Positions 1 through 64,000 of a DNA stretch of 64,000 nt are shown piece by piece. The position numbers and the translations under genes were made by a program. This DNA is from Kangiellaceae bacterium (GTDB taxonomy: Bacteria > Pseudomonadota > Gammaproteobacteria > Enterobacterales > Kangiellaceae): assembly GCA_026196875.1 (NCBI GenBank), contig JAPHTP010000106.1:1-64000 (forward strand), read 5' to 3'. A model generated the notes under the pieces. The model saw nothing but the letters and a program-made list of their open reading frames with translations. It made no database searches and was not told the DNA's origin. The stretch's first letter is position 1, and each line of letters opens with the position of its first letter.

Positions 1-41
1 ATCTCCAGCAGGGAAATACCGGCTTGAAAACCTGATTTCAT
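1..41 (-). CDS. pilV: Type IV pilus minor pilin PilV-like, N-terminus only
   Basis: Only the first 13 codons lie in the window; the gene runs off the left edge. The start ATG overlaps the stop of the upstream pseudopilin gene as TAATG, which indicates translational coupling. The visible residues, MKSGFQAGISLLEI, carry the prepilin cleavage pattern: Gly, a hydrophobic stretch and Glu at +5. The GISLLE form is typical of PilV-type minor pilins, which prime assembly of the type IV pilus at the inner membrane. The name rests on this short segment and on gene order. Confidence 0.6.
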   Translation of the reverse strand, partial: MKSGFQAGISLLE

Positions 42-535
42 TAGCAGCTCCCTCCATCGGTTGTTGTCACACTACCACTGATGGACACACACACACGCCT
101 TTGTATCGATGTATCTTCCGTATCATTCATGAGTAAGTTGGCAGCGCTCGGCGTTGCAGTATTTGTGGCTGAGGTTTGTCTAAACCCATTGGAGTTAAAG
201 AAAATACCAGCGAGACTACTCGGAGTAGTAGTAATATTGACGTTGTTCGATGAGGGTTGGAAAATTCTTATTTGCTCGGCTGTTCCGCTTGGATCGGCGA
301 CCACTTCCCAACCGCCCGTCACCGGACGAACGGCGACGATAACCCCACGGTCAACCGCTTCTGCTCGGGCTAAATTTATCGCACCGACCATTTGATTCGT
401 ATTCGAGGTGATCCGCGCTCTTGAAACTGAGCCATCGAATGCGGGAAGCGCCAGGGCAGCCAAGATCCCGACCATGGCTATTGCAAAAAGCAATTCCAAC
501 AATGTAAAACCATTAAAGGCTAGATTCTTATTCAT
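41..535 (-). CDS. GspH/FimT-family type IV pseudopilin
   Basis: This 164-residue prepilin-like protein is probably a minor pilin of the type IV pilus. Its class III signal has Gly9 followed by FTLLELL, so cleavage is expected after Gly9 with Glu at +5 of the mature protein. A single hydrophobic helix follows at about residues 10-30. The next segment, with ARAEAVDRG near residue 55, is characteristic of the GspH/FimT domain. The gene lies downstream of ispH and overlaps the next pilin gene by a TAATG junction. ispH followed by fimT/fimU-pilV is a known arrangement in Pseudomonas-type genomes. FimT and FimU cannot be separated from this sequence alone. Confidence 0.85.
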   Translation of the reverse strand: MNKNLAFNGFTLLELLFAIAMVGILAALALPAFDGSVSRARITSNTNQMVGAINLARAEAVDRGVIVAVRPVTGGWEVVADPSGTAEQIRIFQPSSNNVNITTTPSSLAGIFFNSNGFRQTSATNTATPSAANLLMNDTEDTSIQRRVCVSISGSVTTTDGGSC

Positions 536-776
536 TTCCCCACACTAAAGTCGCTTTGTTTATATTAAATCGAGCTTACTTAGAATAATTCACTATCATT
601 AGCATAACTATTATTCCAATTCGCTAATATATCAACCTAGCTCCGATAGTTGTACGGCTTTAGAAGATAAGTGGACCGATATCTGGGCTTTGTGTGAAAT
701 AGCTCACACTTACCGCTCCAGCAATAAACTGAGGGTAAATTTAACAGTGTAAACTTTATTATTTTAAAACAGTTGA

Positions 777-1706
777 TTACCTTAGCTCGGGAGGAACTGG
801 AAAGTACATATTTTCAGGGTTTTCTGTCTTGAAGTCAGCCATTTCCCCTCCATACGACTTTAACTTATCTAACACTTCGTCAACTAACACTTCCGGTGCC
901 GAAGCGCCAGCAGTTACCCCAACGCTAGCGATCCCTGTTAGCCAAGTAGTTTTGATTTCTGTGGCGTTATCAATCAGGTAAGCTTTACTACCTTGGTTTT
1001 CAGCCAATTCTTTTAGTCGATTTGAGTTTGAGCTATTTTGGCTTCCAACAACCAATATTAGTTCACTAGTCTTAGCAAGCTGTTTAACTGCATCTTGACG
1101 GTTTTGAGTCGCGTAGCAAATATCATCCTTCTTAGGCCCTTCTATTGAAGGAAACTTACTTTTTAATTCACTGATAAGTCCTTTGGTTTCATCAACTGAT
1201 AGAGTAGTTTGAGAAACGAAAAACAGCTTGGACTCGTCCTTTACGTCAAGTTGTTTGATATCATCGGAATCTTCAATTAAGTACATACCACCATCTTTGT
1301 TGGCGTATTGGCCCATTGTTCCTTCCACTTCCGGGTGGCCTTTATGGCCGATAAGAACCCCTTCTTCTCCGTCCTTACTTTTACGTTTCACTTCCATATG
1401 AACTTTGGTGACCAAAGGACAAGTCGCATCGAATACCCTAAACTCTCGCTCTTTAGCCTCATTTTTAACAGCTTGGGATACACCATGAGCACTATAAATT
1501 AATGTCGCGCCTTCAGGAACATCAGCTAAATCTTCAATAAAAATAGCACCTTTCTTCTTTAAGCCATCAACTACAAATTTGTTGTGAACAACTTCATGTT
1601 TCACATAAATAGGTGCACCAAACAAATCTAACGCTCTATTTACTATTTCAATAGCCCTGTCGACGCCAGCGCAAAATCCGCGTGGATTAGCTAAATAGAT
1701 TTTCAT
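777..1706 (-). CDS. ispH: 4-hydroxy-3-methylbut-2-enyl diphosphate reductase
   Basis: IspH (LytB) catalyses the last step of the methylerythritol phosphate pathway, giving isopentenyl and dimethylallyl diphosphate. At 309 residues it has the usual length. The three cysteines that bind the iron-sulfur cluster are at Cys12 (PRGFCAGV), Cys96 (DATCPLV) and Cys197 (DDICYAT), and the conserved HxxxH-type segments are present. It lies downstream of fkpB in the conserved ileS-lspA-fkpB-ispH order, 39 nt after fkpB, so cotranscription is likely. The ATG start gives the exact family N-terminus, [12 protein letters not shown]. Confidence 0.98.
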
Positions 1707-1745
1707 GGGCGTAGATTCCTATAGATTTGTTCTTAAATGGATATT

Positions 1746-2183
1746 TTATGCTGAAATCTGTTTAATTTCGATTTCAAATATTACCGTTTCACCGGCAAGT
1801 GGATGATTGAAGTCGACTTTGACCGAACCACCTTGAACTTCTCGAATAATTCCAGGAAGCTGACCACCTCCAGGCTGCTCGAAACCAATAATAACCCCTT
1901 TTTCCAGCTCTATGTCCTGGGGAAATTGGCTGATATCCATAAAGTGGATACTATCTGGTTGGGATTCGCCAAATGCATCCTTCGGTTCCAGCTCGAAAGT
2001 TAATTCATCTCCAACGCTTCTGCCTATTAGATACAGTTCAAAAGCTTCACTAAAACTACCGTTGCCCAATACCAACCAACTTGGTTTTCCTGAGACTTTG
2101 GTGGAATCAGCAATGCTACCATCTTTTAACTTAATAGTTACGTCGGCAAGAACCCGACTATTTTCTACAACTGTTTCAGACAT
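1746..2183 (-). CDS. fkpB: FKBP-type peptidyl-prolyl isomerase, SlpA/FkpB type
   Basis: A 145-residue cytoplasmic peptidyl-prolyl cis-trans isomerase of the small SlpA/FkpB group, which joins an FKBP domain to an inserted chaperone flap. FKBP features are visible: a strand with LKDGSIADST, the FELEPKDAFGE segment near residue 65, and the NHPLAGETVIFEIEI ending typical of this group. It sits between lspA and ispH, its standard gammaproteobacterial position, and shares their strand. No signal peptide is seen, which fits a cytosolic location. Confidence 0.95.
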   Translation of the reverse strand: MSETVVENSRVLADVTIKLKDGSIADSTKVSGKPSWLVLGNGSFSEAFELYLIGRSVGDELTFELEPKDAFGESQPDSIHFMDISQFPQDIELEKGVIIGFEQPGGGQLPGIIREVQGGSVKVDFNHPLAGETVIFEIEIKQISA

Positions 2184-2201
2184 GGGACAAATAAGAAAAT
2201 C

Positions 2202-2753
2202 CTAACTACTGGAAGACTGTGACTGTTCGTCAGTCTTTTCAGGTTCCTTATTAAAGAAACCATCGAGTAACATCATCACGGCACCAAGCATAATTACACT
2301 GTCAGCAATGTTAAACGCGGGCCAGTGGTAGTCACCATAGTACCAATCAATAAAGTCGACTACTTCGCCGATTACAATTCGATCGTATAAATTGCCCAAA
2401 GCCCCGGCAAGAATCAATGTTAGTGAAATTGAAATCCATTTTTGCTTTGCCGAAATACTGTATAACCAAATTACTAGAGCGATACTAACAAGAGTAGCAA
2501 TGGCGCTAAAAAAGAAAACTTGCCATCCGTCTTGATCAGCCAGAAATGAAAAAGCCGCCCCCGGATTATAACGGAGAACAAAGTTGAAAAACGGCATGAC
2601 TTCTACAGTTTTGTGCACACCTATTTCGTTAAAATAGTAAACGACATAATGTTTAGTCGCTTGGTCAACAATAAAAAATATCACTGTAATCCAAAGCCAT
2701 TGCAAACCCGTTTGCATTGGCTTCAAATCATGTTTTATCCAACGACTAAGCAT
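2202..2753 (-). CDS. lspA: Prolipoprotein signal peptidase
   Basis: LspA is the aspartyl signal peptidase that cleaves lipid-modified prolipoproteins in the inner membrane. Four hydrophobic helices are apparent. The catalytic motifs are present: GNLYDR with the first Asp and FNIADS with the second. The NPGAAFSFL motif is also clear. I chose ATG 2753, giving 183 residues and an 8-nt overlap with the end of ileS, because GGGAGG lies about eight bases upstream. A start ten codons earlier would extend further into ileS without benefit. The C-terminus is a short Gln/Ser-rich tail. Confidence 0.96.
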
Positions 2754-5601
2754 AAAGACGAACCTCCCCTTCACCTTCAACATTGGTTACACAACGTCCA
2801 CAAAGTTCAGGGTGGCTTTCAACAGCACCAACATCTTCACGACGGTGCCAACAACGATCACATTTTTTATGCTCTGAAGCCACTATATCGAGTTTTAAAC
2901 CTTCAATTTCAGTTGGTTCACCTTCGTCTCCACGTACAACTTTAGCTTGTGAGGTAATTAGAACGAAACGTAATTCGTCTTCTAACTTCTCTAAAACATT
3001 TGCGACTTCATCGCTTGCGTATAATGTGATTTCTGCTTCTAAAGAAGAACCGACTTTTCCATCTTTACGCATTAGTTCAAGCGCTTTATTGCATTCGGTT
3101 TTCACCGAGTCAATTAGCTTCCAATCTTGTTCAGTCATTTCGGCATTGTCTGCATTTGCATATAAACCTTCATACCAAGTTTGCCAGAAAATCTCTTGTC
3201 CCTTCTCACCAGGAATCTGTTGCCAGATTTCGAATGCTGTAAATGAAAGTACCGGCATAAACCAACGACAAACAGCTTGAACAATATGGTATAAAGCTGT
3301 TTGGCAAGACTTGTGCGCAAGCGATCCAGCTTTTGCCGTATATTGACGATCCTTAATTATATCAAGATAGAAACTGCCCATATCGAATGAACAGAAATGA
3401 TGCATAGCATTGGTAGCAACCATAAAATTATAATCGTCAAACGCGGTCTTTATTTCGTTTTGTACCTGCAAAGTTTTAGCCACAGCCCAACGGTCAAGTG
3501 GCAACATATCCTCTGGCGAAACCACATCTGTTTTAGGATCGAACCCCTTCAAGTTGGCAAGGAAAAATCTTGCGGTGTTACGCATACGACGATACTTATC
3601 GGCCGTGCGCTTTAGGATTTCGTCGGATACGGTAATCTCTGATCGATAGTCGGTAGAACCAACCCAGAGACGAAGTATATCTGAACCTAATTTATTAATG
3701 ACATCTAAAGGAGCGACAACATTGCCTAAAGACTTAGACATTTTGTTGCCATTAGCATCGACGGTAAACCCATGAGTCAATACCGCTTTATACGGTGCAT
3801 GACCGTTCATGGCGATCCCGGTTAACAATGAAGATTGGAACCAGCCTCGATGCTGATCGGAACCTTCCAGATAAAGATCCGCAGGTTCACTTAGCTCATC
3901 GCGTCTCCCCATAACGGCCGAGTGAGTTACACCAGAGTCAAACCACACATCCAATGTATCTTCAATTTTCACATAGTCATTTGCTTCATCGCCAAGCAAC
4001 TCGGAGAGCTCTAGATCGAACCAAGCTTGCATGCCGTTCTCTTCAACTAATTTTGCAACTTGCTCCATCAAATCGGTTGCCCGAGGGTGAAGCTCTTCGG
4101 TTTCCTTGTTTACAATTAAACAAAGTGGGACGCCCCAAGTACGCTGACGAGAGATACACCAGTCAGGTCTTCCATCAACCATACCTTCGATTCTTTCTTG
4201 GCCCCAATCAGGAACCCAACGAACGCCTTTGATAGCTTCGAGTGCACTTTCACGAAGACCATTTTGCGCCATAGAGATGAACCACTGAGGCGTAGCCCGG
4301 TAAATGAGCGGGGTTTTAGTTCGCCAGCAGTGAGCATAACTATGTCGAATTTTGTCTTGACGAATTAAGCGACCTTTATCAGCCAGCATTTCAGTAATTG
4401 GCTCGTCGACTTTATAAACGTGTTGACCTGGAACCTCCGGAGTTTCTTCAGCAAACACGCCGTTTGGTCCAACTAAATTTAAGGTGCCGATACCATATTC
4501 TTTACCAACAACAAAATCTTCCATACCATGATCAGGCGCAGTATGGACCAAACCTGTACCAGCATCGGTGGTAACGTGTTCACCAAGAATTAAAGGGATT
4601 TTTCGTTCGGCAAAAGGATGTTTGAAAACTAAATTTTCTAAATCGCTTCCTTTGGCACGGGCAACAACTTTATGCTCTTCAACTCCCCAACGCTGAAGGA
4701 TATCTTCAACCATCGCCTCAGCAAGAATGATTCTCTCTTTTCCTTTGCCAAGACGAGAATCATCTTCAGAAGAAAGGTCTAGCTCAACTAGTGCGTAGTC
4801 CAGATCAGCATGGGCTGATATCGCCTGACTTGAAGGAAGTGTCCAAGGGGTTGTTGTCCAGATAACAGCGGATACTTGACCTTCGCTCTTACTTGCATCA
4901 ACAGTCCCGTCACCAACTGCAGTGAATTTATCTAACACCTCCGCTTCATTTTCCGGCGCATAACGCACATCGATCGAAAAAGAAGTCTTGTCATGATATT
5001 CAACTTCAGCTTCTGCTAAAGCAGAGCCGCCTACAACGCTCCAATAAACTGGCTTAAAGCCGCGATGAAGATGACCATTATCAACTATTTTCGCAAGCGA
5101 ACGGATGATATCGGCTTCAGTATCATAATCCATCGTAAGATAAGGCTTATCCCAATCTCCAAACACGCCGAGACGAATAAAGTCTTTCTTCTGTCCTTCC
5201 ACTTGCTTAGAGGCATAGTCACGACATTTCTGACGGAATTCACCGAAGGGAACTTTAACGCCGGCTTTACCAACTTTCTTTTCAACTTGGTTTTCAATTG
5301 GCAATCCATGACAATCCCAGCCAGGTACATAAGGTGCGTCGAAACCACTTAAAGTTTTGCTTTTGATACAAAAATCTTTAAGGATCTTGTTTACAGCATG
5401 TCCTATATGGATATTACCGTTCGCATACGGAGGGCCGTCATGAAGAGTGTAGTTAGGTCGGCCTGCACAGGCCTCTCTAATTTTTTGATACAAACCGTCT
5501 TTAGTCCAATTGTTCAACATTTTCGGCTCGTTTTGAGCCAAATTGCCGCGCATAGGAAAATCAGTATCCGGCAAATTTAAAGTCGATTTGTAATCAGTCA
5601 T
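2746..5601 (-). CDS. ileS: Isoleucyl-tRNA synthetase
   Basis: A 951-residue class I aminoacyl-tRNA synthetase of the bacterial type, charging tRNA-Ile with isoleucine and editing misactivated valine. The HIGH signature is at residues 65-68 (NIHIGHAV) and KMSKS at 620-624. Between them is the inserted CP1 editing domain, with [10 protein letters not shown] near residue 250. The C-terminal zinc finger shows CDRCWHRR and LCGRC. Length and order are normal. It lies between ribF and lspA; the lspA start overlaps its end by 8 nt. Confidence 0.99.
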
Positions 5602-5657
5602 TCTCTATAAACCTAAATATCTATATAAATTAATTAGTGTTGTTTGAACCCTAGTTC

Positions 5658-6602
5658 CTACTTTGAACCATAGTTCTTAATTAGTTGGTTAATATAAACC
5701 ACATCGCGCTGAATTTGAGCTCGCAATTCCTCTACCCCAGAAAATTTCTGCTCTTCTCTGACGAAGGCCAAAAATTCGACCGCCAATTCTATCCCATAAA
5801 GGCTTGGGCTAACACCTAAAAGATGAACTTCAACACGATAATTCTTGCCATCTACAGTTGGACGAGCCCCACAATTCGCAGCCCCCCATGCAGATTTCCG
5901 CTTACCATCTTCTTGCCAATGGCATTTAACAAGATAAACACCATTTACCGGGATATTACGTCGCTTAATGGCAATATTGGCAGTGGGAAACTGGATAGTT
6001 CTACCAAGTTGTTGCCCATATCCAACTCGACCACTCATCGAAACCTCAGCTTTAAGCAATCGCGAAGCTTGTTTAAGCTTATTACTTGCAATAAGTTCTC
6101 GAATTAGCGTACTACTTACCCTTTGACCATCAACTACTACACTTGGGGTAGGTTCCAAAGTATATTGCCGTGCAGACATCTGCTCCAATAACTGAAAGTT
6201 TCCTTGACGTTTATGGCCGAAATGGAAGTCATCACCCACCACTAGGTGCTTAATCTTTAATTTACTTATGAGGATGTCTTCAACAAAATCTGCGGCAGGC
6301 ATGTTTCTAAGCGCCTGGTTAAACTGCAATACAACTAACTTGTCGATCCCTAAATTCAGGAGCTTTTGATATTTTTCTTTAAAACAAGTAAGTCTGGGAG
6401 GACAATTTTCTCCCATAAAAAATTCTTTAGGGTGTGGTTCGAATAGGAGTACGCAAGAAGGCAAGCCCATTTCTCTGGATTTTTGCAGGACTTTATCTAC
6501 AATCGCTCGGTGCCCAAGGTGGACACCATCAAAGTTACCAATGGTGGCAACACAACCTTGTTCTTGGTGTTGTAAATTGATCAGTCCTCTAACTAATTGC
6601 AT
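5658..6602 (-). CDS. ribF: Bifunctional riboflavin kinase/FMN adenylyltransferase
   Basis: RibF converts riboflavin to FMN and FMN to FAD. The N-terminal adenylyltransferase domain has the nucleotidyltransferase motif GNFDGVHLGH. The C-terminal riboflavin kinase domain starts around residue 185 with GRVGYGQQLGR and QFPTANI. I chose ATG 6602 (314 residues), which gives the normal family start MQLVRG. The upstream in-frame TTG at 6638 would add twelve residues that do not resemble the family and would run into a hairpin. The gene follows murJ and precedes ileS, the standard order. Confidence 0.97.
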   Translation of the reverse strand: MQLVRGLINLQHQEQGCVATIGNFDGVHLGHRAIVDKVLQKSREMGLPSCVLLFEPHPKEFFMGENCPPRLTCFKEKYQKLLNLGIDKLVVLQFNQALRNMPAADFVEDILISKLKIKHLVVGDDFHFGHKRQGNFQLLEQMSARQYTLEPTPSVVVDGQRVSSTLIRELIASNKLKQASRLLKAEVSMSGRVGYGQQLGRTIQFPTANIAIKRRNIPVNGVYLVKCHWQEDGKRKSAWGAANCGARPTVDGKNYRVEVHLLGVSPSLYGIELAVEFLAFVREEQKFSGVEELRAQIQRDVVYINQLIKNYGSK

Positions 6603-6635
6603 AGGGCGGCGATTTTCTAACTCGATATAAATGTG

Positions 6636-6662
6636 CAAAGACCCGCTGATTGCAGGTCTTTG
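6636..6662. other. Perfect 8-bp hairpin between murJ and ribF
   Basis: CAAAGACC at 6636-6643 pairs with GGTCTTTG at 6655-6662 across an 11-nt loop. On the minus strand it lies between the murJ stop and the ribF ATG, about 33 nt before the latter. No run of T follows in the direction of transcription, so it is not a standard terminator. It could be an mRNA processing or attenuation element. Its function is unknown. Confidence 0.45.
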
Positions 6663-6731
6663 AAAAGGCAGAATTATATACTAGTCAATGGGTTGCGGGT
6701 AGCTATTTGGTTGCCCAACGATAGACGTTTG

Positions 6732-8270
6732 CTATGCATGGCGCAAATCTTTCATTCTTACACCTGCAACAACAAGTGCAAACGCGTAAATTCCGACTGA
6801 GCCAAAAACCAAAATAAGCAAATTCCAAACTCGAGTAAATAAATCCCAATCTTGCCATGCTTCTACCGGCGCCATAACCAAAAAGATGAACGCTATCAGT
6901 AACGAATTGGCAAAAAACAGCTTATAAAACCAGGACTTCCATTGCTTGTCCGGGCTAAATATACCCTCTTTTTTCAGATTAAAATAAAGTAATGAGGCAT
7001 TTACAGTTGCAGATATCGCTGTGGCAAGGGCCAAACCGACGTGCTTGAACGGGAAAAATAAGATCAAATTGAAAACCATGTTAGTAGCCATAGCCTTTAT
7101 CGCAATTTTTACCGGAGTCTTAGTATCTTGGCGAGAGAAAAACCCTGTCGCGAGCACTTTAATAAGCATAAATCCAAGTAAACCGATGATATAGGCCTTT
7201 AAACTCAACGAAGACAAATAAGCATCAAGTAATCCAAATTTACCATGCTGGAATACGGTAAGGATAATAGGCTCCGCCATAATAAATAAACCTATGGCCG
7301 CCGGAACTCCAATCAAAAAAACTAACCTTAGTCCCCAATTAAAGGTCTGATTAAATTCATCTTGATTGTCCGCCGCGTGCTGTCTAGACAGCGATGGAAG
7401 AATTACCGTAGAAATTGCTATGGCGAACATTCCAAGTGGAAATTCCAGCATTCGATCAGACACATACAGCCAGGTAATACTGCCCGTTTGAAGAAACGAT
7501 GCAAGTATAGTGTCGAGAAGTAAATTGATCTGGCCAACCGATACACCGAAAATAGCTGGTCCCATTAAGGTTAGGATCTGCTGAACACCAGGAGAATGCC
7601 ATCCCCAGCGAGGCCTAACTAATAGTCCTTCCTTCCACAAAAATGGTAGCTGCAATAATAGTTGAACGACTCCCGCTACAAATACGCCCCAAGCAAGAGC
7701 TATAGCCGTTTCATTAGCCGCAGCCGGAGTTACAATAATCGCTGCCGAAATAATAGATACATTAAGCAAAACCGGCGTGAAAGCGGGGATCGCAAATTTA
7801 CCAACACTATTTAAAATAGAACCACAGAAGGCCGTTAATGATATAAAAAGAATATAAGGAAAAGTAATCTTCAACATTAATGAAGCCAGGTCAAATTTTT
7901 CCTGCTCATTAATAAAGCCTGGGCCAAAAAGAGTTACCAGAACTGGAGAACCAATTACTCCGAGAATAGCAACTGCAACTAAAATGGCTGCCAGGGTGCC
8001 GGAAGTTTCGGCAATAAGCTTTTTAACATCTTGAATGGATTTATTGGTTTGAAATTCGGATAGAACTGGTACAAACGCTTGCGAAAAAGCCCCTTCTGCA
8101 AATAGCCTGCGCAAAAAATTTGGGATTTTTTGCGCTACCAAGAATACATCCGTAGCACCTTCTGCACCTAATATATTGGTCATTACTATATCACGGACTA
8201 ACCCAAGTACTCGTGATATCAAGGTCATAGTACTAACAATAATGCCTGATTTAAGCAGTTGCTTAGACAT
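6732..8270 (-). CDS. murJ: Lipid II flippase MurJ
   Basis: A 512-residue inner-membrane protein of the MOP/MVF superfamily that flips the peptidoglycan precursor lipid II. It has the family N-terminus with STMTLISRVLGLVRDI, the FLRRLFAEGAFSQAFVPVL block near residue 55, and about fourteen hydrophobic helices to the end. Length is normal. It is the first gene of the murJ-ribF-ileS block. In many gammaproteobacteria rpsT lies next to it, divergent; here rpsT is about 20 kb away, with the accessory operon in between. Confidence 0.98.
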   Translation of the reverse strand: MSKQLLKSGIIVSTMTLISRVLGLVRDIVMTNILGAEGATDVFLVAQKIPNFLRRLFAEGAFSQAFVPVLSEFQTNKSIQDVKKLIAETSGTLAAILVAVAILGVIGSPVLVTLFGPGFINEQEKFDLASLMLKITFPYILFISLTAFCGSILNSVGKFAIPAFTPVLLNVSIISAAIIVTPAAANETAIALAWGVFVAGVVQLLLQLPFLWKEGLLVRPRWGWHSPGVQQILTLMGPAIFGVSVGQINLLLDTILASFLQTGSITWLYVSDRMLEFPLGMFAIAISTVILPSLSRQHAADNQDEFNQTFNWGLRLVFLIGVPAAIGLFIMAEPIILTVFQHGKFGLLDAYLSSLSLKAYIIGLLGFMLIKVLATGFFSRQDTKTPVKIAIKAMATNMVFNLILFFPFKHVGLALATAISATVNASLLYFNLKKEGIFSPDKQWKSWFYKLFFANSLLIAFIFLVMAPVEAWQDWDLFTRVWNLLILVFGSVGIYAFALVVAGVRMKDLRHA

Positions 8271-8512
8271 CTAATTCTCCATTTTTATTATCAGGGCTGA
8301 AACTAAACTTTCTTTTAACAGCCACCAAGCAACCATTTTTGACACTCCGAAAGTAGGAGCAAACAAGCTAGACCATAGGTATGAGGAGGCTTAGAGTAAC
8401 GAGAGATATTAAACTAGTCAATATAGATAATTACGGAAAGCAAAATCTTAATAGGCTGAATTGTGCATTAGCTAACAACTACAGGAAACAAAAGAATTCC
8501 CAAAGACATCAC

Positions 8513-9409
8513 TTAAATATAAGCGGCTGCACTAATAACTAACCACGCGGCCATTAGTAACTTCAGTCTAATATTTCCTAAAATAGTCGCTAATGGCTTG
8601 GCAAGAGCACCGCCAATTAAAGCCGCTGGAGCAGCAAACAAAAGCACGTCACTATTGATCGCTTCAGAGACATTTAAATGGTAAAAGACTGCGCTTATCA
8701 CAGTTAACGAAGTAACACATACGGCAACGGCGATGGCAAATTGCACTCTAAATCCGAACAGCAGCAGGACAACCGCAATTAATTCCCCAACTCCTACTGA
8801 TATCCACGCAGTGATTACTCCTCCACCCAAGCACACGAGAACAAGCCCGAACAATTCAATCATATTGAGTGTCTTTGTTCGCCCTTGATTCTTATTTTTA
8901 AATATAAACGTGCGGTATAAAATCAGAAGCGCAACCAATATAGAAAAAACCGCAAAAACCAAATGAATGGAATGAAACGGCATAAAGTTTAACCACTGTG
9001 CTCCTAACAGTCCGAGGATAGAACTTAAACTGCACACTACGAATATAGAGTTAAAATGCTGCCATTGACCTCGAAAAACGGGCATCTCGCTTCTTGCCAA
9101 GGTCATCCAAGCCAAGGCACCTGAAGTCATCCCAAAACACTGAATAGCAAAGCTGGTTGCTACTGACTCTGTTGGACTTAAACCAAGTGACATAAAAGCA
9201 GGCAGAAATACAACTCCACCTCCTGCGCCAGTAGCGTTTGCGATTGTCGCCGCAAGCAATCCAATAAAAAAGAAATGTCCTGATTCCCATACTCGCGTTG
9301 GAAGTCCGCTAATACCTTGAGTATCGAAGGCTACACAAGTTAAGAATAGAATGGATAGGCTTATAAAATAGAAGCCTATCCTGATTTTGTTTTGTCCCAA
9401 ATACATCAT
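8513..9409 (-). CDS. TauE/SafE-family membrane permease
   Basis: A 298-residue polytopic membrane protein of the TauE/SafE (COG0730) family, which includes putative exporters of sulfite and organosulfonates. About eight hydrophobic helices are visible. The family's first repeat appears near residues 50-85, with TGAGGGVVFLPAF and a following SVATSFAI helix; a second copy of the pattern starts near residue 190 (LGGGVITAWISVGVGE). It is the last gene of the accessory operon, one base after the beta-barrel gene. Its substrate cannot be predicted. It could export a by-product or intermediate of the pathway, or be an unrelated passenger. Confidence 0.8.
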   Translation of the reverse strand: MMYLGQNKIRIGFYFISLSILFLTCVAFDTQGISGLPTRVWESGHFFFIGLLAATIANATGAGGGVVFLPAFMSLGLSPTESVATSFAIQCFGMTSGALAWMTLARSEMPVFRGQWQHFNSIFVVCSLSSILGLLGAQWLNFMPFHSIHLVFAVFSILVALLILYRTFIFKNKNQGRTKTLNMIELFGLVLVCLGGGVITAWISVGVGELIAVVLLLFGFRVQFAIAVAVCVTSLTVISAVFYHLNVSEAINSDVLLFAAPAALIGGALAKPLATILGNIRLKLLMAAWLVISAAAYI

Positions 9410-9410
9410 A

Positions 9411-10712
9411 TTAATTACGGTAATAAAAACTTAGTCGAATACTTTTTTGGCTGGGTAATAATCCAAACTCACAGCTATTACACCCTTCAAATACTTCAAA
9501 TTGCAACTTGGTATTAAAATTAGGCGTCCAATTATTGATAAATTGCAGCCGATGTAAACGACTTTTATCGTCCAAGTTTACTTGAACACTTTGCTTGTAT
9601 TGCCAGAAGCCAGTGTCTTGATTGTCTGCAAACGACAAATAAAGATAATTTCTTCTTAATTGTCCTAGTTCAAACATTTGACTAGAGCTAGTGAGCGTCA
9701 GAACTGACTCAGCAATCTGATTTCCATTTTCGATATTGAAATTGGCTAGCTCTATGTTTTCATAAAATTCATTCCACTCAGCATTAGATAATCCGTGCTG
9801 GTTATGTAAATACTCCAAAGCAAGATCCCAGTTCTGCGCAAATCGTGTTGTAACTCCTATAACCGACTTATCCCAGTAACTGTCACTGGCAACATCGTTC
9901 TGAGTTGCGGTTAGCTCTCTACGATGCTGGCGTGCCCATTCTAGTCTAATCGTTGTTGCGTCATTTATTAGTGAGCTGAAAGTAAGTGCGGAATCTATTT
10001 CCTCACCATCAACATTGTAAAGAATGAAGGATGCATCCCATCCACTATGAAACGCCAAGCGTAAAGCAGATTGGAATTGGCCAGCTGGAAACCGCGCTGA
10101 ATTTAAGTCCGCGACTAGCGCGGAAAATGACCAATTTTCAAAATACTTTTCTATTTGAACCAAGTCCCAGCCCTTTTGCTGTTGGAGCTTGTCTTCATCA
10201 AAATGAGGTCTTTCATAATATGGATAAAGTAAATTTGCCGGACTCCAGTTAAATCCGTTACTCCAAACAGGCTTAGCTCTTCCTAAAAGTATACTCAAAT
10301 CACTAGCGCGATTGCTCCATTGCAGATAACCTTCTAGCAACTCATTTTCCGTTTTTGTTATATCTTCGTTGGTATCTAAATACATCTGAGACTCTTGTTG
10401 GATAAACCCGCGTCCATTTATTTTGATTTGTTTCGAAACATTTAACTTGCTCTCAACTTCAAACTGTAGCCTGCTGTTCTTTTCAAGAAACGAACCATGA
10501 CTAGAATTAAGGACCGAAGAATTATTTTTGGTGTCTTGTTCATACAACCCTAAAAAGCTCCAAGATATAAAGACATTATTTTCTATTTTTGAGCGTTCGC
10601 TTGAACCAATGACAAACTCCCCGTCAGAAAACGGATCTTCGATTTCTTGTGCATGAGAATTGGTTGATAAGCCAATTGACAGAATTAAGGTAGCGAAAAC
10701 GAAGCGGTTCAT
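9411..10712 (-). CDS. Outer-membrane beta-barrel protein of the export module
   Basis: A 433-residue protein with a signal peptide ending near SHA-QE (residue 21), followed by many alternating aromatic/polar strands and a final segment that ends in aromatic residues (SFYYRN), as expected of an outer-membrane barrel. The region around residues 135-165, with LLGRAKPVW and NWSPANLLYP, resembles porin-like barrels of the DUF1302 type that sit beside LolA-fold proteins and transporters, but the match is weak. The gene abuts the LolA-like gene with no gap. I infer that it receives the cargo, or forms its outer-membrane exit. Confidence 0.65.
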   Translation of the reverse strand: MNRFVFATLILSIGLSTNSHAQEIEDPFSDGEFVIGSSERSKIENNVFISWSFLGLYEQDTKNNSSVLNSSHGSFLEKNSRLQFEVESKLNVSKQIKINGRGFIQQESQMYLDTNEDITKTENELLEGYLQWSNRASDLSILLGRAKPVWSNGFNWSPANLLYPYYERPHFDEDKLQQQKGWDLVQIEKYFENWSFSALVADLNSARFPAGQFQSALRLAFHSGWDASFILYNVDGEEIDSALTFSSLINDATTIRLEWARQHRRELTATQNDVASDSYWDKSVIGVTTRFAQNWDLALEYLHNQHGLSNAEWNEFYENIELANFNIENGNQIAESVLTLTSSSQMFELGQLRRNYLYLSFADNQDTGFWQYKQSVQVNLDDKSRLHRLQFINNWTPNFNTKLQFEVFEGCNSCEFGLLPSQKSIRLSFYYRN

Positions 10713-11531
10713 CTAAATTCTCTTTAAGGCTTCCTTGCTAAAAAAAGAAAGGGGGATTTTTTCGATTTTATAATTGTCAAATAGCATCCAGGTGTAGTAC
10801 CCCTCTTTTATAGGGTCCACCAATAGCAACTTATGCAACATTATTTGCTCACCAAATCGTTTGTATTCTTTGTAATGAGCGGTTTTAAGCAACTTGCCAG
10901 AGCGCGAATAGAATTCACTTTGGATTGGTTTATACGAGTCATTTTTATCAAGCCAAAACTTGACTTTCTGATATGCAGAGCTCTTGCTTTTCGCTTCCAA
11001 ACTTAGCACTGTTACAAGCTTTTCATGCAGCTTTTCTTTACCACGTGCAAATACAAAATAATCTTTAGAAAAGCTGACGCCAACGACATCACCATTGCTG
11101 GCTTCACCTATTAATCGCTGAAGAGGAGAAACTCGAATTGTTTTCCTCGTTCCCGGAATGTAAAGCCACATATTGTCGCCATCTTTGTACATTGCTCTGC
11201 CACGTGATCTGGCAGGTGACTCGAATTTAACAATCGATTGGTTATTAAGCACTTTTACTGATAGCTGATTTTTGAGCGGTTCAGAATTTTTCTTGTAACT
11301 GACATTTACGATATCAAAGCTAAAGCTAAGGTCACCGTAACCTCTAACTGAGTCGATTTTTTCAAGTAACTCTTGAGAAGACAAATCTCTGTCGTATTGT
11401 TCCTCAATAGCTGTATTCTCCTGATCCTCCGAAAGAATATCAGCAGCAAAGATGTTCCTGTCATTGAAAACAAAAATACAAAATAAAACTATTGATATAG
11501 CTTTGGCTATAAAACTAATCGTAAATTCCAT
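10713..11531 (-). CDS. LolA-fold outer-membrane lipoprotein-sorting-like protein
   Basis: A 272-residue periplasmic protein with an N-terminal hydrophobic signal (about residues 1-30, ending near FAAD). The body matches the 'outer membrane lipoprotein-sorting protein' type of LolA-like fold: strands with LSFSFDIV, VKFESPARSRGRAMY and DNMWLYIPGTRKTIRVSP (residues 130-150), then GDVVGVSFSKDY. Proteins of this fold carry lipidated cargo in a hydrophobic cleft between membranes. It lies between the ABC permease and the barrel genes, with gaps of two and zero bases, which supports a chaperone role between the two membranes. The cargo is unknown. Confidence 0.8.
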   Translation of the reverse strand: MEFTISFIAKAISIVLFCIFVFNDRNIFAADILSEDQENTAIEEQYDRDLSSQELLEKIDSVRGYGDLSFSFDIVNVSYKKNSEPLKNQLSVKVLNNQSIVKFESPARSRGRAMYKDGDNMWLYIPGTRKTIRVSPLQRLIGEASNGDVVGVSFSKDYFVFARGKEKLHEKLVTVLSLEAKSKSSAYQKVKFWLDKNDSYKPIQSEFYSRSGKLLKTAHYKEYKRFGEQIMLHKLLLVDPIKEGYYTWMLFDNYKIEKIPLSFFSKEALKRI

Positions 11532-11533
11532 TT

Positions 11534-12760
11534 CTATACATACCTCAGCGCATTAGATACAGGCAACCTAGATGCTTTTACAGCCGGATATATACTCGAA
11601 AGAACAGCTATCGAAATTCCAAGTAGAAATGTTTGTAACAGAACAGTCGATTCGACAAAAACTCTAATAGGATAATCCTGGGTACTTCCTGGTGGCCTAG
11701 GCATGTTCCATTCGGCTAAAGAAATCCCGTTGGCCAGAAGGCTCCCAACAATAAGACCTAAAATGCTGCCAATAATTCCTAGGTAAATTGATTCCAATAC
11801 AAAAAGCGAAATCACTTCAAAGGGCGTACCGCCCATAGCTCTGATAGTACCGATCTCTTTAGTTCGCTCCATTACTGCCATCATCATAGTATTAGAAATG
11901 CTCAGAGCAACAATAAACAAAACGATAATTTTGATAAATCCAAAGACACCATCAAAAAGCGCAACTACCTGGTGATAGTAGTCGGCTAAGTCTGACCAAG
12001 TTTTCATTTCCAATTTCAATCCTGCTTTATCAAAATCTTGTGCAAGTTGGTCTAGAACATTTGATGTCCTTTGAGTATCGTTTAACAATATAATCAATCT
12101 CGTTGCTGAATCTGTATAAAGTAAATCCCTCGCTAAACCGATATTCATTTTCACCAACCGACTGTCAACTTCTTTGATTCCGGTACGAATAACTCCTGTA
12201 ATCTTAATGTCGACAGCGTTAATAGCTCCATCGGTTGTTGAGCTCAACAAAGTTAGATAATCGCCGACTCCTGAATTTAACGAATTAAATAGCCCTTCGC
12301 CTAACAAAGCCCCACTTACATCATCCGGAAATAAAGCTTCACCTTTTACGAGTGAAACCGCAGAACTTAGTAGCTCTTCACTATCTGCATCTACTCCTAA
12401 TCCAGTAACAGCAATTGAATGTTGATTGTCACTTAGTAAGCCTGAAAAATTCAATCTAGGTGCGACTAATTGAACATCCTCAACTTGAGAGAGAATTTCC
12501 GATATTTTTGAAATATCTTGCTTAGAAACAAGGTATTTTTCTGGCTCTTTATTAGCATTCAGATGAAACCCTTTTGCATAGATTTGAATATGCCCAAGCT
12601 GTGAGCGAATCAGGTTTTCCCTCATTCCTTCATACATAGAAGCGACAAAGCCACCAAATAAAATCAAACTTGTACAGCCAAGAACAATCGCAGCAAGAGT
12701 AATCAAACTTCTGCGATAGTTTCTTAAAACATTTAGAATAGCGACCTTATACTTCAACAT
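11534..12760 (-). CDS. ABC transporter permease, LolC/E-MacB (FtsX-domain) type
   Basis: A 408-residue permease with the MacB/LolE architecture: one N-terminal helix (about residues 18-40), a large periplasmic domain (about 45-265), and three C-terminal helices (about 270-295, 318-345 and 372-395) forming the FtsX domain. The segment MMAVMERTKEIGTIRAMGG is the standard coupling helix of this family. Such permeases work by mechanotransmission and extract lipids, lipoproteins or small molecules rather than moving them through a channel. It pairs with the ATPase encoded two genes upstream and is followed after two bases by the LolA-like gene. Confidence 0.9.
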   Translation of the reverse strand: MLKYKVAILNVLRNYRRSLITLAAIVLGCTSLILFGGFVASMYEGMRENLIRSQLGHIQIYAKGFHLNANKEPEKYLVSKQDISKISEILSQVEDVQLVAPRLNFSGLLSDNQHSIAVTGLGVDADSEELLSSAVSLVKGEALFPDDVSGALLGEGLFNSLNSGVGDYLTLLSSTTDGAINAVDIKITGVIRTGIKEVDSRLVKMNIGLARDLLYTDSATRLIILLNDTQRTSNVLDQLAQDFDKAGLKLEMKTWSDLADYYHQVVALFDGVFGFIKIIVLFIVALSISNTMMMAVMERTKEIGTIRAMGGTPFEVISLFVLESIYLGIIGSILGLIVGSLLANGISLAEWNMPRPPGSTQDYPIRVFVESTVLLQTFLLGISIAVLSSIYPAVKASRLPVSNALRYV

Positions 12761-12761
12761 A

Positions 12762-13436
12762 TTAGAAGTCCTTAAGCATCGCCTGGGCTCTTGCGCTCCA
12801 GACAGCTTCTTTTCTTTGCACTATGGCATTGAGAATTCCTTTTGCTTGTTTTACCTCAGATGATTTTGATAGAGCCATCGCCAAATAAAATTCGACCATC
12901 GAGTTAAAACTAATGCCATTAGTTTTGCCTATATTCTCATTAACCAGAGATAAATCATTGACCGCAAGGTGAGCGCGATTTAAAAACTTGGGCATTGCCG
13001 CAGAAGCAATTCCTCTTTGTAGCCTGGCCCCTAGATTATTGGGAGCCTTTTTTACCGCCCTATCCATCATTCTCGTTCCTTTACGAGAATAAAAATTCAT
13101 CTTGCCTAAATTATCTTTATAAAATATTGATAAGTAAGAAGTAACACTCCCAAACGCCGATAGTAGCTCCATATCATCAGGATTCTCTTTGGAAAGTCTC
13201 TCAGCCAAATTAACAACTTCCAAGACATCATCCAGGCTTGTAGAGTCGTCTTCAGCTAGCAATGCGATCTTTGTGAGAAGGTATGGTTTGTCCTTTTCCT
13301 TTTTCGAAAACTGTTCTACATACTGCAGCCTTTCGCTTTGTGTAGTAGGAATAGAAGTAGGTGCAACATAGCTAGTAGAAGCGATGCATAAAGTGGACAT
13401 AAAAAGGAGCGTGAAGAATCTGATAACTTTTAACAT
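12762..13436 (-). CDS. Exported TPR-like helical protein, paralogue of the 14131-14871 product
   Basis: A 224-residue protein with a signal peptide (about 1-20, ending CIAS-TS) and an otherwise helical sequence. The segment KAPNNLGARLQRGI near residue 125 matches KAPDDLAVRMTRMI in the product of the gene on the other side of the ATPase, so the two are probably paralogues. It overlaps the ATPase gene by 7 nt and ends one base before the permease gene. It is likely a periplasmic accessory of the transporter. No enzymatic motif is seen. Confidence 0.65.
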   Translation of the reverse strand: MLKVIRFFTLLFMSTLCIASTSYVAPTSIPTTQSERLQYVEQFSKKEKDKPYLLTKIALLAEDDSTSLDDVLEVVNLAERLSKENPDDMELLSAFGSVTSYLSIFYKDNLGKMNFYSRKGTRMMDRAVKKAPNNLGARLQRGIASAAMPKFLNRAHLAVNDLSLVNENIGKTNGISFNSMVEFYLAMALSKSSEVKQAKGILNAIVQRKEAVWSARAQAMLKDF

Positions 13437-14131
13437 GCGGTCATCCTAATCGGTTCTATTTTTTCATCATTTGCGATCAGCTCACCATCTCTCATCTCAA
13501 TGACTCGATTAGCTAAATCAAACAAATACTGATGGTGAGTTGCGATAACAAATGTCGTACCCACCTCACGATTGAGACTTAACATAAGGTCAAGAATATC
13601 CTGTGCTGTTTGAGAGTCTAAGTTTGCAGTGGGCTCGTCTGCTAAAATAATATCCGGCTGGGAAACTAATGCTCTCGCTATTGCTACTCGCTGCATCTGC
13701 CCCCCTGAAAGTTCGACCGGCTTATGCTCAACGAACTTTTCTAATCCAACTTGGCTTAGAGCAAGCTTGGCCTTTTCTCTGGTATGTTTTTCTTTTCTCA
13801 AAGTTAGGGGATACATCACGTTTTCAAGCGAAGTTAGTACAGGGATCAAATTAAAGGCTTGGAAAACAAAGCCGATATGATCACGGCGCAGCAAGGCCCG
13901 TTTCTTTTCCGATTGCTCGCCTAAGTTAATACCTTTGAGTACAACTTTGCCTTTTGTTGGCGTATCCATTGCTCCCATAAGATTGAGAAGTGTGCTCTTA
14001 CCGCTACCGCTAACTCCTCTAATTACGCAAAACTCTCCCCTGGATATCGAAAAACTAACATCACTCAAAGCTTCAACCTTAGTTTTGCCAAGTCGAAAAG
14101 ATTTACTGACCTTCTCTACTGAAATAACCAT
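13430..14131 (-). CDS. ABC transporter ATP-binding protein, LolD/MacB type
   Basis: A 233-residue stand-alone ATPase subunit. Walker A is GVSGSGKSTLL (near residue 40), the Q-loop is VFQAFNLIP, the signature is LSGGQMQRVAIARAL, Walker B is IILADEPTANLD, and the switch His lies in VIATHHQYLF. This pattern belongs to the LolD/MacB/FtsE group. It should drive the FtsX-type permease encoded nearby. It overlaps the preceding TPR gene by one base and the following gene by 7 nt, which suggests coupled translation. Confidence 0.93.
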   Translation of the reverse strand: MVISVEKVSKSFRLGKTKVEALSDVSFSISRGEFCVIRGVSGSGKSTLLNLMGAMDTPTKGKVVLKGINLGEQSEKKRALLRRDHIGFVFQAFNLIPVLTSLENVMYPLTLRKEKHTREKAKLALSQVGLEKFVEHKPVELSGGQMQRVAIARALVSQPDIILADEPTANLDSQTAQDILDLMLSLNREVGTTFVIATHHQYLFDLANRVIEMRDGELIANDEKIEPIRMTAC

Positions 14132-14871
14132 TAGACTTTATCTCTAGCATGACTTTGCAATTCGGTGATTCTGTGGCATTCTTTTGCCAGCGTTTCGGGG
14201 CACTGTCCTAATCCTTGTGCCAAACTCAAATACTTTACCGATTTGTTAAGTGCTGCGTTCTCGCCTTGTTGATACTTCACGAGATACGCATTTGCTAAGG
14301 CGACATAAGCACTTTGAAATACCGGTTTTGGTAAGTGCTCACCTTGATTTTTAAATGTCTCTAATATCCATGCTTCATCATCAAACACCTCTTCAAATCT
14401 AGGATTAACTTCTCCCAAAAATGAGAAAGTAATCATCCTCGTCATCCTTACGGCTAAATCATCCGGTGCTTTGGTAACCGTGTTACTAAGTTCTTCAACA
14501 GACTTGTTCAGCAAGTACAACTTGTACATCCCCATAGACAAGTCGAGCATCGCACCCACCTGTTTGATTTTATTTGCATTAAGCCAAGCTGATGCCGCAG
14601 AATTATCTGGCTCTATTGATAACGCTTGAACTAGGGTTTGTTCCGCTTGGTCAAGCCGATTGTGCATTGAATATATTGAGCCCATTTCAACCAATAATGA
14701 AGTGTCGTTGGGAAACTTCTTTAACTCATCGGATAAAGACTTTAGTTGCTCTGATTCTTGTTCAGAATAAGGAATTTTAGCAAACTCGATTGGAGCTGCA
14801 CCAGAGAACCAAGCAACTGTGTTACCTATTATTAAACTAGTGACAGCGAAAATAATGATCTTCTTTAACAT
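14131..14871 (-). CDS. Exported TPR-repeat protein of the transporter module
   Basis: A 246-residue protein with an N-terminal hydrophobic signal or anchor (about 1-25). Its TPR-like pairs include NDTSLLVEMGSIYSMHNRLDQAE (quoted as residues about 55-77 in part: LVEMGSIYSMHNRLDQAE) and a second repeat with QALSIEPDNSAASAWL. TPR proteins usually act as protein-protein scaffolds. It shares the KAPxxLxxRxxRxI segment with the smaller protein encoded after the ATPase. The gene starts 50 nt after the acyl carrier protein gene, the largest gap inside the operon, and marks the change from biosynthesis to export genes. Confidence 0.7.
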   Translation of the reverse strand: MLKKIIIFAVTSLIIGNTVAWFSGAAPIEFAKIPYSEQESEQLKSLSDELKKFPNDTSLLVEMGSIYSMHNRLDQAEQTLVQALSIEPDNSAASAWLNANKIKQVGAMLDLSMGMYKLYLLNKSVEELSNTVTKAPDDLAVRMTRMITFSFLGEVNPRFEEVFDDEAWILETFKNQGEHLPKPVFQSAYVALANAYLVKYQQGENAALNKSVKYLSLAQGLGQCPETLAKECHRITELQSHARDKV

Positions 14872-14921
14872 TGTTGTTTCCTTAATTAAGTTCTTCTTAT
14901 GAAGACTGAACCTAACTTAAA

Positions 14922-15173
14922 CTAAATTTCTACCGAGTTTTCGAGCAGCTGAGTATCCATCTCTCTCAAGGTGGTATGTTCATCGAAAACCAAATTCTCA
15001 GGATTCATAACGCCTGGATACAATTGCTCGCAAATTAATATAACCTCAACAATATTTAGTGAATCAACTCCCAGTTCAGCAATGGGCGTATCCGGATCAA
15101 CCTCATCCTTGTTTAACATTTGCGCAACTTGCGTTGTTAATTCGCTGATAGTTTTGCTTTCTACTAATTCCAT
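14922..15173 (-). CDS. Acyl carrier protein
   Basis: An 83-residue, acidic, four-helix carrier protein. The phosphopantetheine attachment site is Ser38 in LGVDSLNIVEV, a good match to the DSL motif. It presumably carries the substrate activated by the AMP-forming ligase encoded at the promoter-proximal end of the same operon, presenting it to the decarboxylase, dehydrogenases and thiolase-fold proteins. No phosphopantetheinyl transferase gene lies in the window, so a housekeeping one would have to serve. It is distinct from the fatty-acid AcpP in sequence and context. Confidence 0.9.
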   Translation of the reverse strand: MELVESKTISELTTQVAQMLNKDEVDPDTPIAELGVDSLNIVEVILICEQLYPGVMNPENLVFDEHTTLREMDTQLLENSVEI

Positions 15174-15203
15174 GGTAACTCCTCACTGTTGTTTTTTTAG
15201 TAA

Positions 15204-16574
15204 TTACTTAATTGTCCAGTTGTTAAATCGAGAAAGATAATCCAAAGTCAAACAAGTCATACAGAATTCTTGAAACTCAGGCATATCATGAAAACGTTTT
15301 ACTAAGCTTCCAGTAACCGGCGGAGCAAAATGAAATATCTTTTTGCTCACATTTTTTGTTCCAAAGGAAAAAAGCCTCTGCATACTTTCGAACAAATTAT
15401 ATATAGGCTCGTCCTCGAGCTTCCAAATACAGGTCTTATTTAAAAAGGTCATTTCAGGCTCCAACTCGCCGAACTTTCTATAAAAGGGCTGGTTAACTAG
15501 AAAACATATTTCTTTATCAAAGCTTTCTGCCTGATTCCTTACAAGACTTTGCATAAGCGGCAGCCAATACCTGAGTTTTATCCAGTTTTGCCAACACTCG
15601 CTATCTTCAGCTCTTGTACTCTGTAGTTTCTCTAGTTGTGACCTTCGTTCTCTAAGGTATGTTCGAGGGCGTTTATTTCTAGCCCACTTAGTTAAATACA
15701 AGCTTTTTATATCTAACTCTGAATGAGCATCACTAAAACGGTAAGTGTGAGTCCGCCCCCATAAGCTAAGCCCGAGGTCACAAATAACTTTGTTGTCGCT
15801 ACAACTTTTAAGAAAGCAGTAGGATTCAATTTGATTCTGACAAGTCACTGGAAAATCTTGGCGCAAAGTTGCATCTGGAAGCAACTTAAACACTTCGCCT
15901 GACTTAATATTGTTCGAGGGTTGATAATTAACATCCGCCAATCGGTAGAGATTGGAGTCCGCGGAAGAGTACCGCAAGAAGATGGAGCTTACCGAGGTAT
16001 CAATTAGCTTGGGCATCTCCGCAAGCTGCCATATTTGGAACTCTCCGACTTCGAGTTGAGAAACGCCTTTGAAAAGAGACAAGCCTCCTGTTATTACTCC
16101 CCAGTGTAATAATTCGGTGAGCGCATTATCATCTAACTGACAAAACCCTTTATTTTGAAAGCTATCCAGTCGTTGACCAATCAGTAACTTGTTATCTCTA
16201 TTGGCCCAAAATATAGGGTAACTCGACAGTTGATGACGCAAAACCAAACATGTTGCCTTTTCATAATCAACTACCACTAATGAGAAATCTCCAACTAAAT
16301 GATTTTTAATTTCCCGCCCCCATTTGCAATAGGCACTAGCAACAAGTTGAGCATCGGTCGTTTCCTCGCCATCAAACTCTAAACTACGGCGAAGCTCATT
16401 ATGATTAAATAGACTTCCTAAAAAGTAGATGTGACAATTCAACTCGACCGTCGTGTAACTTACTTCGAGTAAATGAGGGCCAATAGAACAGTTGAGACTT
16501 ATTTTTTGCTCTCGCCTTTCAATTTTTTTTGAGTTCGATTCGGGAATAAGCAAGTTGCAGCTGTCATTCATCAC
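15204..16574 (-). CDS. Asparagine-synthetase-like protein without recognisable active sites
   Basis: A 456-residue protein. Residues about 45-190 match the N-terminal glutaminase-fold domain of AsnB-family proteins: GSLFNHNELRRSL, then AYCKWGREIKNHLVGDFSLVV and the region with YPIFWANRDNKLLIGQ. The nucleophilic Cys2 of true glutaminases is absent. The C-terminal half keeps the YWLPLMQSL and QPFYRKF blocks corresponding to the synthetase domain but has no SGGxDS pyrophosphatase loop. It may be a structural or substrate-binding relic, or a new activity. It starts at GTG 16574, with GGAGG seven bases upstream, overlapping the hydrolase stop by four bases; ATG 16571 is an alternative. Confidence 0.7.
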   Translation of the reverse strand: MMNDSCNLLIPESNSKKIERREQKISLNCSIGPHLLEVSYTTVELNCHIYFLGSLFNHNELRRSLEFDGEETTDAQLVASAYCKWGREIKNHLVGDFSLVVVDYEKATCLVLRHQLSSYPIFWANRDNKLLIGQRLDSFQNKGFCQLDDNALTELLHWGVITGGLSLFKGVSQLEVGEFQIWQLAEMPKLIDTSVSSIFLRYSSADSNLYRLADVNYQPSNNIKSGEVFKLLPDATLRQDFPVTCQNQIESYCFLKSCSDNKVICDLGLSLWGRTHTYRFSDAHSELDIKSLYLTKWARNKRPRTYLRERRSQLEKLQSTRAEDSECWQNWIKLRYWLPLMQSLVRNQAESFDKEICFLVNQPFYRKFGELEPEMTFLNKTCIWKLEDEPIYNLFESMQRLFSFGTKNVSKKIFHFAPPVTGSLVKRFHDMPEFQEFCMTCLTLDYLSRFNNWTIK

Positions 16575-17476
16575 GCCGTGGCCTCCTTCCCTTCGATTAA
16601 AATAGATTCAGCCCACTCAGCGATCGCTAATGATGCGGAAGTTATAACACTAATATGATTTGCTTTTGGAACTAATTTGAACTTCTTCGAAATATAAGGA
16701 GATAGATACCAATTGAAAATACATTCTAGTATATCCGGAGATATGACATCGTCATGTTCTCCGATCACGAAGCTGCATGGGACAGTTATCTCTGAGAATG
16801 CATCAGGATAGTTAGCAATTCCATAACTTGAAAGTAGATTAAAACTGTAGCCTCCCCTTTTATTTATATCTGAATTGCCAATTGTCGGAAATGTCATCAC
16901 CGTTTTGTGGCGAAGCCATGGGAGCCACCCGGCCACGATATATTTAAAAATAGATAGCCTTGGTAAAAACTTTTGACTTTGAAGAGGCATGTCACGGTAG
17001 TAGGGCTTGTTGCGAAAATATCGAAGAAGAAACTGCCAGTTATTCCCATCTAGATCGTATTTTCGTGTTTCATGACTTTGGGTCAATGGCGGAGCAATAG
17101 TAAAATAGCCGGAAAGTTGTCCACAGCTATACTTATTGATGTAGCGTAAAGCGATTAACGAGCCTGCAGAATGGCCTCCTACAACTAACTCGTATCCTTG
17201 TTTTTTAGTTAACTTACTAACTAAATCGGCAAGATCATCTTCTAGCTGACCAATATAATCAGTGTCTCCAAACCTTCCTTCAGAGCCCCCATGCCCTCGC
17301 CAATCGGGCAAACAAACATTTACCCCTTTGCCCTGCAAAACTTTTGCAAAATTAATGTACTGGCGACTGTCCATATTGCTTCCATGTAAACAGACAACCA
17401 CTATATTTTGACTTCCTTCGAACCAGCGATACGCAAGAGATTTTCCATCTCGCGCCTTAAATGAACAGAGCTTCAT
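16571..17476 (-). CDS. Alpha/beta hydrolase
   Basis: A 301-residue alpha/beta-hydrolase of the lysophospholipase-like group. The oxyanion region is CLHGSNMDSRQY, followed by PDWRGHGGSEGRFGD; the nucleophile elbow is GGHSAGS (near residue 110), the acid is probably in GEHDDVI (near 240) and the His is in KANHISV. It could release the product from the carrier protein or hydrolyse an ester or thioester. It overlaps the upstream flavoprotein gene by ATGA and the downstream AsnB-like gene by four bases. Alpha/beta hydrolases also accompany ligase/decarboxylase/ACP sets in exosortase-A-associated clusters. Confidence 0.88.
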   Translation of the reverse strand: MKLCSFKARDGKSLAYRWFEGSQNIVVVCLHGSNMDSRQYINFAKVLQGKGVNVCLPDWRGHGGSEGRFGDTDYIGQLEDDLADLVSKLTKKQGYELVVGGHSAGSLIALRYINKYSCGQLSGYFTIAPPLTQSHETRKYDLDGNNWQFLLRYFRNKPYYRDMPLQSQKFLPRLSIFKYIVAGWLPWLRHKTVMTFPTIGNSDINKRGGYSFNLLSSYGIANYPDAFSEITVPCSFVIGEHDDVISPDILECIFNWYLSPYISKKFKLVPKANHISVITSASLAIAEWAESILIEGKEATA

Positions 17477-19422
17477 TGTTGCGCTACTCTCTGATCAATC
17501 ACGCAATCCATAATGTCTTCGGGCTGGTTACGCGCAAATGCCAAAAATACTGGGACCATCGACGGCATTGCTATGTACTCTTGTGTTTGATTCCAGATCC
17601 TTGAGGCCTTGGCTTTAATGGATGCTAATTCGCTGTTATCAATCAATTCATTATCAAACTCTACTTCACCATTTTGAAAAGATTTTTCGGTAACAGTTGC
17701 GACGACAGGCTTTTCAACAAGTTGACTCAATTCTTCAGAGAGTTTTTGGCTCAACTTTTCAAGAAGTTCAGAAAGCTCACATTTTCCTAACGTCGGTTGA
17801 TTAAGAATCTCCGCAAAATTCAGTACTTCCTGTACGACTCGACGGCTCGCGAAGTTTTCCAAACCAAGCTTAATGCCTGTTATTTTTAGAAATGTCTCAG
17901 TCCACAATTTAGTTCTCAACTCAATGCGCCAACCATCTCTCCCTTGCTGCCCCATCAAATATACGAAGTACTTATAATATTCAGCGCCAGAATCGAAAAA
18001 TCCGGTATTATTTTTAACGTGATATTCGCCCCTTTCGCCCAGCTCATTAATTGTTGACAGTGTTTGACGTTGCAACATTAACTCAAGAGCCAAATAGCCT
18101 CTTCTTAAGTAATCCTTTCGTTTCCAATACTCTAAATCAGAAAAGTTGCCTGCCATATAATCCCAAGCAGCTTCAACAAAGTAAGCAGCAGTACTATAAC
18201 CAAGCAATGGCGAGCACAGTTGCCCGCAATCAAGTACTGGGTATATATTTGCAATATGGCTATATAGGCTTTGGTAAAACTCCTTAGCTACCATGTTTGA
18301 AGTCGCCGCTTGTGTTGACAATACATTTTGCGCTTCAGTCCTGTCTTCTGTTTTCAAGTCTTTTAATATTTGCTGGCAAATCAAGTCATTCATGATAGCA
18401 ATCATATCGCCGCCTCCACTAAAAAGCGGATCCAGGAACATTGCTGCAAACCCGGTCGTAGCCCAACGATTATCCGAGATAAATTTGTCCGCACGATAGG
18501 CAAGCTTTCCCCAGGCGTGAATGTCGACTAATTCCGCATCTTTTAGAAGCTCAGAAATCGCTTTATGTGAGTTTAAAAATTCTAAGAATTCCTTTTCTTT
18601 TCGAGGCGGCTTATCTAAGTGTTCACGTTCGTAAACCACACCTACGCTTGTATGGCCGCCCGACAGTGGAATAAACCAAATCCAGTACCCTTTTCCCGAA
18701 AAATGATTGGTTGACAAGAACCGTCCGTAGGCTCGATTTCTCCATTCGGCGCTACCCGATGAGTCGAAATCGGCAACATTCTTAAACCGGCCCCAGGTAG
18801 AACCATTCAAAGGAACTCTATCCTTTGAATGCAGTCCAAACTTACGCGCCAGCAAACTTTTTCTTCCTGTGGCATCAACAAACCAGCGACAACTTCTGTG
18901 GGTTAGATCTTCTAGAAATAGATAACCAATATTGTGCGGAGTATCGAACTCACTCGTTTCAACCTCGGTCACTTTTGCGCCAAATAATATGTCGATACCA
19001 TCATCTAGATTCATTTTCGCAAGATCTTTTTCCAATCTTGCTCTATCTAATTGGAAAGCTGGGTGAGGCGGTATACTTGTCGTGCCGTGCTCACTCATCT
19101 GTTCTATTTCTAAATCATGAGTTGGAGTATCATAGAAAAATCGCAGTCCATTCTTGGGAAGTTGTCTTCTATACATATAGTTAGCCAAGCCCAATTTTTT
19201 CAAAAAGTAGTGGCCCGTAATTTCCACCGTGGCCTCACCAACTTTTGGCATAAACTCTGTCGCAGCTTCAAGAATCAGAATTCGTACGTCCTTACTTTCT
19301 CGCTTAAGCTGCCTGGCTAACGTAAGGCCGGCCCAGCCACCACCAGCGATAATGACATCATAGTCAGTGGCCTTTTGATGAACAGACTGTTCAACCATAC
19401 TGTTGACTTGAGACTTGCTCAT
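17473..19422 (-). CDS. FAD-dependent oxidoreductase related to flavin-dependent halogenases
   Basis: A 649-residue flavoprotein. The dinucleotide fold is at residues 23-52 with GGGWAG (27-32); GEATVEITGHYFLKKLG (63-78) matches the halogenase GEA block; Lys90 in QLPKNGLRF lies where halogenases place their catalytic lysine; and WIWFIP at 247-252 fits the WxWxIP halogenase signature. The GG-GD motif with DPLFSGGGD is near residue 345. The roughly 200 residues after about 400 are helical and longer than usual. A halogenase is the best guess, but related oxidoreductases share these motifs. I chose ATG 19422 (ATGA overlap with the acyl-CoA dehydrogenase gene, GGAGG upstream) over 19449. Confidence 0.75.
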   Translation of the reverse strand: MSKSQVNSMVEQSVHQKATDYDVIIAGGGWAGLTLARQLKRESKDVRILILEAATEFMPKVGEATVEITGHYFLKKLGLANYMYRRQLPKNGLRFFYDTPTHDLEIEQMSEHGTTSIPPHPAFQLDRARLEKDLAKMNLDDGIDILFGAKVTEVETSEFDTPHNIGYLFLEDLTHRSCRWFVDATGRKSLLARKFGLHSKDRVPLNGSTWGRFKNVADFDSSGSAEWRNRAYGRFLSTNHFSGKGYWIWFIPLSGGHTSVGVVYEREHLDKPPRKEKEFLEFLNSHKAISELLKDAELVDIHAWGKLAYRADKFISDNRWATTGFAAMFLDPLFSGGGDMIAIMNDLICQQILKDLKTEDRTEAQNVLSTQAATSNMVAKEFYQSLYSHIANIYPVLDCGQLCSPLLGYSTAAYFVEAAWDYMAGNFSDLEYWKRKDYLRRGYLALELMLQRQTLSTINELGERGEYHVKNNTGFFDSGAEYYKYFVYLMGQQGRDGWRIELRTKLWTETFLKITGIKLGLENFASRRVVQEVLNFAEILNQPTLGKCELSELLEKLSQKLSEELSQLVEKPVVATVTEKSFQNGEVEFDNELIDNSELASIKAKASRIWNQTQEYIAMPSMVPVFLAFARNQPEDIMDCVIDQRVAQQ

Positions 19423-21272
19423 TCGACGTCCTCCGTGGCATATGCCCACACTTGATGCGGCAGTTTTATAAAGGACTCATCCGCCTTCATAATAGATAAA
19501 GTAGAATGAACATTTGGCAAAATGTTGAATACGAAAAACTTTGCTGAAGCTATTTTTCCTTCGCAATAACTCTTGAGTTTCTCATCAGGCATTCTTGATA
19601 ATTCGTCTCTTGCAGCACAAGCTCCGGCAATTAGCAACCAGGATAAAGTGACTTCGCCGAACGCCTGCAGAATTCGAGTACTGTACGCAGGTATCTTCTC
19701 CATGCTTTTGTTTTTTATCCATTGCCTAACTAGCTTAAGCATTTCATCTAGCGACTCTAATGCAGACTTCAAAGACTTAAACTCTGACTCTAAATCTGGA
19801 TAATCGGTAGACTTATCTAAGAAACCATTAATTTGTGAGCGGAAAATTCGATAGAGCTTGCTTTCGTTGCCTAAACCTAATTTGTCTCGAATTAGATCTT
19901 GTGACTGAACGTAATTAGTCCCTTCCCAGATAGAAAGTACTTTTACGTCCCTGGCGTATTGCTCCAGGCCAAGTTGTTTTAAGTATCCTCTCCCTCCGCA
20001 TGTTTGAATAGCTAGCTCACAAATCCTCCAAGCTTGGTCTGAAACATAGGCCTTTACAACAGGCGTTAGAAGATCAACGAGCCCTTGGCTTTCTTCTAGT
20101 ATTACTTGCTTATCAGCTTGATCTTGATATTTGGAAACATACGATTCGCAAATGCTAAGTTTGGCAATTAGAGCGCGACACCCTTCTACTTTAGATTTCA
20201 TTTCCAACAGCATTCGTTGAACGTCCAAATGTTCAACAATGTTGACGGTTTTTGCGCGGGGATTAAAACTTTGTTCGAACTTTTTACCCTGCGGACGATT
20301 TAATGCAAACTTTAAGGCATTATGGTAAGCGGAAGATGCCATTCCAAGAGCATAAACACCGGTACTTATTCTCGCTTGGTTCATCAAAGTTAGAAATTGA
20401 ATCAAGCCCACATTTTCTCTATCACCTAATAGGTAAGCCCTACACTTTCCATTTTTACCAAAAGTTAAATGAGTATTTGCGCAGCCTTTAAATCCCATTT
20501 TATCTGCCAAGTCGACGCATTCCACATGGTTAAAATCACCAACATCTCCATTTTCCTCAACCCAAAATTTGGGTACGATAAAACAGGACAGTCCATAAGT
20601 TCCGATCGTGCTACTTTCTCCACGCGCTAAAACGAAATATATAGTGTTATCTGTAAGCTCGTGCATTCCAGCCGAAATTAAGTACTTTTCGCCGGAAAGC
20701 AAATAGGTTCCATTATCTTGCTTAACGGCCTTTGACTTAACTAATGAAACATCGCTGCCAGCTTGCGGCTCAGTTAAGCATAAACAAGAAGTCCATTGAG
20801 ATTCTTCGAGTTTATTCTTAAATAATCGTTTTTGGATATCTGATCCATATTTATCCACTAGTGTTGCCGAAGGTCGACAAAATCCGCCATAGGTCATAAA
20901 CGATGGGTTCGCACCCATAAACATTTCAAGCACCATCTGCATAACAACAGGAGGAATGTCAAAACCGCCAAACTCTTCGGGAACACTGAGATTTCCCCAT
21001 TCTTTTTGGAAATCATTCCAGAGTTCTTTATACGAGGAAGGCAAAACAACGTTTCCCTCTTCTAGCTTACATCCTTCTATGTCTGACGCCTGGTAAGCAG
21101 TACCAAGCTTTTCACAAGCAAAAGTTTTTGCCCTTTGAAGAATTTCCTCTATCGCTTGCCTGCTACACAGACCGAACTTTCCCCCCTTAAACAAATCATC
21201 ATCCAAGGAAAATTGGTTCCACAATAGAAAAAGGAAATCTTGTAAGTCAGTTTTATAAATCTGGTTATTCAT
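19419..21272 (-). CDS. Acyl-CoA dehydrogenase, long (about 600-residue) type
   Basis: A 617-residue flavoenzyme. The FAD/substrate-binding segment CLTEPQAGSDVSLV is near residue 160, the flavin-binding CGGRGYLKQLGLEQYARD near 425, and the catalytic base is Glu450 in IWEGTNYVQ. The extra C-terminal domain after about 470 is as in FadE-type large acyl-CoA dehydrogenases. It should oxidise an acyl thioester to the alpha,beta-unsaturated form. The presence of a carrier protein and ligase in the operon makes an acyl-ACP substrate plausible. The gene follows the thiolase-fold gene by 45 nt and overlaps the flavoprotein gene by four bases. Confidence 0.92.
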   Translation of the reverse strand: MNNQIYKTDLQDFLFLLWNQFSLDDDLFKGGKFGLCSRQAIEEILQRAKTFACEKLGTAYQASDIEGCKLEEGNVVLPSSYKELWNDFQKEWGNLSVPEEFGGFDIPPVVMQMVLEMFMGANPSFMTYGGFCRPSATLVDKYGSDIQKRLFKNKLEESQWTSCLCLTEPQAGSDVSLVKSKAVKQDNGTYLLSGEKYLISAGMHELTDNTIYFVLARGESSTIGTYGLSCFIVPKFWVEENGDVGDFNHVECVDLADKMGFKGCANTHLTFGKNGKCRAYLLGDRENVGLIQFLTLMNQARISTGVYALGMASSAYHNALKFALNRPQGKKFEQSFNPRAKTVNIVEHLDVQRMLLEMKSKVEGCRALIAKLSICESYVSKYQDQADKQVILEESQGLVDLLTPVVKAYVSDQAWRICELAIQTCGGRGYLKQLGLEQYARDVKVLSIWEGTNYVQSQDLIRDKLGLGNESKLYRIFRSQINGFLDKSTDYPDLESEFKSLKSALESLDEMLKLVRQWIKNKSMEKIPAYSTRILQAFGEVTLSWLLIAGACAARDELSRMPDEKLKSYCEGKIASAKFFVFNILPNVHSTLSIMKADESFIKLPHQVWAYATEDVE

Positions 21273-21317
21273 TTTGTTTCTCTTTTATTCTTATTTCCAA
21301 ACTAGTTCTAGTTTCGC

Positions 21318-22334
21318 TTACTCTAATGCGCATCCACTTGTATTCCATTCAAAATAGTGATTTGCCAAACCTCTATACTGTTTTTGAGGATACTTTAAGG
21401 CTTTGCTTACCCTTTGGTGATAATCGGATTTTGATTTGGCGGCCAACGCCATACGATATTTTTCACAATCGGAATGCAGATCGAAGCTCGTTTTAGACGT
21501 AGCTAAATTCGATATTTTATAGGACCTCGTCTCTGCACTCCTTTCCCAATTATTATAAATAAGCAGGCAACCAACACGTCCTCCACCGCCAAGTGTCATG
21601 ATGAAAATAGGAGCAGTTTTTATAAGCGAACGATATTTTTTTATTTCCAGAATGGGTTTAAGACTTAAAAAATGAGTTTCATTTTCTTCCAGGCTAGGCA
21701 GCCAACCTTTTACTGGATGTTTACACTTACTGACTTCCAAGCCTTGTAAGAGGCTTTTACACCAATCTGAACAAATATTGAATGAAATGCACTTAGTATT
21801 TTGTGGAATTTTATCTAGACGACTTGTAAGGTTTGATATGAGTTTAGTCGTACCGCTGATACCAATTTCTTGTGAAAGAATTTCACAACTAGCAATATAT
21901 AGTTCATTGGACTTGCGCTCTTTAGATACATGAACTAAACCAATACCAGGAGTAACTTGTAAACCATCTTGCTCTCTTTCATTGCCGATCCCCAACGAAT
22001 TTAAGCATCCCTGTTGCATTTCCCGGTTTAGTTCTAAAATGAAAATAAATGCTGACTCAAGCTCACTCTGACCAAAGTCCAATAGCGCCGCGTGAACACT
22101 AGTGCAGGCAGCACTAACTACCTTCGTCTTTATCTTATATTTGTGTCGCAAGCGAGTTATGAAATCTGATATTTTCTGGTCAAGCAACACTTTTACTTCA
22201 GCAGCAGAAACGATATATATGTTCTGGTTTTGATGCCCTTCCTCTTCGGAAGCTAGCAAAAACTCCTCCTCTAAACTACGTAGAGATTCTTCGGTATCAA
22301 CACTATATTCTGCCCAAATATGCCCAATAAACAT
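21318..22334 (-). CDS. Divergent thiolase-fold (ketosynthase-like) protein
   Basis: A 338-residue protein with no close family I can name. Two features point to a beta-ketoacyl synthase fold. VVSAACTSVHAALLDF places Cys77 at the start of a helix as in the ketosynthase nucleophile elbow (usually ACxxxxxAL). MTLGGGGRVGCLLIY near residues 247-260 resembles the glycine-rich C-terminal strand-turn. The usual catalytic histidine motifs are not obvious, and the protein is shorter than a full FabF-type enzyme. It may be catalytic with altered chemistry, or a partner of the second thiolase-fold protein encoded nearby. The start overlaps the previous stop as TAATG. Confidence 0.55.
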   Translation of the reverse strand: MFIGHIWAEYSVDTEESLRSLEEEFLLASEEEGHQNQNIYIVSAAEVKVLLDQKISDFITRLRHKYKIKTKVVSAACTSVHAALLDFGQSELESAFIFILELNREMQQGCLNSLGIGNEREQDGLQVTPGIGLVHVSKERKSNELYIASCEILSQEIGISGTTKLISNLTSRLDKIPQNTKCISFNICSDWCKSLLQGLEVSKCKHPVKGWLPSLEENETHFLSLKPILEIKKYRSLIKTAPIFIMTLGGGGRVGCLLIYNNWERSAETRSYKISNLATSKTSFDLHSDCEKYRMALAAKSKSDYHQRVSKALKYPQKQYRGLANHYFEWNTSGCALE

Positions 22335-22912
22335 TACCCTTCACCACCACTTGTTATCGAGCTAATAGCTTCCGAACTTGAATACCAGTCAAAATCTGTC
22401 CGGTTTCTATCTAAGTTAAACCCCCGGTTTACTAAAAGAGTTTCGAATTCTAACTCTTCTTCTTTACTCTGACTAAAATACACTCGAATTGTCAGTTGAT
22501 TATTTCCTTGCTCCAATCTAAATCGGACCAATTGACTATCGATAACCACAAATGATTCGCCTGCTAATCTGAGCTTCTCTTCTTCAGAACTAATGTCTTG
22601 AAGCATCAGCACTCTTTCATCTAACAAGCCTTTCGGCAACCTCATACCCGATGGCATTGAAATCCGGAGTAACACGATAGAGCTCTTTTGAGCTTTTAAG
22701 AAAAACTCAACAACGTCTGCCAAAAGTTGGTGATGTTCATGGAAAGATAAGTACACAGGGCAATTACTATTTGGCAGAGAAGCAATTGATTCAAAATCAC
22801 CTGCAGAATTTAATGGTAACACTTGAGCATTTGAGAGCGCCGGAATACCAGGATACGGGTTTCGCTCCAACACAGCGATAGTTGTTTTGGCAAACGCAAC
22901 GTTACGACTCAT
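22334..22912 (-). CDS. Hypothetical protein between two ketosynthase-like genes
   Basis: A protein of about 192 residues that I do not recognise. It appears soluble and mixed alpha/beta, with no signal peptide. A His-rich turn, LSFHEHHQLLADVVEFFLK (about residues 66-84), could bind a metal but matches no motif I know. I chose ATG 22912, preceded by CGGA at eight bases, giving an 11-nt overlap with the upstream gene. The open frame extends to ATG 22999, but that start has no ribosome-binding site and would overlap by 98 nt. Its fixed place between the two thiolase-fold genes suggests it works with them. Confidence 0.6.
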   Translation of the reverse strand: MSRNVAFAKTTIAVLERNPYPGIPALSNAQVLPLNSAGDFESIASLPNSNCPVYLSFHEHHQLLADVVEFFLKAQKSSIVLLRISMPSGMRLPKGLLDERVLMLQDISSEEEKLRLAGESFVVIDSQLVRFRLEQGNNQLTIRVYFSQSKEEELEFETLLVNRGFNLDRNRTDFDWYSSSEAISSITSGGEG

Positions 22913-23870
22913 AGCAAGCATCCGTTTTATAATGAGCGTTACTGTATTTATTGTTGGAGCCTCGCGTGAAGATGCTTGCTTTTTGATTGAGAAAATCATT
23001 CAGTACTGAAACTTTATCTAAATAAAACTTTGAATTCGGCGTTATATTCACTTCCATTAAACAGTAGTAACCGTTTAATGCGATGGAACAAACCAACATT
23101 CTTTCCAACTTAGTTATTGAATGTTCTAAACCGTACTCAATGATTGACAACCACGGATCACTACCAAAACAATGTCCCCACTTATGATGCAGATCAGGTA
23201 TACGGGGACTAGCTTGCAACATCTTATCGAAAACAACTCTTATTTCTTCAGGAAAAAATGGCAATGAAAGCTTAACTTCAGATTCATTTAACACAAGACG
23301 CCTAATGATGGTTGCAAACTCCGGCGTTGAGTTATAGGTCGTAGCGCAACTAGCAATTAGAGAGTTATCATTAACTTGATGATCGTCAGATTGTTCTGTT
23401 TTAATCAGTACTGTCGTTAAGCCAAAACCTGACGCGCCCCAGTTTTCATTTTCTTTCCAAAAAGAAAGGTTTAGTAAGTTTGCATCCAAAATACTAAACA
23501 ATAGGTATTTTGCTTGCGGTTCAACTCGCTTGTAGTATCGGGCCGAGTATCCCCAAGAAGCACACTCGTAAGCATTTACAAACGAGCAAGGTAATGGTAT
23601 TTCAGAACTTTTCGGCTGTTTTTTAAATAATTCGACGATCTCCGACCAATCTAATTCTCCAGAGGTAAAAGGGAGTTCAATCATAGTTGAGCACAAGAAA
23701 TGGCGATTGATACTTTGCCGTTCTTCGATACTTAACGAAGAAACTACTTTCTCAGTTTGTATGGCAATAATTTGCGCAAGCGCTGAGAAGCACTCTCGAG
23801 AAGATAACCTGGGTTCACTAAGTTCTACAGGCAGAGAGGTAAAGGCAACGGATTCCAACGCGTAGTTCAT
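22902..23870 (-). CDS. Divergent KAS III-like thiolase-fold protein
   Basis: A 322-residue protein with distant resemblance to 3-ketoacyl-ACP synthase III. Cys103 in NAYECASWGYSARYY sits where the nucleophile would be. The downstream strand and loop, with GASGFGLTTVLIK (145-157), match the GxGxGAVVL region. Residues 228-240, HHKWGHCFGSDPW, resemble the His/Asn active-site loop. ALNGYYCLMEV (264-274) matches the glycine-turn strand near the KAS III C-terminus. This hints at a Cys-His catalytic set. It overlaps the acyl-CoA-dehydrogenase-like gene by four bases. With the 338-residue protein it may form a pair, by analogy with ketosynthase/chain-length-factor pairs. Confidence 0.55.
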   Translation of the reverse strand: MNYALESVAFTSLPVELSEPRLSSRECFSALAQIIAIQTEKVVSSLSIEERQSINRHFLCSTMIELPFTSGELDWSEIVELFKKQPKSSEIPLPCSFVNAYECASWGYSARYYKRVEPQAKYLLFSILDANLLNLSFWKENENWGASGFGLTTVLIKTEQSDDHQVNDNSLIASCATTYNSTPEFATIIRRLVLNESEVKLSLPFFPEEIRVVFDKMLQASPRIPDLHHKWGHCFGSDPWLSIIEYGLEHSITKLERMLVCSIALNGYYCLMEVNITPNSKFYLDKVSVLNDFLNQKASIFTRGSNNKYSNAHYKTDACYES

Positions 23871-24979
23871 ATTCTCCCCCTTTTCTTCTTTGAATAAATT
23901 TCAAAGAAGCAGCGATACGACGAACCTTCCATTTTGGTGAATGCTAGTAAATCTCGCTGGCTTTCGATGCTCTTCACACTTCCTCGTCTAACCAAGTCGA
24001 GTAGTAGTTCATTTGAGGAAAATTTAAGTGCTAGCACTCTATCGACCGAATGAATAGAAAACTCCGTTTCTTGAAGTATGCAGTTACACACGTCAATCAG
24101 ATAATCGATATGTTTTTTTTGTGTTTCTGACAGGTCGACTCTTCGATTATCATTTAACCAAATAATAAAGTGCATTAATGACTTTACAAATCTAGGTCTT
24201 ACTAAAGTCAGAAACCGGTTAACCCCTGCTAACCCACCTTTAGTTAAAATTACATCTGGATTGACTGTGACTTCGCCTTTTACATTTCCTAACTGTAGGC
24301 TACCGTCGAGGAATGGCTTACCAATAGTTTGTGTCTGAAATGCTTTGGTGATCTCAGGAGGTAGTAGCAGAGTTACTGGAAATGGTTTGCCTTTTTCTCG
24401 AGCAACAACCATAGCGAAACCGAGTTTATGAGCTTCGATGCCATGGATTTTGTTTACCTTTAAACTTAGCTCTACGTCTCGTTTATGTTCATCCGAATGG
24501 CGAGTTAAAATGCTTTGCCAATTAGAAAGCGTTGGCCCTCCTACATCGGTCATTAAAAAGTGACCCAAATGTCCCTGTTCCACCCATTGTTCAACAAGTT
24601 CTTTTTGCTGTTCAGTTGCGCTCAGACTCATATTAATCGAGCCAAAAAGCCCAATAAGCTCATGAAACTTGCCTGCTAGGCCCTCATTCTTAATACTGTC
24701 GATTAACTCGTCAATAAAGTAGATTTGTTCAAATGATTCTAAAGGTTGCTTTACTTGAGGAGTTTGTAACTCCTGGGGAGCAGTTAAGTTGTCTTCAATT
24801 ATCATGGTTGAATCAACCAGGGGAAGAACGGCGGATTTAATCAACGCTCTAAATGAATCTGGCATTTCTACTAAATCACTAAGATACTCGGAAATGAAAC
24901 TGCCGAAAATGCCTGAGTAACTTAGATACTCATTTAGTTCTTTCTGATTTTCTACTGTAATCGATGCTCCAGTCTTCAT
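23867..24979 (-). CDS. Acyl-CoA-dehydrogenase-like protein, probably without catalytic base
   Basis: A 370-residue protein whose middle resembles acyl-CoA dehydrogenases. LGHFLMTDVGGPTLSNW (about 137-153) replaces the usual TEPxxGSD segment, KVNKIHGIEAHKLGFAMVVARE (part quoted: NKIHGIEAHKLGFAMVVA) replaces the NGxKxW strand, and a beta-domain strand with VNPDVILTKGGLAGVNRF is followed by the helical region. The C-terminus lacks the EGTxxIQ motif that carries the catalytic Glu. It may be a non-catalytic subunit or act on a different substrate. It lies 12 nt after the decarboxylase gene. Family membership is inferred from pattern only. Confidence 0.55.
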   Translation of the reverse strand: MKTGASITVENQKELNEYLSYSGIFGSFISEYLSDLVEMPDSFRALIKSAVLPLVDSTMIIEDNLTAPQELQTPQVKQPLESFEQIYFIDELIDSIKNEGLAGKFHELIGLFGSINMSLSATEQQKELVEQWVEQGHLGHFLMTDVGGPTLSNWQSILTRHSDEHKRDVELSLKVNKIHGIEAHKLGFAMVVAREKGKPFPVTLLLPPEITKAFQTQTIGKPFLDGSLQLGNVKGEVTVNPDVILTKGGLAGVNRFLTLVRPRFVKSLMHFIIWLNDNRRVDLSETQKKHIDYLIDVCNCILQETEFSIHSVDRVLALKFSSNELLLDLVRRGSVKSIESQRDLLAFTKMEGSSYRCFFEIYSKKKRGRI

Positions 24980-24991
24980 ATCAACTCAACC

Positions 24992-26167
24992 TTACTCAAT
25001 AATATAAGCATTAGCTTGCGGAAGTTTTAGAAATGACGAAACCGTATAGCTAGAATTGTAGGCTCCACAATAATTAAACAAAGCGTACTCTCCAACTTGC
25101 GGTTTGTTAGAGCCCTTTTTCAACTGTCCTATAAGGTCATCTTTGCTACATGAACTTCCAACTAGATAACAGTCCTCCTCCAACTCAATGTATTTTTCGT
25201 TCAACGATATGATTTGGGGATACTTTAGCCTTCGAAAGGCATTCTCTGTTTGAGCTAACAAGAAATTTTGAGCAATGCCACCATCGCAAATTGCGTATTC
25301 TGTGAGGTTATCCTTTTCATCTAGTATTGATTTGACATACCTGATCCTGGTTAGAAAAAAACCTGCACTTGCCATGATTCCCCGCCCCGCTTCGTGGGCA
25401 AGTCGCAAAGAAGATGGAAACTCCGACAACAACTCCCGGTAATGGGCAAAATCAAAAGAGTCAGCTCGCCAATCTTCCGAAAATCCGCCTCCCAAATTCA
25501 GGAATTCAACTTCATCTTGCATAAATTCTTGTACCGCATATAGCATCGAAAGTGCTGATTTTGCGGTAGCTACGGCAGTCTTATTGAAACTGTATGAGCC
25601 TTTAAATAGATGAAAACCAGCTATCTTCAACTCGAGTTCATTAGCTCTTTTAATACAGCCAACTAAATGCTGCCAGTCCATTCCAAAATGATCGTTGCGT
25701 ACAGAAGGATGCTCGACGTTAAATCGCTTTAATACAAAAGGATTCACTCTCAAAACTAGAGGATTGACTTTTCTTCTTTGAGAAAGCTCAGCTAGAATTT
25801 CGAGTTGCTCGACATGGTCTATAACTACAGTTGCCTTAGAAGACACTGCGGCTCTAATAAAATTTTTGTCCGCAGAAGGGTTGTTAATGTACTTTGTACT
25901 TTCACCACTAGCGATAAGGTTAAGTTCATTAATTGAGGCAATTTCTATCCCATCATCAAAAACGTCACCACATCTAACGATCAAATCAATATTGCTGTTC
26001 GACTTTAGAGAGTAAATCAACTCTGTTCCCAGTACGCTTTTAAGTTCTTGATAGTTGCGTTTCACTTCGGAAACCGAATATACATAACACGGCGTTTTAA
26101 AGTTCGAAGGCGACGACTTTACCATCTCGGCTAACGCGCCATTAATATTGTTCAAACGATCATGCAT
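24992..26167 (-). CDS. PLP-dependent decarboxylase, fold type III (DAP/ornithine decarboxylase family)
   Basis: A 391-residue enzyme with the alanine-racemase-like barrel and C-terminal beta domain. The PLP lysine is in IYSLKSNSN (near residue 55); FLNLGGGFS (near 220) binds phosphate; HEAGRGIMASAG (near 255) is the EPGR-like motif; SSCSKDD (near 345) holds the active-site Cys/Asp; and YCGAYNSSY follows at about 370. In this family BtrK decarboxylates a glutamyl-carrier protein, and relatives sit beside AMP ligases and ACPs in exosortase-A clusters. A carrier-bound amino acid is therefore a reasonable substrate guess. The start overlaps the ligase gene by 8 nt. Confidence 0.9.
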   Translation of the reverse strand: MHDRLNNINGALAEMVKSSPSNFKTPCYVYSVSEVKRNYQELKSVLGTELIYSLKSNSNIDLIVRCGDVFDDGIEIASINELNLIASGESTKYINNPSADKNFIRAAVSSKATVVIDHVEQLEILAELSQRRKVNPLVLRVNPFVLKRFNVEHPSVRNDHFGMDWQHLVGCIKRANELELKIAGFHLFKGSYSFNKTAVATAKSALSMLYAVQEFMQDEVEFLNLGGGFSEDWRADSFDFAHYRELLSEFPSSLRLAHEAGRGIMASAGFFLTRIRYVKSILDEKDNLTEYAICDGGIAQNFLLAQTENAFRRLKYPQIISLNEKYIELEEDCYLVGSSCSKDDLIGQLKKGSNKPQVGEYALFNYCGAYNSSYTVSSFLKLPQANAYIIE

Positions 26168-27650
26168 ACCGTACTTCCTCTAACCGCCGAGCTAAGTGTT
26201 TTTTATCAATTTTGCTATTAACCGTTAACTCAAACTCTTCAAAAAAATAAACTTCCCTCGGCAAGTAATCTCTATCTATCTTATGTTTAATCCAACTCAA
26301 TACATCATCTCTGACATCCGGATTATCTTGATGTAGTTGAATGGCCAATACCGCGATCTCATCACCATTTTTATCGGCACCCGAAATTACCGCAACCAAG
26401 TTAATATTGGAATTTTTTTCAACCTCATCTTCTATGTCTTTGGGATATAAGCAAAAGCCAGATTGTTTAATAAGCTCTTTACTTCTGCCTTTAAAAAAGA
26501 AAAAACCTTCTTCATCTTGAATAAAGAGATCTCCGGTAGCCAACCAGTTATCATCTCGGTACTTTCCAGGAATGAGGCGCGCCCCACCTTTTGCTTCAAC
26601 GTTACAGTATTGTTGCATTAATCCAGAACCTCTAACGTAGAGCTCTCCGACTTCACCAAATTCAACTTCTCTATAAATTATTTGTGCTCCAATTTTATTT
26701 TCTTGGAATAGCTTTGCTTCGATCCCTGGAATCGGAAGTCCCACTGAACCCATTTTTTTCTCTAGCAACTCAGGTTCAAGATATAGGGCCCGCTTACACT
26801 CAGTTAATCCATACATAGGAAATATAGATAACTGAGGAAAACTTTCTTTCCATGAGCGAATTACAGCTTCACTTAAGTGACCTCCGGTATTGGTGAGCTT
26901 TACTAAAGAGTTCATATCGTTACGAGCAATTTTCACTACTTTAATTATTGAACTCGCCATTGCAGGCACAATTGGCAGTAAGGTTATCTTGTTTTTACAA
27001 ATGAACTTAACAACTTTTAGTGGATTAAATTGACCTTCGTAAATTGTGACTTGACAGTCTCGATAAAGAGAAAATAGAACTTGGTAAAGGCCATAGTCAA
27101 AAGACAAAGGTGAAAGTCCAAGGATATGTTCGTTTGAATCGATTCGAAGATATTGGCTAATCGAATGCAAAGAAGAAACGACACTAGAATGTGTCAACAT
27201 AATACCTTTCGGTATGCCAGTACTACCCGAAGTATAAATAATTAATGCAAGATCACTCCCACTGACTCTGGGATCACTTTTATACTTAAATTTCGAAGTT
27301 AGCTCAATGTGGCTTTCTAAAAGAGTAATTTTCTCATCTTGAAAAATGGCTTTCGCATTGCAGTCCTTAGCGATAATTGAAACATCAGAATCTGACATTC
27401 CTCCTTTCACCGGAACAACTACAACTCCTTTAAACCATGCGACCAGCATAGTGGAAACGGCTAGCAAAGGAGAGTCTGTTTTCACGACCAGCCGTTCGCC
27501 ATGGCCTAAATTTATTTTACTGAACTGTTGTCGACTTAACTCGACAGCTTGTTTGGTTAGCTTTTGCTCGGAATCGCTTAAGCTAATTTCACCATTCCAA
27601 TTTTCGGCGACTACTTTTTCAAATAGCTCTGCCAAAGAGAAAACAGGCAT
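26160..27650 (-). CDS. AMP-forming acyl/aminoacyl ligase
   Basis: A 496-residue adenylate-forming enzyme, first gene of the operon. Motifs: IIYTSGSTGIPKGI (ATP loop, near residue 140), YGLTECKRA (A5), WLATGDLF (A7), FFKGRSKELIKQSGFCLYP (A8 hinge) and NSKIDKK carrying the C-terminal catalytic Lys. It should activate a carboxylate as the adenylate and load it onto the operon's acyl carrier protein. The organisation resembles TIGR03098-type ligases of exosortase-A clusters and the BtrJ/BtrK/BtrI set. I chose ATG 27650, with GGGGA five bases upstream; a TTG twelve bases earlier lacks that spacing. The substrate is not predictable by eye. Confidence 0.9.
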   Translation of the reverse strand: MPVFSLAELFEKVVAENWNGEISLSDSEQKLTKQAVELSRQQFSKINLGHGERLVVKTDSPLLAVSTMLVAWFKGVVVVPVKGGMSDSDVSIIAKDCNAKAIFQDEKITLLESHIELTSKFKYKSDPRVSGSDLALIIYTSGSTGIPKGIMLTHSSVVSSLHSISQYLRIDSNEHILGLSPLSFDYGLYQVLFSLYRDCQVTIYEGQFNPLKVVKFICKNKITLLPIVPAMASSIIKVVKIARNDMNSLVKLTNTGGHLSEAVIRSWKESFPQLSIFPMYGLTECKRALYLEPELLEKKMGSVGLPIPGIEAKLFQENKIGAQIIYREVEFGEVGELYVRGSGLMQQYCNVEAKGGARLIPGKYRDDNWLATGDLFIQDEEGFFFFKGRSKELIKQSGFCLYPKDIEDEVEKNSNINLVAVISGADKNGDEIAVLAIQLHQDNPDVRDDVLSWIKHKIDRDYLPREVYFFEEFELTVNSKIDKKHLARRLEEVRYA

Positions 27651-27705
27651 AACTTTCCCCAAGTTGATTGAAGCAATAATAAGTAATTAGACATCTTCTA
27701 AAAAT

Positions 27706-27734
27706 TTTATATTTTTATAGAGGGCTTCTGTTTA
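27706..27734 (-). promoter_or_regulatory. Possible sigma-70 promoter of the accessory operon
   Basis: On the minus strand TAAACA (27734-27729) is followed after 17 bases by TATAAA (27711-27706). The start site would be near 27699, leaving a leader of about 50 nt before the ligase ATG at 27650. The -35 box matches four of six consensus bases and the -10 box five of six. The surrounding DNA is very AT-rich, so chance matches are common. Confidence 0.4.
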
Positions 27735-28758
27735 GTTATGATGGAAATTTAAAGAAAACTCCCTTACCCTCCATCTTTATTTTTTATGGAACTACAACCG
27801 AAAGCTATAGGCTTTACAAACTAACAATTACTAATCTTCTAAAAGCGTAGACATTCACGATGCCTGCACTAAACACTTAGTACTAGCGCCATCTAAAAAT
27901 CTGAATCAATACACTTCTGGCTGCTTGTCCATTTCTCTTTTTTTGAGTGATTTTTCGTTATTTATTTTTAAACTCTATACGTTACTTTTAATTCTATTTA
28001 TTTGAACAAGAGGTTCTTTTTATTGAATAATTAAAAATAATATTCCTTAATTTTTTTTCGAAGCAAACGTAAATATTTCGCAATAATTTTAAACGCGACG
28101 CCCTTTTTTTAGTTTTATTTACCAACTGAGATTATTTATTTCAAACCAAGATGTTCTAACAGGGTTAGGAAAATTTAGTTTTAATAAAGTTTTTTTTGCA
28201 ATAACACTTTTTAATAAAATTAAAAATTGTAATTGCAACAATTTGATATCAAAAGAGCTTCCCGAAAAGCTTTTATCTATAAATTTGAAATGGATTATTT
28301 ATCGTTTTTTTGTGCAGATAAGTATCCGGTTTCTAGCAAGAAGCACTAACATAAGTTTTTTATAAATCCTCATTTACTAGATTCTTCTGTTTAACTTATG
28401 CGTCTTTGAAATTTGTCTTTCCGGATAAATGAAGTTTGCAACGTAAGAAAAAGAGACTATGCCAATGTCACTTTTTAATAGGGAGGTATGTTCACTTTGC
28501 TTTGCCTTTGTTTTACTTTTGCTTTATTGCTCCGACCGAATCTATAGATTTATGGAATTGGAAGTTTTCGGCCCACTTGCTTAAGCTAATTAATTATCGC
28601 TTCTATTTACCCAGAGAAAACACCAAGTTGTCAGCGAACTCGATTAAATAGTAATATTTAGCTCTGTTCTCGTGCCCCTCAAAAAAGAGGTACTTATCTA
28701 TATTATTGGTAAATAGGCCATCGCCCCCCAATAAGGCCGAATTTCCGTCTATTTAGCC
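27735..28758. other. AT-rich intergenic region without a supported gene
   Basis: About 1 kb between the accessory operon promoter and the rpsT promoter. It is visibly AT-rich with many runs of T or A. The only open frame of note (28436-28651, TTG start) has no ribosome-binding site or recognisable content. AAAAGAGCTT and AAAAGCTTTT at 28251-28274 form a weak imperfect hairpin. I see no direct repeats, tRNA or IS end. It may hold regulatory sites for the divergent operon. Confidence 0.6.
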
Positions 28759-28787
28759 TTGATATTACAAGGAAAAACCTGTATATT
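28759..28787 (+). promoter_or_regulatory. Sigma-70 promoter of rpsT
   Basis: TTGATA at 28759-28764 and TATATT at 28782-28787 are separated by exactly 17 bases. A GC-rich discriminator (GCCGCACC) follows, as in growth-rate-controlled ribosomal promoters. Transcription would start near 28794, giving a leader of about 35 nt before the TTG start of rpsT. Confidence 0.8.
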
Positions 28788-28828
28788 GCCGCACCTTAAA
28801 TCTAATGCCTATTTTCAGGAGCAAAGCC

Positions 28829-29092
28829 TTGGCTAATATTAAATCCGCAAAAAAGCGTGCACGTCAGGCTGAAGGTCGTCGCCAGCATAACGCTAGCCGT
28901 CGTTCTATGATGCGCACATATATGAAGAAAGTTGTTGCTGCGATTGCATCTGGCGACAAATCTGCAGCTGAAGCTGCATACACTAAAGCAGTGTCTGTTT
29001 TAGACGTTGCTGCAGGTAAAGGCCTAATTCACGCAAACAAAGCTGCTCGTCATAAGAGCCGTTTCAATGCGCAAATCAAGGCAATGGCATAA
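28829..29092 (+). CDS. rpsT: 30S ribosomal protein S20
   Basis: S20 is a small basic protein of the 30S subunit. The start is TTG 28829, giving (M)[14 protein letters not shown], the invariant family N-terminus. AGGAG at 28817-28821 is seven bases upstream. A longer frame from 28805 would add eight residues not found in the family. UUG is also the start of rpsT in E. coli, where it takes part in autoregulation by S20. Length (87 residues) is normal. In related bacteria this gene lies beside murJ; here the accessory operon separates them. Confidence 0.97.
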
Positions 29093-29120
29093 TCGATAGA
29101 TTATTGGCCTACCAGATACG

Positions 29121-29147
29121 AAAAAACCCGCTTTTAGCGGGTTTTTT
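29121..29147. terminator. Bidirectional intrinsic terminator between rpsT and obgE
   Basis: AAAAAACCCGC and GCGGGTTTTTT form an 11-bp stem with a TTTTA loop. The T run on the plus side ends rpsT, and the A run on the other side serves obgE transcripts coming from the right. Confidence 0.95.
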
Positions 29148-29172
29148 ATTGTTTTAATTTTATTCTTTCTTC

Positions 29173-30399
<1,227 letters not shown>

Positions 30400-30433
30400 T
30401 TATCGCAGAAAATCGGATAAAACTCTTAATATA

Positions 30434-30462
30434 AAAAAAGCCCCGATATTCGGAGCTTTTTT
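30434..30462 (-). terminator. Intrinsic terminator after rpmA
   Basis: AAAAAAGCCCCGA and TCGGAGCTTTTTT pair with one mismatch around a TAT loop, between rpmA and obgE. It would end most rplU-rpmA transcripts in the minus direction, so obgE probably also has its own promoter or depends on read-through. Confidence 0.85.
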
Positions 30463-30506
30463 ATTCTTTTAAGCTAACTACTTAAGTAGCTAGCTGAAGA
30501 TCGCAA

Positions 30507-30764
30507 TTAGCTAGCAACGATGCTAACAGTGCGACGGTTACGTAAACCTTTAACTTCAAATTTAACTTCGCCATCAGCTTTAGCGAATAAAGTGTGGTCA
30601 CGGCCAACACCTACATTATTACCTGCGTGGAAATGAGTGCCACGTTGGCGCACTAGGATGCTACCTGCTGAAACTTGCTCACCGCCAAAGCGCTTAACAC
30701 CAAGGCGTTTACTTTCGGAATCGCGACCGTTACGGGTACTACCACCAGCTTTCTTATGTGCCAT
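30507..30764 (-). CDS. rpmA: 50S ribosomal protein L27
   Basis: L27 (85 residues) reaches the peptidyl-transferase centre with its N-terminus. The sequence starts [19 protein letters not shown], the standard proteobacterial start with no cleaved extension. It lies 30 nt after rplU and before obgE, the conserved rplU-rpmA-obgE order. The ATG is preceded by a GGAGA-type ribosome-binding site. Confidence 0.98.
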
Positions 30765-30794
30765 TTTATCTCTCCAAAATCTCTATAAGTTCAA

Positions 30795-31106
30795 TTACTT
30801 GCTGATGCCAGTAATCTTAACTTCAGTAAACCACTGACGATGGCCCATCTGTTTGCGATGGTGCTTACGACGTTTAAATTTAACGATCTTGATTTTCTTA
30901 CCACGACCGTGCTCTACAATCTCACCAGAGACTTTAGCACCTTCTAAGTATGGTGCACCAAGTGCTAAATCAGCACCTTCACCAACTAATAAAATCTTAT
31001 CGAAATCGATTGCTGCGCCTTTTTCGGCGTCAATTTTCTCAAGGCGAACAACTTGGCCTTCAGAAACTCGGTGTTGTTTACCACCACTTTGAATCACTGC
31101 GTACAT
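30795..31106 (-). CDS. rplU: 50S ribosomal protein L21
   Basis: L21 (103 residues) is a 23S rRNA-binding protein of the large subunit. It starts at ATG 31106 ([14 protein letters not shown]), seven bases after GGAGAG. The frame begins five codons earlier, but those residues contain the ribosome-binding site. The C-terminal block [14 protein letters not shown] is characteristic. First gene of rplU-rpmA. Confidence 0.98.
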
Positions 31107-31528
31107 AGTGAATCTCTCCATTACATAATTGTAGCTTCTTGATTTTCATAAGAAAACTAAGAAGTCTACTGGCTTAGTTTTAAGTTTTTGTCAGGACCCT
31201 AGGCAGCTAGTACCGCTTTAAATCTAGCTTTCAAAACCTTGGGATTCCTTTTGAGGGCGCGAATTTTAAGGCATTAGGCCGTTTGTAGCAAGCCTAAATA
31301 TAGGAAATTTGTCGAATTTTTGCCTATTTATGACTGGATAATTAATAGATGCCAGCAATAATGAGTTTTTCCTTGACCCAATGGCGCCAACACCATAGCA
31401 TTCGTGCCATAAATAGGCTATTCCAACACGCAACTAGTTATCATCCTCGCTTTAAATTACTACTTTTCATGTAGAAATTGGAGGTTGTACGTATAACTTA
31501 TTAATAATATTGAAAAAATACGAAATAA
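31107..31528. other. Divergent intergenic region between rplU and ispB
   Basis: About 420 bases that should hold the promoters of both operons. On the plus strand TTGACC (31373-31378) is followed after 17 bases by TAGCAT, a weak candidate for ispB. On the minus strand CTGACA (31194-31189) could be a -35 box for rplU, without a good -10. No open frame or repeat is evident. ispB has no clear ribosome-binding site. Confidence 0.5.
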
Positions 31529-32497
31529 ATGGCTGATATAAAATCAATTACCCAATTAGTCGAGTCCGACTTCAACGCCACCAACCAAGTCATTCTTGAA
31601 CAATTACAGTCTGATGTTACTCTAGTCAATCAACTAGGTCACTATATAGTAGCTGCTGGCGGTAAAAGACTTCGTCCACTTTTAGTTCTTATTACAGCTA
31701 ACGCACTTGGCTACAGAGGTAACCAACATCATGTAGCTGCAGCAATTATTGAATTCATTCACACCGCGACCTTATTACATGACGATGTAGTTGATGAAAG
31801 CGACCGCCGCAGAGGCAGAGACACAGCTAATGCACTGTTCGGTAACGCGGCTAGTGTATTAGTTGGAGACTTTCTTTATTCTCGCTCATTCCAAATGATG
31901 GTTCAGCTTGACCAGATGGAAGTCATGCAGATTTTGGCTAACACAACCAACCAGATAGCCGAAGGTGAAGTTCTGCAACTTATGAACTGTAATGACCCTG
32001 ACGCTACCGAAGAAAGCTATTACAAAGTTATCAAGAACAAAACCGCCATACTGTTTGCAGCAGCCTGTAAGCTAGGTGCGATAATTACCGGTAAGCCCGA
32101 ATTGGCAGAAAGCCTGCACAATTATGGTTTACATCTTGGTCTTGCATTCCAGCTGATGGATGACGCACTTGATTATGTTGCGGATAGTGAAGAACTTGGC
32201 AAGAACGTCGGCGACGACCTCGCGGAAGGAAAACCGACCCTACCACTAATCTATGCCAAACAGAATACAACTGAAGAGAATCAAACTCTTATAAAAAAGT
32301 GTATCGAAGAAGGCGGTTTAGAACATCTTGAGGAAATACAGGCTGTTATTAAAGAAACCAAAGCTATCGATTACACCTTAGATAAAGCAAAAAAAGAAGT
32401 CGCAATTGCCAAAGCTAATCTAGCAGGTATGCCGGATAATGAATTTACTGAGGCTTTATCTGTACTGGCTGATTTATCGGTTGATCGAACCTACTAA
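31529..32497 (+). CDS. ispB: Octaprenyl diphosphate synthase
   Basis: A 322-residue trans-polyprenyl diphosphate synthase that makes the side chain of ubiquinone and menaquinone. The first Asp-rich motif LLHDDVVDESDRRRG starts near residue 82 (Asp85, Asp86, Asp89), and the second is QLMDDALDY near 210. GGKRLRP at 44-50 binds the diphosphate. It lies divergent from rplU, the standard gammaproteobacterial arrangement. No strong Shine-Dalgarno sequence is visible before the ATG. Confidence 0.95.
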   Translation: MADIKSITQLVESDFNATNQVILEQLQSDVTLVNQLGHYIVAAGGKRLRPLLVLITANALGYRGNQHHVAAAIIEFIHTATLLHDDVVDESDRRRGRDTANALFGNAASVLVGDFLYSRSFQMMVQLDQMEVMQILANTTNQIAEGEVLQLMNCNDPDATEESYYKVIKNKTAILFAAACKLGAIITGKPELAESLHNYGLHLGLAFQLMDDALDYVADSEELGKNVGDDLAEGKPTLPLIYAKQNTTEENQTLIKKCIEEGGLEHLEEIQAVIKETKAIDYTLDKAKKEVAIAKANLAGMPDNEFTEALSVLADLSVDRTY

Positions 32498-32534
32498 ATA
32501 TCGAATTTACTAAGTAAAAGGATGTAAGTTAACA

Positions 32535-32969
32535 ATGACCGCAAAAGTCGAAACTCACATCCCCATTCAAGATCTTACTAAGAATATTTCCCTTGAGGAT
32601 AAGTGTAATCATTGCAATGGCAGTAAATGTTGCCAATATACAACGATTCAAATAGACACTCCTCGCTCAATTCGAGAATTCGACAACCTACTTTGGCAGG
32701 TGTCACACATAAACACTCACATATTTAAAGACAGTGATGGCTGGTACCTTTTGCTTTACGAAAAATGTCAACATTTGCAGCCGAGTGGCCAATGCGGCAT
32801 TTATGAAAAGCGACCTTTCGTTTGCCGCGAGCATGATAACAAAGAGTGTGAATTTGACTATGAATTCAACGAAGGGACAGAGTTATACTTTGTAGACTAC
32901 GAATCGTTTGATAACTTTTGCAGACAGAAATTTAAAAGTTGGGACAAGCGATTTAGCACAAGCAAGTAA
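32535..32969 (+). CDS. YkgJ-family cysteine cluster protein
   Basis: A 144-residue protein with the CxxCxGxCC-like start of the YkgJ/UPF0153 family: CNHCNGSKCCQY near residue 25, and later CGIYEKRPFVCREH. These cysteines are thought to bind zinc or an Fe-S cluster; the function is unknown. It lies 37 nt downstream of ispB on the same strand and may be cotranscribed. AAGGATG precedes the start. Confidence 0.88.
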   Translation: MTAKVETHIPIQDLTKNISLEDKCNHCNGSKCCQYTTIQIDTPRSIREFDNLLWQVSHINTHIFKDSDGWYLLLYEKCQHLQPSGQCGIYEKRPFVCREHDNKECEFDYEFNEGTELYFVDYESFDNFCRQKFKSWDKRFSTSK

Positions 32970-33024
32970 ACGAAACTTAGTAGAAAACGTTTAAACAGTT
33001 GATCCAATTATAAAAGGAATGACT

Positions 33025-34326
33025 ATGTCTAGAGTTTTACCCACAATTTTGCTCGTACTTTTTACTTGGGGATGTGGAGATAGTGAACAACCGGGTGTCG
33101 CTCAAGGCGCGATAGTCCCTCCAACGTTATGTACGGCTGACACCGAAAAACAATTTGTGTTTGCTGTTATGAACGACACATACCTTTACTACAATCAAGT
33201 CCCCTCTGTAAATCTAGATGAATATGAGACAGCCGAATCATTGCTCGAAGATTTACGAGTTTCACCCGATCGATTCAGCTATATTACTTCTGCCGAAGCA
33301 AATGAGAATTTCTTTGAAGAAGGCACATATATCGGTTTTGGCTTCAATTCTTCGCCACTCCCCTCGGAACAAGCTTACGTAATCAACTTTGTTTATGATA
33401 ATTCGGCCGTGGGCCAAGCGGGAATAATTCGCTCAGACCGAATTCTGGCAGTAGACGGAGTAAGTTCCCAGGAACTTATCGATACTATTGGGCTAAGTGA
33501 GCAACTCGCAAGTATAAATGAAGGAGAGTCAGCAACTTTTACGATTCAATCAATTGGTGCGGAACCAAGAGATGTGATTCTAACTAAAGGTCTGGTTACG
33601 ATGAATACCGTTCTAAAAGCTGAAGTTGTAGAAAACCAAGGTAGAAGCATAGGCTATGTCGCGGTTAGTAACTTTATAGAAAACACATCCCCAGACTTTA
33701 CGGAAGTGGCAACCACATTTAATAACGCTTCAATTGACGAACTTGTACTGGATCTTCGCTATAACGGCGGTGGTCGTGTTTCCGCCGCATTAACTGTAGC
33801 TTCCCTCATTGGGGGAGCATCTACTAACGGCAACAATTTTGCGAAATATATCCACAATGACAAATATATAGCTGATAACAGAAGTATTTTGTTTAGCGAG
33901 TTAAGCGATGCTATGAATTTATCCAGGGTTTATGTCCTAACCACTGATTCCACCTGCTCTGCTAGTGAATTAGTAATGAATAGCCTGTCTCCTTTTGCCG
34001 ATGTGATCAGAATTGGCGGTACTACTTGCGGCAAACCTATTGGATTCTACGGCAAGACATTTTGCGAAAAACTCATCCAGCCTATCGAGCTTGAGATCCG
34101 AAATCACTTTGATGAAGGTGGATACTTTGACGGTTTAACACCAACTTGCGAACAAGAAGATATAGTGAGTACCGATTTTGCTAATGTGCAAGACGCTATG
34201 TTTGCCCATGCGATTTACCATATGGACAATGCGGCTTGCGATCCTTCTACTTCAACTGCTAGTGAGAAAAAATCTAGGTTTATCAAAACATTAGCTCCAA
34301 CAGATCCTTTAAAAACCAATCACTGA
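33025..34326 (+). CDS. S41-family (C-terminal processing) peptidase, exported
   Basis: A 433-residue protein with a short hydrophobic signal ending at a Cys (FTWGCGD), which suggests a lipoprotein although the lipobox is not canonical. A PDZ-like region covers about residues 100-190 (GFGFNSS, VGQAGIIRSDRILAVDG). The peptidase domain has the RYNGGG strand, the probable nucleophile Ser314 in TCSASELVMNSL, and Lys337 in TTCGKPIG, giving a Ser-Lys dyad. Several extra cysteines may form disulfides. I chose ATG 33025, with AGGA about eight bases upstream, over ATG 33019. Confidence 0.88.
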   Translation: MSRVLPTILLVLFTWGCGDSEQPGVAQGAIVPPTLCTADTEKQFVFAVMNDTYLYYNQVPSVNLDEYETAESLLEDLRVSPDRFSYITSAEANENFFEEGTYIGFGFNSSPLPSEQAYVINFVYDNSAVGQAGIIRSDRILAVDGVSSQELIDTIGLSEQLASINEGESATFTIQSIGAEPRDVILTKGLVTMNTVLKAEVVENQGRSIGYVAVSNFIENTSPDFTEVATTFNNASIDELVLDLRYNGGGRVSAALTVASLIGGASTNGNNFAKYIHNDKYIADNRSILFSELSDAMNLSRVYVLTTDSTCSASELVMNSLSPFADVIRIGGTTCGKPIGFYGKTFCEKLIQPIELEIRNHFDEGGYFDGLTPTCEQEDIVSTDFANVQDAMFAHAIYHMDNAACDPSTSTASEKKSRFIKTLAPTDPLKTNH

Positions 34327-34342
34327 TTTGGTCTTTAATAAT

Positions 34343-34387
34343 AAGCCCGTATTTCGTCATATTTATGTAGTTTACGGGCTTTTTATT
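34343..34387 (+). terminator. Intrinsic terminator after the S41 peptidase gene
   Basis: AAGCCCGTA (34343-34351) pairs with TACGGGCTT (34373-34381), followed by TTTATTTG. The loop is 21 nt and could fold further. Confidence 0.8.
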
Positions 34388-34470
34388 TGCTAAAATGCCG
34401 CCCACTTTTTACCCAGTAAAGTACATTCTCTGAACAGAGAAAAAACCCCATGGAGTTAACGGTGGAGAAA

Positions 34471-36006
34471 ATGGCGACACAACACCTAAATTTAACAAGC
34501 GATCAGCTTATTGATATGGCAATCGAGCGCAAAGAAGGCGTTCTTGCTGCAAACGGCGCTTTAAGCGTTGAAACCGGAATTAGAACAGGACGTTCTCCTA
34601 AAGATCGTTTTATTGTCAAAGAAGCTTCAACCGAAGCTGATATCGATTGGGGTAATGTAAACCGCCCTTTCGATGAAAATAAGTTCAATGCTCTATGGGA
34701 CAGAGTTGAAACTTATTTAAATGAAAAAGACGCTTTTTTCACTTCTGAGCTTCATGTTGGTTCAGATCCTGAACACTATCTCCCTGCTAACGTGCGCACT
34801 GAAACAGCGTGGCAAAACCTTTTTGGTCGCAACTTATTTGTTCGCCCGGAAGCTTACAACCCAGGTGAAAAAGGCGAATGGCAAATTCTTAACTGTGCAG
34901 GGTTCAAATGTGATCCTGAAAGAGACGGCACCAATAGTGACGGTGTTGTAATTATTAATTTCGGTCAACGCAAAGTTCTTCTTGCCGGTATGCGCTACGC
35001 AGGCGAAATGAAGAAAGCCATGTTCTCTGTACAAAACTTTCTACTTCCTTCAAAAGATGTTTTACCAATGCATTGCGCTGCAAACAAAGACAAGAAAGGC
35101 GATGTAACTTTGTTCTTCGGCCTTTCTGGTACAGGTAAAACGACTCTTTCAGCCGACCCATCATGTGAGTTAATCGGTGATGACGAGCACGGTTGGGGCG
35201 TAGGTACTGTATTTAACATTGAAGGCGGTTGCTACGCAAAAACTATCGACCTTTCAAAGGAAAATGAACCGGTCATTTGGGATGCGATTAAACGCGGAAC
35301 AATTATTGAGAATGTAGTATTGGATGGCGAAGGCAAGCCTGACTATAGTGATGTATCTTTAAGCCAAAATGGCCGTGCAGGTTATCCTCGTGAGCACATT
35401 GAACTTCGTGTTGACGAAAACCGTGCTGGTGAGCCAAGTGCAGTAGTTTTCTTAACTTGTGACTTAACTGGTGTACTACCTCCAGTATCCATCCTTTCGA
35501 AAGAAGCTGCAGCATATCACTTCTTAAGTGGTTACACTGCAAAAGTTGGTTCAACTGAAATTGGTTCCACTGCGGCTATCGAGTCTACTTTCTCTACTTG
35601 TTTCGGTGCTCCTTTCTTCCCACGCCCGGCAGGCGTTTACGCTGAACTGTTAATGAAGCGTATCGAAGAAAATAATGCAAAAGTTTACTTAGTTAATACT
35701 GGCTGGACTGGTGGTTCGTACGCCAACGGTGGTAAACGATTCAGCATTCCGACAACTCGTGCAGTGATCTCCGCTATCCAGTCTGGTGCATTGGCAGACG
35801 CTGCAACTATTCGTATCGATGAGCTAAACCTTGATGTTCCTGTTGCAGTAGAAGGTGTCGAAGAAAAATTACTTCAACCTAAAAAAACCTGGGACAATCA
35901 CGCTGCATATGATGATGAAGCAAAAGCACTAGCAAAATTATTCCAGGATAACTTCGCTAAGTTTGATGTTTCTGAAGCGGTTAAAGCTGCTGGTCCTCAA
36001 GCTTAG
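34471..36006 (+). CDS. pckA: Phosphoenolpyruvate carboxykinase (ATP)
   Basis: A 511-residue ATP-dependent PEP carboxykinase that converts oxaloacetate to PEP in gluconeogenesis. The kinase loop GLSGTGKTT is at 217-225, followed by the metal-binding segment [17 protein letters not shown] near residue 45 binds substrate. I chose ATG 34471, with GGTGGAG a few bases upstream; ATG 34450 would place that site inside the gene. Growth on acetate needs this enzyme, which fits the acetate module elsewhere in the window. Confidence 0.97.
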
Positions 36007-36021
36007 TAAGTTAATAGCAAT

Positions 36022-36049
36022 AAAAAAGGGAGCAATTGCTCCCTTTTTT
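36022..36049. terminator. Perfect palindromic terminator between pckA and the parvulin gene
   Basis: AAAAAAGGGAGCAA and TTGCTCCCTTTTTT form a perfect 28-nt palindrome with A and T runs, so it works for both convergent genes. Confidence 0.95.
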
Positions 36050-36079
36050 ATTTTTCAGAACTTAAATAGTTCAATAGAT

Positions 36080-36358
36080 CTATCGACGGCTAGTAACTTC
36101 AACTAAGTGATAGCCAAATTGGGTTTTAACTGGCCCGTGAACCACGCCAACTTCATCATTAAAACAAACTTGGTCGAACTCTTTAACCATCATTCCTGGC
36201 CCAAACTCACCTAGTTCGCCACCACTTTTACCTGAAGGACAGGTTGAGTGTTGCTTTGCTATTTCCGCGAAGTCAGCACCATCAGCGATTTCTTGCTTTA
36301 ATTCATTACACTTTTCTTCACTAGACACCAATATATGTCTTGCAGATGCAGTAGCCAT
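36080..36358 (-). CDS. Small parvulin-type peptidyl-prolyl isomerase
   Basis: A 92-residue single-domain parvulin resembling E. coli PpiC. The sequence has ASARHILVSSEEKC at the start, ADFAEIAKQHSTCPSGKSGGELGEFG in the middle (short segments GKSGGELGEFG and PGMMVKEFD quoted as landmarks), and FGYHLVEV at the end. There is no signal peptide, so it is cytoplasmic. It is convergent with pckA and shares its terminator. Confidence 0.93.
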   Translation of the reverse strand: MATASARHILVSSEEKCNELKQEIADGADFAEIAKQHSTCPSGKSGGELGEFGPGMMVKEFDQVCFNDEVGVVHGPVKTQFGYHLVEVTSRR

Positions 36359-36580
36359 TATAAACTCCTATTCATTAGACCGGCTTAATTTGGGTGCAAG
36401 TATAGACAGCGAATTACGATTATTAAAGTAAAAGATTGCAAAATATCAATCTTCGCCAGAGTTAATAGCATAGTCTAGTCATGGCTTATTTAGACCAGTT
36501 AGTAAGATAAAACTCATTTGCTATCAAGCATGTACTATATTTGTACTAAGTTACTAAACCTGCATCCCTTATAACGATTA

Positions 36581-38668
36581 ATGAAGATTCTACTCTCCCT
36601 ATTTATCACGTTTTGTATATTTGGAGCTGAGTCTAACGCTTCTTCAAAAGACTTATTAGATTTATCTCTGACCGAACTTCTTGAAGTCAAAATAGTTACC
36701 GCGTCAAAATCTGACGATAAGCAAATGAATGCCCCCTTATCGAGTGCCATAATAACCAATGAAGAAATAATAAGCACCGGCGCTACCAGTTGGGGTGAAA
36801 TTCTTCGCCTTCTTCCAGGAGTTTTTGTCAGAGAAAACAGCGCAGGGAATTCAGATGTTTTTATCCGCGGCCTTGGAAATCTTCCTCCAAATTCACAAAT
36901 GCCCATACTCGCCAATTCACTTAGTTTGGTTATGATCGATAGCCGAATTGTCTATAACTATTTTGCCGGCGGAACCTTTTGGGAAACCCTGCCGATTAGT
37001 ATTTCGGATATAGATAGAATTGAAGTTGTTAGAGGTGCAGCTTCCCCATTATATGGTCCCAATGCGGTAACCGGCGTAATACACATCATTACGAAGAGCT
37101 CGAATATAGGAGGCACGAACTCGCACACAAACCCAAATCGCTTTTACGCTGACTTTGAGTTTGGTGAGAACCAATTTCTTAGAAGCTCATTATGGTCTCA
37201 GTTCAAAAAGGGTAATTGGAATTTCAGCGCTTCAGCAAATTATTCAAAACGAGACAGAGACGTAACACAATATTATAGTTTAGTTGAAAATCAACTCGTT
37301 GATAGCGCTAGCGACTTGATTGAATTTGATACTCAACTACCCTCGCCTTTAAACCAGGTTAGATTCCCTGACGAATCACTAGCTCAAGAAATTAAAGGAA
37401 TAAACCTTACTGGCCAATACAGGTTAAGTGACGAGTACAATTTCAAAATTGCTACGGGCCTACAAAACTCGATCGCTCAAAATGCCTATTTCGAAAATGG
37501 TACAACACCACTCAACACATTTGATTCAGATTCACAATATCTTGATTTAAGTGGAGAGATGGGTTCGGTGCAGTTTCAAATATCCTATCTCGAAGGAGAG
37601 CAAATTGGGCTCGGCGTGATGGGCTGGCAATGGGATTTTGACACTCTGGACGCTAATCTAATATACAACTTTCAACTTAATCATAAATTGAAGATACGAC
37701 CAGAGCTGAGCTTCCGCAGAGCGGCCTATGACGGCGAGTTTACTAATGGACAAAAATCTCTAGAAACGCTGGCGGGGTCGATTTCACTAGATTATTCACC
37801 CAACAAATCGTGGCGAACTATCTTAGGTATACGCGCAGATAATTACAAAATCCCCGACCAAACACAAACGTCATACCAAGTTAGTTTTAACTATGCACCT
37901 AGCAAAGATGCTCATTGGAGAGCCAGTTTAGTTAATTCACACCGCGCCCCTTTTATTCTAGATGTATTTCAGGAAACATCTTTCACAACGTCAACAGGAT
38001 TATTGTTCGAACTATTTGGCAATCAATCATTAGAACCGCTTGAAACTCAAAATATCGAATTAGGTGTTCGCTATAGAATCGACGAAAATAATAGGTTTGA
38101 AGCCGAAGCTTTTAGTATCCAAAACAAAGGCTACAGTGATGTAAAACTAGTTTTCGTTGGCCAAGATGGAAGTTACTTTCGTACTACCGGGGTGTTCGAT
38201 AATTTACCTTTAGAATCAAACGCGACAGGGATTACTTTTAGCTACGATCACGCATTCAGTTCGCAAACTTACATCAGAAGTTTTATGACTTTTGTTTCCG
38301 AAAACTTGCGAGATCACTCGGTTTCACCAGCAGGACCTCCAGCTGAACTTCCTCAGCTTGAACTAGTTGATCTAGATGGAAAATATTTCCCGAGCAATTA
38401 CGGGGGCTTCACCTTTAACCACAAGTATGAAAAGTGGAATATTAATCTTAATGCCTACATATTCGACAAACACCAAGTTGACCACGTTATTACTCAGGCA
38501 GAAGTTAAATCTAAACTTATCCTCAACAGCAAATTTACTTATGCCTTGAGCGAAAATTCTAATTTATTCATCAATATTCGGAACCTATTTGATCAAGATT
38601 CGTTCGAATACTTATACACTGACAAGACACGAAGACGCCTCTCAATCGGTCTTCACTACAACCTTTGA
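36581..38668 (+). CDS. TonB-dependent receptor 1
   Basis: A 695-residue outer-membrane receptor. A signal peptide (about 1-22, ending SNA-SS) is followed by LLDLSLTELLEVKIVTASK, the N-terminal segment shared with the other two receptors here. The plug domain has PLSSAIITNEEI, LRLLPGVFVREN, FIRGLG, and IDRIEVVRGAASPLYGPNAVTGVIHI (landmarks, not continuous). The barrel ends in an aromatic strand, SIGLHYNL. No partner transporter is adjacent, so the ligand is unknown. It starts at ATG 36581 without a strong ribosome-binding site. Confidence 0.93.
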   Translation: MKILLSLFITFCIFGAESNASSKDLLDLSLTELLEVKIVTASKSDDKQMNAPLSSAIITNEEIISTGATSWGEILRLLPGVFVRENSAGNSDVFIRGLGNLPPNSQMPILANSLSLVMIDSRIVYNYFAGGTFWETLPISISDIDRIEVVRGAASPLYGPNAVTGVIHIITKSSNIGGTNSHTNPNRFYADFEFGENQFLRSSLWSQFKKGNWNFSASANYSKRDRDVTQYYSLVENQLVDSASDLIEFDTQLPSPLNQVRFPDESLAQEIKGINLTGQYRLSDEYNFKIATGLQNSIAQNAYFENGTTPLNTFDSDSQYLDLSGEMGSVQFQISYLEGEQIGLGVMGWQWDFDTLDANLIYNFQLNHKLKIRPELSFRRAAYDGEFTNGQKSLETLAGSISLDYSPNKSWRTILGIRADNYKIPDQTQTSYQVSFNYAPSKDAHWRASLVNSHRAPFILDVFQETSFTTSTGLLFELFGNQSLEPLETQNIELGVRYRIDENNRFEAEAFSIQNKGYSDVKLVFVGQDGSYFRTTGVFDNLPLESNATGITFSYDHAFSSQTYIRSFMTFVSENLRDHSVSPAGPPAELPQLELVDLDGKYFPSNYGGFTFNHKYEKWNINLNAYIFDKHQVDHVITQAEVKSKLILNSKFTYALSENSNLFINIRNLFDQDSFEYLYTDKTRRRLSIGLHYNL

Positions 38669-38736
38669 GTTTTGTCGCTTGAGAAACAATAACCGATATA
38701 AGATAATAACCCAATAATTTCTATCGGGAATCAGAC

Positions 38737-38937
38737 GTGACTAATTCGGCAAACAACAATTTGATTATTTCTTGCCCCACTTGTAAAAAAAGCCTACGTT
38801 GGAAAGATTGCGAGGAACATCGTCCATTTTGTTCAAAACGCTGCCAGCTAATCGATTTAGGCGAATGGGCGAATGAAAATCACGCTATTGCGGGAGAGAA
38901 AGTTCACGATCCTGAAGAAGAGTCAAGCAGCTTCTAG
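38737..38937 (+). CDS. yacG: DNA gyrase inhibitor YacG
   Basis: A 66-residue zinc protein that binds GyrB and inhibits gyrase in E. coli. The four zinc cysteines are Cys13, Cys16, Cys32 and Cys36 (CPTC and FCSKRC), followed by [10 protein letters not shown], typical of the family. It starts at GTG 38737. It is convergent with recJ rather than beside coaE as in enterobacteria. Confidence 0.95.
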
Positions 38938-38954
38938 TTTCGATAAGCTTGTTT

Positions 38955-40706
38955 TTACCTTACAATTTCTAACTGTTCAACTAGCAACTGGACAGTTTCA
39001 TTTCCACGAAACTCGTTGATATCCAACTTATACACTAAGTGAACTTTATTGCCCGGCTGCGCCATTAATTCTTCAGGGCATCGAAAGAAGATCGCGTCTA
39101 CACAAACATCATCTTTTTGAACGACCAACTTTAAATGGTTTTCACCAACAATTCGACTATTAATGACTTCAAACTCATCATCAAATAACGGTTCTGGGAA
39201 TCCTTGCCCCCAAGGACCTGCTTGACGTAATTGGTATCCGAATGTTAGCGATAGATCAGATGAATCCAACCCTGAATCGGTGACAATTTCATCTTTAATT
39301 TTTTCACCGCCCAGATGTGACTCTATGGCAGCGTGAAATGCTTCCGCAAATTCTTGGAAGTGTTTCTGTTTAATGGACATTCCTGCGGCCATAGAATGGC
39401 CACCAAACTTTTCAAGTAAATGAGGATGGCGGCTATCAACCAGTGCCAATACATCTCTAATATGAACGCCTTTGACGGATCTAGCAGAACCTTTTATTGA
39501 AGGCTCATTCGAGTCATCATCTTTTGCAAAAACTATCACCGGCCGATTAATTCGATCTTTAACTCTTGAAGCAAGGATCCCGATCACCCCTTGATGCCAA
39601 TCAGGATCGAACAAGCACAAACTCAGTGGTCGATCTTTGTCATCATCAGAATCTATATTCTGCTGAAGAAACTCACCGATATCAAAATTAGCCTGAGCGA
39701 GCATCTCTTGTTCAATGTCCTTTCGAGATTTATTTAGTTGATCGAGGCGTTGCGCTATAGGTAAAGCTTGCTCAAATGACTCAGCCATTAAGCAAGAAAT
39801 GCCAATACTCATATCGTCCAATCTACCCGCCGCATTAATCCTGGGCCCAAGGGCAAACCCCAAGTCTGATGACTGGACTTTTCTCTCATCTTTATTAGCG
39901 ACTTGCAGTATCGCTTTTATCCCTGAGCAAGCCTTTCCTGCTCGAATTCTTTTTAGTCCCTGCTCAACCAAAATACGATTATTTTTATCAAGCACGACTA
40001 CATCGGCTACTGTACCTAACGACACGATATCTAAAAGCTCCGCTAAATTTGGCTCTTCGATTTTTTGCTGTTGAAACCAGCCTTGTGATCGCATTAGTGC
40101 TCTTAAAGCGAGCATTAAATAGAAAGCAACGCCTACGCCAGCCAAATTCTTACTTGGAAAATTACAGCCTGGCTGGTTGGGATTAACGATTGCCCGAGCC
40201 GCAGGCAGTTCTTCTCCTGCTAAATGGTGATCGGTAATGACAACAGGTATACCCAGTTCATTGGCTCTGGCAACCCCTTCGACATTAGAAATTCCGTTGT
40301 CAACGGTAATGATTAAATCAGGTTTTAAACTTGATGCATACTCAACCAGTTTAACTGAAAGCCCGTAACCAAACTTGAATCTGTCAGGTACAAGGAAGTC
40401 GATTTTTTGCGCCCCAAAACACCTTAGACTTTTCATCATAATACTAGAGCTGGTGGCTCCATCAGCGTCAAAATCACCAACAATCAATATGGACTTATTA
40501 TCTTTGATGAAATCAAAAATGATGGCCGCAGCATTATCACCCCCTTTCAATTGGGACGGCGGTATCAACCCTTTTAACTCATATTCTAAATCACTTAATT
40601 CGCTCACGCCGCGACTGGCATATATTTGCTGAATTTTTTCCGGAAAACCGGTCAGCGAAGACTCAACAGGTACTTCTTTTCGCCTAACTATCTTTCTAAT
40701 TATCAT
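38955..40706 (-). CDS. recJ: Single-stranded-DNA-specific exonuclease RecJ
   Basis: A 583-residue 5'-3' exonuclease of the DHH superfamily used in recombination and mismatch repair. Motifs: DFDADGATSS (near residue 78), the DHH in VITDHHLAG (near 155), GTVADVV (near 230) and the C-terminal DHHA1 segment GGHSMAAGMS (near 435). Length is normal. It follows the 308-residue hypothetical gene by 12 nt. Confidence 0.97.
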   Translation of the reverse strand: MIIRKIVRRKEVPVESSLTGFPEKIQQIYASRGVSELSDLEYELKGLIPPSQLKGGDNAAAIIFDFIKDNKSILIVGDFDADGATSSSIMMKSLRCFGAQKIDFLVPDRFKFGYGLSVKLVEYASSLKPDLIITVDNGISNVEGVARANELGIPVVITDHHLAGEELPAARAIVNPNQPGCNFPSKNLAGVGVAFYLMLALRALMRSQGWFQQQKIEEPNLAELLDIVSLGTVADVVVLDKNNRILVEQGLKRIRAGKACSGIKAILQVANKDERKVQSSDLGFALGPRINAAGRLDDMSIGISCLMAESFEQALPIAQRLDQLNKSRKDIEQEMLAQANFDIGEFLQQNIDSDDDKDRPLSLCLFDPDWHQGVIGILASRVKDRINRPVIVFAKDDDSNEPSIKGSARSVKGVHIRDVLALVDSRHPHLLEKFGGHSMAAGMSIKQKHFQEFAEAFHAAIESHLGGEKIKDEIVTDSGLDSSDLSLTFGYQLRQAGPWGQGFPEPLFDDEFEVINSRIVGENHLKLVVQKDDVCVDAIFFRCPEELMAQPGNKVHLVYKLDINEFRGNETVQLLVEQLEIVR

Positions 40707-40718
40707 CGGTTTTTTCTT

Positions 40719-41645
40719 CTAATTTCCTAGCAATCGACCGAGCAAACTTTTGGGCTTTTCAAAAGTGATGGTTGAGTCCTGGCAAACGATAACCGGAGGG
40801 TTCTTCAAATTTTGCTGATAAGTATGCAACCACAATCCTACCACTTCAGGATACAACTCTTTCTCGCTATCTAAAGCAATCGCAACATTAATTGCGCTTT
40901 CCAAGCTTTCTACGTCACTTAGGCTTTGATGCTTAAGAAAAGTCTTTACACAAAAAGATTTCATTAGCTCGTTTTCCGTCAATATACAGATATTATCATT
41001 TTTAATGAATGCTACATCCTCACGAGCTTCTAAATTAATAGCATCAGAGAAATGAACATTGATAACAGTTTCTGCCGTGGCTTGAGGTAAATCACCATAA
41101 TCAGCCATTTGTTTTATTAACATTTGAATTTCAGTATTTAACTTTTGAAAATACTCAGAATCTCTACCTTGATATTGGTAATTAAAGAGATCTTTACCAA
41201 TTAAATTTGTAACCAATTCGCTCTGCAATTCTATTTTTTTCTCACTAGTGAACAACCAACGATTTTGATCAACTAAGTAAAGCTGCTCTCCCTCATTCAT
41301 CAAAACTTCATTTACTTTGGTGACTATACGGATTGCGTCATTAGGTGTTAACTCGAGCTGACCTTGCCCAATCATATACGCACCACGGTGAGTCATTTGC
41401 ACAAGCACCGGTTCACAGCTAATGGCCGTATTAATATTTTTCGAGAGTTGAAATTGTTCTGCCATGAGTAAAGTCATCGGTAGCAAATCACTTTCAAATC
41501 CTATCTCTTCACTCAGATAGGTCTGCCAATCTTGTTCCAATGCTTCAACAATCACCTTATCGGCAAATTCGTGAAACAAACCTTGCTCGATCAATTCGTG
41601 GGCCGATATTTCTGGAAGATAAACTGTCAGCGTCTTCATTGTCAT
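40719..41645 (-). CDS. Hypothetical protein upstream of recJ
   Basis: A 308-residue, acidic, soluble protein with no signal peptide. I do not recognise it securely. Many gammaproteobacteria carry a similar-sized uncharacterised gene beside recJ, with a weak relation to phosphoglycerate-mutase-like proteins, but no active-site motif is visible here. Landmarks are HRGAYMIGQGQLELTPND (about 85-102) and a basic end, KPKSLLGRLLGN. It is 12 nt from recJ and probably cotranscribed. Confidence 0.75.
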   Translation of the reverse strand: MTMKTLTVYLPEISAHELIEQGLFHEFADKVIVEALEQDWQTYLSEEIGFESDLLPMTLLMAEQFQLSKNINTAISCEPVLVQMTHRGAYMIGQGQLELTPNDAIRIVTKVNEVLMNEGEQLYLVDQNRWLFTSEKKIELQSELVTNLIGKDLFNYQYQGRDSEYFQKLNTEIQMLIKQMADYGDLPQATAETVINVHFSDAINLEAREDVAFIKNDNICILTENELMKSFCVKTFLKHQSLSDVESLESAINVAIALDSEKELYPEVVGLWLHTYQQNLKNPPVIVCQDSTITFEKPKSLLGRLLGN

Positions 41646-41717
41646 TATTCTTGTTGAGTATTTTTGTAAGCTATGTCTGTTATCTAATAATGTGTTTTAT
41701 CTAATTAAATGTACTAT

Positions 41718-42974
41718 CTAGTTAAAATGCCGAGCTGTATGAAAAACATCCTTAGTAAAAGCCATTGAGTCAGCTCTCAAAAATCTCTTGATCAAAAAAT
41801 CGTAGAGCCATGAGTTATGTTGCCTAACTTGATTTAAGAATGGTACCAGCTTTTGGTCAATTAATCCGTGACTTGCCAAATTGGTTGAAGAAATAATCGG
41901 CATCACGCCAGGTAATGGGTAATCTGACGCATAGAGCAAACGCTTATGCCAATGCTGGTTCCGTACAATTTGTTTGATCTCTGTTATTTCACGGTTAAAC
42001 AAATTGACAGCCGAAATATCCGCCATTAAATTATTTTCATACTGGGATTGATTCATTAATCTCGCAAATAACTCGAAATTACTAACCTGTTTAGCAGAGT
42101 TCGTTTCAATATCTTGACTTGTACCCAGTGAAGCACAATGGGCAACGATGACTTTTACCCCAAGTTCAAGTGGCTTTCTTAAAAATAGTGGATTCGCGAG
42201 TTTTTGCAATTTCTCGCTATGTACCGCCTTTTCTTCTCCAGCGTGAGTTAGCAAAGGTAGGTTCAATTGTTCCAATTTTTCATAAAACCGGTTGCAGCGG
42301 CTTGATGAAGGATCAATATTCATTGCCGGTGGTAACCATTTAATGGCTTTGGCGCCGTTTTGAGCGCACCATTCAAGTTGTTCTAGTGCATCTTTCCGAT
42401 AAGGGTGCACCGATCCAATCCATTCAAAACCACTATTCACTTTTGCCATGCGAGCGGCAAATTCATTAGGAACATAAAAAGTTGAATTTTGCTGCTCGGC
42501 TTCTCCTTTGTCATTATGAAAGTAGTCAAAAGCGAGCAACATTAAGCGGATACCTGCAGGCAAGTAGTTAAGCAGTTCTATACTTCTGGTCACATACTCA
42601 TTGTCTGCAAATTCAGCCTGCTCGATACAACCAGCGTTTAAGTAAAACGCATACTGGATCCGCTGAGTAAAATTTGACCATTTTGTCATATTAGGACTGA
42701 GCCAAATACCGCTTGTTTTACCATCTATTGCCGGATTTAATCCGTTTCCGACTAAGTGAAAATGGCAATCCCATAATTGAGAGAAATCAATCCCTTCAAA
42801 TGCCTGCAGCATAAAGTCATGATTCGCCAAAAATTCTGGGAGTTTTGGAGTTAAGCAAGAATTGGAGATCGGTCCGTCAAAATACTGGTGCCATGCAATG
42901 ACACCTGCCAATGAAGCAGCACCTACGCCTCCACCGACTTGGAGTCCCCTCTTTAAAAAATGGCGCCTGTTCAA
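41718..42974 (-). CDS. Tat-exported metal-dependent amidohydrolase
   Basis: A 418-residue protein. The twin-arginine signal NRRHFLKRG with a following Gly/Ala-rich hydrophobic stretch (to about residue 28) indicates folded export. The amidohydrolase-2 barrel has the metal motif DCHFHL near residue 70, LTHAGEE near 235, VIVAHCAS near 275 and the final Asp in YASDYPLPG near 355. The likely reaction is a metal-dependent hydrolysis or decarboxylation; the substrate is unknown. It stands alone between prpE and the recJ pair. Confidence 0.87.
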   Translation of the reverse strand: MNRRHFLKRGLQVGGGVGAASLAGVIAWHQYFDGPISNSCLTPKLPEFLANHDFMLQAFEGIDFSQLWDCHFHLVGNGLNPAIDGKTSGIWLSPNMTKWSNFTQRIQYAFYLNAGCIEQAEFADNEYVTRSIELLNYLPAGIRLMLLAFDYFHNDKGEAEQQNSTFYVPNEFAARMAKVNSGFEWIGSVHPYRKDALEQLEWCAQNGAKAIKWLPPAMNIDPSSSRCNRFYEKLEQLNLPLLTHAGEEKAVHSEKLQKLANPLFLRKPLELGVKVIVAHCASLGTSQDIETNSAKQVSNFELFARLMNQSQYENNLMADISAVNLFNREITEIKQIVRNQHWHKRLLYASDYPLPGVMPIISSTNLASHGLIDQKLVPFLNQVRQHNSWLYDFLIKRFLRADSMAFTKDVFHTARHFN

Positions 42975-43085
42975 TCAATTTCCCTTATTTATATTTATTA
43001 TCTTATTAGCATAAACAGAATTTCTGTTTAGCAAAAGGGAAAATATTCAGTTCTCCTCAAGAGAACCTAAATTTTAGATTCCAGG

Positions 43086-43142
43086 TATTGCATCCAAGCA
43101 AAGCATCTAAGCATAGTATCCGGACATAGCATCGGGGCATAG
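43086..43142. repeat. Degenerate 13-bp tandem repeat, about 4.4 copies
   Basis: Four adjacent 13-base units are seen: tattgcatccaag, caaagcatctaag, catagtatccgga and catagcatcgggg, then a partial catag. The consensus is close to CATAGCATCCAAG. They lie between the amidohydrolase start and the prpE stop, ending ten bases from the latter. Confidence 0.7.
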
Positions 43143-43151
43143 TTCAGTTGA

Positions 43152-45089
43152 TTAATCTACAACTGACGACAACGCCTCCGTTACTTTTGTTAAGGTCGTA
43201 GGATCGTCGATTGTCGCAGGCATATCATACTTCTCATGTTTGGCTATCTTCTTCATGGTGCCACGCAAAACTTTACCAGAGCGGGTTTTCGGCAAGCCAT
43301 CAACCACAACAGAAGATTTATAGCTGTATACTGCGCCCAGCTGCTGCCTGACGAGCTTTATTGTCTCATTTTGAATTTCGTCGAAAGTGCCGTCTGATGT
43401 TTGAGATTTTACACCACCATTTAAGACAATTAAGGCTACTGGCTTTTCCCCCTTTAACTCACAGGGAACACCAATTACAGCGCATTCAGCTACATCGGGG
43501 TGGCTTGCTATTACTTCCTCAATAGCCCCCGTTGAAAGCCTGTGTCCGGCCACATTGATTATATCGTCGGTACGAGACATCACAAAAACATAACCATTTT
43601 CGTCAATATAGCCGGCGTCTCCAGTCTCATAATACCCGTTAAATTTAGCAAAATATCCTTGCTCAAATCTTGCTGGATTTCGCCATAGGCCTTTAAAGGT
43701 TCCAGGAGGAAGCGGTGCTTTAATCACCAATGCCCCAATTTGCCCTGTTGAAACTGGATTTCCTAGTTTATCGACCGCCTCCAATTGATAACCGGGTACC
43801 GGTCGAGTTGGAGAGCCATGAACTACTGGAAGTTGTTCTATTCCCAAGCAATTGGCACATATAGACCAGCCAGTTTCCGTCTGCCACCAATGATCGATAA
43901 CCGGCACTTTAAGATTTCGCTCTGCCCAAACCAGAGTATCTGGATCAGAACGTTCGCCTGCTAGAAATAAGGCTTTTAAAGTCGATAAATCACAACCACT
44001 TTGTTTTAAAACTTGCCCATCAGGATCTTCTTTTTTAATCGCACGAATTGCCGTTGGAGCAGTAAATAAAACACCTACCCTGTATTTATCGATAACACTC
44101 CAAAAAGCATTACAGTCAGGTGTACCTATCGGTTTTCCCTCATATAAAACAGTAGTATTCCGATTGAACAAAGGACCATAGACAATATAAGAATGACCAA
44201 CCACCCAACCGATATCAGAGGCAGCCCAAAACACCTCCCCAGGTGAAACATTATAAATATTTTGCATACTCCACTTGAGCGCGACGCAATGACCTCCATT
44301 GTCACGGATAACCCCCTTTGGCTTACCTGTTGTCCCGGAGGTATACAAAATATAGAGCGGATCTGTCGCATCTACAGCAACACAACCAACTGGCTGAGCA
44401 TCAATAACAAAGTCGCTCCAGTCTACGTCTCCATTTTGGGTGATTTTAGCTTGATGTTCTTCTCTTTGAAAAATAACTTGGAAGTCAGGTTGATGAGAAG
44501 AAAACTCTAAAGCACTATCCAACAAAGTCTTATAATCAATCACTCGGTTGATTTCTATCCCACAAGAAGCAGAAATGATTGCTTTGGGTAGCGCATCATC
44601 GATTCGAACGGCAAGCTCATTTGCCGCAAAACCACCAAATACAACTGAATGTACTGCGCCGATTCTGGCGCAAGCTAACATAGCGATAACGGCTTGAGGA
44701 ATCATCGGCATATAGATTACAACTCTGTCGCCCTTTTCAATCCCTTTGCTCATTAGTGCTCCAGCAAAAACTGCAACTTGGCCTAGTAACTCATTAAAGC
44801 TAAACGATTGACTTTTACCTGTGACCGGGCTTTCATAAATCAATGCAATTTGTTCTCCAAATCCACTTTCAACATGACAATCCAGAGCGTTGTAACAACT
44901 ATTGAGTTGTCCACCTTTGAACCAGTCCGCGACATTTCGGTCCTCGTCATTGAGCTCACAAGCTTCTATGGGCGGCTTGCTCCAGTGGATATTTTGCGCA
45001 GCTTCCAGCCAAAATTGATTGGGTTCTTTGATAGACTGTTGGTAAATAGATTCGAAAGATTTTTCGAGCGAACTCATTTGCAGGCTCAT
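43152..45089 (-). CDS. prpE: Propionyl-CoA (short-chain acyl-CoA) synthetase, PrpE type
   Basis: A 645-residue AMP-forming acyl-CoA synthetase. ATP loop YILYTSGTTGKPKGV (near residue 245); WAASDIGWVVGHSYIVYGP (near 285) is the acid-binding region typical of PrpE; DIINVAGHRLSTGAIEE is the hinge; [13 protein letters not shown] carries the catalytic Lys that is the usual acetylation site. It should activate propionate and perhaps acetate. AGGAG precedes ATG 45089 by about eight bases. It follows the symporter genes and probably works with them. Confidence 0.92.
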   Translation of the reverse strand: MSLQMSSLEKSFESIYQQSIKEPNQFWLEAAQNIHWSKPPIEACELNDEDRNVADWFKGGQLNSCYNALDCHVESGFGEQIALIYESPVTGKSQSFSFNELLGQVAVFAGALMSKGIEKGDRVVIYMPMIPQAVIAMLACARIGAVHSVVFGGFAANELAVRIDDALPKAIISASCGIEINRVIDYKTLLDSALEFSSHQPDFQVIFQREEHQAKITQNGDVDWSDFVIDAQPVGCVAVDATDPLYILYTSGTTGKPKGVIRDNGGHCVALKWSMQNIYNVSPGEVFWAASDIGWVVGHSYIVYGPLFNRNTTVLYEGKPIGTPDCNAFWSVIDKYRVGVLFTAPTAIRAIKKEDPDGQVLKQSGCDLSTLKALFLAGERSDPDTLVWAERNLKVPVIDHWWQTETGWSICANCLGIEQLPVVHGSPTRPVPGYQLEAVDKLGNPVSTGQIGALVIKAPLPPGTFKGLWRNPARFEQGYFAKFNGYYETGDAGYIDENGYVFVMSRTDDIINVAGHRLSTGAIEEVIASHPDVAECAVIGVPCELKGEKPVALIVLNGGVKSQTSDGTFDEIQNETIKLVRQQLGAVYSYKSSVVVDGLPKTRSGKVLRGTMKKIAKHEKYDMPATIDDPTTLTKVTEALSSVVD

Positions 45090-45115
45090 ACTTTTGTCTC
45101 CTGGACTGAAAATTG

Positions 45116-45180
45116 ATCGAAGCTCTCCATCCAGCTACGCAGTCGCCATTGGGAGATCCTCCGCGACCGTCGGAAAGACA
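45116..45180 (-). other. GC-rich structured leader upstream of prpE
   Basis: Within otherwise AT-rich DNA this stretch has a compact hairpin (TCCGCGACCGTCGGA at 45162-45176) and a small palindrome, GGAGATCCTCC. It lies 30-90 nt before the prpE start on the minus strand. No known riboswitch class is recognised. It may be a regulatory leader. Confidence 0.3.
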
Positions 45181-45269
45181 CTCTTTTTTTGTTTTCGTTT
45201 TAAGTTAGGTGCCAGACCTTTAGTCTAAATCTTTATTTTTTAAAGACGCTTTTGGAAGTATTTTTTAGA

Positions 45270-45299
45270 AGGCTCCCGTCCAGAATAAGACGGGAACCT
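45270..45299 (-). terminator. Imperfect hairpin after the symporter gene
   Basis: AGGCTCCCGTC and GACGGGAACCT pair with one mismatch across an 8-nt loop, 15 bases after the symporter stop. In the minus direction it is followed by TTCT and then A, not a good T run, so termination may be weak or the element may protect the mRNA. Confidence 0.45.
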
Positions 45300-45314
45300 G
45301 GTGCTTTTTATATT

Positions 45315-47135
45315 TTAGTGAGCCGTAGCTTCCGTCGCTCCACGAGGAATACGCAAGCTAGCAACCATTTCTTGAACCTCTTTTGGCGGCTCTTCAGTTA
45401 AGTGGCTAACAGTGAGTGCAACGACGAAGTTAAACACCATACCAAGTCCGCCAATTGCCTGTGGCGTTATACCGAACAACCAATTCTCCGGTTTATTTAC
45501 ACCAATCGGGTCAAAGAATACGCCTTTAAAATAAACGATATAGCAGAAGGTAAAGATTAAACCGGTTAACATTCCTGCAATCGCACCTTTACGATTAACG
45601 CGCTTACTAAAAATACCCAATAAAATTGCAGGGAACAGAGACGATGCTGCTAAGCCAAATGCCATTGCCACCGTCTCAGCGACCCAGCCAGGCGGATTGG
45701 CCCCCAAATACCCCGCAATTACAATGGCTACAGTTATTGCAATGCGGCCATACATTAACTCTTGTTTCTCCGAAATATCCGGCGCAAAGGTAGTTTTCAG
45801 TAAATCATGAGAAATGGCTGCGGAAATTACTAGCAATAGCCCAGCGGCTGTGGAAAGTGCAGCAGCAATACCACCAGCAGCGATCAACGCAATTACCCAT
45901 GCCGGAAGGCCTGCAATTTCGGGATTGGCCAATACCATAATGTCGCGATCAACATAAAGCTCATTAGCGAACGGCGCGCCTTTAGCTATTTCCCCCTTAC
46001 CGGGGTTGGTCACAACTCTCTCTCCATATTGGCCACGGTCATCAGCAAAACTTGGTTTTTTACCTTCTATAGGATTGCCCTTGGCATACTGGATTTTGCC
46101 ATCGCTGTTATGATCGTACCAAGCCAATAATCCTGAGTTTTCCCAAGTCTTAAACCAAGAAGGCATGGCGGTATATTCAGTACCTGTCACATCTTCGCCA
46201 TTGATGGTATTGATTAAATTGAATCGCGCCATAGAGCCTACCGCAGGGGCTACCGTATAGAGCAATGCTATAAATAGCAAGGCATAACCTGCAGACTTAC
46301 GCGCATCGGACACTTTAGGTACGGTAAAGAAGCGAACGATAACATGTGGTAAACCGGCCGTACCTGCCATCAATGCCATGGTTAAAAAGAATAAGTTTGT
46401 AGTTGACTGGGTACCATCGGTATAAGCGGTAAATCCGAGATCGGTGACTACCTGATCAAGCTTATCCAACATATAAGTCGAGGGGTCTCCAGCCAAGGTA
46501 CTACCAAACCCTAATTGAGGTAGAGGATTGCCGGTAATTTGCAACGAGATAAAAATTGCAGGCACTGTATAAGCAAAGATTAGAACACAATATTGAGCAA
46601 CTTGCGTATAGGTGATCCCTTTCATTCCCCCGAGCACAGCATAAACAAAAACGATAGCCATACCGATCATTAGACCAGTAATAATATCCACTTCAAGAAA
46701 ACGCGAAAATACGATCCCAACGCCACGCATTTGCCCGGCAATGTAAGTAAACGAAATGAAGATCAGGCAAATAACAGCAACTATGCGTGCGGTTTGCGAG
46801 TAGTAACGTTCGCCGATAAATTCAGGCACAGTGAACTTACCGTATTTTCTTAAGTAAGGTGCTAGTAGCATCGCCAACAATACATACCCTCCGGTCCAGC
46901 CCATTAGGTAAACTGAAGCGTCATAGCCTAAAAATGCGATCAAACCAGCCATCGAAATAAATGAGGCCGCAGACATCCAGTCTGCAGCAGTCGCCATACC
47001 ATTAAATATTGGTTTTACGCCGCCGCCTGCAACATAAAATTCACCAGTTGTACCTGCTTTCGCCCAAATTGCAATGCCTATATAAAGTGCAAAAGAAAGA
47101 CCGACGAATAGGAAAGTTAAGGTTTGTAATTCCAT
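45315..47135 (-). CDS. Sodium/solute symporter, VC_2705/ActP-like acetate-type carrier
   Basis: A 606-residue inner-membrane SSS-family (SLC5) symporter with about thirteen helices and the core GGMATAADWMSAASFISMAGLI-type helix near residue 45 (landmark ATAADWMSAASF). Between two helices, around residues 300-400, lies a long hydrophilic insert containing DHNSDGKIQY, which resembles a calcium-binding loop. The gene follows the small DUF4212 subunit by ten bases, and a PrpE ligase lies downstream. The substrate is most likely acetate, propionate or another short-chain acid. Confidence 0.92.
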   Translation of the reverse strand: MELQTLTFLFVGLSFALYIGIAIWAKAGTTGEFYVAGGGVKPIFNGMATAADWMSAASFISMAGLIAFLGYDASVYLMGWTGGYVLLAMLLAPYLRKYGKFTVPEFIGERYYSQTARIVAVICLIFISFTYIAGQMRGVGIVFSRFLEVDIITGLMIGMAIVFVYAVLGGMKGITYTQVAQYCVLIFAYTVPAIFISLQITGNPLPQLGFGSTLAGDPSTYMLDKLDQVVTDLGFTAYTDGTQSTTNLFFLTMALMAGTAGLPHVIVRFFTVPKVSDARKSAGYALLFIALLYTVAPAVGSMARFNLINTINGEDVTGTEYTAMPSWFKTWENSGLLAWYDHNSDGKIQYAKGNPIEGKKPSFADDRGQYGERVVTNPGKGEIAKGAPFANELYVDRDIMVLANPEIAGLPAWVIALIAAGGIAAALSTAAGLLLVISAAISHDLLKTTFAPDISEKQELMYGRIAITVAIVIAGYLGANPPGWVAETVAMAFGLAASSLFPAILLGIFSKRVNRKGAIAGMLTGLIFTFCYIVYFKGVFFDPIGVNKPENWLFGITPQAIGGLGMVFNFVVALTVSHLTEEPPKEVQEMVASLRIPRGATEATAH

Positions 47136-47145
47136 GAGATTTCCC

Positions 47146-47418
47146 CTAATCGTGTACGTTATATTTTTTATCGAGTTTGTTCATCTGATGAACATAGAAA
47201 AAAATCAATGCTAAAAAAGTGTAGATGGAACCCTGCTGGGCAAACCAAAAGCCCAATTTAAACCCACCCAATCGAATTGCATTTAATTGCTCTACTAACA
47301 ATACGCCGAACCCAAATGAAACGACGAACCATACCGCCAAACACCACATAACGAGTTTTATGTTGGCCTGCCAATACTTTTCATGGTTATCGTTATTATT
47401 AATCTCGTTATTGCTCAT
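47146..47418 (-). CDS. DUF4212 small subunit of the sodium/solute symporter
   Basis: A 90-residue membrane protein with two hydrophobic helices (about 25-45 and 57-78). DUF4212 proteins are encoded just before VC_2705-type symporters and are taken to be their small subunit. Landmarks are KYWQANIKLVMWCLAVWFVVS (shorter core YWQANIKLVMWCL) and GFWFAQQGSIYTF, both typical. GGGAGG lies nine bases before the ATG. It is divergent from crbS. Confidence 0.93.
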   Translation of the reverse strand: MSNNEINNNDNHEKYWQANIKLVMWCLAVWFVVSFGFGVLLVEQLNAIRLGGFKLGFWFAQQGSIYTFLALIFFYVHQMNKLDKKYNVHD

Positions 47419-47547
47419 TAATTCCTCCCGAAATAATTTAAGATAAGCTAATTAAAACTTACCCTAAGCCTAATGTGACCATTTGAATTTATCGAAAATG
47501 AAGGGGAATTTCCTTTCGACTTTAGTCTATACGGTTATAAGACTTGT

Positions 47548-47576
47548 TTGACACAACCTTAAATTATCAATACCTT
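47548..47576 (+). promoter_or_regulatory. Possible promoter of crbS
   Basis: TTGACA at 47548-47553, then 17 bases, then TACCTT at 47571-47576. The -35 box is perfect and the -10 box weak. The crbS GTG lies about 65 bases downstream. Confidence 0.45.
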
Positions 47577-47640
47577 TAACAAAAACAAAGACTTAATTTT
47601 AATTAAATTTGTTAATTAAATTCTACGCTAGGATATCTCA

Positions 47641-50600
47641 GTGTCGACCATTCAAATAATAATCATTGCGTTCGCCTATGTTTCGGTACTGTTTCTAATC
47701 GCCTATACCAGCGACAAGACAAAACCCAATGAAATATCGACCAAACGCAAGGCACTTGTGTATAGTTTTTCCTTGGCTATTTATTGTACTTCTTGGACCT
47801 TTTACGGCGCGGTTGGCAGCGCCGCAGATACAGGTTGGGGATACCTGCCAATCTATCTCGGTCCAATACTAATTTATACCCTGGGTTGGCCGCTTTTAAA
47901 ACGATTTATTCAGGTTGGCCATGAACAAAATACGACTTCAATTTCAGATTTTATTGCGACACGCTACGGAAAATCACAAAGTATCGCGGCGATCGTCACG
48001 ATTATCGCACTTATTGCGATCATCCCATATATTGCGTTGCAGCTTAAAGCAATCACTATGAGCATTGAAGTTTTTGATGCACAACAAAATTTATTCTCAG
48101 AACGATATATCAGTGCTTTTTATATCACCATTATGTTAGTAGTTTTCTCGATATTATTTGGAACGCGTAATATCGATGTCACTGAGCACCAATACGGAAT
48201 GATGAATGCTATTGCATTTGAGTCTGTGGTCAAGTTAATCGCATTTTGCGCTGTTGGGCTTTTTGCTCTTTTCAGTTTGTTCGATGGCCCCACCGATCTA
48301 TTCAATCAGATAGCGAAAAATGAAGCTTTAAAACGCATGTGGTTTTCTAACATTGATTGGGAAAACTTTGTTACTCAAACCATTCTCGCCGCTTGCGCGA
48401 TCTTTTGTTTGCCACGACAATTTCACGTTTCAGTGGTCGAGTATCACCAGAAAAAAGACCTACAATTTGCCCGTTGGATTTTCCCCAGCTACTTGCTTTT
48501 GATTTCATTGTTCGTTATTCCGATTGTTATCGCAGGTATGCAACACTTTAGCAACGCCTCGGTTAGCGCAGACACATTTATTCTGGCTCTACCTTTGTCC
48601 GAAAATCAGAACTCGCTAAGTGCGCTAGTTTTTATTGGTGGCTTATCTGCAGCGACAGGTATGGTAATTGTGGCAACTGTAGCTCTAAGCACGATGGTAA
48701 GCAACGATTTAGTTTTACCGCTGTTATTAAAGCGCGCAAAGTCAGAAAGTTTTAAAAATAAACAATTTGCACGACAGATGATTTTAACCCGGAGAATCAT
48801 TATTGCTGTGTGTTTGTTTCTGTCGTATGGATTTTATCGGCTCATTGATAAAAGTCAGTCACTCGCGTCTATTGGTTACCTTTCTTTTACTGCAGTTTTA
48901 CAGTTCGCCCCAGCTTTGTTTATCGGTTTGTTTTGGGGGCGAGCAAACAGTTATGGTGCGATTGCGGGGCTACTCACAGGTATAGGTTGCTGGTTTGTAG
49001 TAACCTGGGTTCCAAGTATAGACGGTGCCAACTTACTATCTGATGTAAATAGCTATACCGGATTTTCGATCCTCACTGAGTCATTATTTATTTCATTAGC
49101 GCTGAATATTTTAGCCATTGTCATCGTATCCCAAATTACGGAGCAGGGTTTAACCGAAAAAATTCAGGCTTATGCATACACTCGCTCTCGACCTAAAGAA
49201 ATTAAAGCGAACAAACCAATAAAAGAGAGCCGCCAATTACTTGTGAGAGATCTGAAAAGCCTTGCCGCAGCAATTGTAGGCAGCGAACGAATGGTCGCTA
49301 CATTTGAAGCTTTCACAACCAGTCAGGCACTGCCACCAAAAGACACGGATACTGCGAGTCAAGAACTGGTAGCACATACTGAAAAAGTACTTTCATCTGC
49401 GATTGGGGCACCATCGGCCAGAGTCGTACTTTTATCGGCATTAAAAGACAAAGGAATAAACGTCGATGACGTAATCAGCTTGTTAAGTTCAACCTCTCAA
49501 GCATTAAAATTTAATCGCCGCCTGATTGATTTGACATTGGATAATATCACTCAAGGGATCAGCGTAAGTGATCCTCAAAAAAATATCGTCGCGTGGAACG
49601 ATAGTTATGAGCGACTTATGAATTATCCAAAAGGATTGTTGCAAATAGGTATGCCGATTGCAGATTTAATTCGCTATAATGCCGAGCGAGGCTTTTGCGG
49701 CCCCGGAGAAATAGAAGAGCATATTCAAAAACGCTTAGCTCACCTTGAATCAGGATTAAGTTATCGTTTCGAAAGAGAAAGAAACGATGGTGTTGTTTTA
49801 GAAATTGTTGGTAATCCTCTTCCGCAAGGCGGCTATGTTACAACTTATACCGATATTTCGGAATACAAAGCAATTCAAAACGCGCTAAAGGACAATGAAA
49901 GAAAAACAGCGCTCTATACAGATAACTCCCCCGCTCTTTTAGCATATCTAGATAAAAACTTAATCTACCGTTTTGTCAATAAAGCCTTTGCTAACAGTTT
50001 AAATATGTCAAAGGATCAAATTTTAGGAAAGCCCGCCAAACAAGTTCTGTCCAAAGAAGAAATGGCATTCAAGCGAGAATATGTTGAAGCGGCTTTGCAA
50101 AATAACAAGCAGCAATTTGAGTACGCAGCTAAAGGAATAGAATCAAAATACTATCTTGTTACTTACATCCCCAATGTAAGCGATCAAGGGGATGTCACCG
50201 GTCTGTATACCATTTCTCAAGATATTTCTAATCGCCGTAAGGCAGAGCTAGCACTTAAGGAAATTAATATTACGCTAGAGCAAAGAGTAACCATGCGAAC
50301 TGATGAGCTTCACTCAACCGTAAAGGCATTAGAAATCGCCAAGCAAGAAGCGGAAAAAGCTAATCAGAGTAAGTCTCGTTTTCTCGCTGCTGCAAGCCAT
50401 GACTTATTGCAACCATTCAACGCAGCGAGACTTTTTGCAGAAATGCTAAAAAATGAATCTAGTGAAATGTCTGAAACCCAAGCTGAATTGATCAAAAAAA
50501 CCGACCAAAGCTTGACCGTAGCTGAGAATATTATTCGTTCACTGGTAGATATATCTAAGCTAGATAGTGGCACTATCCACCCCAAAATACGCACTATTGA

Positions 50601-51465
50601 TATTTTTGATGTAGTCGAATCTATAAAACGACAGTTCGCTGGTTTCGCAGTTAAAAAAAATTTGAAGTTCAAAGTTCACAATCGACACGCGCTGATTAAA
50701 AGTGACCCAGAACTGCTTCATCGAGTGTTGCAGAATTTTGTTAGCAACGCAATTCGATACACCGACTTAGGCGGTGTATTACTAGCGGTAAGGCTTAGGT
50801 CAAACCTCGTAGAAGTAAGTGTATTAGATACCGGGATCGGCATTCGAGAAACAGACCAAAAAGACATTTTTAATGAGTTTAAGCGCATAGCTGACCCAAA
50901 ACTAAAAAACACTGAATCAGGTTTAGGCTTAGGTTTATCGATTAGCGAAAGAATTGCAGCTATTTTAAATCACTCAATTAATCTGAAATCTGTTTATGAA
51001 AAGGGAAGCAACTTTAGTCTAACCATAAAGCTATCAAATCAAGTTCTACAAACTGAAAAACATTCAATAGTTTCATCAGGAAAACTTTTAGATGTGCTCG
51101 CAGGCGTAAAAGCGTTGTGCGTTGACAATGAACAACAAATTATAGATGCCATGACTATGCTGCTAACACGCTGGCAATGCGATGTACGAAGTGCTAAGTC
51201 AGCACTTGAAATTGAAGACATATTGAATGAAGGATTTATTCCCGACATTATGCTGGTAGACTATCAACTTGACCATGGCAGAACTGGCCTCGAATTTATC
51301 ACGGAAATTCGGCAAAAAACAGGAATTGAAATTCCTGCAATAATTGTTACCGCAAATCACTCTCGCGAATTGGAAGAGGAATTAAAGGAGCAAGATATTA
51401 AACTGTTACATAAACCAGTTAAACCCGCCGTATTAAGAGCAACCATGAGTAATGAGCTTAGATAA
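47641..51465 (+). CDS. crbS: CrbS-type hybrid sensor histidine kinase with SSS transporter domain
   Basis: A 1274-residue inner-membrane sensor. In order: an SLC5-like domain of about thirteen helices (1-505), a STAC-type linker (about 540-610, SSAIGAPSARVVLL), a PAS domain (about 620-745), a second PAS (about 755-870), a short coiled coil, HisKA with His920 in AAASHDLLQPFN, a HATPase domain (NFVSNAIRYTD, LGLGLSISERIA) and a C-terminal receiver with Asp1207 in IMLVDYQLD. CrbS/CrbR controls acs in Vibrio and Pseudomonas. It starts at GTG 47641. The symporter and PrpE genes lie divergently beside it. Confidence 0.93.
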   Translation: MSTIQIIIIAFAYVSVLFLIAYTSDKTKPNEISTKRKALVYSFSLAIYCTSWTFYGAVGSAADTGWGYLPIYLGPILIYTLGWPLLKRFIQVGHEQNTTSISDFIATRYGKSQSIAAIVTIIALIAIIPYIALQLKAITMSIEVFDAQQNLFSERYISAFYITIMLVVFSILFGTRNIDVTEHQYGMMNAIAFESVVKLIAFCAVGLFALFSLFDGPTDLFNQIAKNEALKRMWFSNIDWENFVTQTILAACAIFCLPRQFHVSVVEYHQKKDLQFARWIFPSYLLLISLFVIPIVIAGMQHFSNASVSADTFILALPLSENQNSLSALVFIGGLSAATGMVIVATVALSTMVSNDLVLPLLLKRAKSESFKNKQFARQMILTRRIIIAVCLFLSYGFYRLIDKSQSLASIGYLSFTAVLQFAPALFIGLFWGRANSYGAIAGLLTGIGCWFVVTWVPSIDGANLLSDVNSYTGFSILTESLFISLALNILAIVIVSQITEQGLTEKIQAYAYTRSRPKEIKANKPIKESRQLLVRDLKSLAAAIVGSERMVATFEAFTTSQALPPKDTDTASQELVAHTEKVLSSAIGAPSARVVLLSALKDKGINVDDVISLLSSTSQALKFNRRLIDLTLDNITQGISVSDPQKNIVAWNDSYERLMNYPKGLLQIGMPIADLIRYNAERGFCGPGEIEEHIQKRLAHLESGLSYRFERERNDGVVLEIVGNPLPQGGYVTTYTDISEYKAIQNALKDNERKTALYTDNSPALLAYLDKNLIYRFVNKAFANSLNMSKDQILGKPAKQVLSKEEMAFKREYVEAALQNNKQQFEYAAKGIESKYYLVTYIPNVSDQGDVTGLYTISQDISNRRKAELALKEINITLEQRVTMRTDELHSTVKALEIAKQEAEKANQSKSRFLAAASHDLLQPFNAARLFAEMLKNESSEMSETQAELIKKTDQSLTVAENIIRSLVDISKLDSGTIHPKIRTIDIFDVVESIKRQFAGFAVKKNLKFKVHNRHALIKSDPELLHRVLQNFVSNAIRYTDLGGVLLAVRLRSNLVEVSVLDTGIGIRETDQKDIFNEFKRIADPKLKNTESGLGLGLSISERIAAILNHSINLKSVYEKGSNFSLTIKLSNQVLQTEKHSIVSSGKLLDVLAGVKALCVDNEQQIIDAMTMLLTRWQCDVRSAKSALEIEDILNEGFIPDIMLVDYQLDHGRTGLEFITEIRQKTGIEIPAIIVTANHSRELEEELKEQDIKLLHKPVKPAVLRATMSNELR

Positions 51466-51614
51466 GATGGTAGCGTCGAGCCAAGAGTGAAAATATTTTC
51501 GCGCAACAGTAACTTTAATAATCAAAACGATCCTTTAATCCACCATATCTCTTTCAACTGCTATACTTTTAATACCTAAACGACCAGTCAAACAACTTGG
51601 CAATCAAGCGCTTA

Positions 51615-53540
51615 ATGAATCGAACGCAAATAGTACTCATATTGTTTAGCCTACTATTTTCTCATCTAACATCAGCCTCTGATGACAATATTGCTGGCTT
51701 GAGTCTTGAAGACTTGTTAAAAACCAAGGTCTATACCAGTTCCAAACAAACCGAAGAAATAACCGTAGCCCCAGGAATTATTAGCTTAATCACACAGCGG
51801 CAGATAGAAGCATACGGAGCAGATAATCTCCTTCAGCTGCTAGACAGGGTTTCAAGCTCGTATGCATTAGGCTCGTATCTTTTTCCGCAAAATGTTCTTT
51901 CTTTACGAGGAGACCTTGCTTCTCATTTTAATAATCATGTGCTTTTACTTATCGATGGCCGCCCTATACGTGAAAGCCTTACCGGGGGCGTTGATATCGC
52001 CGTTTACCTTAGCTTTCCGATCAATAGTATCTCACATATCGAGGTCGTTCGAGGTCCAGGCTCTGTGCTGTACGGTACTAATGCTTTTGCCGGCGTAGTG
52101 AATATTGTCACTCTTCAGTTGAGAAATGAACGGACAGAAATTAGTATTGGTGCCGGAGAATTCAGTGGAAAATCGCTGTCAATACTAAACCAAAACGATG
52201 TTAATGATCATCACCTTACCTTTGGGCTCCAGTACCACAAAGACGATGGTTGGTCGTTTGAATCCTTTGATGAAACTGGACAACAGGTTGATGAAGATTA
52301 TGCTCAAAATAACCTGGGCGCCAACTTTAAATGGCATTTTAATGAATGGCAACTATCTGCGTTTTACGGTCAAAGCGAGCAAACTAACCTAGGTGCAATT
52401 CCTATTATCAGCCTGGGCCTACCAAACAAAGCTGTTGATACCAGCCGCGGATTCATCGATTTACAATATGAAAAACAGGTTTCTGATGCCTGGTATTCTA
52501 GTTACAACTTAACCTACAACCAGTTTAGTGAAATGATTGACGTAGCTGGTTCTCCGTTTGACGGGAAATCTAGCGACTGGCTACTTGAAACTAACCAGCG
52601 ATTTAACTTGTCACCCGAATGGCAATTACTTACCGGCGCAAGTATATATAACCAAAATGGAAGAGCTATTCAAGCTGAAAGCTACGCGGTACCCAAATAT
52701 AATGAAACATGGTATCGAGCTTTTGCAGAGTTCACCTGGTTATCGGATGAAAATAGCAGACTGGTATTAGGTACCCAAGCTAACAAACCTTATGGTATTG
52801 ATTGGGAGTTTGTTTCTCGAGCTTCTTTTATTTATAACTTTAAACCCAATTGGGGATCCAAGATACTCTATGGCGAGGCTTTTCGCTCTGCATTTGAAAT
52901 TGAAAATGCGCTTAATGCACCTGGCGTGTTAACCGGCAATCCTGACTTAACGCCGGAAAAAATTGCGACAACGGATCTTCAGATTTTTTACCATCGACCT
53001 GGCGCTAGTTTTTCGATTACCTATTTTCAATCGAAACAAACAGACTCAATTACACGAACAGCTATACCAAACTCTTCAGCGAGTACCTATATCAATGCGG
53101 GCGAGCTAAAATTCAAGGGAGTTGAATTGGAGTTTAACTATCATGTAAACCAACACTTTAATCTTGAAGGAAGCATTAGCCGACAGGAAAACCGCCTTAA
53201 TAATAACCAAGAAAACACCACATTGGTTCCACAAAATATAGCAAAGCTAGGTTTGATCTGGCATCCGTTGGAAGATTGGCGAGTAGGCTTTCATGCAAAT
53301 CATTTCTCAGCCGCCCAGGAATGGCCAGCAGCTAACGAACAAAACCCTAAAGCGGACGCTTTTACATACTCGACACTTAAGCTCAATTACCGCATTAGTG
53401 GGTCGGCTGAACTAGATTTCTTTGCGGACAACTTATTTAACGAAACCATCTATTACCCCGAGTTCTCAAGGCGAAGACTAAATACTTTACCTGGTAGAGC
53501 AGAACGCCATTGGTGGGTCTTTTTATCGATGAAGTTTTAG
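51615..53540 (+). CDS. TonB-dependent receptor 2
   Basis: A 641-residue outer-membrane receptor with a signal peptide (about 1-20, ending TSAS-DD) and then GLSLEDLLKTKVYTSSKQTEE, the shared N-terminal segment (core LSLEDLLKTKVYTSSK). Plug landmarks are VAPGIISLITQRQIEAYGA, LLDRVSS, LSLRGD and ISHIEVVRGPGSVLYGTNAFAG (short cores IEVVRGPGS and YGTNAFAG). The barrel ends WWVFLSMKF. It uses ATG 51615; a TTG six codons earlier is possible. It is convergent with the periplasmic binding protein gene, their stops one base apart. Confidence 0.92.
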   Translation: MNRTQIVLILFSLLFSHLTSASDDNIAGLSLEDLLKTKVYTSSKQTEEITVAPGIISLITQRQIEAYGADNLLQLLDRVSSSYALGSYLFPQNVLSLRGDLASHFNNHVLLLIDGRPIRESLTGGVDIAVYLSFPINSISHIEVVRGPGSVLYGTNAFAGVVNIVTLQLRNERTEISIGAGEFSGKSLSILNQNDVNDHHLTFGLQYHKDDGWSFESFDETGQQVDEDYAQNNLGANFKWHFNEWQLSAFYGQSEQTNLGAIPIISLGLPNKAVDTSRGFIDLQYEKQVSDAWYSSYNLTYNQFSEMIDVAGSPFDGKSSDWLLETNQRFNLSPEWQLLTGASIYNQNGRAIQAESYAVPKYNETWYRAFAEFTWLSDENSRLVLGTQANKPYGIDWEFVSRASFIYNFKPNWGSKILYGEAFRSAFEIENALNAPGVLTGNPDLTPEKIATTDLQIFYHRPGASFSITYFQSKQTDSITRTAIPNSSASTYINAGELKFKGVELEFNYHVNQHFNLEGSISRQENRLNNNQENTTLVPQNIAKLGLIWHPLEDWRVGFHANHFSAAQEWPAANEQNPKADAFTYSTLKLNYRISGSAELDFFADNLFNETIYYPEFSRRRLNTLPGRAERHWWVFLSMKF

Positions 53541-53541
53541 A

Positions 53542-54840
53542 CTAGGACTCAGGACACCTGTCGCCGTAAAACTGATGGAAAGATTCCACCTTATTCACTA
53601 CGTATCTATTGTCACCATGCTCATCAAAGTTAATCTTGCCACTCTGTCCAACAAATCGATAAGATGAGTTGGCAGAAACGATCACAGGCCAAGTGTTAGC
53701 TGAGATGACAGGGCCATCAAGAGACGATACTTTTCTTATTGAGCTATTTAATGCTGAACCAAACTTCTGTTGGTAGGAAAGTGCTGCGCCTAACAAGTAA
53801 GTAATATCATAGACATAGGCCGCAGTGTAGGTAGCGACTTGAGTGTTAAGTACCTCTTCTACTCCTGCCAATATAGCGGGCCTTTTATTGTGTTGATACG
53901 GAACAGACGCAAAGACACAGAGTTCGCGTCCTTTGGTAACGCTTTTGAGAGACTGCTTTTGGCTCGCATGTTCAGCAAAAATAATATAAGGAAGGTTTGA
54001 CTCCCAATATTTTGTGAGCTGGGAAACAACGAGTTCGCTTTGATTATAAATGAGGGGTAAGAATACCGCGCGTACCCTCTGTTCTTTTAAGCGCTTGATT
54101 TCATTCTTAAGATCAAAATTTTGATAATTAACGAATCCGCTCATCGGATACTTCAATAAGATATCTCCGCCGCTACGACTAAATGTATGCTCCACATGTT
54201 CAGTAATTTCATTACCAAATACATCTCTTTGGTAAAAGATACCCAGCTTTTTGATTTTGCGTTTTTCCAAAAAACCGGTAATTACATCGGCTAACTGCGC
54301 ATTTCTGGCTGTCACACGAAAAACGCGATCTTCATCATCTAGGTGGGTTATTGCGTTAGCGTTAGCCGCAGGCAACAACATAGGCAGTTTTAACTGTTTT
54401 GTGATCACGTCAAATAAGTCGATAGACTGTTTGGATGTAAAAGGTCCGATAATGGCTTTTATTTGATAGTCATCTACCATTTGCTTTACTAACAACGCCA
54501 GATTCTCTCGGTCGAAATGATCATCGGCAACAATTACTGATAGTCGCTTCCCCCCAATACCACCTTTCTTATTAATCTCTTTGGCCGCAATCCTCGCAGC
54601 AGCAATAACCTCTACACTTTGCTCCCTTTCAAATGAAAGCGGCGCTATCAAAGCAATATTTATCGAATCTTTTGTTGGCGGATTAGTTTTTGAAAAATAG
54701 AGCTTTGATTTATTTCTTTGATTGATATTTACATGCATTAATTCTTGCAGAGATAATGAAAGAAGCTCAGATTCAGCAGAAAGGCAGGCAGACCAAAGTG
54801 CCCCTAAAAACAATATTGACTTGAGAATAGAGACTCTCAT
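53542..54840 (-). CDS. Periplasmic binding protein of the Leu/Ile/Val type with receptor-like N-terminus
   Basis: A 432-residue exported protein (signal to about residue 21, CLSAES). Residues about 58-425 form a type I periplasmic binding fold: IALIAPLSFE, AARIAAKEINKKGGIGGKRL, VADDHFD, IIGPFTS and IFYQRDVFGNE. Between signal and fold, residues 24-45 read LLSLSLQELMHVNINQRNKS, like the segment after the signal of the three TonB receptors here. No ABC permease or ATPase gene is adjacent, so it may sense or deliver a ligand rather than serve a transporter. Confidence 0.85.
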   Translation of the reverse strand: MRVSILKSILFLGALWSACLSAESELLSLSLQELMHVNINQRNKSKLYFSKTNPPTKDSINIALIAPLSFEREQSVEVIAAARIAAKEINKKGGIGGKRLSVIVADDHFDRENLALLVKQMVDDYQIKAIIGPFTSKQSIDLFDVITKQLKLPMLLPAANANAITHLDDEDRVFRVTARNAQLADVITGFLEKRKIKKLGIFYQRDVFGNEITEHVEHTFSRSGGDILLKYPMSGFVNYQNFDLKNEIKRLKEQRVRAVFLPLIYNQSELVVSQLTKYWESNLPYIIFAEHASQKQSLKSVTKGRELCVFASVPYQHNKRPAILAGVEEVLNTQVATYTAAYVYDITYLLGAALSYQQKFGSALNSSIRKVSSLDGPVISANTWPVIVSANSSYRFVGQSGKINFDEHGDNRYVVNKVESFHQFYGDRCPES

Positions 54841-54907
54841 ATAAAAATCATATTGGTTACGAAGAAATTTAAATATAGTATTGATCTAATTATAGGTGCT
54901 ACTGGCG

Positions 54908-55456
54908 TCATTTGGTAATTATGTGCACTTCCTGCATATGGTTCATAAAATGTAAAACGTGGGCTAGCTCATATTCCGATTTAGTTAGCTCACCGTAGGC
55001 AAAATGAGGCTGTAATCCCCCTTGATGAGCTTTAAATCGGGCGATAGCTAACTCCAACTTAGCTATGGAAGTATTAACCGCTAATCCTTTGGGGATTGTT
55101 TCTGCACCGGGAATGGCTTCATCCAATCCGTGGCTCATAGTCCCCGTCCGGGCAAACGCCTTAAATGCAGTAGCGCCAACTGTTGATTTGAACAAATCTG
55201 ATTTGTGTTCCGGATATCCTTCAATCGATAGCTCAATACTTTGCGTTATGTGCGCCAGAATAGTAGGAACATCCCAGCGGCCACTACTTGAAACTTGTGA
55301 CACTTTCAAAATATCTAAAATCTCGAGTGTTTCGGAAAAATTTAGCTTTGTAAAATTGGGCTCACCGTTTAACCACCAGAGGCCGCCTATCGGTACACTA
55401 ACTCCAATCCCATAAAGCCCTATTTTCTTAATCAATTGACGTCGCTTATGATCCAA
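54908..55456 (-). CDS. DUF1569-family protein with Tat signal
   Basis: A 182-residue protein. KRRQLIKK with a following hydrophobic stretch (to about 27) looks like a twin-arginine signal. The body, with WDVPTILAHITQSIELSIEG (core TILAHITQSIE) near residue 63 and YELAHVLHFMNHMQEV near the end, fits DUF1569, a DinB-like four-helix fold with metal-binding histidines. The biochemical role is unknown. It lies 67 nt upstream of the binding-protein gene on the same strand and could be cotranscribed with it. Confidence 0.8.
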   Translation of the reverse strand: MDHKRRQLIKKIGLYGIGVSVPIGGLWWLNGEPNFTKLNFSETLEILDILKVSQVSSSGRWDVPTILAHITQSIELSIEGYPEHKSDLFKSTVGATAFKAFARTGTMSHGLDEAIPGAETIPKGLAVNTSIAKLELAIARFKAHQGGLQPHFAYGELTKSEYELAHVLHFMNHMQEVHIITK

Positions 55457-55681
55457 AGTAATTCCCAGCTTAAAGTCAGTGGTATGTCACTTTATATCAT
55501 AAGAACCCAGCTAGCTCGACGTATAAACGGTTAAAAGTAGCATCTAAGCAGTCCCCTGAATTCATCCTAATTACTTAATTTATTTAATAATTTCGCAATA
55601 TCACAACTTGAAATAACTGCTTCGTAAACTATATTTAGCTAACTACAAACCGAAAAATCGTCGTATTTAGGGAACAATTGT

Positions 55682-57820
55682 GTGAATCAAGGTGTTTGCG
55701 CTTCACTAAAATGTCTGCTACTGATTTTATCGATTCAGAGTGTACACGCATTTGCCCCTAAAAAAGACAACGCTGATATTTTAGAACTTTCTCTTGACCA
55801 GCTCCTGAAACTTAAGGTCTCCACAGCCTCGAAAACAGAACAGTCAATATCTGACGCTCCTTCAATCATTAGTGTCATCACCGCCAAGGAATTACAGGAG
55901 CTCGGGGTTAAAACCTTAGCCGAAGCGCTACTAACAACCCCCGGAATCACATTTATTGAGCAAGAAAAAGGCGATCAAATAATGGTCGTCCGCGGAATTG
56001 GGCTAAAAGACGGCGTCTTGGTTCTATTTGATGGAGCCCCGGTCAACGACGCTTTTGACGGAAGCTTCGGTTTTTACAGCCGACCGATTGATGATATCCA
56101 ACGAATTGAAATTATCAGAGGTCCTAGTTCAGCATTGTATGGCAGCTACGCAGTTTCAGGGGTAATTCATATATTTACCAAATCTTGGGCTGACAGCAAG
56201 GAGTGGTTAAAACTACAAGCCTCTAGCGGCAGTTTTGCTAACCAGTCATTTTCCTTTAACTATGCGCCTAACTTTGACTTTATTTCATCAGATTTAAAAG
56301 TATCGACCAGCTTTACTTATATCGACGAAGAAGGCGATGACTATTTCATAGCACAAGATTCAATATTTACCCCCGAGCAAGGGACTTTTTTGCCGCCATT
56401 TAGCAATCCGACCCTTACGCCGACTATACGAAGTAAATCCATGGAAAAGTTTAATGGTCATTTAAATGCAAACTTTAAAGGCGCGAAGTTAACCCTCATT
56501 CATTCTCAAGAACTGACCAATCCTATCGTTAGCCACTTGGGCATTGTCACAAACGTTGACCAGACCATTAAAGAAACTACTCAAGATTTGATGTCGATAA
56601 ATTATCAATGGGACGTAAATGATGATTTAACTTACTTGTTTAATGCCTTTTACATTCTCAACGAATCAAAATTATTCGGCCAATCAGAACCACCACAAAT
56701 ACATGGAGATGAAGATCAAGATGGGCTCAACGAAAATTTCTTTTCTGGCATTATTGAGAACTTTCAGCACCAAACACGAAGTTTCGGTTTAGATTTAGCA
56801 GTAAAATACCAAATCAATGAGCAACACCAGTTATTATTAGGCTTCAACCAAAACCACACCAAGCTTTCAGAAGCCTCAAAATTTGCCAACGTTTCGCTCG
56901 CAGGTCGAGGTCCAACCGAAATTTTCCCGGCGCAAGATTTAACCAGCGAGTTTATTTCTCCAGGCATAAAACGTAAAGAAAATGCGATTTACATTCAGGA
57001 TAACTGGGCTTACAGCGAATCAACCAATATAACATTGGGCGCTCGTTTTGGTGACTATAGCGACTTTGGTTCTACTTCTGATCCCAGACTGGGAATAAAT
57101 TATCGTGTCTCACCCAAAGCGTATATCAAAGTACTTTATGGCGAAGCATTTAAAGCCCCTGCTTTTTCTCAGCTTTTTGACGCAACACCAACATTAAGCG
57201 CCAATCGGCAACGTGGTAATGCGCAGCTAGAGCCAACTGAAATTGAAACATTTGAGTGGCAGCTAGGCTACGACATGTCTGAAAAATTGAATAGTAGCGT
57301 TACACTATTTAACAATAATACCTACAACGAAATTTTCTTTGACCCTACACCAGGCATTGAACAATGGAATAACTCCGGAACCAGAAAATCTAAAGGCATA
57401 GAGTTGGAACTAAAAGGCGCATTTCTCTCATTTGATATTGCCTCGGTTAATTATTCCTATCAGTCCACTTCAGGAGTCGATATAGGCGCTGGAGCCAATA
57501 TTCACCCGCCGCATCGATTAAATTTTTATGGCGTTCGTTCTTTATCTGACAATTTAAACTGGAGCATTTCTTATGCCTATTATTCATCACCTCGCAGAGA
57601 ATCAGAAGATGATAGAGAACGAATCGATTCAAAATCAATTTTAAATATGTCGTTGCGTCGAGAAAACTTTATCCTTCCCGAGCTATCGCTAGAGCTATCA
57701 GCAAAAAATCTACTCGACGATAAAGGCCGATTTGAAACCGAAGCTGCGCTGGGCTTGTATGATGATTTACCTATTGAAGGCCGAAGAATTAACTTAACCG
57801 CTGAGTACGTATTTCAGTGA
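55682..57820 (+). CDS. TonB-dependent receptor 3
   Basis: A 712-residue receptor with a signal peptide (about 1-23, ending VHA-FA), then ILELSLDQLLKLKVSTASK. Plug landmarks are SDAPSIISVITAKEL, LLTTPGITFIE, VVRGIGLKDG and IQRIEIIRGPSSALYGSYAV (cores IEIIRGPSS and LYGSYAVSG). The barrel ends LTAEYVFQ. It starts at GTG 55682 with GGGAA upstream. A lipoprotein gene begins ten bases after its stop, so the two are probably cotranscribed and may work on the same ligand. The ligand is unknown. Confidence 0.93.
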   Translation: MNQGVCASLKCLLLILSIQSVHAFAPKKDNADILELSLDQLLKLKVSTASKTEQSISDAPSIISVITAKELQELGVKTLAEALLTTPGITFIEQEKGDQIMVVRGIGLKDGVLVLFDGAPVNDAFDGSFGFYSRPIDDIQRIEIIRGPSSALYGSYAVSGVIHIFTKSWADSKEWLKLQASSGSFANQSFSFNYAPNFDFISSDLKVSTSFTYIDEEGDDYFIAQDSIFTPEQGTFLPPFSNPTLTPTIRSKSMEKFNGHLNANFKGAKLTLIHSQELTNPIVSHLGIVTNVDQTIKETTQDLMSINYQWDVNDDLTYLFNAFYILNESKLFGQSEPPQIHGDEDQDGLNENFFSGIIENFQHQTRSFGLDLAVKYQINEQHQLLLGFNQNHTKLSEASKFANVSLAGRGPTEIFPAQDLTSEFISPGIKRKENAIYIQDNWAYSESTNITLGARFGDYSDFGSTSDPRLGINYRVSPKAYIKVLYGEAFKAPAFSQLFDATPTLSANRQRGNAQLEPTEIETFEWQLGYDMSEKLNSSVTLFNNNTYNEIFFDPTPGIEQWNNSGTRKSKGIELELKGAFLSFDIASVNYSYQSTSGVDIGAGANIHPPHRLNFYGVRSLSDNLNWSISYAYYSSPRRESEDDRERIDSKSILNMSLRRENFILPELSLELSAKNLLDDKGRFETEAALGLYDDLPIEGRRINLTAEYVFQ

Positions 57821-57830
57821 GGATATTAAA

Positions 57831-58991
57831 GTGAAACCGTTAACCAAACCATCCTTATATTTGTTCACTATTTTAGTATTCATTTTGTCTTGCAAAGACA
57901 CTAGTTTTGAAATCACGAATGAAGGTTCGTCCGATAGTGGCTCTACACTTGAAGCGAGTGTTGTTGGAAAGATCACCGACCAAACGGGCCAACCGGTTGA
58001 AGGTGTTACGGTGGTTACTCTCCCCTTTAACCAAGATGTAGTAGTTGATGATATAGGACGTAAGAGTATTGTTGATGTAGTAACGGATGCGAATGGTGAA
58101 TATCAGATCGCTCATCTTCCACAAGGCAATTATAAGTTGTTATTTATGGCTAGTGGCTTTATCAAAGTTAGCTTAACAATTGGCTCTATTGACTTTATTC
58201 CCGAAAATCTGGTCAATGGCAATATTGTAAAAGGCGCTGTACTGCAAGTTTTTCCAGAACAAAACGATGGCGACACCCCAACTGTAGCTTTGTTTGATCC
58301 GGAAGATAAAAAGCGTATGACAGAAATACTTACATCACACGGTATACGTTATCAATCAATAATTAGCAGCGTGAGCCAGTTAGATGCAGCCAATTATAAT
58401 TTATTGGTGATTGGTTTAGATGCTACTGTTTTTCAGCATATAGAAGAATTGATTGATAGCCGAGCAGTCCTTGATCAGTTTTTGGCAGATGGTGGTTCGA
58501 TATATTTTGGGCAAATTAACGACTTTAGTTTTGAGGCAACTCCTGTGCCATTTTTAACCGGCGACCAGCAGTTTGCGTTACATACTGAAAACGCGCCGTT
58601 TAACGACTTTACTTCAGGCACTATCGTAGACCAATCTCACCCTTTGATCACTGATGTATCATTTCTAAATTGGGAATTTATCGAAGCCGGCCAGCAAACA
58701 TTAAAAAATAATGTCGTTTTTGATGCGGCTTTAAAAAGTTCAATTGAATCCAGCGCTAACTGGAATATTATTGTAACCACGCCAGCCGAAGACTTTACCA
58801 GCGGTTCAGGCACGGTGTTGGCAGAGTCGGATGTTATTATTGCAGAATATACCGATCCTAGAAGTGGTTCAAAAATCGTGCTTAATCAAGCGGCTTATTA
58901 TCAATCGACATTCGGTGATACGACTGATATTAACGGAATTAAATTAACAAGTAATGTGGTCGCCTATATAAAGCAGCTAAATATGAATTAG
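57831..58991 (+). CDS. Lipoprotein with carboxypeptidase-regulatory-like domain
   Basis: A 386-residue protein with a lipobox in FILSC (Cys21). Residues about 43-125 form a carboxypeptidase regulatory-like beta-sandwich (VVGKITDQTGQPVEGVTV, TDANGEYQIAHLPQGNYKL as landmarks). The rest (about 140-386) has alternating strands and helices reminiscent of glutamine-amidotransferase-like or ThuA-like folds, with YNLLVIGLD and FLADGGSIYFGQ, but no catalytic Cys motif. It starts at GTG 57831, with GAGG upstream. It probably sits at the outer membrane with receptor 3. Confidence 0.8.
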   Translation: MKPLTKPSLYLFTILVFILSCKDTSFEITNEGSSDSGSTLEASVVGKITDQTGQPVEGVTVVTLPFNQDVVVDDIGRKSIVDVVTDANGEYQIAHLPQGNYKLLFMASGFIKVSLTIGSIDFIPENLVNGNIVKGAVLQVFPEQNDGDTPTVALFDPEDKKRMTEILTSHGIRYQSIISSVSQLDAANYNLLVIGLDATVFQHIEELIDSRAVLDQFLADGGSIYFGQINDFSFEATPVPFLTGDQQFALHTENAPFNDFTSGTIVDQSHPLITDVSFLNWEFIEAGQQTLKNNVVFDAALKSSIESSANWNIIVTTPAEDFTSGSGTVLAESDVIIAEYTDPRSGSKIVLNQAAYYQSTFGDTTDINGIKLTSNVVAYIKQLNMN

Positions 58992-59149
58992 TACACTATT
59001 TACTCAGAGAGTCTCTCTCAATCTTTTATTCTTGTTAAAAGACAAAAAGCCAACATTCTCCTAATATATACGGCGCACTTGCAATTTCTATGTTTCAAGT
59101 AGAAGATGAATGACATCTAATTTGATAAAACATAGTGCCAAAGCTAGCC

Positions 59150-60088
59150 ATGCCTGACCTACCAAACCCTGCTACTATTAACCCCAAATACAGTCAACAC
59201 TTAGGCATTGCACTAGGCTCGGGGGCGGCTAGAGGCATATCTCATTTGGGAGTCGTTCGAAATCTTATACGCTACGACATTGAGCCGCAGATAGTCGCGG
59301 GCTCTTCGGTTGGCGCGCTAGTCGGCGCTTGTTATGCCGCGGGAAAATTCGATCAAATTGAAGACTGGTTTAAAAATTTGACATTAAAGAACCTCTTAGT
59401 ATTTATTGATCCCAAACTAACTTCGCGTGGTGGGCTCGCAGATGGTGAGCGATTTGTCCGCTATATGAAAAAGACTTTTGGCGATATTCAATTTGATGAG
59501 CTTGACAAACAACTAACAGTTATCGCTACTGATATGAATAGTGGTAGAGAGATCTGGCTTGAGTCCGGCTCCGTTTGGGAAGCCGTCCGCGCTTCTATGG
59601 CGTATCCGGGTATTATTTCTCCTGTTTATTTAGATGATCAATACTTGCTAGATGGCGGAGTCGTCAATCCTGTGCCCGTAATTGCATGTAGAGCCAAAGG
59701 TGCGAGAAGAGTAATTGCCGTTAATCTCAATAGTGAAATGATTATTAACCATCAGACGGAGGAAAAAAGTTCAAGTCAAAGTGCAGAGCTGATAGAACAG
59801 AACTTGCTTGACAAAATTTCTGGTAAAGTTATTGACTCGATGACACCATTGCTTCGTCGAGATGGGAAAAAGAATGTTTCTTTCAATACCCTCAATGTAT
59901 TAGCGGCGTCCATTAATATTATGCAAGATAGAATAACTCGTAGCCGACTAGCTGGTGAGCCACCTGATGTGATGTTAATGCCACGACTTGGGCATATTGG
60001 TATGTTCGAAATTGATCGTTTCGACGAAATCTACCAAGAAGGAATGCGAGTCGTCGAGGCAGTGCACTGGGAGCAGGAGCTAAAATAA
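59150..60088 (+). CDS. Patatin-like phospholipase, RssA type
   Basis: A 312-residue patatin-family lipid acyl hydrolase. The oxyanion loop is GSGAARGISHLG (near residue 25), the nucleophile is Ser53 in GSSVG, and the Asp of the dyad is in LLDGGVVNPVPV (near 170). There is no signal peptide, and the length fits the cytoplasmic RssA/YchK-type group. I chose ATG 59150; a GTG five codons upstream is also possible and neither has a good ribosome-binding site. Confidence 0.92.
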   Translation: MPDLPNPATINPKYSQHLGIALGSGAARGISHLGVVRNLIRYDIEPQIVAGSSVGALVGACYAAGKFDQIEDWFKNLTLKNLLVFIDPKLTSRGGLADGERFVRYMKKTFGDIQFDELDKQLTVIATDMNSGREIWLESGSVWEAVRASMAYPGIISPVYLDDQYLLDGGVVNPVPVIACRAKGARRVIAVNLNSEMIINHQTEEKSSSQSAELIEQNLLDKISGKVIDSMTPLLRRDGKKNVSFNTLNVLAASINIMQDRITRSRLAGEPPDVMLMPRLGHIGMFEIDRFDEIYQEGMRVVEAVHWEQELK

Positions 60089-60186
60089 AAAATTGAGAGC
60101 TTAAACTTCGTACCGAAAGTAGCATTTAAAGGCCACATGCCTTTTGACTTCAATATCTCGAATTGCTCCTATGAGTTAGAGCTGAT

Positions 60187-61242
60187 TTACCTTACTGTTA
60201 TCAAAAAATCTCCTACTCTTCCTTTTCTTCCGTCTGAATAATCAAACTCTGACTCACCAATCAGTTTATTGTTATCAAGGTAAGCTTTCGATGCTTTTTC
60301 GCTCTCTAAAGAAATACTTTGAATACCAAGATCTGAAAGTGAATTGATTGATTGGTTACCACTTGAATTAAAACTCAACAATTTGAGCTGATTGAAAACT
60401 TCATCAGAAAAATCAATCTGATTATCATTATTAAAGTCAAATTGGCGAAGCGCTTCAAACCCATCTTTTGCACCACCAGCATCACCGAACAATTCAAGAC
60501 CATTATCAATCCGGCCATTTAAGTTTTTATCCAGAGCCAGAAAAAAGTTACCGGCAGCTGGAGCGTAAAACTTATCCAAATTGCTGTCGGCATCCAGGTC
60601 AAATTCAACTTCCAGACTCTGTTCGAAAGAAAAGTCTGTACCGTTCAAGTTTAGGATAAGTGGGTCAACTTGCTCTTCCTGCTGCCGAGTAAATGACTCA
60701 AAAGAAAACTGGGTATGAGAAAACTCTAAAGACATTGAAAAATTTACCAAGTTATCATCCTCTGAGATTTCCATCGAAATATCCAAGCTGACATCCAATT
60801 GAAAACCGCTCAGCCTCGTTTCGGTCGCGTTTCCACTCGGACCATTTGTCTGCATGATTGAGAATTGGCCTGAGCTAAGCGAAAATTGATAATTCAATTG
60901 AAAATCGGATACTTCGCTACTGTCAACACTCTCACCTTCTACCGAACTATCTAAGCGAGCAATCGCTCGCATTATTTGATAGGCCAAAGAATACTCCTTG
61001 TTCGCTTGTAACGCTTCTTCGATATCAAGAGTGTCAGCTTCCAAGTCTGAGAGGACTGAATTGGGATTTTGGTGATTCGAGATGACAGGATTTAATGGCT
61101 GAAGATTTATAGCTTGAGAATTTTCTAATTGGGAAGAATTGTTTAAAGCCGAGTTGTTTGAAATAGTGTTTCCACCATTCTTAAACAGTGACATTAAAGA
61201 CGAACCTATCCGACCGACGCCAATACCCATTTGGCCCAGCAT
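60187..61242 (-). CDS. Hypothetical protein with EF-hand-like calcium-binding repeats
   Basis: A 351-residue acidic protein, low in Cys. It starts with a Gly/Ser-rich segment and an Asn/Ser-rich region. Residues about 240-300 carry two calcium-loop motifs, DKNLNGRIDNGLELFGD and DFNNDNQIDFSDE, of the kind found in large RTX or VCBS-type secreted proteins. No signal peptide is visible, so it might leave the cell by a non-Sec route, or be cytoplasmic. AGGAG precedes ATG 61242. Confidence 0.75.
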   Translation of the reverse strand: MLGQMGIGVGRIGSSLMSLFKNGGNTISNNSALNNSSQLENSQAINLQPLNPVISNHQNPNSVLSDLEADTLDIEEALQANKEYSLAYQIMRAIARLDSSVEGESVDSSEVSDFQLNYQFSLSSGQFSIMQTNGPSGNATETRLSGFQLDVSLDISMEISEDDNLVNFSMSLEFSHTQFSFESFTRQQEEQVDPLILNLNGTDFSFEQSLEVEFDLDADSNLDKFYAPAAGNFFLALDKNLNGRIDNGLELFGDAGGAKDGFEALRQFDFNNDNQIDFSDEVFNQLKLLSFNSSGNQSINSLSDLGIQSISLESEKASKAYLDNNKLIGESEFDYSDGRKGRVGDFLITVR

Positions 61243-61408
61243 AATGAACTCCTAAATTTTAATTCCATCTAATAAGAACGTTATCGGAATTTCATTATGC
61301 AGACTTTAAAAACGAAGAGTTATTATCTAATAGCAAATACTGTTATAACTATCTGTGCTTTGTTACTTTGAAATATTTACTCCTGTTTCAAATTAGTTCG
61401 TCTAAAAC

Positions 61409-61726
61409 CTACATATTCATCTCTACCAATTCAGAGACTTCCAAAGATCCATTAATATCCAAAAATGGGCAGGATTTAGCCATCTCTAATGCGCCATCGA
61501 TTGACTCAGCGCTAACTACTGTAAAACCTGACATATTGGTCAAGCTTTTCACTTCTACATTACCATCGGGGAAAACCGTATGAGTATTCTTAAAAGGGTT
61601 TGCCGGACTAACTACTGCATCACCGAGCCCGCCTAGCCACTCCTTATATTTTGCAAAATGAGCTTGACCTTCTTCTGGCGTTTTGGGGTGCTCCCCTCCT
61701 AAATACGAAATAATAAACTTCGGCAT
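61409..61726 (-). CDS. YCII-related domain protein
   Basis: A 105-residue protein of the YCII/DGPF fold, starting MPKFIISYLGGEHPKTPEE. It shows the helix with YKEWLGGLGDAV and the later GFTVVSAESIDGALEMAKSCPFL block (core GFTVVSAESIDGALEMA). Members of this family are small dimeric proteins, sometimes fused to extracytoplasmic-function sigma factors; the role here is unknown. AGGAG lies before the ATG. Confidence 0.88.
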   Translation of the reverse strand: MPKFIISYLGGEHPKTPEEGQAHFAKYKEWLGGLGDAVVSPANPFKNTHTVFPDGNVEVKSLTNMSGFTVVSAESIDGALEMAKSCPFLDINGSLEVSELVEMNM

Positions 61727-61818
61727 ACTGTTCTCCTAAATAATTCAACCGATAAGCTAACCGATTGCCGGGTATTTTGCCACTAGTTGTCTCCTACTCG
61801 CAAACTCCACATTGCGAC

Positions 61819-62784
61819 TTAACGAATAATTGCCGCAGTTGCTAAAGAGCCAAGCGCGTTTAAAACGATTAGAGCCTCTTGTTTGCGTTTGTTAAAATCC
61901 GAATAACCATTCTTTTTATCCGCTATCGATTTTAACACTGCAACGTGAGATTTTAATTGATGATTGGTCTCTGGATTTTGCAGCCCTTGAACGGTATAAA
62001 AAACTCGCCTAAACCAGTTTTCCGACTTTTCTATTTGACTTTGAGTTAGCCTAGTGCCTTCATTAGTTAGCTTCACCAGCTGCTTATGCAACGCATAATT
62101 AGGCCCATCAGAGTTGCGAGTCACTCTCTTATTTAAGTCCTCAACCTGTTTTGATAAAGCCTCTATTAATTGAGAGTTATCTGCCAAACTCTTGCTCTTG
62201 GTTTCCAGCTCAACGAGTTTTTGTTCTATCTGTTGATATTCTTGTTTAAAAGATTCATTGCCTTTTGACAATTCATTGTTTTTTGCTTGCAGCAATAGCT
62301 GTTTCGAGGATATCTGATTGATTAAGTTTTGATTGCTTTTAGATAATTCGGTTACTTGGCTCATTAACAACTCGTCAGCTTCATTCGGTAGTTGCTTTCG
62401 GATATCTGCAATTGTTTCCTTAACGTCCTGCGCAAATTGCGAATTAAGGATAATTGGCGTGATAACAGCTATGAGAACGGCGATTAAGGAAGCGGCCGTC
62501 GATACGCCAAATTGTTTAACCTGCTCTACTGCATTATCTTTTACCGACTTAAGTACTGCTGAAGCTGGTTCACTTTTAGCTCTCTTTTGCTCCAGCAACA
62601 TATTGAGCAAGTCAGTATCTTCTAAATCGATATCTGCGAGTAACTGCTGAATTTTATCAGCCGAGGATTTGCTGGACATTGAACCGCCTGAGCTCGTCGA
62701 TGTATCCGGTGACGAATCTTGAACATTGTCTAGCGACTTAGGCTGGCTAGGTTCTGTTAAATCTGGGTTGGCTTTGATTTCCAT
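61819..62784 (-). CDS. Membrane-anchored coiled-coil protein, hypothetical
   Basis: A 321-residue protein with a Ser/Thr-rich, disordered start (1-45), a single hydrophobic helix near residues 95-115 (STAASLIAVLIAVITPIIL) and a long coiled coil (about 130-225, rich in Gln, Glu, Lys and Leu), then a helical C-terminal part. It is probably anchored in the inner membrane with the coiled coil on one side. No family is recognised and its neighbours give no clue. Confidence 0.7.
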   Translation of the reverse strand: MEIKANPDLTEPSQPKSLDNVQDSSPDTSTSSGGSMSSKSSADKIQQLLADIDLEDTDLLNMLLEQKRAKSEPASAVLKSVKDNAVEQVKQFGVSTAASLIAVLIAVITPIILNSQFAQDVKETIADIRKQLPNEADELLMSQVTELSKSNQNLINQISSKQLLLQAKNNELSKGNESFKQEYQQIEQKLVELETKSKSLADNSQLIEALSKQVEDLNKRVTRNSDGPNYALHKQLVKLTNEGTRLTQSQIEKSENWFRRVFYTVQGLQNPETNHQLKSHVAVLKSIADKKNGYSDFNKRKQEALIVLNALGSLATAAIIR

Positions 62785-63008
62785 TTCATCATCCTTGCTT
62801 AAGTTTTTATTGGAATTGTTATTTTGACTTCGAGGTGTTTTTAAACTCTCTTTATGCTTTAAAACTCTCTGTTGCTTGTAAATCCCGCGTAGCAGAAAAA
62901 GCGATCAGAGTTAAAGAAAAATACTAACAAGGATTTATGGATTAGACCGCAATAGATGGTCTGACGAGAACGGATATTTTCAAATTAATTTCGCGGAGAG
63001 ATACTTCT

Positions 63009-63704
63009 CTAAGAGTCAGAAGCGGAGGAACCGTAATTCTCTGTAACATTAACTTTGTTGGCAATCAAAACCACTTGAGTCCTGTTGTTAACACCAAGCT
63101 TACGCATAATTGCCGTTACATGTGCCTTCACGGTCGCTTCCGTCACATTTTGCTCGTAGGCAATTTGTTTATTGAGTAACCCATCGGCCAGTAAGTTAAA
63201 GACTTCCAATTGTTTAGGGGTAAGCTCAGCAATTTTATGGATTAGATTCTCTAGCTCGCCATCCTCTTCAGTGTCCGCAGACTCCATATTCTCAGGAAAA
63301 TAAGTATCTCCCATTAACACGTTTTCGATCGCGGCTTGCATTTGTGGAATTGAGGCGGACTTAGGAATAAACCCTAGCGCGCCATATTGATTGGCTTTGG
63401 CAGCTATTACCAAATCTTCATTGGCGGATATCATAATTATGGGTAGTTGGGAGTAACGTTGGACTACATGTGAGAGTCCGACGAACCCATTGGCTCCGGG
63501 CATATGCAGATCCATTAATAATAGGTCAGCGTCGGCATTACTATCTGCCAAGACAGTTTCAAGTTGAGTAATACTCTCTGCTTCAAGAAACTCGGCTTTA
63601 GGCATATTTGTTTTTAATGCTTGCACCAATGCGCTACGGAACAATGGATGGTCGTCCGCAATAATGATTTTATTTACGGTTAAACTGGTAATGATATACT
63701 CCAT
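63009..63704 (-). CDS. crbR: LuxR/NarL-family response regulator, CrbR type
   Basis: A 231-residue regulator. The receiver has IIADDHPLFRSAL near residue 13 and the phosphorylated Asp65 in LLLMDLHMPG; Lys in IPKSA is near 115. The C-terminal LuxR helix-turn-helix includes LTPKQLEVFNLLADGLLNKQIA (core LTPKQLEVFNLLA) and TVKAHVTAIMRKLGVNNRTQ. It is encoded just upstream of acs on the same strand. In Vibrio and Pseudomonas, CrbR works with CrbS to activate acs; the matching kinase gene is at 47641-51465. Confidence 0.88.
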   Translation of the reverse strand: MEYIITSLTVNKIIIADDHPLFRSALVQALKTNMPKAEFLEAESITQLETVLADSNADADLLLMDLHMPGANGFVGLSHVVQRYSQLPIIMISANEDLVIAAKANQYGALGFIPKSASIPQMQAAIENVLMGDTYFPENMESADTEEDGELENLIHKIAELTPKQLEVFNLLADGLLNKQIAYEQNVTEATVKAHVTAIMRKLGVNNRTQVVLIANKVNVTENYGSSASDS

Positions 63705-63709
63705 TTTTT

Positions 63710-63730
63710 ACTCTCGAATGCTTCGCGAGT
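63710..63730. promoter_or_regulatory. Hairpin just before the crbR start codon
   Basis: ACTCTCGA and TCGCGAGT pair with one mismatch around a 5-nt loop. On the minus strand the 3' arm contains GAGAG, the only ribosome-binding-like sequence before ATG 63704. Folding could therefore limit translation of crbR. It could equally be a chance hairpin. Confidence 0.4.
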
Positions 63731-63844
63731 AATATTTTAAGTACTGCAAGAGAAAGAAAGTAGAGATTCCAACATCCTTTCAATCCCTCACAGTTTAAAT
63801 TAAAACCATATTAGAATTAACAACATTTGTTTTGGTTAACTAAT

Positions 63845-64000
63845 TTAGCGATTCTTTCGATTGTTAATTAAATCGTCAACAACAGCGGGCTCCGCCAGAG
63901 TCGATATATCGCCTAAATTACCAAACTCATTTTCCGCGATTTTCCTCAAAATTCGTCGCATTATTTTACCCGAACGAGTTTTGGGTAACCCTGGAGCGAA
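63845..64000 (-). CDS. acs: Acetyl-CoA synthetase, C-terminal end only
   Basis: The last 51 codons of an AMP-forming acetyl-CoA synthetase; the rest lies beyond the right edge. The visible part begins [20 protein letters not shown], which contains the catalytic and acetylation-site lysine, and continues through [12 protein letters not shown] to a TAA stop at 63845-63847. Acs activates acetate for the glyoxylate and TCA cycles. The CrbR-type gene lies 140 nt downstream in the same direction. Confidence 0.93.

Follow-up and report, generated by a model that had tools for sequence, protein, structure and literature searches.

AFC-BC11 of the Burkholderia cepacia complex was solved in 2025 as a lipopeptide that contains three dehydro-beta-alanines and is assembled without condensation domains (PMC12186527). 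According to the main text of that report, biochemistry is available for AfcQ, AfcP, AfcK and AfcL, iteration of AfcQ was demonstrated and repeated aspartyl/beta-alanyl loading was seen on AfcK, the tripeptide being acylated by the fatty-acyl-AMP ligase (FAAL) AfcA, which sets the trimer length of AFC-BC11; afcM, labelled "UDP-glycosyltransferase-type", was found to be essential. Chromobacterium, Pseudomonas, marine organisms and halogens are unmentioned in this main text. No marine or halogenase-bearing version of afc was recognised in the literature, with supplements and most subscription papers lying outside its scope, and a published report may exist; the main text of a Microbulbifer review mentions neither a lipopeptide nor a halogenase.

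The window analysed here, a 64,000-nt stretch of a Kangiellaceae genome (GCA_026196875.1, contig JAPHTP010000106.1), carries between murJ and rpsT a block of genes (8513-27650, minus strand) which probably makes and exports an aspartate-built, possibly halogenated, peptide-like molecule. The block corresponds to 18 ORFs (8513-27662, the ATG of the AMP ligase being at 27650) whose neighbours overlap by 11 bp or less or are separated by gaps of 50 bp or less, and these coordinates confirm the 18 packed same-strand genes of an earlier sequence-only reading. That reading also took murJ and rpsT for usual neighbours, and both genes are indeed adjacent in four of six congeners, with a spacing of ca. 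325-435 bp (aligned ends); of the other two, one shows no rpsT within 20 kb upstream of murJ and the second has its murJ broken across contigs. No 11-16-base word in direct orientation is common to both flanks of the insert, which indicates that there is no long target-site duplication. In the 1.1-kb AT-rich leader, Rfam gave only a sub-threshold CRISPR-repeat match and promoter-like sites were as numerous as in shuffles; terminator-like sites numbered 3 versus 1.1 expected and 4 versus 2.1 expected. A second AMP ligase of the window (43152-45089) was set aside as a propionate-CoA ligase type unrelated to the block.

Pairwise and profile comparisons identified afc homologues for 10 of the 18 block proteins, namely those of AfcQ, AfcP, AfcK, AfcE, AfcJ, AfcL and AfcM together with the ABC ATPase, the permease and the LolA-like protein. 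Homologues of AfcP, AfcK, AfcL, AfcE, AfcJ and AfcM thus all occur in this one locus. The combination had initially been thought to match no described pathway, a view that has to be abandoned since the AFC-BC11 pathway has much of it; the match to a characterised cluster applies to the core and not to the whole block, in which the halogenase and other genes are extra. On sequence grounds, the block is a marine relative of the afc pathway in which a probable halogenase replaces the fatty-acid parts, and there is a good chance that it represents a marine sister of this pathway, in which a peptide would be built on a carrier template with no condensation domain. Pfam and NCBIfam back most of the families first named from the letters: AMP ligase, type III PLP decarboxylase, ACP, one acyl-CoA dehydrogenase (ACAD), Trp-halogenase-like flavoprotein, alpha/beta hydrolase, AsnB N-terminal domain, LolD-like ATPase, LolC/E-like permease and LolA_like protein, as well as TauE/TSUP.

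The VinN/AfcQ-type adenylating ligase (26160-27650) has VinN as its best solved relative (3wvn, 5e-41), and the equivalents of VinN D230, K330 and R331 are kept in 13/13 ligases (window plus 12 marine copies). Given the roles described for the VinN substrate determinants in the relevant parts of PMC11253843 and PMC7756342, the ligase appears to have a VinN-type L-Asp pocket (Asp/Arg) and, by prediction, activates L-Asp at the beta-carboxylate. Two observations count against a sister relationship with afc: the window ligase is 25-30% identical to AfcQ, and AfcQ is closer to the exosortase-A ligase of the same genome (42%) than to the window ligase. The type III PLP decarboxylase (24992-26167; 35% to AfcP), a predicted aspartyl-ACP alpha-decarboxylase, counts among its solved relatives BtrK, an L-glutamyl-[carrier] decarboxylase, and its K55 is invariant in 32/32 rows (13 marine including the window and 19 afc-side). 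In the free-standing carrier protein (14922-15173), an AfcK homologue (54% over 65 aa), the DSLN motif is invariant in 13/13.

The acyl-CoA-dehydrogenase family protein at 19419-21272 is an AfcE homologue (44%) and a predicted desaturase of carrier-bound beta-alanyl units, with E450 (WEG) invariant in 36/36 rows, while the ACAD-like protein at 23867-24979 is homologous to AfcJ (38%) and has E351 in KMEGSS invariant in 37/37. A KAS III-like acyltransferase (22902-23870) matches AfcL (hhalign 100%, E 1.2e-54); its C103 aligns with AfcL Cys111 by hhalign and is invariant in 37/37 rows together with the candidate residues H233 and D238. All these residues, the ACAD glutamates and the PLP lysine included, are unchanged in the marine clade as well as in the afc clade. 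The AfcM homologue (22334-22912; hhalign 99.5%, E 1.5e-22), a 221-aa gene whose best start is the ATG at 22912, has no Pfam or NCBIfam match. The protein at 21318-22334, in AfcO's position, was assigned to the thiolase/ketosynthase fold from its AF2 model (pLDDT 88.9), with KAS III as top Foldseek rows (1.3e-8, TM 0.41-0.51), ChlB3 at 7.8e-8, and VIA Z scores of 16-17 to many ketosynthases and 16.8 to ChlB3; this fold comes with an active-site Cys, C77 and H221 being invariant in 11/11. By hhalign it matches neither AfcO nor AfcR, and it could still fill the role of AfcO. Neither Pfam nor NCBIfam matched the second ACAD-like protein or either of the two thiolase-like proteins, and searches of solved structures by sequence were uninformative for the latter two; the folds proposed for these three found support in homology to AfcJ and AfcL and, for the third, in the AlphaFold/Foldseek thiolase-fold match. 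Four alignments comprise 10/12 marine relatives or full-gene copies only and one is without a truncated copy; the Pseudoalteromonas orthologue of the 221-aa gene, found by tblastn, was left out of its alignment, as was Collimonas L027 from the afc alignments.

The gene at 17473-19422 encodes a C-terminally extended, flavin-dependent halogenase-like enzyme, assigned by profile and motifs, whose best solved relatives by profile are PltA (2.4e-26), ChlB4 and Mpy16. Flavin-dependent halogenases are characterised by a GxGxxG FAD motif, WxWxIP, a catalytic Lys and FxxPxxSxxG, a signature that this enzyme appears to carry in full, and WxWxIP, PKNG with the candidate Lys and F-x2-P-x2-S-x2-G are invariant in 13/13 copies. 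This Lys, which presumably corresponds to PltA Lys73, was assigned from the PltA alignment with a one-residue gap ambiguity. The gene was found in 10/10 marine genomes searched. Two points count against the proposed route: hydroxylases too occur among halogenase-like flavoproteins, and Pfam recognised no flavin reductase within the block. Flavin halogenases and monooxygenases have a common fold, and the CmlS, QhpG and LodB models match far under their cut-offs (64/900, 59/240 and 47/400 bits), which would fit an AFC-like peptide pathway whose flavoprotein is a hydroxylase or oxidase, with a product that is oxidised and not halogenated; the invariant halogenase motifs, the halogenases as nearest solved relatives and the marine nature of the clade argue against it, leaving it a modest chance. 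A halopyrrole-type pathway such as those of pyoluteorin and prodigiosin (prolyl ligase, PCP, ACAD and PltA-like halogenase) is highly improbable, although it has four enzyme types in common with the block, includes the halogenases nearest to ours (PltA/ChlB4/Mpy16) and finds a weak PigA match in one of the ACAD proteins (ACAD2). Indeed, the ligase has the beta-amino-acid pocket of VinN, the PigA and prolyl-PCP dehydrogenase models score far under cut-off (59/500 and 51/650 bits) and, from general knowledge, no role would be left for the decarboxylase and the KAS III-like proteins.

Next to the halogenase-like gene, an alpha/beta hydrolase (16571-17476; Pfam Hydrolase_4, 7.7e-24), possibly a release or proofreading enzyme, has GHS and later D and H residues conserved in 13/13. 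It is followed by an asparagine-synthetase-fold protein (15204-16571) whose AF2 model (pLDDT 72) gave VIA Z scores of 21.6 to TsnB9 and 15.7 to AsnB, both domains folding alike; profile searches of solved structures were uninformative. Active AsnB-type synthetases or amidotransferases have an N-terminal Cys and an SGGxDS-type PP-loop, which are absent or unconserved among 12 orthologues, so that this degenerate protein is probably inactive as a synthetase. The top NCBIfam names of the ligase, the decarboxylase and the AsnB-like protein are exosortase-A (XrtA) models, far below cut-off (246/592 bits with TIGR03098 for the ligase, 124/478 and 52/817 bits), and the protein at 22334-22912 is homologous to AfcM, called UDP-glycosyltransferase-type in the main text of PMC12186527. 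Both points would suit a block that decorates a polysaccharide or another envelope polymer, the guessed role of the XrtA-associated ligase/decarboxylase/hydrolase/amidotransferase set, with an exporter serving the polymer. This is improbable given that Pfam detected neither glycosyltransferase nor exosortase in the block, that afc counterparts exist for the ACAD, KAS III-like and AfcM proteins, that the same genome encodes, separately from the block, an XrtA-type ligase (727 bits) adjoined by a decarboxylase and that both active sites of the AsnB-like protein are lost.

The remaining genes mostly have a putative role in export. They encode a LolD-like ABC ATPase (13430-14131; 43% to an afc-locus ATPase), a LolC/LolE/MacB-like permease (11534-12760; 29% to the afc-locus permease, E 4.5e-42), a LolA_like periplasmic protein (10713-11531; Pfam LolA_like, 3.1e-39; 23%, E 4e-12 to an afc-locus ORF) and a putative outer-membrane barrel (9411-10712) for which Pfam gave no family in 11/11 orthologues and which resembles AfcI only weakly by profile (hhalign 51%). 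The LolD and LolCE equivalog cut-offs were not reached (240/308 and 122/362 bits). Interspersed are a TPR protein (14131-14871) with a hydrophobic segment at its N-terminus, recognised by weak TPR matches and present in 12/12 marine loci, and a second protein with a signal-like N-terminus (12762-13436) for which no family was found and which is placed here by position and conservation. The last gene, a TauE/TSUP transporter (8513-9409; Pfam TauE, 3.2e-21), is an optional member found in 3/10 fully fetched relatives, one contig ending too early to tell. The proposal of a biosynthesis-plus-export operon making an amino-acid-derived acyl-ACP is upheld.

At E 1e-3, AfcN, AfcO, AfcR and AfcS gave no tblastn match in the window or the marine loci. 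No AfcA homologue occurs in the 12 marine loci, where the AfcA query matches the AfcQ-type ligase only; in the window it matches this ligase and the unrelated propionate-CoA ligase only. Since homologues of FAAL, AfcN-type desaturase and citrate synthase were not detected, nor any methyltransferase in the block by Pfam, the product is not AFC-BC11 itself. Conversely, no afc counterpart was detected for the halogenase, hydrolase, second ketosynthase-fold, AsnB-like and TPR-type genes. Because the ligase that sets the AFC-BC11 trimer length is missing, chain length and even oligomerisation are properties that we infer. This lack of a FAAL length gate would also agree with a single beta-alanyl or dehydro-beta-alanyl unit serving as starter for a product encoded elsewhere, as in macrolactams or bolagladin, which uses ligase, ACP, decarboxylation and dehydrogenase logic for one unit (PMC7756342, in the part concerned). 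Such a role is unlikely, since acyltransferase-like proteins, a hydrolase and an export set are all encoded within the block, which recurs with no constant neighbour.

Seventeen genes occur as one block, at different genomic sites, in 10/10 fully fetched marine relatives (the incomplete L015 and L017 bring the marine loci to 12), and co-occurrence, a test proposed with the sequence-only reading, was therefore borne out against independent scattering. In the tree, which took in 11 of 25 afc-side loci, the 13 marine rows and the 11 afc-side rows each lie on one side of a branch. No flanking-gene family is common to more than four loci, and the four-locus families are all from Microbulbifer; across genera, recurrence is limited to GGDEF-type signalling proteins, seen in 3 loci, and to a single family of short ORFs, seen in 2, which we read as chance. 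The halogenase version occurs in marine Gammaproteobacteria, including Microbulbifer and Marinomonas, and the fatty-acyl-ligase version in Burkholderia, Chromobacterium, Pseudomonas, Trinickia and Robbsia. A Ramlibacter MAG possibly represents a third setting of the assembly core, Ramlibacter L033 and Collimonas L027 having been assessed by homology and ORF lists.

In the carrier-templated route that we favour, the ligase would adenylate the beta-carboxylate of L-Asp and load it onto the ACP, and the PLP decarboxylase would remove the alpha-carboxylate to give beta-alanyl-ACP, whose free amine may then take the next aspartyl unit. The two ACAD-type proteins would desaturate the units to dehydro-beta-alanine, a role suggested by homology to AfcE and BolQ, and the flavin halogenase may halogenate the carrier-bound enamide. 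To our knowledge, a flavin halogenase that acts on such a substrate would be new chemistry. The AfcL homologue would take the chain from the ACP and hand it to an amine, end-capping or release possibly involving the second ketosynthase-fold protein and the hydrolase, and the LolDE-like ABC pair, TPR-type proteins, LolA-like protein and barrel would deliver the product to the outer membrane or across it. The substrate class is well supported; halogenation, end groups and function of the product, like its chain length, we infer. Tentatively, and with somewhat less than even confidence, the products may be halogenated oligo-dehydro-beta-alanine peptides (haloenamide foldamers), a new marine family that a self-contained operon, spread among marine Gammaproteobacteria with its own LolDE/LolA-like export, would assemble with no NRPS condensation domain and halogenate while still on the carrier protein.

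These data indicate that the AFC-BC11 assembly core is a portable module found in at least two settings, probably three, and suggest why searches based on condensation domains would miss such pathways. For the marine genera named above they predict a product that, if like AFC-BC11, is light-sensitive and absorbs at ca. 330 nm, and that is possibly halogenated. In 7/7 exosortase-A ligases that exceed the cut-off, the VinN-pocket Arg is retained. The findings also suggest that the exosortase-A ligase set may activate L-Asp.

Compared with known systems, the block has ligase, decarboxylase and AsnB-like types in common with the XrtA set but scores far below the curated cut-offs and lacks exosortase genes. 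With VinN/VinO/VinL of vicenistatin it has in common the beta-carboxylate activation pocket and carrier-bound decarboxylation; the Vin pathway makes a PKS starter, and we know of no dehydrogenase, halogenase or exporter of the block's kind in it. The halogenase-like enzyme has the motifs and profile match of the carrier-dependent flavin halogenases PltA, ChlB4 and Mpy16 but differs by a long C-terminal part outside the profile match. The LolD-like ATPase, LolC/E-like permease and LolA fold recall LolCDE/LolA lipoprotein export, whereas the block has a single permease gene and scores below the equivalog cut-offs of that system. In the bolagladin (bol) pathway of Burkholderia gladioli, likened here by description, the VinN-like BolO, a free ACP, decarboxylation, KAS III homologues and the ACAD-type BolQ lead to dehydro-beta-alanine, as proposed for the block, but bol feeds a modular NRPS whereas the block is without NRPS modules (PMC7756342, in the part describing this unit). 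Solanimycin was ruled out as a relative, its residues being described as dehydro-alpha-alanine in the relevant part of PMC10204066. The afc locus, like the block, brings together an ABC ATPase, an FtsX-type permease and a LolA-like protein, while the block adds a halogenase, a hydrolase, another ketosynthase fold, a degenerate AsnB-like protein and TPR-type proteins and forms its own clade. As judged from its genes, the assembly core is of the known AFC-BC11 kind and what is distinct here is its putative halogenase-bearing marine type.

The operon's 18 genes lie on the minus strand (27650 to 8513) and, as the sequence-only reading had described them, are tightly packed, with neighbours that overlap by up to 11 bp or are separated by gaps of no more than 50 bp. 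The source is a draft genome of 6.28 Mb in 188 contigs. The GC content of the operon (0.399) is close to that of the remaining window (0.411), so that composition is no marker of an insert. That murJ and rpsT are normally adjacent was borne out in four of six congeners, in which they occur as divergent neighbours with ca. 325-435 bp between them; of the remaining two, one showed no rpsT in the 20 kb upstream of murJ and the other has murJ divided between contigs. Between the operon start and rpsT lies a 1.1-kb AT-rich non-coding stretch (27663-28804), of which only the ca. 30-55 bases immediately preceding the rpsT ORF match the congeners.

An otherwise familyless 370-aa protein (23867-24979) gave a 38% match to two Burkholderia replicons, and the location on such replicons of afc, the antifungal cluster producing the lipopeptide AFC-BC11, was confirmed by the literature and by gene content. 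Searches by blastp and tblastn identified afc-locus homologues of the AMP ligase, the decarboxylase, the ACP, both acyl-CoA-dehydrogenase-type proteins and one thiolase-like protein and, among the export genes, of the ABC ATPase, the permease and the LolA-like protein. Profile comparison assigned the thiolase-like protein to AfcL (100%, E 1.2e-54) and a 221-aa protein to AfcM (99.5%, E 1.5e-22). The afc gene letters were assigned from the order and description in PMC12186527 rather than from a gene table. The operon is real and conserved, and its core has been of a known kind since June 2025. The earlier statement that no described pathway has this combination does not hold for the core, since 10 of the 18 operon proteins have an afc homologue; for the operon as a whole, we found no published description.

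According to the in vitro work described in PMC12186527, AfcQ activates L-Asp for repeated loading of AfcK, AfcP decarboxylates the carrier-loaded unit, the fatty-acyl-AMP ligase AfcA acylates the tripeptide and AfcL takes the peptide to Lys-CoA, AFC-BC11 having three dehydro-beta-alanines. The same description labels AfcM as UDP-glycosyltransferase-type, which the libraries searched neither support nor exclude for the 221-aa homologue.

The core enzymes of the window and their catalytic letters are readable at the level of sequence. Among solved structures, VinN (5e-41) is the closest to the window ligase (26160-27650); in VinN, D230 is described as coordinating the amino group, with S299/R331 as the proposed recognition residues for the carboxylate (PMC11253843, PMC7756342). 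All 13 ligases (window plus 12) retain equivalents of this aspartate and of the K-R pair; the S299 equivalent is a threonine, likewise in AfcQ. VinN numbers were obtained from an inferred PDB-chain offset of 16 residues, which fits D230, F231, S299, K330 and R331 alike. Across both clades, the AfcL-type C103 (aligned with AfcL Cys111), H233 and D238 are invariant in 37/37 rows, as are the AfcJ-type E351 (37/37), the AfcE-type E450 (36/36) and K55 of the decarboxylase (32/32). The roles of C103, E351, E450 and K55 are assumed by us from their families or by inference, as is that of H233 and D238, presumably the rest of the triad.

The flavoenzyme (17473-19422) has PltA (2.4e-26), ChlB4 and Mpy16 as closest solved relatives by profile, all of them halogenases acting on carrier-bound substrates. 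Its motifs YWxWxIPLSGG and FLDPLFSxGGD are invariant in 13/13 sequences. K99, a lysine two residues ahead of a glycine, stands at what we take to be the place of the PltA catalytic lysine; its assignment as the catalytic residue is probable rather than certain because the PltA alignment puts it one column off, beside a gap. A search of 10 marine genomes matched the halogenase inside the cluster in every one (E 7.5e-224 or better), with any further match staying at or below 61 bits; in six genomes with afc-side loci, the best match reached 56 bits.

The AlphaFold model of the 338-aa protein encoded at 21318-22334 (pLDDT 88.9) gave KAS III as Foldseek top rows (1.3e-8, TM 0.41-0.51) and, by VIA-align, many ketosynthases tied at Z 16-17, including ChlB3 at 16.8 (rmsd 3.8, 245 residues); these matches place the modelled fold as thiolase/ketosynthase, at that level of class only. 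Its gene occupies the position of afcO, after the AfcL and AfcM homologues, and no sequence similarity to AfcO was found. The AsnB-like protein model contains both asparagine-synthetase domains (pLDDT 72) and matches TsnB9 (Z 21.6, rmsd 3.9, 392 residues) and AsnB (Z 15.7). Across 12 orthologues, no Cys nucleophile and no PP-loop is retained, the gene is the least conserved of the block (17-28% identity), and we interpret its product as either a repurposed enzyme or a scaffold without catalytic function.

A single pattern-based scan, run over 84,980 species genomes and giving lower-bound counts, detected at least 36 related loci: 12 marine ones at 50-59% identity (Microbulbifer, Pleionea, Saccharospirillaceae, Bermanella, Marinomonas, Pseudoalteromonas and one gammaproteobacterial MAG) and 24 at 35-38%. 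Among the latter, 22 are afc-type (Burkholderia, Chromobacterium, Trinickia, Pseudomonas, Robbsia), the other two being a Ramlibacter MAG (L033) and a lone AfcJ homologue in Collimonas (L027). The block occurs in 3/61 relatives, own genome counted, and in a class-wide sample only in its own genome (1/369; E 1e-20 or better). The genes stay together: the 17 spanning ligase through barrel are all found in each of the 10 fully fetched marine sets, some with a shifted position of the AfcE homologue and halogenase genes. The TSUP transporter gene (8513-9409) is found in three of these 10, one contig ending too soon to tell. The block has no constant neighbour, the flanking families shared across genera being only GGDEF-type proteins (three loci) and a short ORF (two), and neither murJ nor obgE lies near it in 12 relatives.

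A six-gene tree, built by a quick method and with composition warnings on most rows, placed 13 marine and 11 afc-side rows on opposite sides of a branch (SH-aLRT 100) and grouped the window with Microbulbifer, Bermanella and Saccharospirillaceae, not with the Pleionea members of its family (99), which is the placement expected under horizontal transfer. In nine afc-type loci of Chromobacterium and Pseudomonas (helleri, fragi, saxonica, bubulae; L021, L022, L026, L031, L032, L034, L036, L041, L046), no FtsX or LolA homologue was matched; in three, an ABC ATPase match lies at the very edge of the locus.

Other putative modules were observed. The VinN Arg loop takes its AfcQ form, MYGLTEAFRS, in all seven exosortase-A (XrtA) ligases that exceed the curated cut-off in 56 genomes searched (L065-L071), and the XrtA ligase of the window's own genome (G000 contig C76, 37482-39011; L068, L078) shares 42% identity with AfcQ. 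It is possible that the XrtA module activates L-Asp and makes beta-alanine. The Ramlibacter locus (L033, 6100-15300) encodes ligase, decarboxylase, ACP, AfcJ, AfcE, AfcL, AfcM and AfcN homologues, with no clear fatty-acyl-AMP ligase or halogenase by homology, and possibly represents a third pathway type. Locus L077 (3100-8600), with two adjacent ligases, one having a VinN-like TECKR loop, and an AsnB-like ORF nearby, is possibly another beta-amino-acid module. At the Collimonas locus (L027, 9500-11035), the AfcJ homologue (51%) is accompanied by no other core gene, and its neighbours are presumably glycine-cleavage genes.

Functions described for the afc homologues comprise L-Asp activation, on-carrier decarboxylation, iterative loading and acyl transfer (PMC12186527), and a deletion mutant is described in which BolQ proved necessary for dehydro-beta-alanine (PMC7756342). 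For the window pathway, we infer oligomer length, enamide halogenation, end groups, release and export route. The afc papers locate the lipopeptide to the membrane and report a wild-type production profile upon deletion of afcI, the outer-membrane channel gene, so that storage or trafficking, more than secretion, may be what the envelope proteins are for. AFC-BC11 is described as antifungal and B. cenocepacia afcE mutants as attenuated (PMC6301696), properties that we do not extend to the marine form.

AfcA is found at 51% or more in 23 of 25 afc-side loci, being absent from L027 and represented in L033 by a 28% cross-hit only; in the window and marine loci, the AfcA query matches other AMP ligases by cross-hit only. 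AfcN, AfcO, AfcR and AfcS have no match in the window or marine loci, and the barrel query AfcI has a weak match in one marine locus. Relative to afc, the window type has in addition a flavin halogenase, a hydrolase, a second ketosynthase fold, an AsnB-like protein and TPR-type proteins.
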